In this document: positions 1 through 64,000 of the stretch, piece after piece
Layout: each line of letters opens with the position of its first letter
How positions within the stretch are numbered: position 1 is the first letter of the stretch
From: Sialis fuliginosa
Lineage: Eukaryota; Arthropoda; Insecta; Megaloptera; Sialidae
Direction: 5' to 3'
Length of the DNA: 64,000 nt
NCBI GenBank assembly: GCA_961205875.1
Contig: OY540810.1
Coordinates: 27,466,001 to 27,530,000 of the forward strand
Program-made: the position numbers and the translations under genes
The notes under the pieces: generated by a model
Databases searched by the model: none
The model's input: only the letters and a program-made list of their open reading frames with translations
Told to the model about the DNA's origin: nothing

Positions 1-894
1 ATTACAGTTTTTCCAAATATTTTTGCATAATTAATTGGTAAGTTGATTTGGCATTATAATTTCAGTGGCGTACATCAATTAAGCGTCACAAAGAGAATGT
101 TGGGAAGTAGTTTTTAAATTGAGAAGCAAAGAATATTAGCTTTAAAACAATTTTAAAAATTTTGCATTGATTTGAGTTAACGCGTCTAATTGTAAGATGA
201 CAGACAATCATATCATCAAAAAGGTAGAGTGAAAACGTCATTTCGAGAACGTTCTTGAACTGCGACGCGTTTTTTTATGAGCTAAAAATTAAGTAAATAT
301 TTTGTAACTGTGTAACTGACTAAACTTTATTAAATTTATTCATTAGAAAAACGAAATACATTGTATTGGTAAATGTTCTTAACTGAATCTATAAGTACGT
401 AGGTTACTCTACGATTACTTAATTTGTAACTAACGTTCGAAATATACAGACCTTTTAAATAATGTAGTAAAAAAAGAACTATATTTGAATTAGCAATTTG
501 CAACCATTTAATTTCTATATACCAGAAACCAAATAAAATGACTTTATTCTGGAAAATATACAATTACCATATTTGCATAAATTATGAAGAGTACTTCTGC
601 AAATAAGAATACATATTATTATAAGTAGATAGAAAAACAAACAAACAAATGTTAAGTACGCGCGTAATTATAATTATCAGTATATTTGATTTAAATCAGA
701 AAACAAATCCATACCCAACGTGCACTTGAATATAACAATCGTAAGAGATCATACTTATACTTCCATGAAATTGACTACAATAATAACATAATGAGTAGTT
801 ATATACGAGTAAACCAGCAGTTCTCAATCTAGGGTACACAATATCTGACAATATATAAGAACGATGAAAAAATTAAGAGTTTCGTATCAATATA
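1..894. other. AT-rich DNA without a recognised gene
   Basis: No protein similarity, RNA gene or paired terminal repeat is visible. The short open frames are rich in stops on either side and have AT-driven composition. The right edge is set by the TA target site of the MITE that begins at 895. Confidence 0.6.
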
Positions 895-1419
895 AGGTAG
901 TGGCACCAATCTTGGCAAGGAACCCAGTAATGGTAAATTTTTAATTAAAAGTACTGAATTAGAAATATGTGTTGATATTTGATTACTACCATTTCTGAAT
1001 ATTAATCTATATATACATTTAACTGTCTTAAAACGTGACTTGATGAAAACGGCCAATAGGTGTCAAAAGGGTGGACATTTAAATTAATTATTAGCAACTA
1101 CTTTACATTGTTTCAAATTTGACGATTCTTTCTTTTATATCTTTTGTGTCGTAGTATCATTTTGTAATCATTAGCAAGTGTCCTTCACTGCGTGCTCATT
1201 ACTGGTTTTACTTTATCCATTACTGGAGAAAAAACATAAACAAAATGAAATTATATATAATTTAAAAAAGAAACTATATTTGCGGACTTTGGTAATTAAA
1301 TTGATTAAATAAAGAGTTACTTGTTTTATTAGTAACATGAGAATTACAAAAAAGAAGCCTTTCAATCACAAAAACAGTAAACCTTGCTCTTATAGCGGCC
1401 ATAACTGATGCTTTTACCT
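895..1419 (+). mobile_element. MITE, AGGTACTGG family, copy 1 (TA target site)
   Basis: This 525-bp element is homologous along most of its length to copies at 23118-23663 and 27056-27625, and to a shortened inverted copy at 6907-7203. The family TIR is AGGTACTGGCACCAGT. Here the ends have decayed to AGGTAGTGGCACCAAT and, on the right, a TTTTACCT variant. TA dinucleotides flank both ends (893-894 and 1420-1421), which fits the Tc1/mariner target preference. It has no coding capacity, so it must have been moved in trans. Landmarks shared with the other copies are the CTTGG near the left end and a GGTGTCAAAA-type block near the middle. Confidence 0.8.
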
Positions 1420-3744
1420 TATGTATGAAAACGTTGGTGCGTATGTTATATGTTATGTATGTTATATGTGATTTCATCAGGCCTAAACCACTGTACGTAT
1501 CGAAACTATATTCATACCATATGTTTGTTTGGTGCATCGTTAGGTTTATCTTTTTTTTGGATCCGGTAGGTGCCGCTGGAGTCGAGATATTTACGAAAAT
1601 GTGTATTTATGGTCTGATTTTTAAACAAATTATTTGATTTCTGCGTAGTTCATTTTTGTATAATATAATTGTTTAAAATTAAAATAAATAGGATGGGCAA
1701 ATATATTTATTCAAAGTTAATTTAAGAATTTGTATTACAACTTTGATAGTTTAAATGTTATTTTATAAATTTCTTGGATGTTGTAGATTAAAATAAATTA
1801 ATTCGCAAAAAAAAATAATATTTACATTTTACTTTAATGTACATATATTCCTTTCAAAAAATAGTAAATTAGTTATTTTTGAAATTAAAAATTAATAAAA
1901 ACAATTAATGTGTTCGTCGAATTATAAAATTAGAATTGACGCTTATGAAAGAAAATAAGAATAAAAACATTTTAAGAACCTCTGTTAGAAAGAGAGACAG
2001 ATGTATTTACGAACGATGGATGTATTTTTACGCTACGTTTCCGCAGTAACACCTACGTTCTCAGGGTTCTTATTATTATCATTTTTTTATCCATTATTCC
2101 GGTTGTTTTTTTCTTAATTAACAAACTTAATTATCTAACTTTTACTACATGTATATTGCGCGGATATATTATATGTAGTTTGTATTCATATCTTGGAATA
2201 ATTAGCCCGTTTCTTAATTGGTGGAGAACATGAGTTTCAATGAAGGAAAAAGGAGCTTGTTATATTAAAAAAGTTCATGTAATGAATGAAAGAAAATTAT
2301 TATGGTTGAAATAGACAAATATATCTTTTTTTAAATATGAAAAGGAGCAATTTATAAAGTTCTCACTGCTTTTAAAGAATATTTGCATTGTATTTAGATT
2401 TTGTATATTATATTACCTATATAATCAAATTTTTAATAGTTTAGATACATATAAAAAGTGTATCTAATTATTATATTAATTACTTAATTAATACATAAAA
2501 AAATTAATCTATATACACCGACTGTTAAAATAAAATTTTGAATGTACATATATTGTACATCTATATTTAATAAATGTGATTTAAATAAAAAAGAATAAAA
2601 AATTATGATTTTATATATTGTAAATTATGATTTCCTTTTTTATTTATTAATCTTATGTCCGGTATTACTTATAAACGAGCTAACAAAATTTTCAAGCTTA
2701 CAAGCACAGTTCCCTTGAAGTTTCATGAAGTATTTGACAAGTTTCGCGTATTAAAAAAGTGGTGATATTATGAAAATTATTTTGTACGGTTAGAGTCGCC
2801 AACTGTGTTATAATAAGTTGAAATATCATTGTTCCAAATTCCATAACTAATCCAAGTTTTAAAATTTGTTAGATCCTTTATAATACCGGTCATTAAAGTT
2901 GATATTTCTACGACAAATTGAAATTTGATGCATGAATGAACCCCGAATCAAATCAATGGAATTTGGTTCCCGGCCAATATAATTAATATATTTTAGGGGT
3001 TTATGATTCTTGGGAGTAAGCGTTTTTTCAAAATGTATAACGAAACACGTGCAAAATAAACAGTTTATATAAACAAGTCACCATTAATAAGATTTTTAGG
3101 GTTATTTGAATGTTTTTTTTGTTGTGAAAGTGCTATTTCGCTTCATACCTCAATGATTATATTATTTCAACGGACAATTGTTCAATTAAAATTTAACTGC
3201 AATTCATCGAAATTTCTTAAACACTATTATTTTCCACTGCAATGAATAATAATCAAATAAAAATAATCACTCAAATAGAAAATCACTCTTACTATTAAAT
3301 ATATCATCCAAATAACGTCATTATTATTACCTGAACATTCCACCTGTATACATATTATGTACACATATAAGTCTATGGTAGACCCGTGGCTGTTCGGACC
3401 CGCGCCCTCCTCTGACCCCGCACTGGTTGTGAAACCCCGCAACGCCACCACATCCTCTATACGTGTCGGTGTGTGTGTGCGTGTAGTTTAACCCGTCAAC
3501 CTCATGGTCTTCACAAAACAACTGCTCGTATTCTTATAATCGCTTTGTATATCTTTATCTTTTGAATTATTACAATTGTATATTATATACCTACTACTAC
3601 TAGTAAGATATTATTATGTATATAAAATGGAAAATTTTAAATGACGAGGAAGATTTCATATCAATTCATAAATCAGTAAAAACTGTTAAAATAATACTTA
3701 TTATATATAATATGAATTTCTTTGTCAAATACCGAAAAGTCAAT
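1420..3744. other. AT-rich DNA without a recognised gene (contains the 3.3-3.5 kb island)
   Basis: No coding similarity and no paired TIRs were seen. The only compositional break is the GC-richer island at about 3330-3520, listed separately. Confidence 0.55.
3331..3520 (-). other. GC-rich island, possible minus-strand exon
   Basis: About 190 bp is clearly richer in G+C than its surroundings and holds a short TG-rich run near 3470. Read on the minus strand it ends in TTCAG followed by GTAATA (3325-3330), a plausible splice donor. Two overlapping minus-strand frames cross it, but neither resembles a known protein. It may be a 5' untranslated exon, a regulatory element or an old repeat. Only the composition and the donor-like motif are seen; exon status is inference. 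Confidence 0.2.
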
Positions 3745-3748
3745 TTAA

Positions 3749-4265
3749 CCTACCAGTGGAGGCTCTATTAACAAAACGAAATTATTTCTTTACTTAATCC
3801 GCCAGTCTACCTTCAAACTGACAATAATTAATTTGAGTTTAGAGAAACGTGGTGTGTTATTCCTCCTTAAAATTGTTGATGGGTCAATTTGACCCAACGT
3901 TCCCGTTAACGTGACTTTTTTACAACATGGCCGGCTCATACATATTTTTTTATCAGATCAGAAAGATATTGAATTAATTCAATATTCAAACCCTCCACTA
4001 CGTTTGTTTAAAGCATGCAGATAAATGTCTATGTTGCTGCGATTAAGATAATTTTACGTTTTTATAATTAAATTAAAATAAAAAAAAATAAAAAATTGGG
4101 TATATTCTGTGATTTATATTAGACTGGGGATCTAATGATATGTTTTACTTAATAATAAAATAATTATGTAATTAAAGAGTGATTTCAATAATCCCTAATG
4201 TCAAACGGGTCAATTTGATCCAACGTTTCCATTGACATGAGGATTTTCACGCCTCCAGTGGCGGG
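3749..4265. mobile_element. piggyBac-like MITE (TTAA target site)
   Basis: This 517-bp element has imperfect TIRs, CCTACCAGTGGAGGC on the left and the complement of CCCGCCACTGGAGGC on the right. TTAA lies at 3745-3748 and again at 4266-4269, the target duplication typical of the piggyBac superfamily. Internally it carries two diverged copies of a near-palindromic GGGTCAATTTGACCC motif followed by CAACGTT (about 3881 and 4206). No transposase frame is present, so it is a non-autonomous element. Assignment to piggyBac rests on TTAA plus the C-rich termini. Confidence 0.72.
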
Positions 4266-4476
4266 TTAAATATTTATCGAATCAAAAATTAACTCTTTTT
4301 TATTACTAATACAGTATGGGTAATCTCGCCGATAAAAAATTTAATGGAGATAATATTTTTTTCCAAGAGATTTATACCCGGTTTCATTAACAATATGTAA
4401 CTCAAACAGGGATCTGATTGATCAAATCATAGTTACCGAACAATTTGTGATAAACCTTCTTTTAGTCATTTTCACT

Positions 4477-4795
4477 ATGATTTATAAGTTATTTCAAAAT
4501 TTTTCATGAACTATTTTTGCTACATATAATTTTCATTGAAAGTACTAATTAAAAACTACATACTAGAATTTTTTTCAGATTATTTGCGTTGATAGTTTAG
4601 AAATTAGAGGGGAGGGACGCTCAGAAAACCACATTAAAAAGCAAATATATCGTGACCGAAGTATTCAAATCAAAAGGCCATATTACATTTTTTATTGCAT
4701 TTTAGGAGACCTATCTAAAGACTCAATGGGATGTGTGAAAAAAAATATGAGTACACTTTCAGTCTATGGACGAGGGTCCAAAAACACGTTACATC
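4477..4795 (+). repeat. dispersed repeat, copy 1 (second copy at 16405-16815)
   Basis: This stretch aligns in the same orientation with 16405-16815. Shared blocks are TTATTTCAAAATTTTTCAT, CTATTTTTGCTACA, a TTTAGAAATTAGAGG block and a TCAGTCTATGG-like block near the right end. The order of blocks is kept, but each copy has private insertions. No TIR or target duplication could be set, so the element class is unknown. The remainder of 4270-5330 shows nothing recognisable. Confidence 0.6.
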
Positions 4796-5333
4796 GGTAT
4801 TTAAACGATCCGAATTTATTAAGTTGACAGTTCAAAATTTCAATAATTATAGGTGTATTGAATATATCTTACAAACATTACACCAGCGACAAAAAATTAC
4901 GTAAAAACTTCGATTATGTGGGATTTTGAATGTAGAACAATGATACACCTGTGCGTTACATAAACAGGTAAATGTCGCATTATTCTGCATACAGTGGGTC
5001 GTATCTCACTTCCCACGTGCCTGAGGTTGGGCATCAATGATCAATAACACAAATTGATTATGTTATTATCATCGTCTTACTGAATTCATAATGAAACAAC
5101 AACAAATTGTCAAGAGCAACCCCTTCAAAACACAGTGGCGGAGGCGGAAAATTTAAATGATAAAAAAAATGTTAGAAGATAATATAAATATTTAGTAATT
5201 TGATTTTGTTGAGTTTAAAGTTATAGGCATTACAATTAAAAGTAAAGGATAAATTTGAGAAAGTGCAAAAGTATGAGAGTAACCTTTAAAATTAATTTTG
5301 TCAGATGCTAAAACGAGTATTTACAAATATAGT

Positions 5334-5575
5334 ATTGTGAAGCCATTTTTTTTTAGAAATCCGGATTTTGATTGAATTATCTATTTTGACCTTCCCTGAA
5401 TCCATTCTGACTATTTTCGCCATGATGTCTGTGTATCAGTCTGTCTGTCTGTAGACGCTGTAACTGAAATACGACAAATCGTATAAGACTGTATTTTTAT
5501 ATTTAAGATTAGTTTTTGCTTGGAAAGAAAACCTCCTATTTTTGAAAACGATCTTTCAACCGAATACGGATGTTT
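5334..5575 (+). repeat. dispersed repeat (TGTGAAGCC / CTGTCTGTCTGT family), copy 1
   Basis: Matches the reverse complement of 49141-49390 over most of its length and, in part, that of 58790-58945. Blocks in order are TGTGAAGCC, TTTTGATTGAATTATCTATT, a GACCTTCCCTGAATCC-like block, CTGTCTGTCTGT and GATCTTTCAACCG at the right end. It stops about 20 bp before the foldback at 5596. Its class is unresolved: it could be a LINE 3' end or a SINE body. Confidence 0.65.
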
Positions 5576-5595
5576 ATTGATGTCGATTTTATGTA

Positions 5596-5746
5596 TCTTG
5601 GCTTATGCGTCGGTTTGGTCATTCTATCGGCCATTGTTTCGTCATACATTGTAGTGGACATCTTCAGAATTTATTGAAAGTGAATTTTCGCGAGATTTTG
5701 GCAGATAGAACGATCAAATCGACGCTGCTTATACCCAGAAACCAAT
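5596..5746. repeat. foldback repeat with hammerhead-like core, copy at 5.6 kb
   Basis: An imperfect inverted repeat, with arms beginning CTTGG and ending CCAA. It is a diverged relative of the foldback at 56713-56898: both share GGTTTGGTC, ATCGGCCA/T and GTAGTGGAC. On the minus strand the left arm reads CTGAAGA (5661-5667), then a GTCCAC...GTATGAC helix and GAAAC (5636-5640), which matches the hammerhead core order. The right arm has lost this core. Confidence 0.6.
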
Positions 5747-6906
5747 ATTCATTATTCCTGTTACTTTATAGATACGCTACTGTTCGAACATCGGGAGAGT
5801 ATTTAAGTATACTAATCGCTTGTGCCAATCGGCCCTCGACATTTAAATGAAATGAAATTCTACATTAGACAAGTGTTTGTTCATGACGTAAGCCACTCGT
5901 AAATAATTGGAGAAATAATTGGTTTATAAATTAAAACAGAATTTTAACTCCATATTTAAAAAAAACTCTCTACAGAATTCCGGGAACGATTTTATTTTAT
6001 TCCCCTTTACCAGTTTAAAAATTATATTGTTTATTTGCCCGAGTTTTTGAATTAATTTAGTATCAAAATATTGATTAGATATAATTTTAAATTATAATTT
6101 CTTAACCTCAAAATTATTTTTGTATAAATATGTTATTCCTGAATTGTAATATTACGTGAAATAAAATTTTAAAAAAGTACTTACTATACGTCATATGACA
6201 CTTTTTGTAATGGTTCAAAAATTGATTCAACATTTTTAACACCAATTATTCACTATACATAAACATAAATATCAAAATGAGTATAACATACCTACTTACA
6301 TAAACTGACTTTTCAATGTAAAAAATCGTGTGGTTATTAAGTGTGCAAACATTAAAACAGAAACATAATTAACTTCATTCCAGTAAATATATAATATATA
6401 TCTATATCATGGTTTATTTTTAATAATATTCATACGAGATTTATAATTAATAATTATCAAAGTCATATCAAAAGTTTAAAATTAAATTGTAAATCAAATG
6501 CACAAATGGTATGTTAATTTAAACGTCAAAATATATCTACATTTCCATTAATCTGAAATTACTCTATGTTTCATGTGAATATTGCTGTAATTTAAACTTC
6601 ACACAATATGCGAAACCGTATGTATTTTAAAAACTAAAATTAACTCTGATAATGACTTTGGTAGAATTTAGTCTACTTGTACATACTTTGTAATAATTTT
6701 AATTGTAATTAAATTATATAATTTGATATTCAAACAAAAATTACCAAGATATGGAACGTTCTGATATCAAAAAGAACATATTTAATAATGAATTCCTTTT
6801 GAGAAAACAAAGAATCATTTAATTTTCGTTTCAGTTTTATCAACTTTGTTTTTTTTTAAAATATTTTTAACTTCAAATATTTTTATTTTCAATAAATCAG
6901 CATGTA
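5747..6906. other. AT-rich DNA, nothing recognised
   Basis: Very AT-rich with homopolymer runs. No coding similarity, paired termini or tandem array was seen. Confidence 0.55.
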
Positions 6907-7203
6907 AGGTACAGACATCAATCTTGGCCCCTTTAATAGCAAGGTATACTGTTTTTTGGGTAATTCTTATGAACTCATATTATTAATAAAACAAGTACCT
7001 CTTTATTAAATCAATTTAATTACACAAAAGTTATAAAATAAAGAATTTAAAATTTGAAACAATGTAATAATTAATAAATAAATTACACAAATAATTATTT
7101 TAAATGTCCACCATTTTGACATCAACAAATATTTCTAATTTAGTACATTTAATTAAACAAGAATTCAACACTGGGGTATGATCCAAGACTGGTGCCAGTA
7201 CCT
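6907..7203 (-). mobile_element. MITE, AGGTACTGG family, truncated inverted copy
   Basis: A 297-bp copy in the opposite orientation to the three longer copies. The right end reads ACTGGTGCCAGTACCT, the exact complement of the family TIR, and the left end is AGGTACAGACATCAAT. TA flanks both ends (6905-6906 and 7204-7205). Compared with the 525-570 bp copies it lacks roughly 230-270 bp internally. It still shows the family's TGTCCACCATTTTGACAT block and the TTTCTAATTTAGTACA block. Confidence 0.8.
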
Positions 7204-8435
7204 TACATAATTAAAATTGCATATAAAGTGGAGTTAACTTTTTTCGCTTCTGAACGATGAACATTTCAATACACATACATACATATATTGAAGTAGCCAC
7301 GTGCTACCAGGAATGTTCTACTCAAACATTTAAGCTCAGCGAAGTGCAAACATACACAGTTTGTATACCTAATATTGTTTGAAGATTCTTTAAGTCCAAC
7401 AACCATTGAATATTGTGTAAGGTTAAAAAGGTAAATTGAAATTAAATCAAAATTTAACCCAGCTATTATCTTCTTGAATACAAATTAATTAAATTTACTA
7501 TTAACTATATTTGAATTTAGTATATTATACATAATATAATGAATATGGGAAATCAAAATTTGATCTATGATTGCAAACATATAATTATATGTTGAATTGA
7601 ATTAACTGTAAATTATTGTGTTCATTTTTAGTTCGATTATGTTTGATGGTTAATGAATGGAAATATAATGTAATGTTTATTACACACGTATATATTTCGT
7701 TAATAAAACAACAGTTTTTGCAATCTATTATTATCGATTAAAACAAATAAACAGACATAAATAACTTAAATGTAAAAAAAGAATGCAATAAAACAATCAT
7801 TAGACCATTGCGAAAATTCACATAAAATATTTTATGAATCAACAACGTACATATATTTACAAAGAAAATAAATAAAACGAAAATTATGTTCACGTATAAA
7901 TACATTTTAAGCATTTTATATGTGTATTGTTATAAAGAATCCTTTTCATTCAAGCGAAAAAACTTTTTTATTACAGCAATAAAACCATAACAATGATATA
8001 TGAATAAACGACGGCCCATTATTTATATACAAAATATCATGAAAATTTATAGTAATTAGCATAAATAATAAGCAAGGTCCAGTCCTACCTAATAAGTACA
8101 ATGATCCTGACATTTCGAACTGTTGTAGTTTAAATCCAATACTTGTCATTAAATATTACACAACACATCACATATAAATATTTAATTAATCAAATCGAAT
8201 CCGAAAAAACACACATACACTGTGTTAGAGTAAAAAAATCACTAAAAACAGTAACAACACGTGGGTTGACAGTTGATGTTTTTTTTCCAATGGCGTTGGC
8301 TATTTTTACAATCCTCCCATACCAAGTTGTTTAGTATAAATAAAATATCACCCCCTGCACTGTTGGGTAAGGCACTAGTCACTGAACTTTGTTGACAATG
8401 TATAACAATACTATCATTTAATTGTTGCAAGCTTC
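7204..8435. other. AT-rich DNA, nothing recognised
   Basis: No supported gene. Composition becomes less AT-biased towards 8.4 kb, where the next region begins. Confidence 0.5.
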
Positions 8436-9050
8436 ATTTTCACACAGAATATGAATCACAAGATGGTATCACTACAGACGATCTGATCATTTGTTTCTTG
8501 CGTTTTTCTTCTCACTCGCACAAAGTTTTATGATTATTCATGAGCACACACAAATAGTGGATGTTATATATTCTGTTGTTTAATTCACATGATATTTTTC
8601 ACACACTTAACTACTTGAACTTTCCGTTTCGACCAAGACACATTGTTCTAGCTACCGTGGGAGTTTCACACAAAAACTAGCAAGGTGTGACGATTGTCTT
8701 AAGACGTGAACACACACAGACACACAGATACACACGCACGGAACACAGTGTGGTTCGTACAGCGCACAAATGAAGAGTGACCGAATGTCAGATGCCCACA
8801 TGCATGGGGCCTAGAGAGATTTTGCCCCGACAGATGTTTAATAGGAGCAGCCAAGCTACTGGTGCTCACAGCGGTATTGGTGGGGTTAACTTGAACGGGT
8901 TATTTTGACTGAACCACGCTGATCTCGCGCGGTCACTTGGGAGGGGGGAGTGTTCACTTGTAGTAGTAGATGTCGCTGCTCTACGCCACACTTGATTGCG
9001 TTCTAGCTGCGGCGGTTCATTGCTTCGGATCTACCTGTATATATGTGTAG
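8436..9050 (-). promoter_or_regulatory. GC-richer island, candidate promoter and 5' UTR (orientation uncertain)
   Basis: About 600 bp stands out from its surroundings by higher G+C, frequent CpG, CA-rich tracts near 8710-8745 and GC-rich stretches near 8925-9015. On the minus strand an arthropod-type initiator TCAGTC lies at 8907-8912, and the downstream sequence has the CA/AAG-rich look of an insect 5' UTR, with short upstream frames. No TATA box or downstream promoter element at the expected spacing was seen. No coding exon was found next to it. Composition and the initiator are seen; promoter function is inference, and it could instead be an enhancer or an old repeat. Confidence 0.3.
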
Positions 9051-9865
9051 GTAGATTTTAATGATCAGACAGATGATGCGTGTATATTGTGTATGATATA
9101 CTGATGATTACTGGAGATTTATTTTATCTTGTTTGTGAATTACGTAATTTCATTATACATTTATTTTTTGAATATTTCATGTGAAATACAAAATAAAATA
9201 TTTTATTTTAAAATTTTTTCAAGTATCTCTTGAAATTATAACTTAAGATTAGCAAAGTAGGAGAAAGCAGTTTTTTTTAAATTATACATATTTTATATTA
9301 TTTTTTAATGTTATTAGCCTAGCACCCCTTTAGTTGTGAACTATCCGTATTTTTTTTTTAATAAAAATAGATTTGATTTCGAAAAATTTAGTTTTTACTT
9401 TGTTAATAATTAAAAGTAAAAAATTAGATATAATTTGGCGATCTAGTTGTTGCACTTACACACGTTGTTTGCCTGTAAATTGCACTCTATTACTGTTACG
9501 GTTGTTTTTTTTCACGAGTCTTTACAAAACTTTGAATAAACCTGGTTCTGAAACTACACGTGAATGTATGTGTTTTAAAATTTTTATAGCATTTAAAAGG
9601 ATTGAAGTTTCGAATAATCAGTGTTTAAAACGTCTCTGTATAGAATTTTTGTGTAGAATTTCAATAAATAGAGCACTTCCGGCAAGTTTTCTCATTTACC
9701 GTGTATTAAAAACTATTTTTAATATCCAATTGCGTCTAATATTATTTTTTTAAATTAGTAAAATATATGAGCTATCCATAAATTACATATTAAAATTTTA
9801 GACTTTAACTATACATTGCTCTAATAATCTAATATTCTTTTACCATTATTTTGTATATATTATAC
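9051..9865. other. AT-rich DNA with one motif shared with 19.87 kb
   Basis: A 126-codon plus-strand frame at 9373-9753 lacks similarity to anything known and looks fortuitous. The motif AGCACCCCTTTAGTT near 9319-9333 is the complement of ACTAAAGGGGTGCT near 19868-19881, suggesting two decayed ends of one repeat family. No complete element could be drawn. Confidence 0.45.
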
Positions 9866-10440
9866 GCTGTGGCGCAACCAGCGGGGAGGTATGGGAGCTT
9901 GCCCCCCTTCTCGAAGTGCTGTACCTAGCGAGTGGCCAACTAGTTATACTATATAATATATACGAGATATACGTAAAATATATATGTTATATGTCAATGT
10001 CCCCCCCTCACCGTCATATTCCCCATTCATTTTAGTTTTGTTTCCTCGTAATTGTTAAGTAAATATTACAGTATTAAATATTGGTTGGACCACCCTACTG
10101 CCAACTCCTACCAACCCGGTTGGTAGGAGTTGGCCCTTGCTGAGGACGTTTAGGCAGTGGTAAAATGGGTTAGAATAACATTATCAGGTTTAAAAAATTA
10201 CTGGAGAAAAAAAAGACCTTCAGAAATTGAAGACGGTGCAAAATGATGAATGAAAAAAAGTTTTCAATTACAACAGCTATTTTCAGTGTTTTCCAGGGGC
10301 GCGGCGACCCCATTGACAACAGAACGACCACTTTGTGAGTAAATTGAAAACGTTCTTTAGATGCGGCTCCTTAATAAAAAAATTGTAAGAGCGAGTCGAG
10401 CCTCGTGTATTAGCGTCCCGTAATGTATAGTTTTTTAATT
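9866..10440. repeat. GC-rich repeat mosaic, unclassified
   Basis: Several GC-rich patches interrupt AT-rich DNA. They are GTGGCGCAACCAGCGGGG at about 9870 followed by GGGAGCTTGCCCCCC, a C-run near 10002, a perfect hairpin at 10100-10134 and CCAGGGGCGCGGCGACCCC near 10293. The GTGGCG...CCAG start and GGGCTTGCCCCCC-like box recall DNA-transposon ends. No matching partner end or target duplication was found, so this may be several truncated elements. Confidence 0.35.
10100..10134. repeat. perfect 16-bp-stem hairpin
   Basis: GCCAACTCCTACCAAC (10100-10115) is followed, after a 3-nt CCG loop, by its exact reverse complement at 10119-10134. No U-tract follows and the context is eukaryotic, so it is not a bacterial terminator. 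It is probably a fragment of a foldback element. Confidence 0.85.
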
Positions 10441-12565
10441 TTTTTATTTTCAATTGCACTTGTAAATACTAAAGAAAACCCTAATAACACAGATATTTAA
10501 CCTTTAAAATTTTAGTAAAGTTGAGAACCAATTTAAAACATGTAGTGCAGTTAGTAGCAGTTTGAATATTGCGTCAAAAAAGGTTTGTGGGTTAGATTTT
10601 TCGACTTTCATGAAAAAGCATTATTTTTTTATTATATAGTTCAATTTATCATTTCTGCATTTTAAAATTATTATTTTTATTATGACATGTAATAAACAAT
10701 AATTAAAGTGCAACGTATAAATCATTGCGAGGTATCTATTTTTCATAGAAATGTAAAGTTTTTTATTAGACAAACTTTACTTTGTCCCAGACGCAATAAT
10801 TAATGACATTTTCATAAAACTATCATAGTTATAAAACAATAATGACTACAAAAACACGTGTCAAGTGTACATTTAGGTACTAAAAATTATAAAATTCTTT
10901 TTGTTTTTTAAAATGTATTGATTGATGAGGTAATGTTACTCTGAAGTAGTTGCATTAACTTTTTATTCGATTTTCAGGTCTTGCTCTAATATGTATTTAA
11001 TTATCATTAGAATTGTATACAGGAGCGTAATTGCCGCGAGGGTTTATTTGAATGCAGGCGATTAAAAATATGTACGACTCTAATGCCCAGTTTCTTCTAT
11101 ATCTATGTTACCAGTTTCGTAGTTGACAGCTTGGTATTCATCTGTTAAAAAGCAAATGCTGGATTCTGATTGGTCCATTTGTTGTTACAAATAGCACAAT
11201 TTTCAGGGGTTGTTTTAAGAAAATTTTAGAACTGCACAATATGAGTGAATGCCAATTTTTTCCCTAGATACTAGAATTTTTGGTCTTCCAATTAAGAAAT
11301 TGTAATACTGTACTAGACAAAATTACTTTTATAACTGCACTTTTCAATTTCAGTTACACAAACAAGCTATAACTGTATACTAAAATAATCCCTGAGAATT
11401 TGATAAGACAGTAAAACTGTAATTGAAAGTGATCAGTGATTCTTAGCTCGACCAACGTTATTTTCCACACTTTGCAGAGCATTTAAGATATCACTGCAAT
11501 CTGTGATGTAATATACCTAATTATAAATTCTGTTAATGAGTTAATACACAAAGAACAAGCGTGGGCATTTCATATAAAATACGATTGGCAGCTTAAACAT
11601 GAAACCTGTAAGGAAGCTGTCAAAAATAAATACCCTGATAAAAAAAAACAAGTTTATGCATTCATTGATTTATTAATTCTCATTAATAAATATCTGATTA
11701 CGTCCCTGATTACAATACGTTTGTGTACACTGAAATGAATCACTTCATAGCATGTTGTATGAAAGGTAGGTATGCAGTACGTGTATCTGTAGCTAGAAGC
11801 TGTTTGTTTTTGCCATGTTTTGATTGCTGAAAGACCCAAGTTATTATTACAATGAAATCCACACACATTAATAAATGTTTTATAAAAGTGTCAAAGGTTT
11901 TGCTCCCTTATCAAAAGATTGCTGAGTGTGCTTATGTTTTAAAATAGTACATGTGTATTGTTATGTAATGTCGCAGCTGATGTATGTTAATTTCGATTGC
12001 TACATAACTCATTTTTGTTTATTTTAGGTTGATTTATTTTTAATGAAAACAGGACTGGTGCAGCCATTTCATGATTACTTTTGTAGATTTCGCATGACCA
12101 GTTAAAGCAATATAAATCAAGTAGTTTATTAAAAAAACAATTGTTTTAGCTTCCAAACGGGATTACTGTTATGAAGAGTAATGATACTTTACTAAAGCTT
12201 GGATGAGACGAGAGCTTGGTAAGTCTGGTTTTGGTCTGACAGTCTTCGAGAGAAGTTTCATCTCGCCGTGCAGCCCTACTAATGTTCATATTGTAAAGGA
12301 ATTACTCTCAAGTAAAAACAATTTCTCTTTACCAAATTATGTGATGTTGTCTATAAGTGGCGTACTGACTTAAAACAGCTAAAATCCATTAGTTTATAGT
12401 TATAAATTGTAAATACAACCTACATGTCTCCTACTTGACTATAGCAATGAATCAATAATTTCTGTTACTATTTAATTTCACTGGATACAAACTGTTTAAA
12501 TTTCTATATGCATTAAAATCATGTGACTATCAATTCGTCACTTTATATATGTATATAAAATCATA
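10441..12565. other. AT-rich DNA, nothing recognised
   Basis: No coding similarity, TIR pair or tandem array was found in about 2.1 kb. Short frames here are not supported by any family match. Confidence 0.5.
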
Positions 12566-12753
12566 CTCCCTCTGTTCCGATTTGCATTCAACGTAAAGAA
12601 TTATTGAAAATAAAAATTATGCTGTTAATTAAACACATTTTTTATATAAATTATTATTTTCTAAAAAAGTCATTTTATTAAAGATATTTTTCTTTTTTCT
12701 AGTCAAAAACAGTAATGACATCAAATCGGAATAGTATTTCGAAACAGAGGGAG
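12566..12753. mobile_element. Stowaway-like MITE (TA target site)
   Basis: This 188-bp element begins CTCCCTCTGTTCCGA and ends with the complement of CTCCCTCTGTTTCGA, a 15-bp TIR with one mismatch. TA lies directly outside both ends (12564-12565 and 12754-12755). The interior is AT-rich without coding potential. Termini of the form CTCCCTC(C/T)GT with TA duplication define Stowaway elements, the MITE group mobilised by Tc1/mariner transposases and best known from plants. Confidence 0.82.
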
Positions 12754-12783
12754 TAATATAATAGTAATGACGTTAAAATTAAA

Positions 12784-13016
12784 ATAATAACAGCTTACGT
12801 CAGAATTTATTTCAGAAAAAGTAATTGCGAGCTTTCGATTCATAGAATCGTCGTCAGGCTTTTAGATGGAATACAAATTTGAGAACATAATAATATGTCG
12901 TAATCTCAATAGTATTCCATCTAAAAACCTGACGATGATTCTACGAATCGAAAGCTTGCAATTACATTTTTTGTAAATAAATTCTGACGTTTACGCAATT
13001 AAGCTGTTATTATTAT
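12784..13016. repeat. foldback repeat with hammerhead-like core in both arms
   Basis: A 233-bp inverted repeat with arms of about 95 bp around a short AT-rich loop. The outer ends read TAATAACAGCTTACGTCAGA and, in inverse order, its close complement. Both arms carry the same core. On the plus strand it is CTGACGA (12929-12935), a GATTC/GAATC helix and GAAAG (12950-12954). On the minus strand it is CTGACGA (12851-12857), a GATTC/GAATC helix and GAAAG (GAAA at 12833-12836). A partial relative with AAATTTTGACGTTTAA downstream lies at 18680-18755. Confidence 0.75.
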
Positions 13017-13839
13017 TAAGTATATAAAAACTATAGTTATTAAACTGTTAAAATTAAACTAAACCAGACAGTTATTCCGTAAAAAGAGTTTAATTTTACT
13101 AACTATTAGGGAGGAATTCATTTACAATACCAAGCATTATTCTCCTTAATAATACGTTATAAGAGATTACTAAAAAGAATGAAATTGATTCAAGTAAATC
13201 ATATTATTATAAAGCACACAACCCATTAGAATTCCATTTGTAACTTTTGAGAATAAATTTACAATCATTATAAAAATTACCTGTCTGATTACGGGCTTGT
13301 AATTTTCAATTGCTTTTAATATCTCTATTTTCACATTTAATTTTGTACAATTTGCAACAACTGCGAGCATATTGTGTAAGAAAAAGTCTGTTTTTTCTCT
13401 TTTATATGTTGTTGATGTAGTAAGTGTTTAAAAGTAATTTCAGTAAAATGGTCCAGTTTTTCTTTGTTGTTGTAATAACTTGGTAAATGTTTCTAGAGTT
13501 ATATAAAAAATGGCGAGAAAAATGTGAATTATATACATATATACTATACACCTATGTATATATTCATATCAGTGGTAGCACATGGTATTAAATATAAAAA
13601 AATCTATTATATTAAGATAATATAATCATATTGTATTAATTTATATGTACATGAAAACAAAATTATAAAAAAATATGAAAATTAAATAAAATGAATGTAC
13701 TCCAATGTTTCTAAAATATGAATATTCATTTGGACTGTTGTTTAGTATGAGTTTAATAGAAGTTCCTTCTACTCTGTGCTACTCGAATATTATAAAAAAA
13801 TAGTAAATTGTATGTATGTATATTATTGTATATAGTATA
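13017..13839. other. AT-rich DNA, nothing recognised
   Basis: No gene or mobile element could be supported. The sequence is rich in TA-alternating tracts. Confidence 0.5.
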
Positions 13840-13841
13840 TA

Positions 13842-14230
13842 CAGTGAAACTTCGATACAACGTTCTTGTTTATAGTGCTATCTCGTACGCTTTTGTCATG
13901 GTCCCGACCCCGAAACGTAAATTAATAAACAAATATTTCCGTTTATAACGTGTTATAAAGTTTAGTAACACCTTTTGTGTTGACAACGAAAACATTTTGT
14001 CAACATTCTTCAAAACAACTTCGCAGTATTTGTTGTGCAAGTGTTGATCATTTCATACTCTCTTTAGCGGAAAAATTGGTGATTTTATGAAAATGTGACG
14101 AAAATAAAGTGTTGAAACGGTTGAAACAAAAAGATTTAGCGAAGACTCTTGGAATTCCGGGGTCAAATCTCCGTTCTAATCTTAAAAATCGACAAGAAAT
14201 CGTGAAAAATGGTTTTAGTGCAATCTACAT
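13842..14230 (+). mobile_element. Tigger/pogo transposon, 5' fragment
   Basis: The left terminus CAGTGAAACTTCGATACAAC is preceded by TA, matching the CAGTnnAACCTCGnTATAAC style of pogo/Tigger ends. A GTCCCGACCCCG stretch follows, then an N-terminal transposase remnant at 14109-14225. No right TIR complementary to the left end was found within the next kilobase, so the element is truncated soon after the DNA-binding domain. The Tigger-type MITE at 52898-53703 belongs to the same superfamily. Confidence 0.75.
14109..14225 (+). pseudogene. Tigger/pogo transposase N-terminal helix-turn-helix remnant
   Basis: The frame starting at 14109 reads VLKRLKQKDLAKTLGIPGS and continues into NLRSNLKNRQEIVKNGF (through about 14219). 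This matches the first CENP-B-type (psq) helix-turn-helix of pogo/Tigger transposases in pattern: basic helix, KQKDLAK, a GI-P-S turn, then L.NR..I. Known family members are about 400-550 residues; only about 39 codons survive. The upstream ATG region is stop-interrupted and the downstream second HTH and DDE catalytic domain are missing, so it is non-functional. Family assignment is from motif pattern only. Confidence 0.75.
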
Positions 14231-15136
14231 AACGTACGTATGTAATTTATTTTTTTATATTATAATAAAATTATGATTTTTGATTAATATATATTTTTAG
14301 GAATATTTATTTTATAATTAATTTCCCACCTATTGCGCACTCCGACAGTTTTTGATAGACAGTTTAAAAAAGTTACTAAAATAAAATATAAAAAATGTTT
14401 TCACAATGTACATTGTATCTACATGTATTATTAAATTAATATGTATATAATATCAACACTAGTTTTATATGAAACATTACTTATTTCAAATAAAACATTT
14501 AGTACTACAGTGATATTAAACTCACACCCATCTAGTTCAGGGATTAGTTGAATGGCAGGGGTATAAGAAAAAACATTCTGTAAAAAATAACTTTCGGATA
14601 ATTATATAAAAACACATATGTGCTGTAACAAAATATCGCAAACCGTTTGGGGATTTAATTTTCAGAGTTTGTTTTCCCAAGAAATCTGATATAAAACAAA
14701 TACACAAGGGATTACGACTGGATTATTTGTGTATGACACACAAAAACGAACAATTTTATAAAAGGTAAAGCTTGCTTCTATGTACAAACATAAAAAAGTA
14801 ACTTATTTTTAATGTCAGGGTAATTATATATGTACATGAAATATTTAATTATTACGACGATATACCAAAATGTATCTGTTGTTTAAAAGTCAAATCGATT
14901 TACTTTACAGAAAGATCTAATATTAGCCATAGGTTACATTTATGTATATTAAATTTATTCATTCGAAATTTGTTTATTACTAAACTAGATTGAACATGCC
15001 ACTTTTTAATGCGGGCCTTTCGTATTGATCTCGCGGGCCTAATAGGGAAATTGGCCCTTATTAAAATTCTCTTGATAGTTTTGAATCAATGAATTTTCAT
15101 TTTTCCTCCCGAAGTATTTTTTTTGGGTATAACTGT
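14231..15136. other. AT-rich DNA, nothing recognised
   Basis: No supported feature, although the missing part of the Tigger element might have been lost within it. Confidence 0.45.
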
Positions 15137-15593
15137 AGTCCGCAGAGTCGCATGTAGAAGTGGTCGACCAGTTTTCATTCAAATTCGGTTATCACAAACT
15201 TAGTAAGCTCCTTCCATTTGATTATTATAATATTTAAATCATTTTTCATTGTACCTAACAAAGACAAATATTTTGAAACTCATTTGATAGATAAAGAAGT
15301 ACTGTTCGATTATAGTATTCATGTAATTTGTGCGATTAAATTATTATGTAATCTATTGAAAATTGTATGAGTAATTTTGTGGCAATAAATATTTAATATT
15401 CTGAATTTTAGTACTGAAATATGTTAAAATTGATATAAAATTAATTAATGAATTGGAAGTATATTTGTGTTTTTACTTAAAATGATGTAACTATATAAGC
15501 TCCGCCTTAGAAAAAGATAATTTGGTGATGTTTGTCTTCATATTTTTGAATCTGTTGTAAGCGATTATGACCTTTAGGCTGAAGCCATAGTAC
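15137..15593 (+). mobile_element. dispersed MITE-like repeat, copy 1 (relative of 27735-28121)
   Basis: Collinear with 27735-28121 over most of that element. Shared blocks include ACAAACTTAGTA, CATTTGATTATTATAATAT, TTATGTAATCTATTGAAAAT and TCTGTTGTAAGCGATT. This copy is longer, has an extra AT-rich stretch around 15440-15500, and its ends are too decayed for a clear TIR. Boundaries are therefore approximate. Confidence 0.65.
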
Positions 15594-16404
15594 ACATTCT
15601 GGAATAATTATATAAGTACATTAGTATGTATTAAAAATTATAAAATAGAAATGTTAATATCCACTATTGGATATATTCACTTCCTTTGCATAATGACTGA
15701 ATTAAATACAGGTTTTGAGTTACACGGTTTTTATTGTTTATTCAATTATAAATTATGATGTGATAATAAGTTTTGTTTGTCAAGCGTTACGATAATAATT
15801 AAACCTCGGCAAATAATATTTCAAATGCTGAGGATTCACTTACATTTCCTCGTATTTAACATATAATTCCATATGGGAAACGGAATAGTTCATAATATGA
15901 GGTTATTTTTTGTAATGTAAACAGTTAATTATTATAATAACTTATTCAAAGCAAAAGAAAATAAATATAAATTATGGATGTAGGTTAAGTTAACGTTTTT
16001 TTATATAATTTTTTTTTTTACTCTGCAGATGAGAAGTTATTATTATTTAAAATTAAGAATAATGGTAGTTTGGTAATGACCCCAACATTCTAACATGGGC
16101 CACTACACTCTCAACCTAATTAAAATTTTATTAAAAATGTCAAATAAAAATTTAAGAACATTTTTCAAGGGGAAAAATTCTGTTAGGTTATCATACTAAC
16201 ATAGGATCTTTGTTGCTCTCAACTTTAGTTTTTTAAATTTTATAACGCCGAAAGGACATTGCATATCCGTACCGATAAGTGCGTGTTGGGCACGCATATG
16301 ATTGGATTCTATGACCATTTTCACTAACATTCTCTAGTTGATAATACGTATCAAGAGCTATTTCATGTTGATGAAAAGAAAGATCTCTGTGACGATTTAT
16401 AAAA
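15594..16404. other. AT-rich DNA with a short GC-richer patch
   Basis: A 64-codon minus-strand frame at 16233-16427 spans a patch of normal composition, but it matches no protein family and overlaps the start of a dispersed repeat. No gene is called. Confidence 0.45.
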
Positions 16405-16815
16405 AAAGTTATTTCAAAATTTTTCATAAACTATTTTTGCTACAGTGTTCGTTATAATTTACATTAAAAGTAAGTACTAATTAAATAGTTTAGAAATTAG
16501 AGGAGAGTTAAAATCAAAAAGTCCTAAAACATTTTTGTTGCATTTTAAAAAACCTATCTCAAGACTCCCACTCAATAGGGGCAAGTGTGAAAAATAATTT
16601 GAATACTTTCCAGTCTATGGGAGGTGGTACAAAATTTTTTACAATATTCGTTATAATTTTTATTGAAAGTTCTAATTATAAGCTACATTCTGGAATTTTT
16701 TCAGATTTTTGCATCAATAGGTTAGATATTGGGGGGAGGGAAGGAGGTTCTGATAACGACTGAACTATTTTTTGTTGCATTTTTTTAAATCTCATCTTAG
16801 ATATATAAATGAGAG
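16405..16815 (+). repeat. dispersed repeat, copy 2 (relative of 4477-4795)
   Basis: Aligns in the same orientation to 4477-4795 (TTATTTCAAAATTTTTCAT, CTATTTTTGCTACAG, TTTAGAAATTAGAGG, CAGTCTATGGGAGG). Within this copy the block containing GTTATAATTT and AAAGTnCTAATTA occurs twice (about 16450 and 16650), so part of the unit is tandemly duplicated. Class unknown. Confidence 0.6.
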
Positions 16816-18679
16816 AACGACTATTTATATATTAATTATAAGGGTTCCTAGTTTTTTACGGAACCCTAAAACATATCCTAACCTACCTCCTTAAACATTA
16901 TGAGTTTCATTCTAGTTTGAATAAGCAAAAATAATCATTATTTGTTTATTGTGAGTTAACGGAAAATTTACTAACCGTGATTATTTTTGTTTAGCAATTC
17001 ACCATACATCATATACATTACTGCATTGCACATAATGTTTTAGCGCAATGTGCAAAACAAACGAAAAGCATCTTAATAGTCTTCATAAAATATATCTTTA
17101 CACAAGCTTGTGGGGAAAACAACGAGTTAAAAACGGGTTTGTTTGTTCTGATTATCGTAACTACACAAGGTTGCACTTCGCGTCGTCAGGTGCATTAATG
17201 AAATGCTAATGAGAAAGATTCCCTATGCACAACACTTGTCTGCCGAAATGGGAGCAGCAGAAAATGTAAAAAAGGGTCCTTGTTAATTTGACAGAGCAAG
17301 ATTACACAAATTTACATTGTTTAGTCATTATTAATATATGAGTCGTTCAGAAACCTACATTACTTTTTGGTAATTTTACTTTTTAAACGTATTTGTAAAG
17401 TTTGGACTATTATTTGGACAGTAATTCAACGGTCAGTTTCAGTTTTAATGATTTGTTCAGTATGCAATTCTTGTAAGATTAACAAATTTAATTAAAAAGA
17501 TGCGCGAACTTTAAATTTTATAGAATTCAAGATTTACTCATACCAAAGTTTAAACTCATATTTTTAATGTCCAGTATTTTAAAGAAATTGGTGTAGTTTA
17601 ATTTAAACCTAACCAAACGCCTTCTAAAAGGTGTTCAATCGTTATGAATTTAGTTTGAATTTTAAAACAGTGGAAAGATACTTACCCTTTCTATGGTGTA
17701 TACCAATCACTAGTCCATAGCACGCTTGATTCATAAAAATCATAGAAATCGCTATTTACAGAATTTATTTAACGAGTCATACATACGCCAGGAGCATAAA
17801 AAGTGTAATTAACAAATTTTGACACACGCAGTTGATTTAAATAGCATTTCGCCAATTTTCATTCGATTACGTTACAACGGTAACATAATAAAGTAGATAG
17901 ATAAAGCTACAAATTTAATAAATTGCTAAAAATTTAATAAAATTGGACAAAATTTGTTTTGTAACAGCAATTTGAATTTTGTGAAATTGCCGAAATTGGC
18001 AAAAAAATTTTGTTTAAAACATGATTTTCGAAGGGAATAACTTTATGATTGTGTATAATTTAAGGTTTTTTTAGTTTAATTAGGATACATAGCTACATTA
18101 CGAATGATCTTTGGTTGAAGTATTTAATTAAAAAAAAATATATACGAATTTGAATGTTTGTAGTTTGTATATCGAAATAAACGTTTTTTTTTTGCAATAT
18201 CTCGAAAAAGAGAGTTGATCATTTTTGGATTTAGCGTGCACAAATTACCTTAGAAAAGTTGTTGTCTACCCCGCAATAAACAAAATTTTTTTGTCGGCCA
18301 GTGTTATAGACTTAATATTTATTTTGGCATACTGTTCATTTTATGAAAGCTCTATATACTTTACTCGAGGTAAGGACTTGAACTTTCTTACCTTAAGCTA
18401 CTTTCTACACTGAATGTCGTCGAAGTACCAATGTTCTCCACGAACTTTATGAACACTCTATATGCACTACCTCTTACATCTCTATGTATTATATATACTA
18501 TGTATTAATAAAACCAACAAAATTTATTCAAACATTTCCGTAGTCACATGAATTTTATTGAGATAACGACATCATTCTCAAATTTAAATCTTTATTAATA
18601 GGTATATTTCTGAATTTTTATTTTAAAATATCAATATTTTGCATTATATTTATTGTATTTAATTGTTACTTATTATATT
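16816..18679. other. AT-rich DNA with one hammerhead-like relic at 17158-17192
   Basis: No gene supported. On the minus strand, CTGACGA (17183-17189) is followed by a GCG-AAG-TGC helix and then AACC where GAAACC would be expected. This looks like a decayed member of the hammerhead-like series, without an inverted partner nearby. Confidence 0.4.
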
Positions 18680-18755
18680 TTAGCCTGACGATGATTCTGT
18701 GAATCGAATGCTTGCGGTTTCCTCTTCTTTAATAAATTTTGACGTTTAAACAAAC
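18680..18755 (+). repeat. single-arm relic of the 12.8-kb foldback family
   Basis: Matches the right arm of 12784-13016: CTGACGA (18685-18691), a GATTC/GAATC helix, GAAT in place of GAAA (18706-18709), then AATAAATTTTGACGTTTA. The core A-to-T change would inactivate a hammerhead. No inverted partner is present. Confidence 0.65.
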
Positions 18756-19390
18756 AAGTTTGGTTTTATTTATATTTAACGTCACTACTATTATATTATT
18801 ATACTATGTATTATATACTTCACAATCAGTAAGAAAGGTAAATCTTTACCTTTCGATGAAACAAAATAAAACAATACAATCCCGACAATTACGTATGCTG
18901 ATTTAAGTTTCGTTAGTAATCTTTGGTGAACTGCAATTAGGAGCGCATAGAAACACATAAATATTATGATCGCAAAAGTTACCTAGACAACGTATTAAGA
19001 GAGAAGTACTTTTATCAAGCTAATGAGTCTAGTCTGTGTCTGAGACGCTGTTCACCTGACTCAAACACTTTGACAGCCTATTCATACCGTGGAGATGTTA
19101 ATTACATCCGATGCAGGAGATTGTGATACCCAGGGACGGGTTTCAGAGGAATTATTAAGATGATACTTAACTTTTATAAAACAACGATTGATTTAAAAGA
19201 AAAATTAATTAAAAATTGTTTGTGTAGGAGTAAGAACATTTATGTTAGCATTTTAGAAGTTATTTAGTTTACTTATTTTGATACTAGACTAATATAATGT
19301 ATTATATGTTGAAATACTAATCAATCTAGATAATAATTTATAATTAGTTATCAGCATAAAAAAAATAATTTTATTCGATATGTATTTTTT
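18756..19390. other. AT-rich DNA; composition more balanced near 19.03-19.15 kb
   Basis: A patch near 19030-19140 is less AT-biased and non-repetitive within the window (GAGACGCTGTTCACCTGACT onwards). It could be conserved non-coding DNA, but no motif decides this. Confidence 0.4.
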
Positions 19391-19435
19391 TCACTTAAAC
19401 TAATAATATACACCTTAACCACAATAAAACAATGT

Positions 19436-19481
19436 CACTCGACACGTGTTTCGACTTCACAAGAAGTCCTCATCAGGAGCC
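19436..19481 (-). ncRNA. hammerhead-ribozyme-like motif, left arm
   Basis: Read on the minus strand: GGCTC, CTGATGA (19470-19476), one extra G, a perfect 6-bp helix GACTTC/GAAGTC with TTGT loop, GAAA (19449-19452), then the self-complementary ACACGTGT minus its first A shared with GAAA, C as the cleavage-site nucleotide (19441), and GAG pairing with CTC before the core. All invariant core positions are present. Two deviations from a textbook hammerhead are an unpaired nucleotide before stem II and a stem III with almost no loop, which would favour a dimeric form. Activity is untested. Confidence 0.4.
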
Positions 19482-19541
19482 TAACAGTTCCAGACTTCAG
19501 AAGTCTGGACAGTTCCAGACTTCAGAAGTCTGGAACTGTTA

Positions 19542-19587
19542 GGCTCCTGATGAGGACTTCTTGTGACGTCGAAACACGTGTCGAGTG
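19542..19587 (+). ncRNA. hammerhead-ribozyme-like motif, right arm
   Basis: Same module as in the left arm, on the plus strand: GGCTC, CTGATGA (19547-19553), stem II, GAAA (19571-19574), ACACGTGT, C (19582), GAGTG. Stem I can form CTC/GAG plus a G-U pair. One change in stem II (GACGTC instead of GAAGTC) introduces a mismatch, so this arm is predicted to be weaker than the left one. Confidence 0.35.
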
Positions 19588-19632
19588 ACATTGTTTTATT
19601 GTGGTTAAGGTGTATATTATTAGTTTAAGTGA

Positions 19633-21837
19633 CTAGAAACCACAGTTTCTCCGTTTTTCCAGTAATATGTATTTTTTTAATTAATAATAAAAAATATACA
19701 CTTAAAAATTTTTTTGTGGTTTAGTGCTTAGTTACAAAAATCAAATTTATTTACTTTTATTGAAACGAGATATATAATTTTGATAAGTGTATTTTCGAAA
19801 GCTTCAATTCAAGAAAAAAACAAAAATTTTCGAAATTATTTTTATTGAAAAAAAAGGATAGATCATAACTAAAGGGGTGCTGGGCCAATATCTTTAATAT
19901 TAATTATAGGCAGTTGTTTGATGTAGAATATCTCATGTATTATTAAAGATATCTGTCCATTTATTTATCTATTAATTTTAGAAGTAATGAAATCTAGAAT
20001 GAAGACAAAAGTTTTTTCTTCCATCGTGAAACAAGTGCGATCCTGATTAACAATAATAACTAAACGTAGGTCGTCTCTAACAATTTAAAACTTAGAGCAG
20101 ACGTCGTACTATTAAATGGTCATTAGTTCGCTTTGTGGAGAACGCGATGAGATGTTTAAAAAGGACCGAGGTTTTTGAGGTGGGAATTACAGCGTGTAAT
20201 GGCGATGTTATTTTCCAGATTAACCGAAATTTTTGTTTAACAATTTCAGTGTAGTCATTTCGTTTGGCTTTCTATTTAGTTTCATTGCATGTTGTGGTTT
20301 TTATGTGAAATGTCTGGTGGTGTACGCGCGATGTAAATACAAAGATATATTTTGGGGATTTTGTAGATAAGATTTAATTTACATTTATAATGAATGAGAA
20401 ACTGAGCGAGGCTTCTGTGATGATATGTAACTGATCTTGGATTCTATTTAATAATTGCGCTCAGAAAAATTTATAAATTCATTTTTTGAGGTTATATTTC
20501 CAGAACAAATTGCTAATGTGGCGGCATTGAACTCTTGAATATACAATGTTAGGTCCCCGAAATCAGGGGTTATTTTAGTGTGTAATTGTAGCTTGTTTCT
20601 GCAGTTCTAATAATGAAAACTGAAGTTGTAAAAGCTAATTTGTGTAATTGAAAAATTGTAAGTAGGAAGAAAGATCAGTAAGTGTGTAAGTGTACAGCAA
20701 AGTGTCTTTTTCAAAAGTTATTAAAGTTTTACATATTTATCGCTAAATTGTAACACTAATTTGTTATTATTTAATGACAGTTGCAATTTTATCGAAAATA
20801 TTCAAGTTTCCAAGTTAGTTTTAGAATGTCAAATAAATATTTTTAAAAGTTGTACACCGCAATCAATAAATGCTTCTTATGATCTTTCGAAATACATATG
20901 TAATTTGTTTTACAATTAAGTAACTGCAAAATTATTTATTGAGTAAATCTGTTAAAATTGATTTTTAATACTATTATCTACAGATTACATATTATTATAT
21001 ACAAAAAAAGTATTTCAAATTATTTTTTTTAATATTGAAATTAATGCCTGTTAACAAAAGACATTTGTTAATTATACTCATTAAAAAAATACTAGATACA
21101 AAAGTAGAAATAATTTAAAAAAGGACTTCAATCAGATTTTTAATGATACTGCTCATTTCAGCCAATCATTAAAAATAAATAGAACCCGAACTGTGAGCGT
21201 AAAAACGCCCCGAAAATGTAACCGTATACGTGGGCGTCTAACAACCGCGTTTGTCTGTATGTATTTAAGTACATACGCGTCGATACGAGGGGGTTCCGGG
21301 AATGTGAGTATCATTATGATATCTAATCATACTCTCATTAATAGATTTTCTATATGTCTAATTATCATATTTTATTAGTGTAAAAACATTTCTAAATGAA
21401 TTGGAAAATCTCACATTAAAAAATTTGCTATTGCTATTATATTACTTGCATATGTATTTTCCATTGGTACAGTAGATTTGAGTACATAATTTAACTATTT
21501 TATTTTAAAGATAAATATAAAACACTTTTATTTTTCTAGATTTTTTTCATAACAAGATTCAAAATTGGGTAATAATGAAGTGTCAAATACTATAATTTTC
21601 TTACGAGGTATTCAGAAAGTAAAATATATTTATCTTAATCAATACAATTCTCTATTAGTTGGGAAAATCAGTGTATGTATTATAAATTATAAGTACTGAA
21701 CATATTTTTCATGGATTTAATTTTATCAGACTATGTAGCTGTTAGAAAATTTTGCATAAGTTTGGATTGGGAAAAAAATGAGAAGGTGTGAACCCCAACC
21801 AAGCACTACAGATAGTGAAGCCTGAGAGAACGATTGT
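19633..21837. other. AT-rich DNA; GC-richer patch at 21190-21300
   Basis: ACTAAAGGGGTGCT near 19868 matches a motif near 9325 in inverse orientation. A CpG-containing patch at 21190-21300 carries a 61-codon plus-strand frame with no family match. Nothing else stands out. Confidence 0.45.
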
Positions 21838-22417
21838 ATAGAGTTGTAAAGGACATCCGTATCCGCATCCGCAACTGCGGATTATCTTCATTAATTTACA
21901 TATCCTCATCTGCATCCTTATCCACAACTTTGAATTTAAAAAAATCTGCATCCTCATTTACATTCTTTAAAATTTTTATAAAATCTATATAATATTTAAG
22001 CGATTTCCAAAAAAGTAATTATTGCAAATATGTTTTTAAAATTATCTATTGCAACGAATTTTAAAATGAGGCATTAGCGTGTCATTTTGATTTAATTTCC
22101 AATACGAAAAATTATATAATATCGCACAGAAATTTTTATCACCTCCACCTGCTAGTGTTCCTAATGAACAGCTTTTCAGTGAAGCAGGTTTGGTCTATGA
22201 CGAATTGAGAAGTCGTTTGAACAACGAAAAAGCTTGTAAATTACCTACTTTTCATTAAATATAATTTAATATTACTTAATTTTTTTTAAATAACGTTTAC
22301 AAGAATACAATAAATCTTATTTATCAAATAAATTCTTAATTCAAATCCGCATCCCCAAACCCTATCTTACCAATATCCGCATCTGCATCCGCTTAAACGA
22401 CATCCGTTACATCCCTA
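21838..22417 (+). mobile_element. hAT transposon deletion derivative
   Basis: This 580-bp element has imperfect hAT-style ends: TAGAGTTGTAAAGGAC on the left, and the complement of TAGGGATGTAACGGATG on the right. The flanking 8-mers ACGATTGT (21830-21837) and CCGATTGT (22418-22425) differ at one position, as expected for an aged 8-bp hAT target duplication; one extra A separates the left duplication from the TIR. Both subterminal regions hold repeated ATCCGCATCCGCA-type motifs, probably transposase-binding repeats. Between them lies the last part of the transposase gene. Confidence 0.85.
22091..22258 (+). pseudogene. hAT transposase C-terminal dimerisation domain fragment
   Basis: The 55-codon open frame ends at TAA (22256-22258). 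It contains KFLSPPPASVPNEQLFSEAG (from 22130) and then LRSRLNNEKACKLPTFH. This is the hAT C-terminal dimerisation motif: a hydrophobic and proline-rich PP.S...E..FS.AG core followed by the R..L..E...L helix. Complete hAT transposases run to about 500-700 residues; here a stop at 22088-22090 and loss of the zinc finger and RNase-H-like catalytic parts leave only the tail. It is a remnant and cannot catalyse transposition. Confidence 0.88.
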
Positions 22418-22425
22418 CCGATTGT

Positions 22426-23117
22426 GAACTTAAAGTGCGTAAATAACGTTCTTCCGCTACAGTATTAAATATTCACGTGCGTGATTCACGCATTCACTCC
22501 CTTGAGCTTGAGATCAATCTAACTACCACTGAGATTTGTACAAGTCGGCGCCTATGTATGCGTATGTATTGTTGGCTGGTGATTTATGAATATTCATATT
22601 TACTTTAAACGCACGCATTACACATACTGGTAATTAATGCGATCATAACTTTGCTCTCGTATTAAAACAAAAGGAATTGATTAACGTTTATGTGTTTCGC
22701 ATATACGAATGTATTTATAATATAGAATAAATTAATAAAATATAATTTAGGTATGAAATATTGGAAGATGTTTCATAATTATTATTTTTTAAAAGTATAT
22801 GATAAAATTAGAACTAATGATTTCAGCGGAATTAAACGTTTTGATGGTTTTTGAATCAAGTGCGATCATTGTTTCAATAATGTTTGTATGATGTACATAT
22901 ATCGACCTGTGAACGACATACAGCTAAAACGGTGAAGAATTTAAAGATAATATATCTATCCTATTTTTAAAGACCATCACTAAATAAAAAACAGATATTT
23001 ACTATTCTCATTTTTGAATTTTGTAAATAATTTATAAAACGATGCACACACCAAATTAAAAAAAAAAAGTTGTTGAGAATTTTATTGGTTTTAAGGTAAA
23101 ATTTAGAACTGAAAATA
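22426..23117. other. AT-rich DNA, nothing recognised
   Basis: No gene or TIR pair. It includes a patch of near-neutral composition at 22470-22560 without an identifiable motif. Confidence 0.45.
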
Positions 23118-23663
23118 AGGTACTGACACCAGTCTTGGATATGACCCCAGTAATGGCTATTTTTAAATTAAATTTACTGAATTAGAAATATTTGTTGATA
23201 TTTGATTACTACCATTACTGAATATTAATCTATATACATTTAACTGTCTTACAGCGTGATTTGGTGACAACCGGCCAATAGATGTCAAAATGGTGGACAA
23301 TTAAACTAATTATTAGTATAATTTATTTATTAATTATTAATTATTATACAAATTTGACGATTATTTCTATTATATCCTTTGTGTCGTAGTACTTATCATT
23401 TTGTAATCATTAGAAAATGTCCATCAATGCGTGCTCATTACTGGTTTTATTTTATCCATTTTGGAGAAAAAACATAAACAAAATAAAAGGCTTTAATTTA
23501 AAAAACAAACTATATTTGCGGACTTTGGTAAATAAATTGATTAAATAAAGAGTTACTTATTTTATTAGTAATATGAGTTCATGAGAATTACAAAAAAGAA
23601 GCCTGTTAATCACAAAAACAGTAAACTTTGCTCTTATAGCGACCATAACTGGTGCCAGTACCA
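23118..23663 (+). mobile_element. MITE, AGGTACTGG family, copy 3
   Basis: A 546-bp element with left end AGGTACTGACACCAGT and right end ACTGGTGCCAGTACCA. TA flanks both ends (23116-23117 and 23664-23665). It is collinear with 27056-27625 and 895-1419, including GGAGAAAAAACATAAACAAA and ATTAAATAAAGAGTTACTT. A local AT expansion (TTTATTTATTAATTATTAAT) near 23320 also occurs in the 27-kb copy, so these two are the closer relatives. Confidence 0.85.
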
Positions 23664-23665
23664 TA

Positions 23666-25085
23666 TACATAAGTACAATAATGGAATTGAAAATATAAAT
23701 ATAAGAAATATTCGACTTACTTTATTGAAATAAATAATTCATTTTTAAAATGTCTTACTGGAATTTTAGTAATCTCTTCTGAAAATAGGCCAACATGCCT
23801 TTTCAAATGGACCAAAAAATTTAAATACATTTCTGATAATTTGTATGTATGAATATAATAAATATTTCGAAATATGTATCTCATGAAATTATAAAAAAAA
23901 ATCGTCTACAAAGACGATTCGCATTTTCACATCCCAATGAACATCGGGGTGAATACTCATATAATTTTTTTAATATGTTGTGTAGCCAAGTGAGAGAGAG
24001 TTAATATATATTTTGTATTGATTTTTTTCTTTAGTAAAGTTTACAGCAGTTTTATATGAAAAATTCTTCTCTCGTTTAGTTAAAAATGTTACTCATAATA
24101 TGAAAAGTTTGGACGTTTTTTTGTTTGAAATATTTTTATGGATACTATATTTTTTTGTTAGAGATACCAGCTATTTCTTATATAAATGGGCAATTATTTA
24201 TTTATATTTATAGAAAGAATATTTATAGATATCTTTTGAATTTACATTAGTAAAATTTTTAATTTTTTCTGAAAGCAAAAAGATTTAATGTAAGTTTAAA
24301 TATAGGTAATATAATAAATTTAACTAGTATAGTAAATTTTACTATGCTTGTTTTTATTATTCCTTGTGTGTATATAAAAAATTGTTACGTATGAAGGAAG
24401 TATTTTTTACTATAATTTCCTCAAGTAAGTAATTTTGTAGTATAAAAACAAAAAACATAGATTTTTTTTCATGTAAAAATTAAAAAAATACATACTTACA
24501 TGCATATTGATTTTATATGTAAAATCCAAAAGTGAACGCATACCTGAAAAAGAAAAATTTTTTTTAGAATATTATATAAACAAATGTACTTTTTGAAAAA
24601 TAATTTGAAGTTTACGAAAAACAAATATGCAATATGTTTAGACAAAAGAATTAGAATTTTGTTGCAATAAGATATTTTTGTCCATGCTTTGAAACATGTA
24701 GGTATAATAACTAATTAAATCTGAATTTTCCCAATGCGCTCAGACTGTATAAACATAATACTTACCTACCGTGTATATACTTAGTAATGTTTACTTAGGT
24801 CTGGCAGCTAAATTAATTTCCTTAAATTCATTTAAAAAAATTCAGCCTGGATTTAAAACAACGCGTGCAATATTCAAAGGTAAAACAAACACTGGGAACA
24901 CCAGGTGAAATCAAATATTTCAGAGAGACTGAATAATGCTTTCTTTCTTTAACGGTGTTCTATTTTAGGTTACGATTTTTTATTTTTTTAAATTTTTGTA
25001 ACGATCCAGTATTGAATATTAACTCGAATTTTATTTACTTCATACAAATAACACAGACCGACATATTTTCTACCACATAAAAATC
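23666..25085. other. AT-rich DNA, nothing recognised
   Basis: No gene or complete element was identified in about 1.4 kb. Confidence 0.5.
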
Positions 25086-25089
25086 TCGA

Positions 25090-25335
25090 AACACATTTAT
25101 ATCGGGTATTATAAAGAATTTACTTTAGTGCAAAAGTTAAGCTAATGATATCTACAAGGTATCAAATTAACATTAATTTGCACAGGAGTTCAGAGTATAT
25201 AGTAGTAATAAATGTATAATGTAAATGTTAATGAGGTACAATTATCACTACTGCTTTTAGATCGCTGATTTCTACTGAACGCGCATGTAGATATCAAGGT
25301 CATTCATATTAACTATACCATTCATTAGAATTGTC
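25090..25335. repeat. rearranged dispersed repeat (relative of 62265-62420)
   Basis: The left part (ATATCGGGTATTATAAAGAA, AAGTTAAGCTA) matches 62268-62315 in direct orientation. The right part (GCGCATG... AAGGTCATTCATATTAA ... ATTGTCAATG) matches the neighbouring part of the 62-kb copy in inverse orientation. One copy has therefore undergone an internal inversion, or the parts are the two arms of a longer foldback. Class unknown. Confidence 0.5.
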
Positions 25336-25748
25336 AATGAGTTGTCACATATATTTAATACCCTCCAAATAGTGTTAACTTGGATTTTACTCGATAGCAA
25401 TTTATCAAAAAGAAATGTTTAATATTATTATAATATAATATGTACGCTTAATATTACCGTAGCTCGTTTTTCCCTATATAAAACCATTTTCACTTCATTA
25501 CAATACGTTAATATTTGATGGAACTGTGGATTTTATTTTGAATCAATTTTTTGAAGGTTTATATTTCCATAAAAAAGTATTGTTAACATCATAATTACTG
25601 TTTAGTACCTATTGAATATCAAGATAAGCAATTTAAAATAGTTTTGTTCATTAATTGTTCAATGTCAGTGCTAACAAAAATTTAATGAAAAGCCAGTTAA
25701 TTAAAAATCAGTATATTAATAATTAATTAATAGTTAATCATTTTTCAA

Positions 25749-26383
25749 TAGAGATGGGACTGCTACTGCGATATCTGCTAAAGAACATTGCTTTTTGTAC
25801 TGAACAGAGAGCAGACTACTCTGTTCTTTAATTCTTTAACATACCTGCTATCCTGCTCTTTGTTTTTTTTTTAAATCTAATAAATAAACAATTTTTTTTA
25901 AATTTCAACTTTCTTAAGCTTATCTATTTATTAAAAATAAAAAGAGACTATACTTTTATTCATTTTCCCATTTTAAAACATTTTCTGTTCACAATTTAAG
26001 TATCCGATTATATTTATTTTTCAAATAATTTTTTTTTTGATAATTTGGCATTCATTAATATTTATGTATTTCACTTTTACGTGTTATTATATCTGTCGCA
26101 TAATAAGATTTCCTCTTATATAAGTAAATTTGAGTACTCGAAACGCCTATATATTTAAGCCTTTACAGACGGTCTCTGTCACCGCTTCGATCTTGAAAAT
26201 CTATTACATGTTAGCTGCGTCAAAACGCAGCGCCGTTTCGACGCAGCTAACATGCCACTTGTATTGAATCACATATAATAGATTTGCAAGGTCGAAGCGG
26301 TGACGGAGACCGTTTCTGTAAAGTGCCAAGGTTTTAAAAAAGGTAAAAACTTTGGTTAGAAATCGCTATTAGGCCCACCTCTA
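25749..26383. mobile_element. hAT MITE with perfect 8-bp target duplication, carrying a nested foldback
   Basis: Ends are TAGAGATGGGACTGC and the complement of TAGAGGTGGGCCTAA. TTTTTCAA stands on both sides (25741-25748 and 26384-26391), a perfect 8-bp duplication diagnostic of hAT-type insertion. The left interior has repeated AGAGCAG/CTGCTCT-type motifs (about 25805-25860), likely subterminal binding repeats. The foldback at 26158-26333 sits near the right end, so this 635-bp length includes a later insertion. No transposase coding is present. Confidence 0.88.
26158..26333. repeat. cruciform-forming foldback, copy 1
   Basis: The left arm starts AGCCTTTACAGACGGTCTC and the right arm ends in GGAGACCGTTTCTGTAAAGT. 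Both arms share a CACCGCTTCGA block and AATCTATTA. The centre is a nested palindrome, GTTAGCTGCGTC ... GACGCAGCTAAC, around AAAACGCAGC. About 20 nt (CCACTTGTATTGAATCACAT) occur only in the right arm. The copy at 29039-29192 has the same build but keeps the extra segment in its left arm, that is, in inverse orientation. No coding. The right terminus reads GTGCCAAGG. Confidence 0.85.
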
Positions 26384-27055
26384 TTTTTCAAATATCAACT
26401 ATAGATATAGATGCATGTTATAAGAAAATTTATTGGAACCCTTGACTGGAGTAAAAAGATTTTACATTTTATATTTAATCCTTAAAATTCTGCTTTAGTT
26501 TTATATTATAAATAAAGACCTTTTAAATAATTAATAAAACGGAGGTATAATTTACGGTATTTATAATAAACAAAATAATTACACATTACAAAATGATAAA
26601 ATATACGATATTTTCGTCGAAGCAGAATATAAAGGAACGCCAAATGATATCAATTATTCATGGCTTTGTTGTGCCACATTCTACCTCTAATATGCATTTT
26701 TAATATCGGAACAAAGAAGCTTTTAAAATAAAGATACTTTATTGTTATAGAACGTATAAAATTTGATATAATATTTAGATTCAAATGATGTTTATTGTTG
26801 GAAGGAAAAAAAACGTATTATATTTGTTTTCCATGTATTCAATGAATAATGGTGAATAATATGAAGTAAATAAAAAATTAAATTTATTGTTGGACGTATA
26901 TTCATTTATATTTAAAACAAATTTTAGTTTTTGACAAAGTATTTTGTATATGATTCCTGAACATCTTTTCTATTAAAAAAACGGATCCTAAATATAAAAT
27001 TTTGCCTTTCTGTTTTAGCGATTTTGAATTCCAGTCTGTCCGATAGACAGATAGA
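26384..27055. other. AT-rich DNA, nothing recognised
   Basis: Contains the right target duplication of the hAT element (26384-26391) and then unassigned AT-rich sequence. Confidence 0.5.
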
Positions 27056-27625
27056 AAGTACTGGGACCAGTCTTGGATATGACCCTAGTAATAGCAATTT
27101 TTTAATTAAATGTACTGAATTAGAAATATTTGTTAATATTTGATTACCACCATTCATAAATATTAATCTATATACATTTAACTGTCTTACAGCATGATTC
27201 GATGACAATCCGCCAATAGGTGTCAAAATGGTAGACATTTAAACTAATTATTAATATAATTTATTTATTAATTATTATACGTATTATTATAGCAACTGCT
27301 TTACATTGTTTCAAATTTGACTATTCTTTCTTTTATATCTTTTGTGTCGTAGTACTTGTCATTTTGTAATCATTAGCAAATGTCCATCACTGCGTGCTCA
27401 TTACTGGTTTTACTTTATCCATTACTGGAGAAAAAACATAAACAAAATAAAAGGCTATCATTTAAAAAACAAACTGTATTTACTTTTGTAATTTAATTGA
27501 TTAAATAAAGAGTTACTTTTTTTATTAGTAACATGAGTTCATGAGAATTACAAAAAAATAATGCCCTTTAATCACAAAAACAGTAAACCTTGCTATTATA
27601 GCGGTAATAACTGGTGCCAGTACCT
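27056..27625 (+). mobile_element. MITE, AGGTACTGG family, copy 4
   Basis: A 570-bp copy with left end AAGTACTGGGACCAGT and intact right end ACTGGTGCCAGTACCT. TA follows on the right (27626-27627); the left target site has mutated to GA. It is collinear with the 23-kb copy. It keeps the TAGCAACTGCTTTACATTG segment that is deleted in the 23-kb copy but present in the 0.9-kb copy. The 104-codon minus-strand frame across it is repeat-derived and not a gene. Confidence 0.85.
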
Positions 27626-27734
27626 TAATTATTATATAGCTATATAAGAAGGTAAAAAAGCATTAATAATAACTTATAGCTTTGTAGTTTAGATCAAAAT
27701 AACAAGTAATATTGAATCAGAAAACTACTAGGTA

Positions 27735-28121
27735 CAGTCACCTGCATTAATGGTCTTGCAGTTTGTATTCATTTTCGTTTATTACAAACTTAGTAGGCTC
27801 CTCCCATTTGATTATTATAATATTTAAATCATTTCTCCATGTATCAAACAAAGACAGATATTTTGAAATTCATTTGCTAGATAAAGAACTACTCTTCGTT
27901 TATTGTACTCATATATATTTGTGCAATTAAATTATTATGTAATCTATTGAAAATTGTATACGTAAATTTTGTGGCAATAAATATTTGATATTCCAAATTT
28001 TAGTATTTAAATATATTAAACTTGATAGAAAAAGATAACCGATAATGTTTGTCTTTAAATTTGGAATCTGTTGTAAGCGATTCTAGCCTTTAGGGTGCCA
28101 GACGAGTTCTGCAGGCGACTG
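27735..28121 (+). mobile_element. MITE with CAGTCACCTGCA termini, copy 2 of the 15-kb family
   Basis: A 387-bp element with left end CAGTCACCTGCATTA and right end complementary to CAGTCGCCTGCAGAA. The left flank is TA and the right flank TT, so a Tc1/mariner-like TA target is plausible but not proven. The body matches 15137-15593 in direct orientation. No coding capacity. Confidence 0.68.
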
Positions 28122-29038
28122 TTCATAGTTCATATTATAGAGTGACGTCGAATTTCATTTACCTTCAAAATAATAAAAGCTGAACTCATCTGTACTATTT
28201 CAGAGATTTCATTTTGTCTTGATGAAAATTTTAGAAACAACCGCAAACTACAATATAGCGAAGAATAGATAAAATGAAAATACCGAATTGTGATATGTGA
28301 TCATCCTGGTACCCATTTTGTATTATTCCGTGAAAGAAATACACACACGTGCACACACAAACGTGCAACTGAGTTCGTATGTGGGCAATATGAGATTCAC
28401 TTATTAAACTGAGATCATGTGAAAGTAAATTCGTGTAATGCGAAAAAGAAGGGACGAAGTGTAAATAAAAAGTATATATGTATGTATCTACAGAAGAGCT
28501 ACGGTGGGGCCATTGGCGGGGGTTTGAGAAATAAAATAAAATGTTATTCTTTGGGCGTGCATATCAATTTATCCTGAAATTAATTTATTGTAAAGTTAGG
28601 TATATAAAGTGATGGATTTATAATAAGGCACACTAGGCACTGGTCTAGGGCATCACCACAGAGGGGGTACCACAAAAAGAGATTACTTTTTTTCTAGTTA
28701 GAACTGAATGTTTGCATAGGGCGTATGGCATTCATGATCACTTCATTATGGTTTCAGTAATGATAATAATTATAATAAAAACTTATTGCAATATTTGCAA
28801 ATCGAGGTGAAAACAATATTTTCTAAAATAAAATAGCACGCTGATAGTCATTAAAAAAATAAATGAATCTCTCGCCATTACAAATGCATTTATATTTGGT
28901 CGAGTTCAAACAAATAAAAACCTATGGCACCAAAAAGTTAAATCCGGCGCTAGGTGTATATAATACCGACAAAAAATATATCAATTGGATAAGAACGTCA
29001 CCTGTTTGTGGATCTATATTAATAATCTGGAACTATAA
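28122..29038. other. Mixed DNA with a CA-rich and GC-richer patch (28330-28560)
   Basis: CACACACGTGCACACAC-type sequence lies near 28345, and GGGGCCATTGGCGGGGG near 28507 contains an inverted CCAAT box in a GC-rich setting. A GGGCATCACCACAGAGGGGG patch near 28645 looks repeat-derived. These could be regulatory or repeat fragments; no exon was found. Confidence 0.35.
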
Positions 29039-29192
29039 AGCCTTGGCACTTTACAGAAACAGCCTCCATCGCCGTTTCGACCTTGTAAATCTATTATATG
29101 CGATTCAATACAAGTGGAATGTTAGCTGCGTCGAAATGACGCTGCGTTTTGACGCAGTTAACATTTAATAGATTTGTAAAAGTGTCAAGGCT
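29039..29192. repeat. cruciform-forming foldback, copy 2
   Basis: A 154-bp relative of 26158-26333, in inverse orientation. Ends are AGCCTTGGCACTTTAC and, on the right, GTGTCAAGGCT. The centre pairs GTTAGCTGCGTC with GACGCAGTTAAC around AAATGACGCTGCGTTTT. The right arm is shortened compared with copy 1: the CACCGCTTCGA block is missing. An open frame spanning it is a by-product of the repeat. Confidence 0.82.
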
Positions 29193-29686
29193 AAAATTAC
29201 ACAAACTTATGGATGGGAAGGGGGGGTCTTATAATATTTGTTATATCGTCTATCATTATGTATTGTTGACAAATTATCTTGTACCTTTCATTAGGAATGT
29301 TAACTATTTTTTTTAAATGTCATATTCAATGTTTATATAATTTCATAGACGTCGATGAAAATTTATAATATATGCTTAAATTACAACTGAATTTGGTCTG
29401 TAAGAGATGAATATACGTTTATTTGTTAATAAATTATGAATTATGAATTATGATAACATAAAAGATTCATAATTAATTAATTTTATAATTCCAAACATTT
29501 CATATTTGTTTTAAGTTTCGAATAATGTACCATTGATTTTACAGAGCACATTTTTGTAGAGCACACTGGTAACAATACTATATAGATAGTGTTGTTATGA
29601 GTCAAATAGGATTAAAGTTTAAATAATCGAGAAGCTGCTGTGCATGGGTTTTGTGGACACAAAAAAATGCAAAATTAACATCGACC
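29193..29686. other. AT-rich DNA, nothing recognised
   Basis: No supported feature beyond a short G-run near 29220. Confidence 0.45.
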
Positions 29687-29877
29687 TATACAGGGTGTTT
29701 GCTAGAATCGAGTGATCATTGCTAACTTTGTTATTATTGAAGATAGAAGGTCGGTTAAATGGGTAAAGTGTTAGTTTTTTTTCGGGATGAATAATGGCGG
29801 TTTAAAAAACAATTGAAAGTCGAATTTCAGAGATATATATTGAATTATAACTTTTTTAAAATGGAATAACCTGTATA
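29687..29877. mobile_element. short MITE with TATACAGG termini
   Basis: A 191-bp element starting TATACAGGGTGTT and ending with the complement of TATACAGGTTATT. Elements with TATACAGGGTGT-type ends are common in insect genomes. A related left end is seen at 63324, and an isolated end (AACCTGTATAG) lies near 30575, just beyond the LINE remnant. No coding. Confidence 0.6.
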
Positions 29878-29911
29878 TTATTAACAGATTTTATAGCTGA
29901 AAATGTTCTCT

Positions 29912-30540
29912 TTATAATAATAATAATAATTTTATTTCATGAACTTTATAGTATAAAATAAGTGACATATTGATTTTCAAAAAATAGAAATAATAAATAA
30001 AGTTTTTAAACACGCTGTTGCGAGTTATCTATACAATTTTCTGATTAAAATTCATTTAATGTGTAATAGCACTTTGTTCTTAATTAAGTATTCTTTTAAT
30101 AGTTTTTTAAATGTATTTTTATTAAGGATTTTTAGATACGAAGGCATTTTATTATAAATATTAATAATATAATTTAACGGATCTTTTTGTATGACCGTCA
30201 ATGAGTGTTGTGTTATAGTTAAATTATTTTTATTTCTGGTTTCATAACCGTGGGGAGATAATTATTTGAAAAAAGATTGAAATGTTTGTTGATAAATAGT
30301 GAACACTCTAGAATCTAGAATATATAAATAAAAAATTGTAAGTATATGTAATTGTTGAAATAAACTTTTACATTGCGTTCGGGGACTTACATTTAGGATG
30401 TCTTTGATACACTTTTTTTGTAGGGTAAATAAATGTTTGGTGTGAGGTGAATGTCCCCAGAAAATAATTCCGTATCTAAAATTAGGTTCGATTAATGAGT
30501 AGTATATGTTTAATAGAACGCATAGAGTATAGAGGGACAA
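29912..30540 (-). mobile_element. CR1/Jockey-group LINE, 3' end fragment
   Basis: 5'-truncated non-LTR retrotransposon on the minus strand. It consists of the end of the reverse transcriptase ORF (30052-30540), an AT-rich 3' UTR with AATAAA-like sequence, and a (TAA/TTA)n simple-repeat tail at 29913-29930, as in LINEs that end in short microsatellites rather than poly(A). The left edge at the tail is sharp; the 5' border is set where RT similarity stops and is approximate. No target-site duplication was identified. Confidence 0.85.
30052..30540 (-). pseudogene. LINE reverse transcriptase C-terminal region, broken
   Basis: On the minus strand the frame reads YYSLIEPNFRYGIIFWGHS, then LQKKCIKDILNV and CKSLFQQLHILTI. 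After one in-frame TAA (30262-30264) the same frame continues HGYETRNKNNLTI ... PLNYIINIYNKMPSYLK ... FKKLLKEYL and ends at 30052-30054. These are the conserved motifs downstream of the RT active site in CR1/Jockey-group elements: the Y.L...L.YGI..WG box, the LQK.aIR helix, the H.Y.TR.k.nl box and the YN.LP...k box. The catalytic FADD motif and the endonuclease are missing. One stop codon and 5' truncation make it a pseudogene, but the reading frame is otherwise kept over about 160 codons. Confidence 0.88.
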
Positions 30541-30877
30541 ATTTTACAACAGCTCTTATTAAATGGCGAACAACCTGTATAGTAAAACATATTATAGCAA
30601 CGAAATACTGCATTACCTACAAATCAAAACCAACATTTTCAAAATGTATCCAGGACGCCCATGTACACAAGATAACTACTACTTTTGGTTTTCGTACTCT
30701 GCATGTATTTTACAGAAGATTCTGGGTATGTGACGGGTAAATGTTGGAATTAAGGAGAATGGGGGTAGAAGGCAACCCGTAGATCAAACGCGTATTAATA
30801 CAACTGTAATTAATATATACTGTCAGTGTGTATGGATCCATAATACATCGTACCCACACACCCATCCACACCCTTCG

Positions 30878-30882
<5 letters not shown>

Positions 30883-30922
<40 letters not shown>
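30883..30922. repeat. (AC)n microsatellite
   Basis: About 20 uninterrupted AC units, followed by imperfect CACTCAC sequence. It produces artificial open frames on both strands (runs of TH or CV). Confidence 0.97.
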
Positions 30923-30926
<4 letters not shown>

Positions 30927-32997
30927 TCACACTCGAGTATGCCTACAATCGCCTACGAATACCAGGAAGAAAAATATGGTAAAAAATATTTCAGATGTTT
31001 TTCCTTTTGATCTGGATTTGATTCCGTAAATAGGAAAAAAATATCATATATCGTATTTTTATGTGTGTTTTCTGTTGTAATTACTACGGACGTATAAAAT
31101 ATGTAAATGATTATTTGGTAGTTAATTAAAGTGCTTTGAAATGTGGATGTTGATTAGAGTAAATGAATTTCTTATTTTTGTGAATTAAAAATGTTTTGTA
31201 ATTAAAAGCAGCAGTGTAATTAGCATGAATGAGGTTAGAGGACTATTAATAATATTGCCGTTGAGAAAAACTGTTGATATTTTTTTGTAATATCTGTAAA
31301 CCTTTACTGTATATGTAGAAATGAATAAAATGTGTGGAATAATTATTTTTATTTTTTCATGGTTATTTTTATAATAAAACAAAATTTAACTTAAAATACT
31401 ATACCTACCTCAAGAAAATTACGAGATATAGAGAAGATTTCTGTGTTTTAAATTAAAAACTGTAATGTCTATATCTCATTTGTTTATCAAATAGTCTTGC
31501 ATAAATAATACAGAAAACAGTAACACAATATCGAGTGCAAATTAAAATGTTTTTTATTTTTATTTTTAGAGTTAAAACTTTGTTTTTACCTTATAAATTA
31601 TGTACCGATTACGAGGGATTTAAAAGCGAAAATCTTATTGAAAAGTTTTGTAATTAAGAAATATTATCGTGGGCGTTGTTTTAAAAGTAGTAAACAAAAA
31701 AATTATCTTGGTTTTTGTTTTTATTTTATTGTTGAGCATAAGAAACCCCGACGGTTATAATAAAAATATTTGCGAGTTAAAAAATATGAAATCTTAGAAA
31801 AAGTTTAAAAACAATTCGTGTTTTTGGAAACTAACTATATTACTTATGAAAATACATTTTTTAAATTTATCAAATTGTAATGAGTACGTATAGGTAGGTA
31901 CTTTAAAAGTATAAAATTAAATTAATTCTTATGTCTTTATAATAAATGTAGAATATTATATTTTTACTTTCATATAGGTATGTCCCTATACAATATATGG
32001 AATACATGGGTATTTCTACCAAAAAACAGTGGTTGAACTCCATTCCCATGATTTTTTTCTTACTTGGCCAATTTGTAGGTCATGTAAAAGTTTTTTTTTT
32101 TAATTTTGTTCTCATCGGCATATTTGAGAATATTATTAAACTGGTTGTATATTAATAAATTAATACCATAATAATAAAAAAAATATGCATTCTTGTTTAC
32201 TTTCCGTTTTTTTTTTTTAATATTCTTTTCATTATTAATTATTATTAAGTGATGTTTTCGAATATTAAAAACACTCAGAATTTTGAAAAAAAATATAAAT
32301 TTACATTTATACGAAAGGGAAGTTCATATATTATTAAACACTTTTTTTTAATAAGCAATGCATTGGCTACGTTTTTACTATGTAATTTAATTTATAATTA
32401 GGTAGCACATAATTCCCAATTTCTTATCAAAATATGTTATTTATTACTGTTATTATAAGTATAAGAAGATCCTGTGGAATTTATGGCAGATACTTATTTA
32501 CAATATTAATTAATGAATATAATATATTTTTGTATCTTTTATTTACCCTCTATTTATGTTATTGAACGAATATAACATTTATTTTGAATAAGTGTACATT
32601 TCAGTAAATTGTTTTTCTTAGAATTTGTCCTCTTTCTATCCACTTTTAATACGTCCGTAGATATTACAAGGAATATAGGTATTATAAGATTGAATCATTT
32701 ATTATGCATCACAGCATATTCTTTTTGCTCATGCTAGAAATTATGTTAAAAATTCAAAAAAGAGTGCAGAGCAGTAGTTACCAAAAGCTGGTTCACAAAA
32801 TATTTACTTTATGTTTAAACTCCTAAAATTGCAATTGGTAATATTAAATGTGGAAGGAACTGCTATATGTTTTGAAGAAATGTTTTAAAAGTTAGCTTTA
32901 TTTAGACAAGAAGTGTCTTTCTATAGAAAAATCTCCCACCTAAGTTTTATCATATTTTATAAAGGATAATTTCAGGACTATTTTATATATCGTATAG
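30923..32997. other. AT-rich DNA, nothing recognised
   Basis: Two kilobases with no TIR pair, tandem array, RNA gene or protein similarity that I could detect. Confidence 0.5.
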
Positions 32998-33523
32998 GGT
33001 GGTTCGGATTGGGACCTAGATATTTCAGGAGCTGATTCCTTGGCTCATTGTGAGTAAAAAATTGTATGAAAAGAGGGGGGGTCTATCTTCAACTCCCTCT
33101 GAGCTACAGGATGTTTAAAAAGTTCCTTCAGAGTAAAAAACTGTAAGACCCCGGTATAAACTTTGTATGGTGAATTTGTAGGTAACACCGAAATAATGAT
33201 AAAAAAACCACATATTGTAGGCACTTTTGGAGAAAAATGTCATTTTCAAAAAAATACATAAATTTTTTGATTTTGATGAGCAATAATTCTGAACTGGAAA
33301 CACGGTTAGCAATAATGCTAACAGCCCTTACACACTAGCGACTTTTAGTAGCGCAACTCTCGCGTCATAGCATGCTATTATATGTAGCGCGACTATCGCT
33401 AGACTGTAGCTTTGATGATGTTGAAGATAGACCCCCCCTCCCCTTTCCGTACAATTTTCACTCACAACGAATCAAGGAATTAGCTCCTAAAATATCTGTA
33501 TCCCAAACTGGACCATCGTGTAT
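32998..33523. mobile_element. foldback/MITE with about 98-bp inverted arms
   Basis: The left arm (GGTGGTTCGGATTGGGACCT, ATATTTCAGGAGCTGATTCC, GGGGGGTCTATCTTCAAC) is matched in inverse orientation by the right arm ending near 33520, with about 80% identity by eye. The interior is AT-rich and carries a smaller inserted palindromic element at about 33325-33412. Class unresolved. A 65-codon minus-strand frame in the loop is not a recognisable protein. Confidence 0.75.
33325..33412. repeat. small imperfect palindrome inside the 33-kb foldback
   Basis: TACACACTAGCGAC at the left and GTCTAGCGATAGTCGCGC (complement of the right side) pair imperfectly around CATAGCATGCTATTATATG, itself nearly self-complementary. 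It interrupts the foldback loop next to the right arm, so it is probably a short MITE that landed later. Confidence 0.5.
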
Positions 33524-35205
33524 ATATTTTTTCTATTAACTATGATAACCTAGGCTACAGTTTATGCTTTTACATTCTAATATTTCTAATAGACTATATA
33601 TGTTATATTTATAACATATAGAAATTTTCTTTGAAAAATTCTTGTAGTAAAACAATATTTATTTGCTTGTTACAAATTTAATATTTGCTATGATTCCGTA
33701 GTCAGCTGTGAGTTAGTTTTTTACAACCACTGGTATACAGGGTATACACACGTATACCTCCTACGTATTATAAATCCAAATATACCAATTATATTTAATA
33801 ACTCTTGAAAGATTCACCGGCAAAAAGGATGTAAGAGGCATCGGGCTCGTGTATTCAAATACCCGGAACCAATTTCACGCATATTTACTTCCGGCCATGG
33901 CTGTTTAATGCGTTATTTACGCCGGCCGTTTTCTTGTCAGATTGTTTTTCAACTAAACTGAACTTATAGCACTACGCTTGCGCTTTTACGGCAGTTTTAT
34001 GACATTATTCTATAATGTTTCTTCTTCTGAATGCATTGTGAGTGTAAATCAATTCCCTGCTTATAAAAAAATAAATAAAATCGAAGAGGACCTTAAAAGC
34101 ATGTCTGAGATAAAATATATTTACTACTTCAAAATTAGAATAGTTTCATCGTGATGAAATACGACCAATAAATTGTGTTCTACTCTCACATCTCAAGAAT
34201 AAGAAACTATCTTAATATCTTATATTATCTTGCGTATAATAATTATTTATAAGTAAAAATACTAAAAAGTCTAAATTTAAAAGTTAGAAGATAATTATAG
34301 ACAAAAATAGAGAATCATCAAATAATTAAAAAGTCTTACTTTAAGTAAAAAACCATCTGATTATCGTAATTACTTTTAAAATTGTTTTAAGCCAACCTTA
34401 ATTAATCAACATCAAAAGTTTTTTAAATGTAGATAATGTTATAAGCTTGAAAAATTGTGTTATGGAAATTTTTACAACATTTAAGTTATTTAAAACTGCA
34501 TACAAATGGAATAAGAACATTTATTTTTATTTTTATCATTTTATGTTTGGTAAACATAAAATAAATCGAACTATGTTTTTGAAGAAATGTCGGTAACAGG
34601 TGGTTCAACATGATACATTATTACTTTAGAATTCTTATGAATATAAAAAATGTTATGGATAAATGAAAAGCTGATCTAGGAGGAATTGGAATCAATAAAA
34701 CTCTTCGTTCGTTGAAATATCAATCGAGAAATGACAATTTTAGTACCGAATAGCTATAAAACGAGCATTGCACAAAAATTGTTAGAGGTATACATACATT
34801 TGCTAGTCTTGTAATATCATTTAAAATATGTACTTGCTCTTCGCATATAGGTACTGTAAGACCAGGAGTGTACTGGATATGGTTTATTCGAATTGGGAAA
34901 AATTATGAATAATTTTCGAAAATTTGGTATTTTCTTAGCATTGTTCAAATGCAATATACCTTACGAAAGGTAGAATAATTTCATTGTTGATATCATTCAA
35001 GGATATTTTCTATATACATATAATTCAATTAACTCAACACAAAAGATAGGCATATGTGGATTATTGGAATTTGAAATTGAGATACAAGAAATTTATTTTG
35101 TTTTCTGGAACGTACTTCAATAGTAAAAAAATAAAAAATGTTTACTATTTTTGAAGTTAAATTAGAAATACTATTTTAAATATAAGGAAATAATTACGCA
35201 TGTAC
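33524..35205. other. AT-rich DNA with a GC-richer patch at 33825-33950
   Basis: The patch contains ACCGGCAAAAAGGATG, CATCGGGCTCGTGT and TTCCGGCCATGG, is not repeated elsewhere in the window, and carries no long frame. It is a candidate conserved non-coding element. The rest is featureless. Confidence 0.4.
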
Positions 35206-35636
35206 TAGAGATGGGAAATGAATCTTTTTAGTGAATCGAGTCATTTGAATCAATTCAGTAATAAAAATCGTTCAGTGAGTCGTTTTCTTATAGAATATGC
35301 AAAAAGAAAAATTGAAGATTTTTTTTTAGCTGTACTTTATTAAATTCCTGCTAGAACTTATAAAAAAAAAGAAGTCAAAATCAAATAATTAATAATTGAT
35401 GACTTTTTTTTTGATCTTAACATAAAATTTTTATACTTTTTTTTGCTTACATAAAAAATTAGTTTATGTATTGTAATTATTGTACAATATTATACGAATC
35501 TTTTCTTTTATATTTTACAATATAGAAAAAAAGAAAAAATAGAATGATTCTTTTTTAAAATAGTGATTCGAGTCGATTCGTTCACCGAAAAGAATCGTTC
35601 CAAAAGAACGAATCGTTCACGAATTACACATCTCTA
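35206..35636. mobile_element. hAT MITE with GAATCG/CGATTC subterminal repeats
   Basis: A 431-bp element with ends TAGAGATGGGAAATGAATC and the complement of TAGAGATGTGTAATTCGTG. Flanking 8-mers GCATGTAC and GTAGGTAT agree at five of eight positions, a decayed duplication. Both ends carry clusters of GAATCGTTC / GATTCG motifs, typical of hAT subterminal repeats. The interior is AT-rich and non-coding. The TAGAG start is shared with the elements at 25749 and 38810. Confidence 0.7.
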
Positions 35637-37661
35637 GTAGGTATGTACGTGTAAAAGTAATTTTTCAGCAGCATTAATATTTTCACTAAGGATATACTGA
35701 AGCGGGTTTTGAACGAATAATCGAAAATTGACTTTTTGGTAGATAGTTATTAATTTGAAATTTATGGTATGAAACATTTCTCTTTTGTTTTGGTCGTTAT
35801 TTTGACCAGTCTGATTGTTTTAGCCAAATCCGAGTATTTGTAAAACACACAGAACCGATTGAACACCGAAGCCGAATTGAATATTCGATGTTTCCCCTAT
35901 TTTCTGCGGATAGTATTTAAGCGCGCGATATTTTATATACCTTGAGCATTAAATGTATTGTATTTCAGCAATAACATTTTAAATTCTGAGCATTATACAA
36001 AACATAAAGTGTGACATTAAAAATAATTTTTTGAGTAATAACATTTCCGTTTTGGCATTAAAATGTTATTTGCGCAGTAATGTTTGCGTTTATTATTTTT
36101 GTATAATTTAATTTGCTTTAGTGTTCCAATACGCCTCCCCAAATAAAAGAAAAGTAAACCTGAAGAATATGCAATTACTGACGTTACAACTATCAAATAT
36201 AGTGTTGATGTGTTAGAATAAACCTTACGTAACCTATCTTAACCTAATTTAATCTTACTAAAACTGAACAACCCAAAACTAATTAGGACAGTTAACTTGT
36301 ATTTTATTAGAACATCTCTGTACGATTTATAAAATATTATATAAATGCAAGATTGCTCATTTAGTATACAAATCTCACCAACCTAACACTCATTTAGCCA
36401 TTTTAAAGAGAATTTTTTTATATGTAATTTTATTTTTTTAATGAACAAAAAGTATTTTCTTAACGATAGTTTATATTATCTATTGCTAAAACACAAAAAA
36501 ATACTGTTCAATATTGTTTACAAATGCTATAATAATTTATTATAGTGTAAGAATAGTTTATTTAAAGCTCTTCACTATTTCTCATTTCATTTAAAATAGT
36601 GCGCGTTTAATTTGTTCCCTTTTTCTGCAAAGAGAGAGTCGTTTCCACAATATTTAGTAATTAGTAACCCAACAAGTAATTTTTAATTTCTTATTGATGT
36701 AAATAAGAATATATTCTATGAAACAATGTTCATCCCTCACGGGGTAAACTTAGACACCATACATGCATACATTTGGCCGTTTTATAATATAATTTAAAAC
36801 ATGTCTGATGTGCGCTCACGTTGGTCCCGGCAGGTCTACGCCACTGACTCATTTATCATTCATATTTTTCTTTGGAGAGAACATGTCTTGTGTAACAAGA
36901 AGATAGCAGTACAACACATAGCATTTGTGAGGTTATGTACGCTTGCAACTAATGGTGAGTTGCTGCCACAATGCACTATTGCTCTTGCTCACCTCGACAA
37001 AATGTGAGGTTATGTTTTATGGAAATTGTTGTACTGGATACAAAAATAAACCTTCTTGATGTTTGCACGCAGTAAACCTAGACTTGCGTATCTGCTTTAA
37101 TATGGCGTTTATTATTTAGCTATTGTAGGGATATTTAAAAATTTATATATGAAGAGTAAAAGGATAAAATGGGTTTCGTCATAGACATAGAGAATGGACC
37201 ACGCATCTGACTCGAAAACAGAGCTGTGTTAAAAGAAAGAGATAGAAAATGATTTGGGATATACTTGTCCTTATTTAAACAGGAGTAACTATTTAATTCT
37301 TCTTAGAAAAAGAGATAGCATCTCTCTCACTGTTTTGGAGAAATGTTACACCATTATGTTAATATATAATGCGCGATCCATGCTCTATATCTATGGGCTT
37401 CGTTCATTTTTTTCAAATCTGAGACTATGGCGGTTTTTTTATATTTTATTATTATTATTGGATAGTAAGTTTGGTCCATAAAAAATAATCGTTATGTTGT
37501 CTTGGGATTTGAAGAATTTAGTTTCTTCGCAGATTAAATCTACAGATACCCTTAAAAGATTGTATTTTTTTCACTTGCGAAAAAATTATTTACACTATCA
37601 GGCATGTGCGTTTTAAATACCTATCCAATTGCCACAATCGAAAAAATAGGCCAAATCTACC
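35637..37661. other. AT-rich DNA, nothing recognised
   Basis: A 68-codon frame at 36801-37007 lies in a less AT-biased patch (GGTCCCGGCAGGTCTACGCC) but has no family match and no splice context that decides it. No gene called. Confidence 0.45.
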
Positions 37662-37663
37662 TA

Positions 37664-38028
37664 TAGTCTGTTTCATTTAAGATTGCAGCGGTAGCTAACA
37701 TAAAAAACAAAATACGCACTGCTGATTGGGCAAAACGTCAGGTAGATTCACAATAACACAATTTTCACTGACGTAATACATCTACTAATTCATGTTGCTT
37801 TGGAAACAAATACAATTAAATTCAAAATGTGCATTACGAGTATATTATCGACATTAGGATATAAGAAAACTAGAGTTTTATTTCTTACAAATTTCATTAA
37901 AAGTTTTCATATACATATTAAAATATTACTATCTTTATTCTGTGGGCTAGCCTAGTACGAGAATAGTGCCTGTGTGAATCGTACCGTCTAATCCGCGCCC
38001 ATCACTGCAATCTTAATGAAACAGACTA
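37664..38028. mobile_element. MITE with TAGTCTGTTTCATT termini (TA target site)
   Basis: A 365-bp element with left TIR TAGTCTGTTTCATTTAAGAT and right TIR complementary to TAGTCTGTTTCATTAAGATT, continuing to TGCAG on both sides. The TIR is about 25 bp with a single-base indel. TA duplication lies at 37662-37663 and 38029-38030. The interior has GC-richer patches (GTACCGTCTAATCCGCGCCC) close to the right end but no coding frame. A Tc1/mariner-type origin is likely. Confidence 0.82.
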
Positions 38029-38030
38029 TA

Positions 38031-38801
38031 GTATCTACCAGTTTTATTTATTTTCTATTTCAAAATTTTAAAAAGTAATTCATACAATTTTTGATGGATT
38101 TCGTAGTCTAACAATAAGTCTAATGACTTCTTTATTTAGATTGCATTGGTGACCAACATATTTCATCTAATAAATCCGATTTCTAGAAAATAAATTATTC
38201 AAGTGTTCAGCACTATAGTAAAACTATGAATTATCATGCACGAATTCAAAGAGATTTATTATGTACTAGGAAAATATGAGAGAGTATGAAAAAAAAACGT
38301 TTGAAGCAGATTTATTACATAAAATATTCCTATTCTATCTGGGGCATAATATTTTTATTTTTCGTGCAAGAGATCATATTCAAATGAAATGATGATAAGA
38401 TAGATATCTGCATTGAGCGTGCGCATGCGCTTTGTGACACAGCATCGTTTATTTAAAAGGTTGCACACTTGAGCAGCGGCATGGCTTGCTGCGATCCTAC
38501 AAAACACACATATTCATTGCTGTGGTGTTTTATTTATTACTCACCGTTTTTGTATGTCGTGCATGTACATTTGTACATATGCACTTCAGGCTGAATGTAA
38601 TTTTAAATCTTTTATTTCAGCCCTTTTTTTAGTTTAATATCTTCTTCTTTAGTTAATATTTATTTTACAATAGCTAAAGGATTTCGGTTGGATCTTTTAT
38701 GATTTATTTTGCATAAGTTGATGAGGATTATTTATAAAGAAATTTTGTAGAGGATTTTTTATCAATTTTTTTATTTTTATTTTGCACTAGTTTTTTATAT
38801 T
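38031..38801. other. AT-rich DNA, nothing recognised
   Basis: A patch at 38410-38500 (GAGCGTGCGCATGCGCTTTG) contains a CpG-rich near-palindrome GCGCATGCGC. It could be a transcription-factor site or an old repeat end; nothing decides it. Confidence 0.4.
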
Positions 38802-38809
38802 ATTATAAC

Positions 38810-39081
38810 TAGAGATTGGAAAAATAGTTGTTATTTTCAATGAAATAGTTACTAGTTGAATTTTTTTTGGAAAATAGTTTTTTTTACGATTTAATAAGTG
38901 CAAACGAAGCAGTAAAAAGTATCGCAAATAGTTTAAAAATAGTTGGAAAGGTAGTTGCAAATAGTTGATTTCAAATTGTGTTCAATCAAACCAGTTTTCT
39001 GAAAACGGTGGAGATATGTAATAAAAATTACAATAAATGCATTTTTACGCAGTAGTTGAAAAACTATTTTTCCAATCTCTA
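38810..39081. mobile_element. hAT MITE with AAATAGTT subterminal repeats
   Basis: A 272-bp element with a perfect 20-bp TIR, TAGAGATTGGAAAAATAGTT. Flanking 8-mers ATTATAAC (38802-38809) and ATTATAAT (39082-39089) match at seven of eight. At least eight copies of AAATAGTT or close variants are spread along the element, in both halves, a striking density of putative transposase-binding repeats. No coding. Confidence 0.82.
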
Positions 39082-39089
39082 ATTATAAT

Positions 39090-42000
39090 TTACCAGATGT
39101 ATTTGTTTGGCGACATAGTACTCTGAAACTATAAAATATATGTTCTTCAAATGTGTGCGGTATACAATATATATAGGTATAATCTAATTTTTATTGCAAG
39201 TATAAAAATTTCAAGTTATTTCGTTGAATTGTTCAGTGGTTACAGTTCTTTAAGAGGAAATGAAAATGCTGATAAAAGAAATAATGATTTATAGTCGCCA
39301 AATAGTTATTCTTAAGATTTGGTAGTTTCTGATTTAAATGGATTTATCTATTTATTTATTTATTTGCTTCTTAAAAATTTATCTTGAAGTTTTGGTTACC
39401 ACACCGGTTGAACCAGAGGGTAAGAAACAGGATAGAATTGAAAATATGTTTTTTATTTGACTGTAAAATACTTTGAATTTTATAAATTTCAATAAAAAAT
39501 GATCAGAAGAATAATTTCAAAACAGACGCATCAACTCGCCAAATTCGTTTTCATTTAGTGCTGCATTGTAAAGTAGGAATATTCAATTAAATACAGAATT
39601 ACACTATAAATGAATGTGTTTTACAAAAGCAACAGAGATTAACGCAAACACGAATTACATAATGATTATTGATGAAAAAAAACTATCAGCATTTGTCGGA
39701 AATACGAGAACATGGAATAAAAAAATATATACATATGCACAGTTTCCATTTAATGAATTTAAAAATTAAAACGGTTGATTAAAACTAGTGAATGTTTATC
39801 TTGTTTGATTTACAATGCAAATGAGAATATTATGACACTTATATTTTTTTGTATTTGTTTTTACTTCTGTGAAATTTTAAAATTGATTTAATTGTAAATT
39901 TAGAATTTTCATGAAAATTATAAATTTACTGTTTAACACAAATGTTTCACAAATTTGTAGTGGCAGTTAATTTTTGGAAACCTAAATAAACTTTGTAGGT
40001 ATGTTTAGTTGTATCTAGCTGTCAAAGGAATGCACATGGGTCGCGTTTACTTGGTATAAATATAAACAGTATTTGGATTGATACTGTTTTCAAAAAGTCA
40101 AAAATTTTTCAAGAATCCTTCAAAAACGAAGAAATTTTCGAATCGTTTAAAAACAGAAAATCAGCAACCGTAAATCATAACGAAGACTAATGTTAAAAAT
40201 ATGATTAAAGAAGCAAGAGAATGGGCAAAAAATTAAATTTCATTAAATTCAGTAATTTTTCCCATAATTATTTATTGGATGTAAGAAAAAGCAGAATTTC
40301 TGAATGTGTTATATATACTTGATGTGAGTATTTATTTTATATCCACGATTGCTCTGATATACATAATTTCATTACTCTAGCTGCTAGAATCTAGAAAATG
40401 GTTGTAACTTATTTTGCTTTATTTATTTTTTCAGGTTCAACGATAAAAAAATCAACCAAAAAAAAACAACAGAAAATTGATAAAGAAAATGTAATTATTT
40501 TTATAATTACTATCATAATCACCACAATTCTGTTAATAACAGTTCAAATGCGATGTTGAAAAGCATTTTATAGACTTATAATTCATATGTAAGTCTATAA
40601 AAGTAAATTTTTTTTCACAACTCATAGCTACAGTAATAATAATAATTTTATGTTCTTCTCAATTAATTTTAAATAATAATTATTCTATCTAAAAAATTTT
40701 GTGTATTCTAATTTTATACTATACCTAATTTTATGTATTTTCAGAGAGACCCGAGTATCCCGTACAAAGACTACAGACCCATAAATCTGGATCATTCTTT
40801 TGAGTACTAGCGTCTCCCGTACAGAGACTAGAGTCTCTCTTCCAAGCGTCTCCCATCGAGTCTCCCTGAGTGACATACGGAATACTCCATAGGAGACTCT
40901 CGTTGGAATACTCTGGAATACTGTATTTTTTTATCTCGGGCAAAACGATTAATTCCATGTTTTGAAGGAAATGGAAGTTAGAAAATTGTGCCCATCGAGA
41001 TAAGGTCAGATTCTGATTGTACTACTTTCAAAATGATAAGAAAAAAGGGTTTTCGTATGGAAGCTATGCGTGTGTCTGACTGTAGAATTTTTTTTTGTGC
41101 CCTGATTTCAATGATCGTCTTAGTGATGACTTAAGACTAATTGATTTTGGTGCTAATTGATTCAGAGGTTTTGGTTATGAACATATTTGTGGATATTTTC
41201 ACCTATAATATGTCATCTAACAATAAATATAGTTTTTTTGACAATTTCAATGATATTTTAAATTTATAAAATTATTTTACATAAAAAATGATTAAAACGA
41301 TATATAATTTATTGTGATGTTTATTGTTAGGTACCTTTTCAATTAGTTATTTTAAATAAATTGTAGAGCCCTCTTCCATCTTCTTAATTTTCTAAAATTT
41401 CAATTTATCAGATAACTATTTTATCTTTATTTATAGCCATTTTATTTCTATTTGTACGTCTTTTCTAATATGTAGCAAATTTTCACAAGGATAAATAGCG
41501 TACCATATGTAAAAACTTTACTGGATAAAATCTGTTGAAATTGAAACCTAGAGCAGCACATATATGAAAACCCCGGAAAATGAAATAGTGTTCATGAGCA
41601 AGACATATTACAGCAGTTAAGTTAATAGCCTTATGAAAGAATTTTGAAAGGCGGCTTTTATTCATTCCCATGTTTTCTACTCATGTACTAAGTTTTCTAT
41701 TCTACTAGACAAAGTTAAGTTGTTGGTTTCAGATGTATACATTTTGTTTATTACAATAAAATATTTTTTATTTTGTCTCTATTTTAGCGAGGGGGTATTC
41801 GCTAAAGCCGAAAGTTCGTTAAGTATAAAGAAATCAGGTTCTTATGTGCCTACAAGTTTGTTATTAAAATTAAGCACGTACAATTTTATTTAACAGATTT
41901 TGATTTTATTTTATAAATAAAATGTTTAATTCATTGCGCTCAAAATTAAAAAATTACCTTTTACTTTTGTTTACTATATACTTACAAAGTTACACTGTAA

Positions 42001-42882
42001 TTGTATTTTATATTATGTCAAAAATGTATTAATAAAATGCATCTTCATTTCAATAAGTATTCATATGTGTACAATAAACACTTTTTTTGTGAGATATTGT
42101 CTTTTATATATTTCAAAATTGTTATATGAAGTGGAACAGTTATTGAGAATCACAATCACAATGTATGCATCATCCAAAAGAAGTTATTATTAATCATACA
42201 CAACAAACTCTTAATATCGAGTCATTTATTAGAAAACTGCAATCTACAAATCATAGAACACATTTTTCCATTCCATTAATTTTCTCGCAGATTCAATCTA
42301 AGGAAAATATAAACACATTGTCAGCATATAAATAAAACGGGAATATATGGCAATAATTTACTGACAACAAAAGATAGAAATGAAAATATAAATCAATTGA
42401 TAATCTCAGCAACGCCTATTTTTATGCGCCACCTAACGAAATTCGTATTGTCTTTGGAATAATCTTGTACTAGTCAGCAGATGATTTCGTTTTGTTGGTG
42501 TTGGCAGCACTGCGATGCGGCAGCCTGCAGACACGTACACTCGATTGTCGTAGCGCCGTTTATTTTCGACGATATAAAATTACGAATGCGAATCATCATC
42601 TCAAATTGATTGATTCTCATTCTGTAGAACATGATGTTGAAGTCAGACAAATCAATTTGATGCAAAAAAATGTATATAGTTTCGTATAAATAACACGTAC
42701 TATTATATCGTACAATATTCGGAATTGTTTTTGCGTCTGTTCCTTTGATTGCAGCGAATAGTATAGAAATATGCCATACATGAAATTATTGGATTACCGT
42801 TGACTGATTGCAATAAAAATTACAAAAGAATGTTCTTGTGTTCTATTCAGAATATTACTAAAATATATGAAGACTTTTATTT
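39090..42882. other. AT-rich DNA; GAGACTC-rich cluster at 40740-40930; mixed patch at 42480-42600
   Basis: The 40740-40930 cluster repeats GAGACT / AGTCTC / GTCTCCC and GGAATACTC motifs at irregular spacing, and includes the palindrome AGAGACTAGAGTCTCT. The patch at 42490-42570 is GC-richer (CAGCACTGCGATGCGGCAGC) and open on both strands, but matches no known protein. Nothing else is recognisable. Confidence 0.4.
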
Positions 42883-43405
42883 GAGAAGCAGCAGAACAAA
42901 ACCGAATAAATCCATTTTTGTAAATTTTATAGGAGAGGTCAAAATGTAACTCTCCTATTTTCATGTCTTTTTTTAAAACTTTTATGTATGGTTATAGGTA
43001 GGTACACAAGTTGGAAGATGGATAAGTTTAAAAAATTAGATATCGTTGGATTTATCCGGTTTTGTTCCATTATAAGTTGGATTTATCCACATTTGAACCA
43101 CAGAGACATCTTAATCTGTAATGGCAAAAAGTTTTAACTGAAAGAAAACAATAATAATTAAACATTTTAATGAATAAGGCACATTTTGTCTGAAATTTTA
43201 ACATAATAATCGTATACAAACTTTTTTTGTCTTTTTAATGTGGATTTGTAAGATTTTGTTCCGAGACACGTTTTTAAAAAGGTTTTAGCAATATTTGATC
43301 CATAATCTTTGGTCAGTCGATTCAGTGATGTTTGAAAATGCCGAATCGAAAAAAAAGTCATTACCGTTCAAAGTGGATTTAACCGATTTTGTTCTGCTGC
43401 TCCTC
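42883..43405. mobile_element. unclassified TIR element, 523 bp
   Basis: The left end GAGAAGCAGCAGAACAAAAC and the right end, complementary to GAGGAGCAGCAGAACAAAAT, give a TIR of about 33 bp with a few mismatches. Inside, GGATTTATCC and GGATTTAACC motifs recur (about 43049, 43078, 43373), including next to the right TIR. The flanking T-rich sequence gives no convincing target duplication. A 64-codon minus-strand frame in it has no family match. Confidence 0.75.
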
Positions 43406-44716
43406 ATTTTGTTTAAACATTTTGAACAGTTCGAGAATACTTACTAACAATATATTTAGTAATTCAGTAATAAATCTACATTTACGTTATTCCAAATATT
43501 GAATTGTTTTGTATATTACATATATATAATCACAATAATCTCAGTAGTGTACGGTTTCAGTAAACAATAATATTCAATTTAGTGTTATATATTATGATAC
43601 ATATATATGTATATTAAATATATATAAATGTATTGAATTTTCTAAGCTAGCTCTATACAATCTAATTGTTATATGTATGTGTCGACTAATTGCAGAAATA
43701 AATAATATGATAAACATTAAAAAAATAGTATAAGTTTTCCTATATATACTATACCTATTATTTTTTCCAATTTTAGTATTCAAATATATTTTAACTGCTT
43801 GCATTTAACGATATAAATAATAGTATTTTTCACAGAGACATCGTTGTTATTAATACAATCTTATCACCCTAGTACTCTAGTATGATTTTTTTTGTCTTTG
43901 ATCCTCTTCTTCATGAATCTCGAAGCAATAAAGACATTTTTTTAAAGTAGACTCCAAAATTATTTTCTACCGAGAGTCCACCATCGTCATAACACGTCAC
44001 TGTGCGCAAGTTATAAAAAATTAGCGTGCGGACAATTTAGCTCGTACTCCTAAACTATAAGAGGACAAGCGTTTGAGTAGACTGGCGAGGAGGGTGAGCA
44101 TCAATGCATTCACCAATTTTGAAATACACGCAGACAAAACATTCATCTGTTTCAAAAGAAAAATATATTTATAAATCACTACAAAAGCTTTAAACCTTAC
44201 AAAGCAGATTTCTTTATAATCTGTACCGAATTACAACCTTTATTTCATATAATATCATACACCGATATTACCGAGTTTAATTAAAAATAATATCTACTAC
44301 ATATAAGAAAAGCCACTGTGAAATTATGAACTAATTAACTTTTTTGTGTAACAATACAGAAACGAACACATAAGTTCTTCTTTATTTCTGTAGATGTTCC
44401 AGTGCTTTTGTATGCTACATAATACTGTGCAATTGGACAATATACAGGAGCTAGCGTGCTTTGTGCAGAGATTGTATGACTTTTGCGTTTTATAAATTTA
44501 CTAAACGCTATACTGTGCTTGGCGATTCGCCTTTACAGTGTCCATTGTTACTATTTGTTGCATATTGGTGTCATGCAAGGTAGTTTTATTAGAAGGGAAA
44601 TGCAATCAAATGTATATCAAATGAATGAACTTAAAAATAAACAAATAATAAACTAAAATCATTGCAATTCAGTTCGAAGGTTTTTGGCAAGGTTAGTAAA
44701 TACACAGGTTGTCTCA
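43406..44716. other. AT-rich DNA; mixed patch at 43960-44110
   Basis: A stretch near 43970-44100 has near-balanced composition and is single-copy in the window. No exon, RNA gene or element could be supported. Confidence 0.4.
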
Positions 44717-44892
44717 CAAGGGGACCACAAGATCCTTGTCGCACCAATTTGCTTTAAAAAAATTAGGGTTATAATAGTTGTATAGACAAACTTACACACC
44801 AAGCCGTTTGACGAAAAAGCAAACGAAAACAATTTTTATGAAATTCCTCTGCAAATTCGCTTAAACATATGTACTATAAAAAAATCGATCGC

Positions 44893-44966
44893 ACCGAGGA
44901 TCAAATTCGGCCATTCACGGTTATCAGCCTGTAGCGCTAACGACCGAGTCACCGCTAGTGTTGCGT
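44893..44966 (-). repeat. tRNA-like sequence (SINE head or tRNA pseudogene)
   Basis: On the minus strand it reads GTGACTCGGTCGTTAGCGC (A-box-like D arm), then CAGGCTGATAACCGTGAA resembling an isoleucine-type anticodon arm with GAT, then GGCCGAATTTGATCC as a degenerate B box. The acceptor stem does not pair well, and the T arm deviates from GGTTCGA, so it is not a working tRNA gene. A tRNA-derived SINE head is the likeliest source. Confidence 0.45.
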
Positions 44967-44991
44967 TTGACTTCAACTGGATAGGTACATA

Positions 44992-46494
44992 CAGGGGCGC
45001 CGACTTCTTAAAAATATTGGGGGGCCCAATTTTTTTTGACTCCCTCCTCCATTATATAAGATAAAATAATAATATCATATACCCCCCACCCCCTATAAAG
45101 TTTACGTTAGATGCTTTATCAATAAATAGCCATTTTAAGTTTATAAATAAAAACATCCCTTAAATTTCACGTTTTTAGGTCCAAAGAAAAATGATTTTTC
45201 GGACATTTCGACATATGAGAGTAAAAGCGGTAAAAAATGGTAAATTTTGAATGACTATATAACAGTCAATTTTCATCAAAAAAACTTTTTCGACCAGCCA
45301 TATTGACAGGCGTGACCTCTAATTTTTTTCTCCAAAGCATCTCCAATACCTATCTTTACTCAGAAATAAGTTATGAGCAATTTAGTGAAAATTTGAAAAA
45401 TTTGTGATTTTTTGAGCTTGAGCGCGATCCTACAGACTCAATTTTTTTTAAATGTAGCTTACACTAATATCTTTAAGAGTATCACGGGCCCAAAGACCCT
45501 CGCGACTTCCTTCCTTTTTTAAAAAACAAATTAAAACTCATAAACCAACAAAGAAGTAAATTGAATAGTTAATATCTTAGCTTGGCGCGATCCTACAGAC
45601 TCATTTTTTTTTAAATGTAGCTTACACTATTATCTTTAAGAGTATCACGGGCCGAAAGACCCTTGCGACCTCCTTTCCTTTTTTAAAAACAAATTAAAAC
45701 TGATAAACTAACAAAGAAGTAAATTGAATAGTTAATATTTCAGCTCGGCGCAGACAGACTCAATTTTTTTTTTAAATGTAGCTTACACTATTGTCTTTAA
45801 TGCCGGCTCTACACGTTGGCCAACATTGTGGACGAATGTTGAGCAGGTGTTTGTGCTTACCTTGGTTTGTATTGGAATGATGGCCCACAAGTTGGGGCGA
45901 GATCCGTGTGGTGTCGGTTTTTAACAAAAGATCAAAGTCATTTATTTTGTATGGATACAAATAAGCAAAGTATATTTTTTTGTGTTATGTGTCATATAAT
46001 CTTATATTAGTGCGCAACACAGTAAAAAAAAGATAAAAGAAATACTATAGAAAAAAATCGACGGGCCCGCTGGCCCCATACAGCCCTGGTCTAAACTATT
46101 ATTAGTTGATACTGGAAATAGATAACATTTATTAATACTAAACCGGTCATCAAATTTCATAACTGCATCACAATAGGTTCTTAAGATATTAAATAAAAAC
46201 TAATTTTCTAAAAATCTTCGGAGAGCTACATATGTAGCTTCTTTATGAAAAAATTTCGGACACATGTTAATATAAAGTTTTTTGTTTAAAATATTTTTCT
46301 CAATAGTTTGGCACGACAATACTGAATCAACTGTATTGTAGGTTCTGGTTGACTGTGACGTATGCTTTTCATATACTTTTATTATAGTCAACTACACAGG
46401 CAGAAGGCATACATTTATTGGGGGGGCTCAGCCCCCCCGACGGTAATATTGGAGGGGCTTGAGCCCTTTAAGCCCCATGTAGTCGGCGCCCCTG
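44992..46494. mobile_element. hAT non-autonomous element, 1503 bp, perfect 8-bp target duplication
   Basis: The TIR CAGGGGCGCCGACT is perfect over 14 bp at both ends. GGTACATA flanks it on both sides (44984-44991 and 46495-46502). Near the right end, GGGGGGGCTCAGCCCCCCC and GGAGGGGCTTGAGCCC form strong hairpins. The interior includes a 163-bp tandem repeat (45422-45800) and no transposase frame. Identical duplications indicate a comparatively recent insertion. Confidence 0.92.
45422..45800 (+). repeat. tandem repeat, period 163 bp, about 2.3 units
   Basis: Units start at 45422, 45585 and 45748. Each begins GCGCGATCCTACAGACTCA (or the variant GCGCAGACAGACTCA), continues AAATGTAGCTTACACT, and the first two include GAGTATCACGGGCC and ACAAAGAAGTAAATTGAATA. 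The third unit is cut short by unrelated sequence starting GCCGGCTCTACACGTTGGCC at 45802. Units are about 90% alike by eye. Confidence 0.9.
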
Positions 46495-46589
46495 GGTACA
46501 TACCTATGTTTAAGCGAATTTACAGAGGAATGTTATAATTTTTTTAAAGCAAATTGATGAACAAGGGTCTGGTGGTCCCCTTGACAGTA

Positions 46590-46770
46590 CCTTTTAACCA
46601 ATCAGCTTGGGCACACCAGATGACGTATTTCCCTTTCTCGCGTTACAAGGCTATATTTGTTATGATTGGGCACATCATTCCCCCTCTCCACATTTGTGCA
46701 TCACAGATGACGTATTTCTCTCTCTCTCTCGTGCCGAGCTACTAAGGCTACTTTGTTCATGACATACCTT
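46590..46770 (+). repeat. imperfect direct duplication with CAGATGACGTATTTC motif
   Basis: The order ATTGGGCACA/CTTGGGCACA, CAGATGACGTATTTC, CTCTCTC/CTTTCTCGCG, then CAAGGCTA/TAAGGCTA occurs twice, about 90 bp apart. TGACGTA resembles a CRE/AP-1-type half site. It could be a tandemly duplicated regulatory block or a repeat end. The simple (CT)n near 46723 belongs to the second unit. Confidence 0.55.
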
Positions 46771-47940
46771 GGGTTTTTGGTATGTTGAACTTGAATCCGT
46801 TCCCTAAATCGAACCTTAAAGTGCAAAAAATGAAAACAAATAGAATTATATTTCCCTTATAAAATAAATAAGTATATGATTTTTCCCCGAGATATATTAG
46901 TTAGAAAATAATGTGACATTTGTACTTTCATTTGTAAAAATAGCATATTTTCAAACTACTTTATCTTGTTGAAAAAAAACCGTATAGTGGAAAGTAAAAG
47001 TTCATTTTAAAGGGGAAAGGTAGTGCTATTTGTAACTGTGAACGAAAACTTTAGAAAAAGTTGCTTGTTTGATAATATATTCATAAATATGCCAAACATC
47101 GTCATTTTTTTAAATATAATTTTGTATTATGAGAATCTCAGCTAATTGAGCAATTTGGGGGAACTCAATCGGTTTCAGTACACTAAAAAATGGTACATCA
47201 GTAACATTAAATAATTAAGATGTAGTTACAGGTATGTCTAGATTTATATACCTACATTATCCCTAAATAATATTCGAACACGGGTTTTAAACAACTCATA
47301 TAATATATCATACAACTTATATATCAATACAACTCGAATACAGTTATTTTGTTCTAATTATATTTTTGTATATATCATACACAATTTTTCTGACATATGA
47401 CATGTATACATTATATCTAACAATAAGTCAGTACGCACCTTATTGCTTTCTATTCATATTTTGTTTTTCATACATCTTCTAGATTATTTACCTAATGTTT
47501 AATTCAAAATGATTAAATTTCAAATTGTGAAAAATAAAATTATATTCTTAAAAATATATTATTTTTCAAGTAAGATTCTGTAGCAAATTGTGAATAATAC
47601 TCGTATATTGAAGTCAACTTATTCTTCACGGTTTCTTTGAATATAAGAAGCGAAATTCAATAAGATTATATATGTTCGAATAATTTTCAACAATCATTAT
47701 AAAGTATGTAAGAAGCGAACATTAAATTTTCTTTTTCTGATTTAAAAATAGCACTCTGAATGCAAGAAAATGGAATCTGGATACGAACACAATGGTTCAC
47801 AAATATGCACTTTATAATCCATAAATCATCCAGAGCAATCTGGCTGCACAAGAGTTGCCAATAAGATATCCCTAGATAACGTACATCTACATACAAAAGA
47901 CGAAGTATAACAACTCTCTGAGAGATAGATACGCATCTAA
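46771..47940. other. AT-rich DNA, nothing recognised
   Basis: No element or gene supported. Confidence 0.5.
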
Positions 47941-48190
47941 AATCTTCCCCCACTGCCACTTCCCTTCCACTTTACTCTCAACGTGAAAAGGATGTCTGTA
48001 TGGTAAGTACAGCTCCCCCCACCAACGCGCGGCCACCACCCTCGCCCCATTGGTCCCGCTCCACGCGTCCGCCCCCACTCTCTGCAGCAATGCGGCACAC
48101 AGTACGAGGCAGCACGTAAAAGGGGGTTTGGGCGTTGTGTGGTGGGGGCTCACGACTGCTAGTGGTGGGATAATAGTGGAGATGTTCTGT
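47941..48190. promoter_or_regulatory. GC-rich CpG island-like block, candidate promoter or first exon
   Basis: The most GC-rich block in the window. It contains GCCCCATTGGTCCCG (an inverted CCAAT box), several CpGs including CCAACGCGCGGCC and CCACGCGTCCGCCCCC, and GGTAAGTACAG at 48002-48012, a near-consensus splice donor on the plus strand. A 131-codon minus-strand frame (47887-48282) crosses it but has the composition of read-through GC-rich DNA and matches no family. A TATA-less promoter or a 5' exon is possible. The motifs are seen; function is inferred. Confidence 0.33.
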
Positions 48191-48618
48191 TTCTTTTGAG
48201 ATGTAATTTTAAAAAAGAAACAATAATGCTTTATTGAATATCTTATCACTATGAAAATACGTATACATAGTAAGGAAAACAATATTTGTTGTTATTAACT
48301 GTTTGTGCAGTGAATGGAAATTTCCCTGATAATGGAATGTAATTTTACCGTGTATATAATATACATATATTATGACATATAACGTATTCATATACAGGCA
48401 TATAGTATTGTGATAGAATCACCTACTTATAAATTGTCATAATATTTGGTGAATATTTTGTCAAATGTGGTGGATGAACTAAATATTGTATACAAAATTC
48501 ATTGGATTTTCCCAAAAAAATTAAAACACGCAAATATCCATGAAAGACACAAAGTTAAACTGAAATACTACACATAAATAGAACAAACAACTCAGTTTAC
48601 AAAAGAAAAACACAAACA
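48191..48618. other. AT-rich DNA, nothing recognised
   Basis: No supported feature. Confidence 0.45.
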
Positions 48619-48907
48619 AAGTCCGAAAATGGCCAGTTTTCAGTTCAAATATATATGTATGTATGTATTATTTAATGAAATCTAACAGGTTATGCGTTCA
48701 GCAAACTTTTCTCCACATTCTACATATTAAATAAAACTGTATAGTCCTTTCATAAGCGGCTGTACAGACAAAAAATAGGATCAAGTTTGAGTTTCGTTTG
48801 GATAAGCACTTTAGCAAAAAAAAAATAATGTATAAACATAATCAGTAGATATTTGAATTCCTAACATTTGACACTGAATAACTAAAAACTAGCCATTTTT
48901 GGACCTT
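48619..48907. mobile_element. short inverted-repeat element (AAGGTCCAAAAATGGC termini)
   Basis: The left end AAGTCCGAAAATGGCCAGTT and the right end, complementary to AAGGTCCAAAAATGGCTAGT, form an imperfect TIR of about 28 bp over a 289-bp AT-rich element. A TATG tetranucleotide run lies near 48655. No target duplication could be fixed. Confidence 0.55.
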
Positions 48908-49140
48908 GTGCTCATTGGAACTTTTGATCAGCAGGACATGAACTACAACATACTTTAGTTTCAGTCAATTTGACTGTATCTTTATTATAATTGGTTTTGT
49001 GAGGGGTCCTTAGTAATGCGATTTACTGTTCTTCAAAATGTGTGAGATCCAACATCTCTCTTACGTGATTCTTATTTTATTAAAACATATTTTCTCTAAT
49101 TCGAACGTTTCAAAGTAATTAAAAAAAATCGATGTCAGTG

Positions 49141-49390
49141 AACATTCGTATCCGGTTGAAAGATCGTTTTCAAAAATTGGAGTTTTTCTTCCCAGACAAA
49201 AATTAATCTCAAATATAAAATTTCACCCTTCTACGATTTGACGTATTTGAGTTACAGCGCTTACAGACCGACAGACGGACACATAGATATCATGGAAAAA
49301 ATAGTCAGAATAGATTCAGGGAAGGTCAAAATAGATAATTCCATCAAAATCCTGATTTCGAAAAAAATCGGCTTCACAATTCTTACTTAA
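49141..49390 (-). repeat. dispersed repeat (CTGTCTGTCTGT family), copy 2
   Basis: Reverse complement of the 5334-5575 repeat. Here it reads CGGTTGAAAGATCG, TTGAGTTACAGCGCTTACAG, ACCGACAGACGGACAC, ATTCAGGGAAGGTC, ATAGATAATTCCATCAAAAT and CGGCTTCACAATTCTTA. The ends correspond in both copies, which suggests a defined unit of about 240-250 bp. Confidence 0.68.
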
Positions 49391-49629
49391 ATATTATATG
49401 TATGTGTATATTTTATATACATGGGTATAAGAAATTAAAAAACCTAGCAGATATTCCTTTATTTATTTTAAAATCCAGGATTCTTGTTTGCCATCCTTGC
49501 CATGGTCACTATTAACTTAAGCCAGAAACTCTTTTTACATTTGAGAGACCTTTTAAATGAAATTATAAATAACATATTTAGAATAGCTATTGAAATACGT
49601 GTGTCTCTTACAACTCTTACAACTTTTAA

Positions 49630-50283
49630 GGGGGCAGACCCAGTTGGGACTTCCAAAAAAAGTTCTTTTTTAGGAATTTTTTTTTGGCCACGCATTAAAA
49701 TAATAATTAACAAATGTTGATAACAAAATATTAAAAAATAAGTGGGATACAGAAAATTTGAGAGGGGTTAAAAAAAAGTGTTTTGCCGTGATCATTGCTG
49801 CTCGTCACTAGATCATCTGAAATAAAAAACAAACAAAAGGGATCATTAGCTAATGACATAATGCTCCGGATGAATGAAGGGATTTGAAAAATTTTGAATT
49901 TTCACAAAATGGCGGATATTGAAAGTCAAAGTTCTATTCACTCGCATTTTCGGCTATAAAAAAAATAATAATTGTCAAAAAAAATCCTTCGTTCATCCGG
50001 AGGACAATTATGTATAGAATAAGTGAGAAAAATTTCAAACCGATCGGCAAAACCGTTCTCAAGTTACAGTGATCACCGACTTCGAAAACATGGTTTTGAG
50101 AAAAACGCGTATAAAGTTTTGAGTACGAACTGCATGCAGATAAAAAATTATTTTGGAACTTACACTAAATCGTCTATGGACAGGACATTTGTCTGAAATT
50201 TTCAGAGAATACTTTTGAAATATTCTACTTTGAGAAAATGCAAAAAAATGGATTTTTTCAAAATTCTAACTGGGTCTGCCTCC
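49630..50283. mobile_element. piggyBac-like MITE (TTAA target site), 654 bp
   Basis: TTAA (49626-49629) precedes GGGGGCAGACCCAGTT, and the complement of GGAGGCAGACCCAGTT precedes TTAA (50284-50287). The 16-bp TIR has one mismatch. Inside, CTCCGGATGAATGAAGG (49863) and its near complement CCTTCGTTCATCCGGAGG (49986) form a long internal stem. The overlapping open frames at the left edge are accidental. Confidence 0.8.
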
Positions 50284-50287
50284 TTAA

Positions 50288-52589
50288 ATGAAATATTGTT
50301 ACTTTAATAGAGCGCAATCATATTTGTTCCCATCAGTTTCATATCCAAAAAAATATAATATATAGGTAAATGCTGAATGGGTATATCATAAAATCATAAT
50401 AATAACTAAGGTTTAAGCATCCAGAATAAACAGAGGTATTTATATTTAGTGAAGATGTCTGTTTGCTTAAAACCCCCGGGGGCCGGGCCTGTGTGTATAT
50501 TGTCTATTTGCTTTGAAGCTAGATAGTTTAAGTTTTGATGGAGCATTGTTTTATTTCAGTAATTGCTGCGGGGAACGATTAAGACTTTGTGCATTTGTTC
50601 AAAGAAACAGAGAATGGTCGGAACTGTTATTTTTAACGGCCTTGCTACACAGAATTAACATTATAAACATCTCTCCATAAAGCTGACGATAAGGATGTTG
50701 ATCTTAATAAAGAATATTATGTATACTAGGGTAGAGTTTTATTTAGAGCTTAGCTTTACGATTACGTAAACATTCGTTGTCGGAAATTTTATAGGGTCTT
50801 GTGTACATCTACAAGGGATCCGTCATTTTAGTGACGTAGTTCATGTTTAATTTTAGTTACTGAACATGTTTTCAGTATCTTAAAATGCTGACACAGTGTG
50901 TAAAATAAATTAGATCTGGTACAATTTTAAATAAAATCATTAAACAAGAATGACTGGTAAAGTTGTAAATAATTTTACACTTCACATTTTCATGGAAGAC
51001 GTGACTTTTACTAGTCTGGTCCTGGATATCTCAACTTTTCTTTATGTGACCTTATACTTCAGAGATATGACATCATAACCTGTTTTTTAAATAGCTTTCT
51101 TTACTGTTTATATCATAAATACTTCTAACCTAACCCCATAACTATATAGCCACTGTAAATGAAAATATTTATTTTTGTTTATATTAATATAATACAATAA
51201 ATCGAATTGTAATAGCCAGTATGGAACTTTTTAATACATATTAATGGTGCTGTATGGGTGCGTATCGAAATCTCTGACAGAGATGTAATTTTATATGAAG
51301 ATATAAGGTAGGTATAATGCTAAGTGTATAATCCTTAGTATCACCACCTCAAATACGCTGGGTTTCATGAGTGACTCCTACCTGGATAACTCCAGGGCAG
51401 AATCCTATCCCACCGGTAATCCCAGTCTGCTAAGTATATATGCTGGCTGTGTGTGGGAATATTAAAGCAGTCAAATATTAACAACAAGTAATAATGTAGT
51501 TATGAAATTTTGAGTAAATATATTGATAATTGTATATTAAAGTTGGCCAACGCATTGTTTTCCAAAAAAGTCATAATTTTGCACTTAATATGATATTATT
51601 TATATGGATGTAAAGAGAATAAAAAGGCCTAATTAATGATATAAGAAAAATGTATAATGATATGACGCCACGTAAGAAAATTTAGATTGCCAAGTTGTCG
51701 TAAATAATCAGTAAATTTTCTATACAAAATATTTTTTTGTAAAGTTCATATTTTAGGCTGTATAATAATCTCCGTTACTTTTGATTCAACCTGTGTATTT
51801 TGAATATTTTGTGTACTTGTTGTATTATAGAAATTTAAATCTAAATAGTATTTATTAGATATTTTTTAAATTACATACTTTTTTCTTTATATCAAAACTT
51901 AACATACATTTTGGCAACAAAAATAAGGAAATATTATTAATATTAGTAAAAAATATGTGAATAAAGTTTTTAGTTTTTTATATACCATAAATGATATAAA
52001 CAATATAGTGTACAAAGAACCAAATTACTTGATGCTATAAATATTATAATAAATAGCGCACGTGATTTGAATGAAGAAACGAAAAAGAAGAGAACAGAAG
52101 GCAATGAAAAAACAGATTGGCCAAAAGCAATCACATTGGGAAACATAAATAATTTTAAACTACCAGTCAGAAATAAATTTAAAACAATCAGTGAACAGAA
52201 AAAGGGAAAACAAAGTCAAGTAAATATTAATGTGAAGTAAAAAAACACCAACTTCAACACAAACAAATTTTACTACCGAAAATATACTCATGAAAATTGC
52301 GAAAAGATAAAATATACTTTTTTGGATGAATTGGCTGAAGTTATTAACAGACAGATAAGAAATTAAAATGACCAACAAATATTACCTAAAAAGTCGAGAT
52401 CAAAAAAAATGCTATATATAGGTAGTAATATTGTGTGATTTTTTAAAATTACTATTTCTCAAATCAAATAAGTAAGTAAAAAACTAATCATGTAGAATAA
52501 AGAATAAGGCAATGTTTTTTAAAATGATTATTGAGGAAGCAGTTTATATAAGACTAAAATCATGAAAAATTTGTATAACAAAAATTATT
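50288..52589. other. AT-rich DNA with a mixed patch at 51290-51470
   Basis: The patch (CACCACCTCAAATACGCTGG, CTACCTGGATAACTCCAGGG, CCCACCGGTAATCCCAG) has normal composition and contains short self-complementary pieces such as CTGGATAACTCCAG. No TIR pair or gene supported. Confidence 0.4.
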
Positions 52590-52597
52590 ATGCTAGT

Positions 52598-52858
52598 CAG
52601 TGACGCATTATAAAAATAAGGGGCCTCAGTCCTCATTTTTTGGTCGAAAAAAATTAAAACATTTATAGAAAACATCATTCAAAGATACCTTTTTTGTTCC
52701 TTAAGCAATTGTGAGGGCCAAAAAGGATTATTTGAACAGAAAAACGAAAGTCTTTAAATATACATACAATTTTTTACTTATTTCCTGAGCTTGGGTTCTC
52801 CTTTTACCTTGGGGTCATAGGCAGTTGCCTAAAGTGGCTACTGTGTAACGCGACACTG
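52598..52858. mobile_element. hAT MITE, 261 bp, perfect 8-bp target duplication
   Basis: Ends are CAGTGACGCATTA and the complement of CAGTGTCGCGTTA. ATGCTAGT flanks both sides exactly (52590-52597 and 52859-52866). The CAGTG start and 8-bp duplication fit hAT. The interior is non-coding. Its right end is only 39 bp from the Tigger-type MITE. Confidence 0.87.
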
Positions 52859-52897
52859 ATGCTAGTTTAGATAATTGAGGAATAGATCAATATTATA

Positions 52898-53703
52898 CAG
52901 TAGAAACCGGTTATAACGACATCGAAGGGACCGGAATTTTAGGTCGTTATAACCGATTGTCGTAATAACCGATAATTAGAATTTTTTTAAGGTAATTTAT
53001 CGGAAAAACTAAAAATTTCATGAGTATGCTGAAATTATGTAAAATTCACCATCTGTGAGTGAAGATATCGTCAAAATAAAACTATGAGAATAATAATATA
53101 TAAAACATTTACGAATATTATATGATATTCAGAAGCGATACTCAACGTTATTTTACGGAAACATAGTGTGTTCTGATTGGTTACTCTCCACCAATCATGT
53201 ACGTACCAATACGATTTGAAATCTACATCTGTTTTCTGTTTATTAGAATTAAACCTAACCTACAAAACATGATGTATTATGTCAAACAATATTTTTTATT
53301 ATACAAAAAATTAAAATCAAATATATAATTTAAAACTTTTTATTTGGAAATTAAATTAAATAATACAAAGTAGGGTACCTACAGACTATAGACATTATAA
53401 CATGTATTTATTTTAAATATTCTGTAATTTTAGTTTGCAACACAGATGTACGTATGTATTTTGTAGCTGACGTTGCAGTTTAACTAAAAATTGAAACAAA
53501 AGTCGGTCCGTCGTACAAATCGATAAAATTGTCCGAAAATATTGTACAGATAGTCGTTAAAACCGGTATTTCGTTGTAAGCGATGTCGTTATAAACGGTA
53601 TATTATAAAAGGCAATCATATGGGATTTAGCCGAGACTTTTATTCTGCGTCGTTATAACCGGTACGTCGTTATAACCGATGTCGTTATAACCGGTTTCTA
53701 CTG
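52898..53703. mobile_element. Tigger/pogo-type MITE, 806 bp, perfect 27-bp TIR
   Basis: The TIR starts CAGTAGAAACCGGTTATAAC and continues GACATCG, identical on both ends over 27 bp, with TA on each side (52896-52897 and 53704-53705). The motif GTCGTTATAACCG or close variants occurs at least eight times in the subterminal regions. The interior is AT-rich and non-coding. Perfect TIRs suggest fairly recent activity in trans. Confidence 0.92.
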
Positions 53704-53743
53704 TATATACATTTCATAAGAAAATAAATTTCCAATCTATATA

Positions 53744-54325
53744 CGTGAACATCGTTTGTCGTACGTTTTTATTATAAAAGGAGTGAATGAAACTTATATC
53801 ATTCGAAAGGTACTGTGCCGTAGATGTGCACAAAAAAATCATGTGTGTATGTTGTAAAAAAAGAAGTTAACATACACACATGATTTTTCCTCTCGCTGTT
53901 TATTTCCCCTTGCATCGTTCAACTGCATACCAGCGCCACCAGACGGCAAAAATAAATAGTTTTGGGGTTCTGTCAAACGTAGAGAATACCAAATCAATTC
54001 GCGTTCAATTTCAGTGTTTTTATTTGGAAATTTTTGTTCTAATTAATAGCTTTTACTCTTAATAATAGCAAACGAAGTAAGTATCCAATTTTTAATTTAT
54101 TCATTTACGATTTCACTTATTTTTTACTAATAGTAAACGGAAATATATTTGTGTCATCTATTATTGTTTTTATATGTATATTATGATGATATGTATATTA
54201 ATATGTAGGTGAACATCGAAAATTGTCGTACTTTATTTTTGTATTTATTATAAAAGGAGTGAAAGGGTTAGGTAAGTACTGTGCCATAGATGTGCACAAA
54301 AAATCATGTGTGTATGTTACCGTTA
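53744..54325 (+). repeat. two-copy direct duplication of about 110 bp
   Basis: GTGAACATCG, a TCGTAC block, ATTATAAAAGGAGTGAA, TACTGTGCC and AGATGTGCACAAAAAA followed by TCATGTGTGTATGTT occur at 53744-53855 and again at 54209-54325. Between them lies a mixed-composition stretch (CAGCGCCACCAGACGGCAAA near 53930). This could be the two long direct ends of one element, or a local duplication. Confidence 0.65.
53835..53887. repeat. long perfect hairpin (AATCATGTGTGTATGTT)
   Basis: AAAATCATGTGTGTATGTT is followed after about 15 nt by its exact complement AACATACACACATGATTTT, a 19-bp stem. It sits at the end of the first copy of the 110-bp duplication. Only the left half is present in the second copy. 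Confidence 0.88.
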
Positions 54326-55090
54326 AGGCAAATAAAATATTGGTCAAATTTCGACAATAGGCGTCACTAGTATTATTTAAATTACTATTACTGTCCTCAG
54401 GTTACAATGCAGCAAGCATATTTCCTGAAATTTTTATAATAAAATATAACATACAATTTTTGCTGCGCATATTTTTTGTTATTATCATCACTTGTAAAAA
54501 TTAAAAAAAGTAACAGCAAACTTATTAAATTAAAAATTACAAGCATCAAAAAATATCATTCTGCTTTCTTTTATATCTAAAACAAAATCATAAAATATAC
54601 AAAAAATATAATTTAGTTATGTGATGTTTTATCAACCTAATACATCCACGACGCGGACGGAAGGAAGACGGAACATTTAAGTTAATGTGTTCTAATGAAA
54701 TTAGCTCTTATACACCATATCAAGTAGAAAAATATATTAAATGATGTTGCAAATTTATTAAACGGCGTCAGTGTAATCAAATTCAAATCACGAAGATCAA
54801 AGTACAGAATTAAGATTCGTTTCCTGTCTTGATTATATTCGTGTATGAGTTTATATACATTAAATTTGTTACGCTCAGTGGCGGTTCGTCAAAAGATCAT
54901 TTTCTATAAACACAATACAAACAATAGTTGTTTATCACAAAGGCACTATTTTGTTAAAGCACCGAGTACCTATTCAGATGTGATATATAAAAACATTAAT
55001 TTGTACTGTAACATTAACATTAAAAATATTTTAATTATTTTTATTTGATCTATTTTCTATAAATATAAATAGTTTACGAACGTCACTTAT
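54326..55090. other. AT-rich DNA, nothing recognised
   Basis: No gene or element supported. Confidence 0.5.
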
Positions 55091-55674
55091 AGGGTCAACT
55101 GGGGTAAAAGTGAAACAAAATACAAATCTTTAATGTTTTTTGACAGTTAACGATACAAATTTATATTTTAATTTTTTCTACTAGATGCGCTTATGAATAA
55201 CCATTTTAAATACTTACGTCATTTGAACTGTACGATACAACACGGACTTTAAAAATGAAAAAAGTGTGTTTAATTTTTAACCTCTAATTTGGGAAAAAGT
55301 GAAACAGGTAAGGGAAAAAGTGAAACAGACCTCTAATGGAAAATATTTCACGAAAAATTAAAAGAAAACTTTGATTTATCTTCTTTGTAGTATATTAATG
55401 TGAAATTGTAACTTTAATTAATATTTGAGCTATACAGAAAGTTATGTGCAAAGAATTAAAATTTAATTCACACGTTTTGACATCGACTAACAGGGAAATC
55501 TGTAGGAGTGACACATCAATTATTAGGCGATTCATATTTTCAGGTCGCTTTAACAAACCTTTAATGATGATATCAGTTTTTATAATTCTTCTATAAACAA
55601 ATTAGTTTTTTAGTTGCAAGCTTGTTTAACTTTTACCCTATTTTTGGTGTTTCATATTTACCCCGCTCGACCCT
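55091..55674. mobile_element. MITE with GGGGTAAAAGTGAAAC termini, 584 bp
   Basis: The left end AGGGTCAACTGGGGTAAAAG is matched by the complement of the right end (AGGGTCGAGCGGGGTAAATA), both followed by TGAAAC, for about 26 bp with several mismatches. The block GGGAAAAAGTGAAACAG occurs twice internally near 55291-55327. No transposase frame. The flanks contain TA/AT but the duplication is not certain. Confidence 0.7.
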
Positions 55675-56712
55675 AATCAAAAAATTTATCATGGATGCCA
55701 CGAGTAGACTTTCTTATACTTAATACTTAAACTATTTATGTGTTTCTATTTTTATTAAAAATATATTTCTGACAAACTAATTTCTCGAATTATTTTTGAA
55801 ATCGTGCAAATAAGAAAAAAATGTTTTGATTAAAAATTGCAGAGAATATTATGATCTATAATTTACGTCCGATTCATTTTTCTATCATTTATGATTTAGT
55901 CAGAAAGTACGTACACTTAATTAACAGTGTATAGGAAAGTCCCGCGGTAACTATGGCAGTATTTCCATATAATTAAAAACATGTACACTGTTCAATCTCA
56001 GTAATATGTATACGAATTTTTTTTTTTTAAATAAATAAATAAATAAATGGATATTTTAATAATAATAAATCGTTTACGTACAAAAATGAACAGCTTTCAT
56101 TTGACACCTTACTCACTAGGATTAAAAAAAAAAATTGTTGGCCCCTTAAAAAAATGACAAATAATTTAAAAAAAATATAATTGACAGTGAGTTCATAGAT
56201 TGGAAGCATAAAACTAATTCCATGTTCCGCTACTGGTATGCATACAATTAAATTTGTTACGAAAGACGGGTGAGGTGAGGGCGTAGAGGAAGGTGATGTT
56301 TACTTTCGTCTCTTTAATTATATTTATTCTTGATTTTTAAAACAAATTTCCTCCGCAAATATTGACGTATGAGTGAATTATCTTCACAAGACAGGATGAT
56401 GTAAACAAACGGCGAAGCTTGATACAGACAAAGGTAAACTTCTCATGCTCGTGTTTGTTAGACTTGGACGGAGGTGGAATTATTTTTTCTGCCCAGTAAA
56501 AGAAAATATCAAAATTTATTCGAAACTGCTTGGTAATTATTGATTGGACTAACCCAGGCAATTTTTTTATCACATCTGGTATTTTCTTGTATATATTCTG
56601 ATACAATTATTTACATAAATTTTTTGTTTTAGGATCATAGTTTTCTTATATTTATAACTTGTATATTTTGGGTTTTACAAGTCTTGAGGATTCTGCGGTG
56701 ATCTTGATATAG
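55675..56712. other. AT-rich DNA, nothing recognised
   Basis: An (AAAT)n run at about 56029-56047 is the only simple repeat. An 89-codon minus-strand frame at 56337-56606 has no family match. Confidence 0.45.
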
Positions 56713-56898
56713 ATCTTGGATTCTGGGTGTAAGCCGCGTCGGTTTGGTCGTGTTATCGGCTAACGTTTCGTCACACATTGTAGTGGACGTCTTCAGGGCA
56801 CTTTTAGAAGAGCCCTGAAGGTGTTCATTACAATATGTGGCGAAACGTTGGCCGATAACACAACCAAATCGACCCGGCTTATACTCAGAAGCCAAGAT
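56713..56898. repeat. foldback repeat with hammerhead-like core in both arms
   Basis: A 186-bp inverted repeat with arms of about 85 bp and a 10-14 nt loop. The outer ends are ATCTTGG and CCAAGAT. On the minus strand the left arm gives CTGAAGA (56790-56796), a helix GTCCAC...GTGTGAC, and GAAACGTT. On the plus strand the right arm gives CTGAAGG (56815-56821), a helix and GAAACGTT (from 56842). Flanking GCC/GGC can form a short stem I in the right arm. It is about 80-85% matched between arms and is related to 5596-5746. Confidence 0.85.
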
Positions 56899-57128
56899 TC
56901 ATATTTTGGGTTTTGATTATTATTTATATGTTTTTATTATCTTCAGTATAAGAAATAACAATATATTATGTATAAAATTCACACAAAGCTTGAATAATTA
57001 TAATTTTTTTAAGTATGCGTTCTTGGTCGTTGTTCATATGAACTAAGTTTCCGAATTGTTGTCCAAGTTGTCGTATTTCTTCAGTTTTAGAAATATTAAG
57101 GAGAAGGCTCCGATACAATTTCAGAAAC

Positions 57129-57164
57129 ACTTCTGAAGAAGATAAGCGATTTGAAACGTCAAGT
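57129..57164 (+). ncRNA. hammerhead-like motif without a foldback partner
   Basis: ACTT, CTGAAGA (57133-57139), AGATAAGCGATTT as a weak stem II, GAAA (57153-57156), CGTC with C at the expected cleavage position (57160), then AAGT, which pairs with the initial ACTT to give a 4-bp stem I. The core nucleotides are all there, but stem II is poorly paired. It might be chance. Confidence 0.25.
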
Positions 57165-57189
57165 AAGGAAATACGAAAACGTTGATACC

Positions 57190-57410
57190 GCCCTTGTTGG
57201 AAATGCTAGCATTGACAATGGGCGCAAACCAATATGGGTTGCTAGTGTTGATTTTTCGATATTGGTCCCAGTCTAGGCCAACCTTCAGATACCGAGCTTC
57301 AGTCACTAATTATGTACCGAAGATTGGGCCAACTCTGGCTCAGCCTTAGTATGACAAGCCTTGGCCGAGTTTTGAACGTTGTGGCCTCTTTGTAACGGAC
57401 GCCTGGAAAT
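57190..57410. repeat. degenerate TTGGCC/GGCCAA-rich repeat fragment
   Basis: A less AT-biased stretch with recurring TTGGnCCAnnCT, CAGCCTTAG and AAGCCTTGGCCGAG-like pieces suggesting two or more decayed tandem units (about 57264-57300 and 57320-57365). Class unknown. Confidence 0.4.
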
Positions 57411-58789
57411 CTTGATTAAATATACATATTTAAAAAATTAATTATTGAAATTATCCAATACAATATAACGAACGAATATTAATATACACATACCTATATT
57501 ATCATAGCATTTTGTAACTATCTATGAGATTACAAAAATACAGTACCTACTATTTTATTTTAATTATAATTTAAAAAATTCAACAAAATTTCAATTTTTA
57601 TTGTAAAAGTAAATATATTAACATAAAATCCTGCAATTGTAAATATTGCTTTTAACAGAATCTTTTCAAGTCGATAAAAATAATGTATAATTTTTTTATT
57701 TTCCTGGAAATCAAACTACAACAAAATATGTGAACAAATATTTGCAGAACATTGCTGATTTTTAAATTTAATAAAGAACGCACAAATATTTAATTTTGTT
57801 GGAAAGATAGAGCTCAAATATTATATTTAAAACTGAAATTAATTATGAATTGTTTAGAGGCATAGTGAATGACTCCATATTTATCAATATTCTAATTTTA
57901 TATTTAAGTACCTACCAACAAACTAATTTTTTGTTTATTTTGCTATTCTATATCTCATTTATTACAATAATTTAAAATCCAATTTAGTAGAATTTTCAAT
58001 TTTCAGTACAATAAAAATGAACTACAAAATGTATTGTAAACGTTTGAAGGTTAGTTATTCTCATTCAATTGGACACAAATCACTTGAACATAGTTTACAT
58101 CAACAAGCTTGTCAAATAGATGCAGCTCTTTACTTCTCTGAACAAAAATCAAAGAAAAGAGATAGATATATGTATGTATGTATGTAGGTACGTAAGAGGA
58201 TTTTTGTATAGAGCTCCTATAATGTAGTCTGTATTCTCTAACGGAAACTTTTGTAACTTTTTGTTTGATTTTGTATTTTTTTACATATTTTGTTTTAAAT
58301 TTTAATGCAACATTTGTTTTATTATAAACTAGAGACTCTGTCCGCAGGTATTTTGCACTCCATCCTCGATATTAAAGTTAGTTTTATAAGGTATCTCAAT
58401 AATAAATTATTATGTATCAAAATTTCAGTTGTTTATTATGTTTAGTTGTGCAGCTAACTTCATGCGTTGAAAAGCAAAGGCTATTTTTATAATAAATGTG
58501 TATAAATTGAATCCTTATAGATAATTAATATATATTTCTACTGCACGTTGATTAGAATACTATTAATACATTACGTAAATTTAAATTATTTGGTACTGAT
58601 ATTTATTGTAAGTAACATTTCTGGCGACCTAACTTCGGTGAATTACTGTTTATATGTGCTAGAAAAATTAACACAAAACGAAGTTTAGCTTGATTCATCA
58701 ATAGTTAAAAAATAAATATATTAATTTCAACATAACAAATTGAAAAAGTAGAAAAAATATAACAATTTGAATATATCCTAGATACAACA
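57411..58789. other. AT-rich DNA, nothing recognised
   Basis: Only a TATG tetranucleotide run near 58165-58185 stands out. Confidence 0.5.
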
Positions 58790-58945
58790 CTTTCACTCTT
58801 TTTTCGTTTAGTTACAGACAGACAAACCAACACACAGAAATCATGAAGAAAATACTCACAATAGATTCATAGAAGGTCAAAATGTGTATTTCCATCAAAA
58901 TCTCGAATTGTATATACATATACATTGCAGTATAAGAAAGTAAAA
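58790..58945 (-). repeat. dispersed repeat (CTGTCTGTCTGT family), partial copy 3
   Basis: Carries GTTACAGACAGACA, AATCATGAAGAAAATA, ATAGATTCATAGAAGGTC and TTTCCATCAAAATC in the same order and orientation as 49255-49355. The outer parts have decayed. Confidence 0.55.
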
Positions 58946-59656
58946 ATATTTAGTCCTGCCCTGTGCGATGATCTGACACACCTTGTTTTATACGATGTAC
59001 GTTATGATACAAAAACATTTTGTTCCCAAAACATATTACTGAAGAATTAAGCAAAACCCGTGGGGGCCCTAATGACAAAACTTATTCCAGATAACAAACT
59101 CTGGCGGGATAAGTTTGCTTCCCCGTCGACCATCACTATACCCCCCTCCTCTCAACCCCTCTCTCGTAGCCTGGTCTCGAGTGCTAGCAAGGTTTCTACG
59201 AAAAGTTATACATATATTTTATATTATGAACATAATTTTGTTAGTGGATGATTTTATGGAATAAAAAGATTATATGAAACTAGAGCATACAATACTTTTT
59301 AATATTATGACAAAGAAGTGCTTGTAGGGTAGATATGTTTCATAAGTAAAAACGATTGAAGTCATTAATCATACAGTTCAAAAAATATATAAACTTCAAT
59401 AATTGAGTGATTTAGTATCAGCATTAGAGGTCTGGACTTTTAGATTACTTAGCTTCTGAACGGTTTAATGATTGTAAAAAAGCTGCCGTGGGTATAAATT
59501 GTAGATTGTAGATTCTGATGTTCTCTCTTTCTAAATTTATGAACCGTTTCAAATATAAATTTAAAAATTGATTACTTATTTCTTGAAAATCATAAATACA
59601 CATACATATAATAGTGCTGCAACTCAAAACGTAAAAGTCGCTTAGAACGCAAGTAA
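58946..59656. other. Mixed DNA with a GC-richer patch at 59055-59190
   Basis: The patch is open for 63 plus-strand codons (59060-59251) starting at ATG-less sequence and is rich in Pro/Ser codons. No family match and no repeat partner in the window. An exon cannot be excluded, but there is no positive evidence. Confidence 0.35.
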
Positions 59657-59890
59657 CCGGCAAGATCGAGATAAGTAACTCTTTCTATCCTATTATAATC
59701 GAAAGTTTACAATACTTTGGACAAAAATTACCCGAAATTACTGCGTCGGAACACAGTAAAATGGGGTTTCAAGGTACGCGACTCTCATGCGACGTTTTAA
59801 ACGCTTTTTTCACTGATCTATTTATGAAATTTTAAATCTTTTGTAATATACTCATTAGGCAGACATCAAGAGTTATCTCGATCTTGCCGG
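59657..59890. mobile_element. small MITE with CCGGCAAGATCGAGATAA termini
   Basis: A 234-bp element whose 18-bp TIR CCGGCAAGATCGAGATAA is perfect at both ends; ACTCTT follows on both sides after a 3-nt indel. Flanks are GTAA on the left and TTAA on the right, so a TTAA (piggyBac-like) target with one mutated base is possible. Confidence 0.72.
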
Positions 59891-62264
59891 TTAAGTCGAA
59901 AATATATGGTCAAGCTGCAGCTTTATAACATAAATTCTAGATAATACTACTCATTACAAATTTTACCTTTAAAAAATTATTTTTCTAATACAACTATTTC
60001 ATAAATAATTCGAAAAAATTACAATAGTTACCGGCTGAAGGATTGTTTCCATTTTTTTTTCCAAATTTTGATCCTAATCATAAAAATTCACCTTTATATA
60101 TTTTATCGTTTTGCAATTACAATGTCTGCAGACAGATAACTTTTTGGACCGCTGATCTAAACTATTATTTGGATAGTTATTTTTATGATAGAGTACGAAA
60201 CTAATATCAATAAGTAAAGGATTAATAATTCCAAAATCTTAAGTAATTCTTTACTTTAGTTTCAAATAAAGATATAAGAGTAACAGTAAGTACTAAAATA
60301 TGGATATAATTAAATAGTTAACGTTTATTTGCAACTCACATTAGTAAATGATGATTAAATTTAGGAATTAAATTTAGTTTGGGGTCATTGTAATGCAGTT
60401 ATGTAGAATTAACCCTGCTTCAATTGTCACATCAAAAGCGACAATTAATTTGTGCGTTCATTGTGTCAGAAAAGTTATGCTCTATGTATTTTATGGAGAA
60501 TTATCAAGATATTAGCTATTTAAATAGAATATATTACATTATTATTTATACGAAGAAAACTGGGACTCAAATTTTAGGAAAAATTGCAATAACAATAATA
60601 AAAATTATAATCTTTTATTTAAAAATACAATAAGTCTGTAAATTCTTGCAATAAATTGTAAATATGGTCGAGTTTTTATACAGTATTTGATAAAATTTTT
60701 ATAATTTTTAGAGAACATAGACCAGTCATATAAGTTTTTTTGTGCAACTTTCAGATTGCCAGTAAGAATATTATTGATTTTATTTAAATTTTGTAAAAAG
60801 TATATGCGGTTGAAGAGCATACCAAGGTTGCAGCGTGATACGAATGGACCAAAAGTGTGTTTCTGGTTCGACGAAAATTTAGAGCTGATTTTGGACGAGA
60901 GGCTCTATCTAATCACAGCATATACAAATGGCAAAGATTTTCATAAAATATTTCAAAAGATATAAGAAAACAAATTCGTGAATAGATAAGTGGCCCATCC
61001 TTATCTCAAGATTCATTTTTTTCCGTGATACTTTTTTTTTGCTTATTTTTTTAGTAAAAGGTTTTCGCAAATGGGATATTTTTTTTACTTCTGATTAATA
61101 TTTTTTCCCCTTTTTTATGACAATAAAAAATTGTTGAATGAAGATACGATCATATTTATATCGATGTTAATATGCCGAAATATAAAAATATATAAACAAA
61201 TTATTTTCACATAATCAATAGGCACGTACGCCTCTGATAATGTATATATGTATGTATGTATGTGTACGATTCCTTAGAACCGATTGTAACACTGTTACAT
61301 TGACCGCACTCAATTTGCTGCAAACCCCGGGAGGTTCACAAACTTTGTGATGTCTCCTTTGTTATAATTGTAAATATACTCGTGTATTGACACAATTTTT
61401 AATATGATCCCCTGACACTGACAATATTGTAGGTAGGTGATAATTAAGAATTATTGTTACTTCGCTTATCGCAGAGAATTTCTAACTGACTTCCGTTATT
61501 ATGGCTCGACGCAAAATAAAATATTACATGCATTTGTAATAACTTGAAAATCGTTATTTTTGGATTTACGTTCGTCTGGTTCTGAGGTAGAGATACGTGG
61601 TTTTTGACCAGAATTTTGGAAAAATGAAATATAATTATTTAAAAATTATTTACGAGTCTTTAAATCTTGCTTTACTTATCTTTTTCTTAAAGATGACTTC
61701 GAAAGAATACTGAATTTATTATTAAACGTGCAAGTAGATTTTGCAATAAAATTAATTGCATTTCATATATAAAAATAAAATATAAAACGGAATGACAAAT
61801 GAGAAATCTTGAAGCGAGATTCCTTTACAAAGCTAACCGAAGATGCATATATTACATTTTACTGCATCAAAATCAAAGGAACGAACGCAAACCGATTCCA
61901 ATTGTCAATGGATCTCAATAATAATATATTGCATTCACTGTTGCAACGTTTGCCGATACAATCAATGATAAGATATCGCGTTTAATTGGATACCGCTTTT
62001 ATTAACTAAGTTTTCTTGATCTCTTACCCTCCTTATTTTTCTCATTTTATAGAGTTTTGTTCCACTCTTTTAGTTTTATCTGTGTTTTCGCAGGGTGCAT
62101 TCAAGAAATATAATTTATTAGGCAAGTTCTCAAGTCATTATCTTTAAGGGTTGTTGTTTATGTATACATCTTAGATTTTTTTCAGATGGGTTTGGGATTT
62201 ATTAGGAATGTATAAATATGTTTTATGATATATTGAAGAATTATGTGTAGTGGAAATAATAGAG
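59891..62264. other. AT-rich DNA, nothing recognised
   Basis: No supported gene. TATG repeats lie near 61240. The patch at 61290-61350 (GACCGCACTCAATTTGCTGC, CCCCGGGAGG) is of normal composition but unassigned. Confidence 0.45.
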
Positions 62265-62610
62265 AGTTATATCGAGTATTATAAAGAATTTGATCTCGAG
62301 CATAAGTTAAGCTATGCGGGGTATAAAATATAAATGACAGTCCACTGACAATTGAACGGTACGGTTTATATGAATTACCTTGACGCATGCGCGTTAAGGA
62401 CAAGTCAGCATCTGAAAGCAATGTATAAGTAACAAAAAATGCAAAGTATGTACATTGGTCATTAGGGTGTGTCAAAAAAGCAAATAATTTTTTTTTCGCT
62501 CTCATTACGAAATATGTTAGTTTATGACCTAAAATAAATCCTTGCAGAAGAATTTCCCTATAGATCAATTTTAAGAGGTGCCGCAAGAGGGGGTCCCGTT
62601 TCCTATTTAA
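62265..62610 (-). repeat. dispersed repeat carrying a spurious 134-codon frame
   Basis: The left part is shared with 25090-25335 (ATATCGAGTATTATAAAGAA; TTGACAATTGAACGG; GAATTACCTTGACGCATGCG). The right part, starting AGGGTGTGTCAAAAAAGC and ending in CGCAAGAGGGGGTCCC, resembles the conserved edge of an interspersed element. The minus-strand frame at 62182-62586 crosses both parts, so it is repeat-derived and not a gene. Confidence 0.5.
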
Positions 62611-63322
62611 ATAACATTAAAAAATTATTCTTTACTACCAAAATTGGTATTACTGATTCATGATAACTGATAAAAAATATTTAAGGACGTCATTTTGTAG
62701 AGAATAAAATTATTTTTTAATAATGTCAGTTATCTGTTGGGTTATTTTTTTCCGATAGCTCAGTAGTAGAGCAATAATTGCTATTTAATTAATATTTTTA
62801 GAATATTGATGTTAAAATGTTGATTTTTGTAAAAAAATATTTGAAACGCTTATAAGTTTCAATACCTCTCTAGACTATTTTTATAAAGAATTAAATTTCC
62901 CATAAAATTAATATTAAGCTTATTTTTATAAAAAAAATAATTAAATGTGTTAGCTAACAAGTATTTTAAAAATGGGGTATCAAGTGTATATGATAACTCC
63001 CATGAAGTTTCACGCGCGGTAAGTAAAAACCAACGGTATTAAAACAGAATTTTTAAATTTTATTACTGCTTCCTATTAAGAAATTCATAAATAATATATG
63101 TTGTATTTGTTTAAAAAATCAAACATAAATATAATAATAACAATATTTTATAAGCAAAAATATTAATGGAAACGATCATTTCATAACACAAATGCCGTTT
63201 TTAATATTTTGGGCAGCAAAAGTATGATTGTAATTATAACATTAATTGACCTTAAAAAAATAAAATTATAATGATATATTAACAAAAATGTCATTATATT
63301 ACGGACATTGAACTGTTTAATT
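62611..63322. other. AT-rich DNA, nothing recognised
   Basis: No gene or element supported. Confidence 0.5.
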
Positions 63323-63480
63323 ATACAGGGTCATATCAGGTGGAACAAATTTGAACAGTTGATCGAGAAAAATATTTCAAGAAAAAAAGTTCATAAACAT
63401 GTGTCCGGAAATTTTTCGCGAGAGAGCTACAGACTCTCAAATTTTTTGACTAAAATTAGTTTTTATATAATATTTTGAGA
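63323..63480 (+). repeat. TATACAGGGTCATATC-ended repeat fragment
   Basis: Starts TATACAGGGTCATATCAGG, the same style of terminus as the element at 29687, and continues into GTGTCCGGAAATTTTTCGCG and GAGAGCTACAGACTCTC. A matching right end was not found, so it is probably a truncated copy or a LINE/MITE edge. Confidence 0.4.
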
Positions 63481-64000
63481 ACCCATTGTGAAATAGTTAT
63501 GAAATTTTATAATCGGTGTAGTATTATACACGTAGTAATTCTAAACCGATTATAAAAAGAAAGATCGAGTGAAAATTTTGAAATCGTAGAACAATTTTTT
63601 TTTTAAATGATCACAAAAGTTTTCGTATTTTCGATAATAAAACAACTCATAACAAAGATACAACGCATTTTATTTATTATTGAATACAAATCACAATTGC
63701 CATGGAAAATTAAAATATTTTTGTTAGTCGAGGCGTCAACCAAAACTACAACAATCGAGTGCAATATTAAAAAGTCAAGTAAGCTTTGGAAAAAAGAATA
63801 CTTGATGTTTAAAATTTTTATATTTATTAAAATTCGTTGCTTAGTTTGTTAATGTATAACAGCAATGTTGAGTTTAGGGAGGGAGGCTGGGCGACTGCTC
63901 TGGGTTCCAGTTCAGAAGGGGCGGCGGACGACCACATGGAGAAAAACTGTTTTTTTTTAGGAAAAAAATTAAGAACAAAAAAACTAGATTTAACTCAATG
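63481..64000. other. AT-rich DNA ending in a GC-rich patch at the window edge
   Basis: At 63877-63940 the sequence turns GC-rich (GGGAGGGAGGCTGGGCGACT, AGAAGGGGCGGCGGACGACC), which looks like a DNA-transposon end that would continue outside the window. This cannot be resolved here. Confidence 0.35.

Follow-up and report, generated by a model that had tools for sequence, protein, structure and literature searches.

What is the recurrent module that reads CTGANGA, one further base, a helix and GAAA in repeats of a 64-kb stretch of Sialis fuliginosa DNA (64,000 nucleotides, hereafter the window)? We observed a hammerhead fold, a register with one extra base, and a Penelope-like element (PLE) context. 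Very likely, the module adopts a type I hammerhead fold containing one inserted base and is located in the PLE pseudo-LTR. The short copies would be non-autonomous head-to-head pseudo-LTR pairs inserted by the PLE machinery.

The window contains four module families

We searched the window with a covariance model (R2), taking places up to E = 10. The training set of R2 included families A, C and E and the 12.85-kb copy itself; families B, I, K and L were outside it. R2 found ten places, nine of them at E 0.07 or less; the remaining one, at 36153 (E = 2.7), was taken as chance. The held-out family B copies at 19.4/19.5 kb were found at E 0.0079 and 0.069. The initial annotation had named ten module places, and R2 recovered nine of these. 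The other, at 17.2 kb, was rejected because the covariance models found no module there and a scan tolerating up to two core mismatches gave none either. The window modules fall into four families rather than the three first described: A (5.6 and 56.8 kb), B (19.5 kb), C (57.1 kb) and E (12.9 and 18.7 kb). Their positions are listed in Table 1.

Table 1. Positions of modules, arms, tails and target-site duplications in the window
Feature	Position	Strand	Basis or remark
Family A hammerhead-like module, fragment	5625..5674	-	R2, 24.4 bits; head probe matches only, second arm or tail not detected
Family E hammerhead-like module, left palindrome arm	12820..12864	-	Strict scan and R2 (copy in training set)
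Family E hammerhead-like module, right palindrome arm	12922..12966	+	Strict scan and R2
Family E palindrome arms	12810-12874 / 12912-12976		
Family E module, decayed	18678..18721	+	R2; GAAT for GAAA
Family B left target-site duplication	19378..19391		ATATGTATTTTTTT; ends ambiguous by 1-2 bases
Family B head-to-head element	19391..19632		119-bp arms, 98% complementary, 4 bp between
Family B hammerhead-like module, left arm	19433..19483	-	R2 (family held out); Rfam 18.9 bits; stem III is the 8-nt palindrome ACACGTGT
Family B hammerhead-like module, right arm	19540..19590	+	R2; Rfam 17.7 bits; one stem II mismatch
Single Penelope-type tail of family B element	19633..19664	+	
Family B right target-site duplication	19665..19678		
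Family A left target-site duplication	56663..56676		ATATTTTGGGTTTT
Family A head-to-head element	56679..56898		Single tail on left (minus-strand) arm
Family A hammerhead-like module, left arm	56753..56803	-	Strict scan and R2
Family A hammerhead-like module, right arm, decayed	56808..56858	+	R2; core CTGAAGG
Family A right target-site duplication	56901..56914		
Decayed family C pair	57057..57169		Module at 57126-57169 (+), R2; no tail detected

Strict modules (exact CTGANGA, stem II of at least 5 bp with one bulge allowed, GAAA) numbered 5 in the window compared to a mean of 0.127 in 300 dinucleotide shuffles, and all five carried the extra base. A simple pattern gave 6 matches (0.29 in shuffles). 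With one core mismatch allowed, we counted 8 modules (shuffle mean 3.4, maximum 10); because this is not clearly above the shuffles, decayed copies are not callable from the one-mismatch scan alone. Across the 392 Mb genome, the motif matched 5,223 times and the reversed motif 201 times. The comparison with chance proposed at the outset thus came out in favor of the module, and we rejected chance on the genome-wide and strict window counts.

The best register had one extra base in 8/9 window modules. The decayed 57.14-kb copy paired better in stem II with no base skipped (4 vs 2 bp), and the earlier statement that all copies share the extra base therefore holds for the other eight. The core or a stem is broken in at least 3/9 window modules (18.7, 56.83 and 57.14 kb); the 18.7-kb copy, detected by R2, is decayed as had been noted. 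The 5.6-kb family A module reads CTGAAGA T GTCCAC..GTATGAC GAAAC at 5667-5636. Rfam gave no match at gathering level anywhere in the window; at 56.7-56.9 kb, relaxing the limit to E = 10 still gave no hammerhead. Rfam Hammerhead_1 scored the family B modules at 18.9 and 17.7 bits, below the cut-off of 34.

Stems I and II pair around a constant core with one base inserted

A scan requiring a stem II of at least 3 bp with 0, 1 or 2 bases skipped supplied representatives A and C-I. Stem II pairing is thus partly ascertained; the register is not, because the three offsets were handled alike in selection. With one base skipped after CTGANGA, 50/52 stem II positions paired across 13 representatives (permutation mean 34.6; 0/20,000 permutations), compared to 22/52 with none skipped and 20/52 with two, both at the permutation level. 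Four further representatives brought the one-base count to 65/68. These data led us to reject the textbook hammerhead register, and they bear out the initial observation that stem II differs between copies yet pairs. Among the first 100 matches listed (mostly families A and B), 77 had the extra base, one had two, 22 had no clear stem, and none had stem II directly on A9. Representative G has two inserted bases after A9 instead of one.

Stem I was not used to pick copies. It paired at 33/39 positions in the 13 representatives (18.2 permuted; 0/20,000), with G, L036, L049 and L034 omitted because their stem III was not placeable. L, L058 and L059 are relatives (86-91% identical), and C and D may be related too; without the two L relatives, stem I paired at 29/33 positions (0/20,000). 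On the PLE units J, K, L, L058 and L059 alone, pairing was not significant (12/15 vs 9.6; 1,988/20,000).

We assessed covariation, using programs other than R-scape, in an alignment (A5) of nine representatives of eight families whose rows were selected by core letters and not by U16.1 or H17. We observed that 80.2% of cells paired compared to 51.3% after shuffling, that both sides had changed in 26 cells (9.3 shuffled), and that the covariation score was 0.753 (0.217 shuffled; 0/500 shuffles reached any of the three values). Controls with slid partners scored 0.05-0.22. Stem I alone scored 0.861 (0.188 shuffled; 0/500). The number of pairs with change on both sides (8 vs 6.2; 73/500 shuffles) and of further pair types (16 vs 12.5; 38/500 shuffles) did not stand out. 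The stem II covariation anticipated by the initial annotation was thus recovered. The core CUGANGA...GAA, the A15.1-U16.1 pair and H at 17 were invariant in the nine rows, as was the G-C pair closing stem II, and G was absent at H17 from all 13 representatives that allowed its placement. The stem pairing and the one-base-skipped register identify the module as a type I hammerhead fold, in which the inserted base would lie between A9 and the pair closing stem II.

Directly after GAA, 13/17 representatives carry a perfect palindrome of 4-14 nt; stem III would be no more than a short self-complementary sequence in most families. Such a piece had been ascribed to every copy; it is missing from the remaining four (G, L036, L049 and L034) and from L020, a further E copy.

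The module resides in Penelope-like elements

RT was above the Pfam cut-off in L031, and GIY-YIG was above the cut-off in the same locus, L030. Identity between the GIY-YIG locus L030 and the C-terminal parts of the units is 45% for K and 43% for L. Pfam alone scored neither RT nor GIY-YIG in the K and L frames, which are tied to RT/GIY-YIG elements by this similarity to L030. Long units with RT and GIY-YIG stand in head-to-head tandem arrays. The K and L units have the module upstream of their ORF, in L by about 140 nt. Comparison with a copy of the repeat in the window that lacks the insertion shows a 12-bp duplication at L030.

R2, trained without K and L, matched at E <=1 in 22/30 RT-homology loci; one of these, L031, was in the training set, and the rest are mostly near-identical copies of K and L. 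The other 8/30 loci gave no match. L059 is not matched by R2. Among the 150/459 RT candidates scored, we observed no autonomous element with the very arms of A, B, C or E.

Many of the PLE matches are within open frames of 896-915 aa and have intact modules. The short copies could be relics only, with a fold inherited from active PLEs, and would then neither form nor cleave RNA; we consider this possible but rather doubtful. The broken copies in the window fit such decay. A head-to-head hairpin in which one arm sequesters the module of the other is a similarly tentative proposal, since RNA transcribed across the two arms would fold back on itself. Relic status bears on the fate of the copies, however, and not on the identity of the module, and the intact modules beside long frames suggest that the fold persists where it may matter.

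Short insertions carry one tail per pair of arms

The repeats show the features of PLE insertions: tandem units, pseudo-LTRs, inverted pairs, a tail on one arm and a short target duplication. Target duplications of 12-17 bp were present in 16/22 elements, and a duplication score of at least 10 was reached by 16/22 elements compared to 5/300 mixed flanks. One-armed insertions also exist. Two-armed loci had exactly one tail in 20/20 cases, counted with probes built for A, B and C only and from loci already examined. The decayed window C pair, which has no tail, was left out of this count because its plus-arm core gave no match. The initial expectation of Penelope-like or foldback locations was right on both counts.

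If the copies were foldback or MITE-like palindromes mobilized at the DNA level by a transposase, with the hammerhead likeness as a by-product of the palindrome, this would account for the many near-perfect short palindromes (119-bp arms, 98%) and for the target-site duplications. This is extremely unlikely. Pairing in stems I and II takes place inside a single arm, and the core that these stems flank is common to families with unlike arms; the same module also sits in RT/GIY-YIG elements. The extra tail on one arm is unlike terminal inverted repeats and, together with the one-armed insertions, speaks against foldback; the 20/20 tail count largely refutes foldback or MITE movement alone.

We consider it very unlikely that the copies are retrozymes, small non-autonomous elements spreading as hammerhead-made circular RNA. 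The type I hammerhead, the non-coding copies, the high copy number and the PLEs in the same genome agree with retrozymes, as do direct tandem copies with a 187-bp period at L004. That tandem, the only one seen, repeats the element plus its target duplication, however, which resembles DNA duplication. In the available part of one account, metazoan retrozymes are direct tandem repeats of mostly canonical hammerheads (PMC7229834). The copies here are inverted pairs with a PLE tail, and the register is not canonical, with no textbook case among the first 100 matches listed.

Relation to known hammerheads and PLEs

An extra core nucleotide in a hammerhead has a reported precedent. De la Pena and Flores reportedly described one in 2001 in the Chrysanthemum chlorotic mottle viroid hammerhead, which is said to be of type III with the extra nucleotide next to A9. 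The viroid hammerhead and the module would have one extra core nucleotide each, the viroid being a single case and no retroelement. Because of this viroid nucleotide and the PLE type I hammerheads reported since 2014, we tone down the claim of a variant class. The departure from the textbook hammerhead stands, and an extra-base variant class is plausible within this genome.

According to the portions available, minimal type I hammerheads in PLEs have been known since 2014 from the work of Cervera and de la Pena (2014) and of Lunse, Weinberg and Breaker (2017) (PMC7761336, PMC6155905, PMC8490949). Compared by description, these and the module have in common the type I topology, a very short stem III, the pseudo-LTR location, thousands of dispersed copies and probable action as a dimer. 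The module differs in the one base inserted after A9 (two in G) and in a stem III that is a perfect palindrome in 13/17 representatives. In the part of the literature covered, we found no mention of an extra base in PLE hammerheads, and we do not claim its absence in print.

In the Anolis PLE PAc, as far as the available passages describe it, the hammerhead lies at the pseudo-LTR/ORF junction, stem II marks the beginning of the ORF, whose start codon comes after C3 and G8, reverse transcription starts 111-118 nt into the ORF, and the genomic tail is 30-40 bp (PMC11167929). Family A is similar by description: its ORF runs from stem II, with C3/G8 before a start codon formed by A9-U(extra)-G. 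In 5/5 family A copies checked, 37 codons are open to the tail end (about +111), which is where PAc reverse transcription is described to start (PMC11167929). K and L, in which the module lies upstream of the ORF, are unlike PAc in this account (PMC11167929).

The insertions also resemble Penelope of Adineta vaga, for which the passages available describe head-to-head inverted pseudo-LTRs, a 31-bp tail that one of them may carry, short duplications of the target, and palindromes at the inverted junction (PMC3846280). The main text of that account does not contain the word hammerhead (PMC3846280). Long head-to-head arrays are present here and absent from those passages (PMC3846280).

A pattern scan of viral contigs covering at least 120 stretches gave an extra-base stem in 3/80 loci and a textbook stem of at least 4 bp in 3/80 (raw counts with no chance level). 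The PLE profile search found no relative in the viral contigs and only 4 distant bacterial RT loci in the genome contigs, and the family A pattern had no match in the viral contigs.

Possible roles of the module in insertion

Hammerheads in Penelope are already known; the uniform extra base and the exact insertion mode are unusually clear here. In this one genome, roughly a dozen families share the inserted base and have covarying stems. The geometry is strict, with one tail per two-armed insertion and a ribozyme near the reverse-transcription start, beside apparently recent full-length units. The covarying extra-base families, the geometry and the full-length units allow tests of how ribozyme, dimer formation and two-strand priming are linked.

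The RNA would cleave itself after position 17; the probable active form is a dimer held together by pairing between the palindromic stems III of two copies. The PLE protein may help cleavage, by analogy with what has been published for another PLE. The module would lie in the pseudo-LTR, a short distance from the start site of reverse transcription, and priming of both target strands on PLE RNA from two neighboring start sites could yield two arms and one tail. Tandem units may arise from copying of multi-unit or circular RNA. Cleavage may not matter for insertion, as hammerhead mutants of the Anolis PLE still insert in vitro according to the passages available (PMC11167929).

A more speculative possibility, which we regard as unlikely, is that the module is equally a ribozyme and a site of dimer initiation. 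A pair of PLE RNAs joined through their palindromic stems III would form a double hammerhead, which could recruit the PLE protein (a predicted dimer in Anolis). Each RNA would then prime one target strand from a different start site, giving head-to-head arms with exactly one tail. The base inserted after A9 might act as a brake that slows the fold until it is paired and protein-bound. In family A, where the inserted base makes the start codon, cleavage would switch the RNA from message to template. If so, the extra-base form would be a distinct hammerhead class of PLEs.

In structure prediction, folds other than the double-hammerhead dimer won for A, C, D, E, I, J and L. The predicted minimum for K has the two stems III paired with each other and stem I unpaired. 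Only for B was the double-hammerhead dimer near the predicted minimum (-30.9 vs -34.3 kcal/mol). The alignment provides a reference for a hammerhead form that scores below Rfam thresholds.

An inserted base is shared by hammerhead-like modules of Penelope-like elements in one genome

Module representatives gathered from fetched copies shared one layout: CTGANGA, one base (two in family G), a helix and GAA. Stem II opened with a G-C pair, with C replaced by U in two units of Penelope-like elements (PLEs). With one base skipped, stem II paired at 50 of 52 positions in 13 representatives and at 65 of 68 in all 17; with none or two skipped, the 13 representatives showed background pairing. The textbook register did not occur among the first 100 genome matches listed, all on contig C1 and mostly of families A and B. 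These data show that the inserted base is real and almost uniform across the modules, and did not arise from misreading the sequence.

In a nine-row alignment, 80% of cells were paired (51% in shuffles), double changes numbered 26 (9 in shuffles), and eight of nine pairs changed on both sides. This covariation signal was lost when pairing partners were slid. Two cruder measures on the same alignment, the double-change pair count (73/500) and the pair-type count (38/500), were weakly above shuffles. Stem I, which was unused in picking copies, by itself gave equally strong covariation.

One viroid hammerhead is known to carry an additional nucleotide in its core. Published accounts describe Penelope elements as carrying minimal type I hammerheads, which are numerous in animal genomes (PMC7761336, PMC6155905, PMC8490949), and the module belongs to this kind, outside the textbook register. 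An inserted base common to the PLE families of one genome was not found in the literature consulted, which covered the 2014 and 2017 PLE-hammerhead studies through other papers. We therefore classed the module within PLE hammerheads and not as a separate kind.

Helix sequences of the module
Feature	Sequence	Carrier
Stem I, flanking bases	CACTT/AAGTG	family C
Stem I, flanking bases	CTC/GAG	family B
Stem I, flanking bases	GCC/GGC	family A
Stem I, flanking bases	TGCA/TGCA	family I
Palindrome directly 3' of GAA	ACGT	families A, C, D, H, I, J
Palindrome directly 3' of GAA	ACACGTGT	family B
Palindrome directly 3' of GAA	AGCT	family E, both 12.9 kb window copies
Palindrome directly 3' of GAA	ATAT	family F
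Palindrome directly 3' of GAA	AATT	PLE units L, L058, L059
Palindrome directly 3' of GAA	AAAATAGCTATTTT	PLE unit K

The palindrome after GAA was absent in 4 of 17 representatives and in the family E copy of locus L020. Four palindromic bases cannot close a hairpin alone, but can pair between two copies. In energy calculations, the double hammerhead was close to the minimum in B and an intermolecular stem III was favoured in K; other folds were favoured over the double hammerhead in the seven remaining families. Minimal PLE hammerheads are described as lacking helix III and possibly cleaving as dimers (PMC7761336), and an Anolis PLE hammerhead as cleaving only with protein present (PMC11167929). 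The palindromes and these energy results agree with both.

Occurrence in the window and the genome

We searched 392 Mb in 20 contigs. CTGANGA-N(8-30)-CGAAAC matched 5,223 times across the whole genome, versus 201 times for the backwards pattern. The window (GC 23-34% per 2 kb) held five strict modules versus 0.127 in shuffles. R2, a covariance model from nine representatives of eight families, matched nine window places at E <= 0.07 and one further at E 2.7. Nine of the ten places named in the initial annotation were recovered at E <= 0.07; the one at 17.2 kb was absent from the R2 matches. The extra-base register was best in 8 of 9 window modules, and the decayed 57.14 kb copy paired better without it.

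Full-length carriers

A GIY-YIG search of the genome returned two loci. One of them, L030, holds a PLE that is truncated at its 5' end and encodes reverse transcriptase (RT) and GIY-YIG, the RT scoring above the Pfam cut-off in L031 (same place). Its module lies ~97 nt upstream of the element's 3' end, and it shows an exact 12-bp duplication relative to an unoccupied copy of its target repeat at 27.3 kb, inside the window, which holds three copies of this interspersed repeat. The L030 RT query gave 459 candidates, of which 150 were scored; among these 150 matches, many sit in ~3.4-3.6 kb units with open frames of 896-915 aa. R2 matched a module in 22 of 30 fetched RT loci and none in eight; a letter scan additionally found modules in L034, L036, L037, L049, L050 and L059, and none in L032 and L033. 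The frame ends of K and L were 45% and 43% identical to the L030 GIY-YIG part, and received no Pfam score.

Nine of ten outer ends of K-type units adjoined runs of (TA)n, the exception being L045. The 3' ends examined include L039, L040, L042-L044, L046-L048 and L051; L047 and L048 share one (TA)n run. Their flanking sequence suggests that K units target TA microsatellites. The ends fell at two positions ~36 bp apart, five each.

Short copies and a proposed mechanism

In families A, B and C, a short copy consists of two head-to-head arms, each with the module and a downstream part. Loci were sorted by core, head and tail probes. All 20 two-armed loci had a single tail each, which could be on either the left or the right side; one of them, L004, comprises three tandem units with one tail per unit. 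Eleven other groups, including the window's decayed C pair, had a single arm or were fragments, and carried at most one tail. Of 22 elements, 16 were flanked by target-site duplications of 12-17 bp with at most one mismatch, versus 5 of 300 mixed flanks; the remaining six scored 0-9. The published Penelope structure has inverted pseudo-LTRs, an optional 31-bp tail on one, and short duplications (PMC3846280). The tail covers the interval separating two sites at which reverse transcription starts, and in Anolis the enzyme both cuts and extends each strand of the target (PMC11167929).

The family A start codon consists of A9, the inserted U and the first stem II G; its frame is open for 37 codons, to the tail end, in 5 of 5 copies checked. 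By eye, L010 and L027 (families C and D) seem to have a common readable start, M-x-V-E-T-S-S, downstream of the module; the C and D hammerheads may overlap the start of a Penelope frame, as in family A. The ORF of the Anolis PLE likewise opens at stem II, with reverse transcription beginning 111-118 nt into it (PMC11167929). Given these start-site data and the family A frame, short copies would end at the two start sites. Their head, by eye rather fixed at ~20 nt before C3, may be the transcription start, and they would span from there to both start sites. Each target strand would be primed, one per start site, and the two cDNAs would join head-to-head. The hammerhead cut site would lie inside the copied stretch, so short copies would have come from RNA uncut there. 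Because this template would be uncut, cleavage would be dispensable for short-copy insertion; Anolis hammerhead mutants likewise suggest insertion without cleavage (PMC11167929). The putative ribozyme may process multi-unit transcripts or separate message from template, and the module may hold two RNAs together, the last being the new candidate use.

Arrays and unit divergence

Coordinates of features in the genome and the window
Feature	Position	Remark
Window	C2:27466001-27530000	
Interspersed repeat, Penelope insertion target in L030	window 27062-27507	copy at 27.3 kb; unoccupied site with the 12-bp target
Interspersed repeat	window 23116-23547	
Interspersed repeat	window 893-1311	minus strand
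L004, family A	C1:304 kb	three direct tandem copies, 187-bp period, target-site duplication within each unit
Head-to-head tandem array	C10:984944-1019606	six minus-strand units, then four plus-strand units
Head-to-head tandem array	C7:62157-89811	
Head-to-head tandem array	C3:36752227-36771979	
Array L040-L042	C4:10575808-10582830	arms cut back to nearly one unit position, 366 and 371
Array L052-L057	C11:1673446-1691484	arms cut back to 1316 and 2830, 2-bp overlap

Head-to-head Penelope arrays reached ten units among the matches listed. Same-array units (five minus units on C11; three on C4, both strands; two on C2) differed by 0-1 mismatches over 2.3-3.7 kb, and on C11 the plus arm differed from the minus units by 2-6. 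Same-family units from different arrays showed 6-29 differences, so the within- and between-array ranges touch. The near-identity would be compatible with a single multi-unit or circular RNA as the template; it may also stem from unequal exchange after insertion. The opposite-strand neighbours L049 and L050 differed at 5 positions over 1.6 kb and the tail-to-tail pair L047 and L048 at 35, divergence that would speak for separate insertions or age. Arm cut-back positions, alike on C4 and unlike on C11, are a feature in which self-priming and independent priming would differ. Penelope matches also occur in the initial 150 kb of contigs C5, C7, C9, C10 and C11, which may place them close to chromosome ends.
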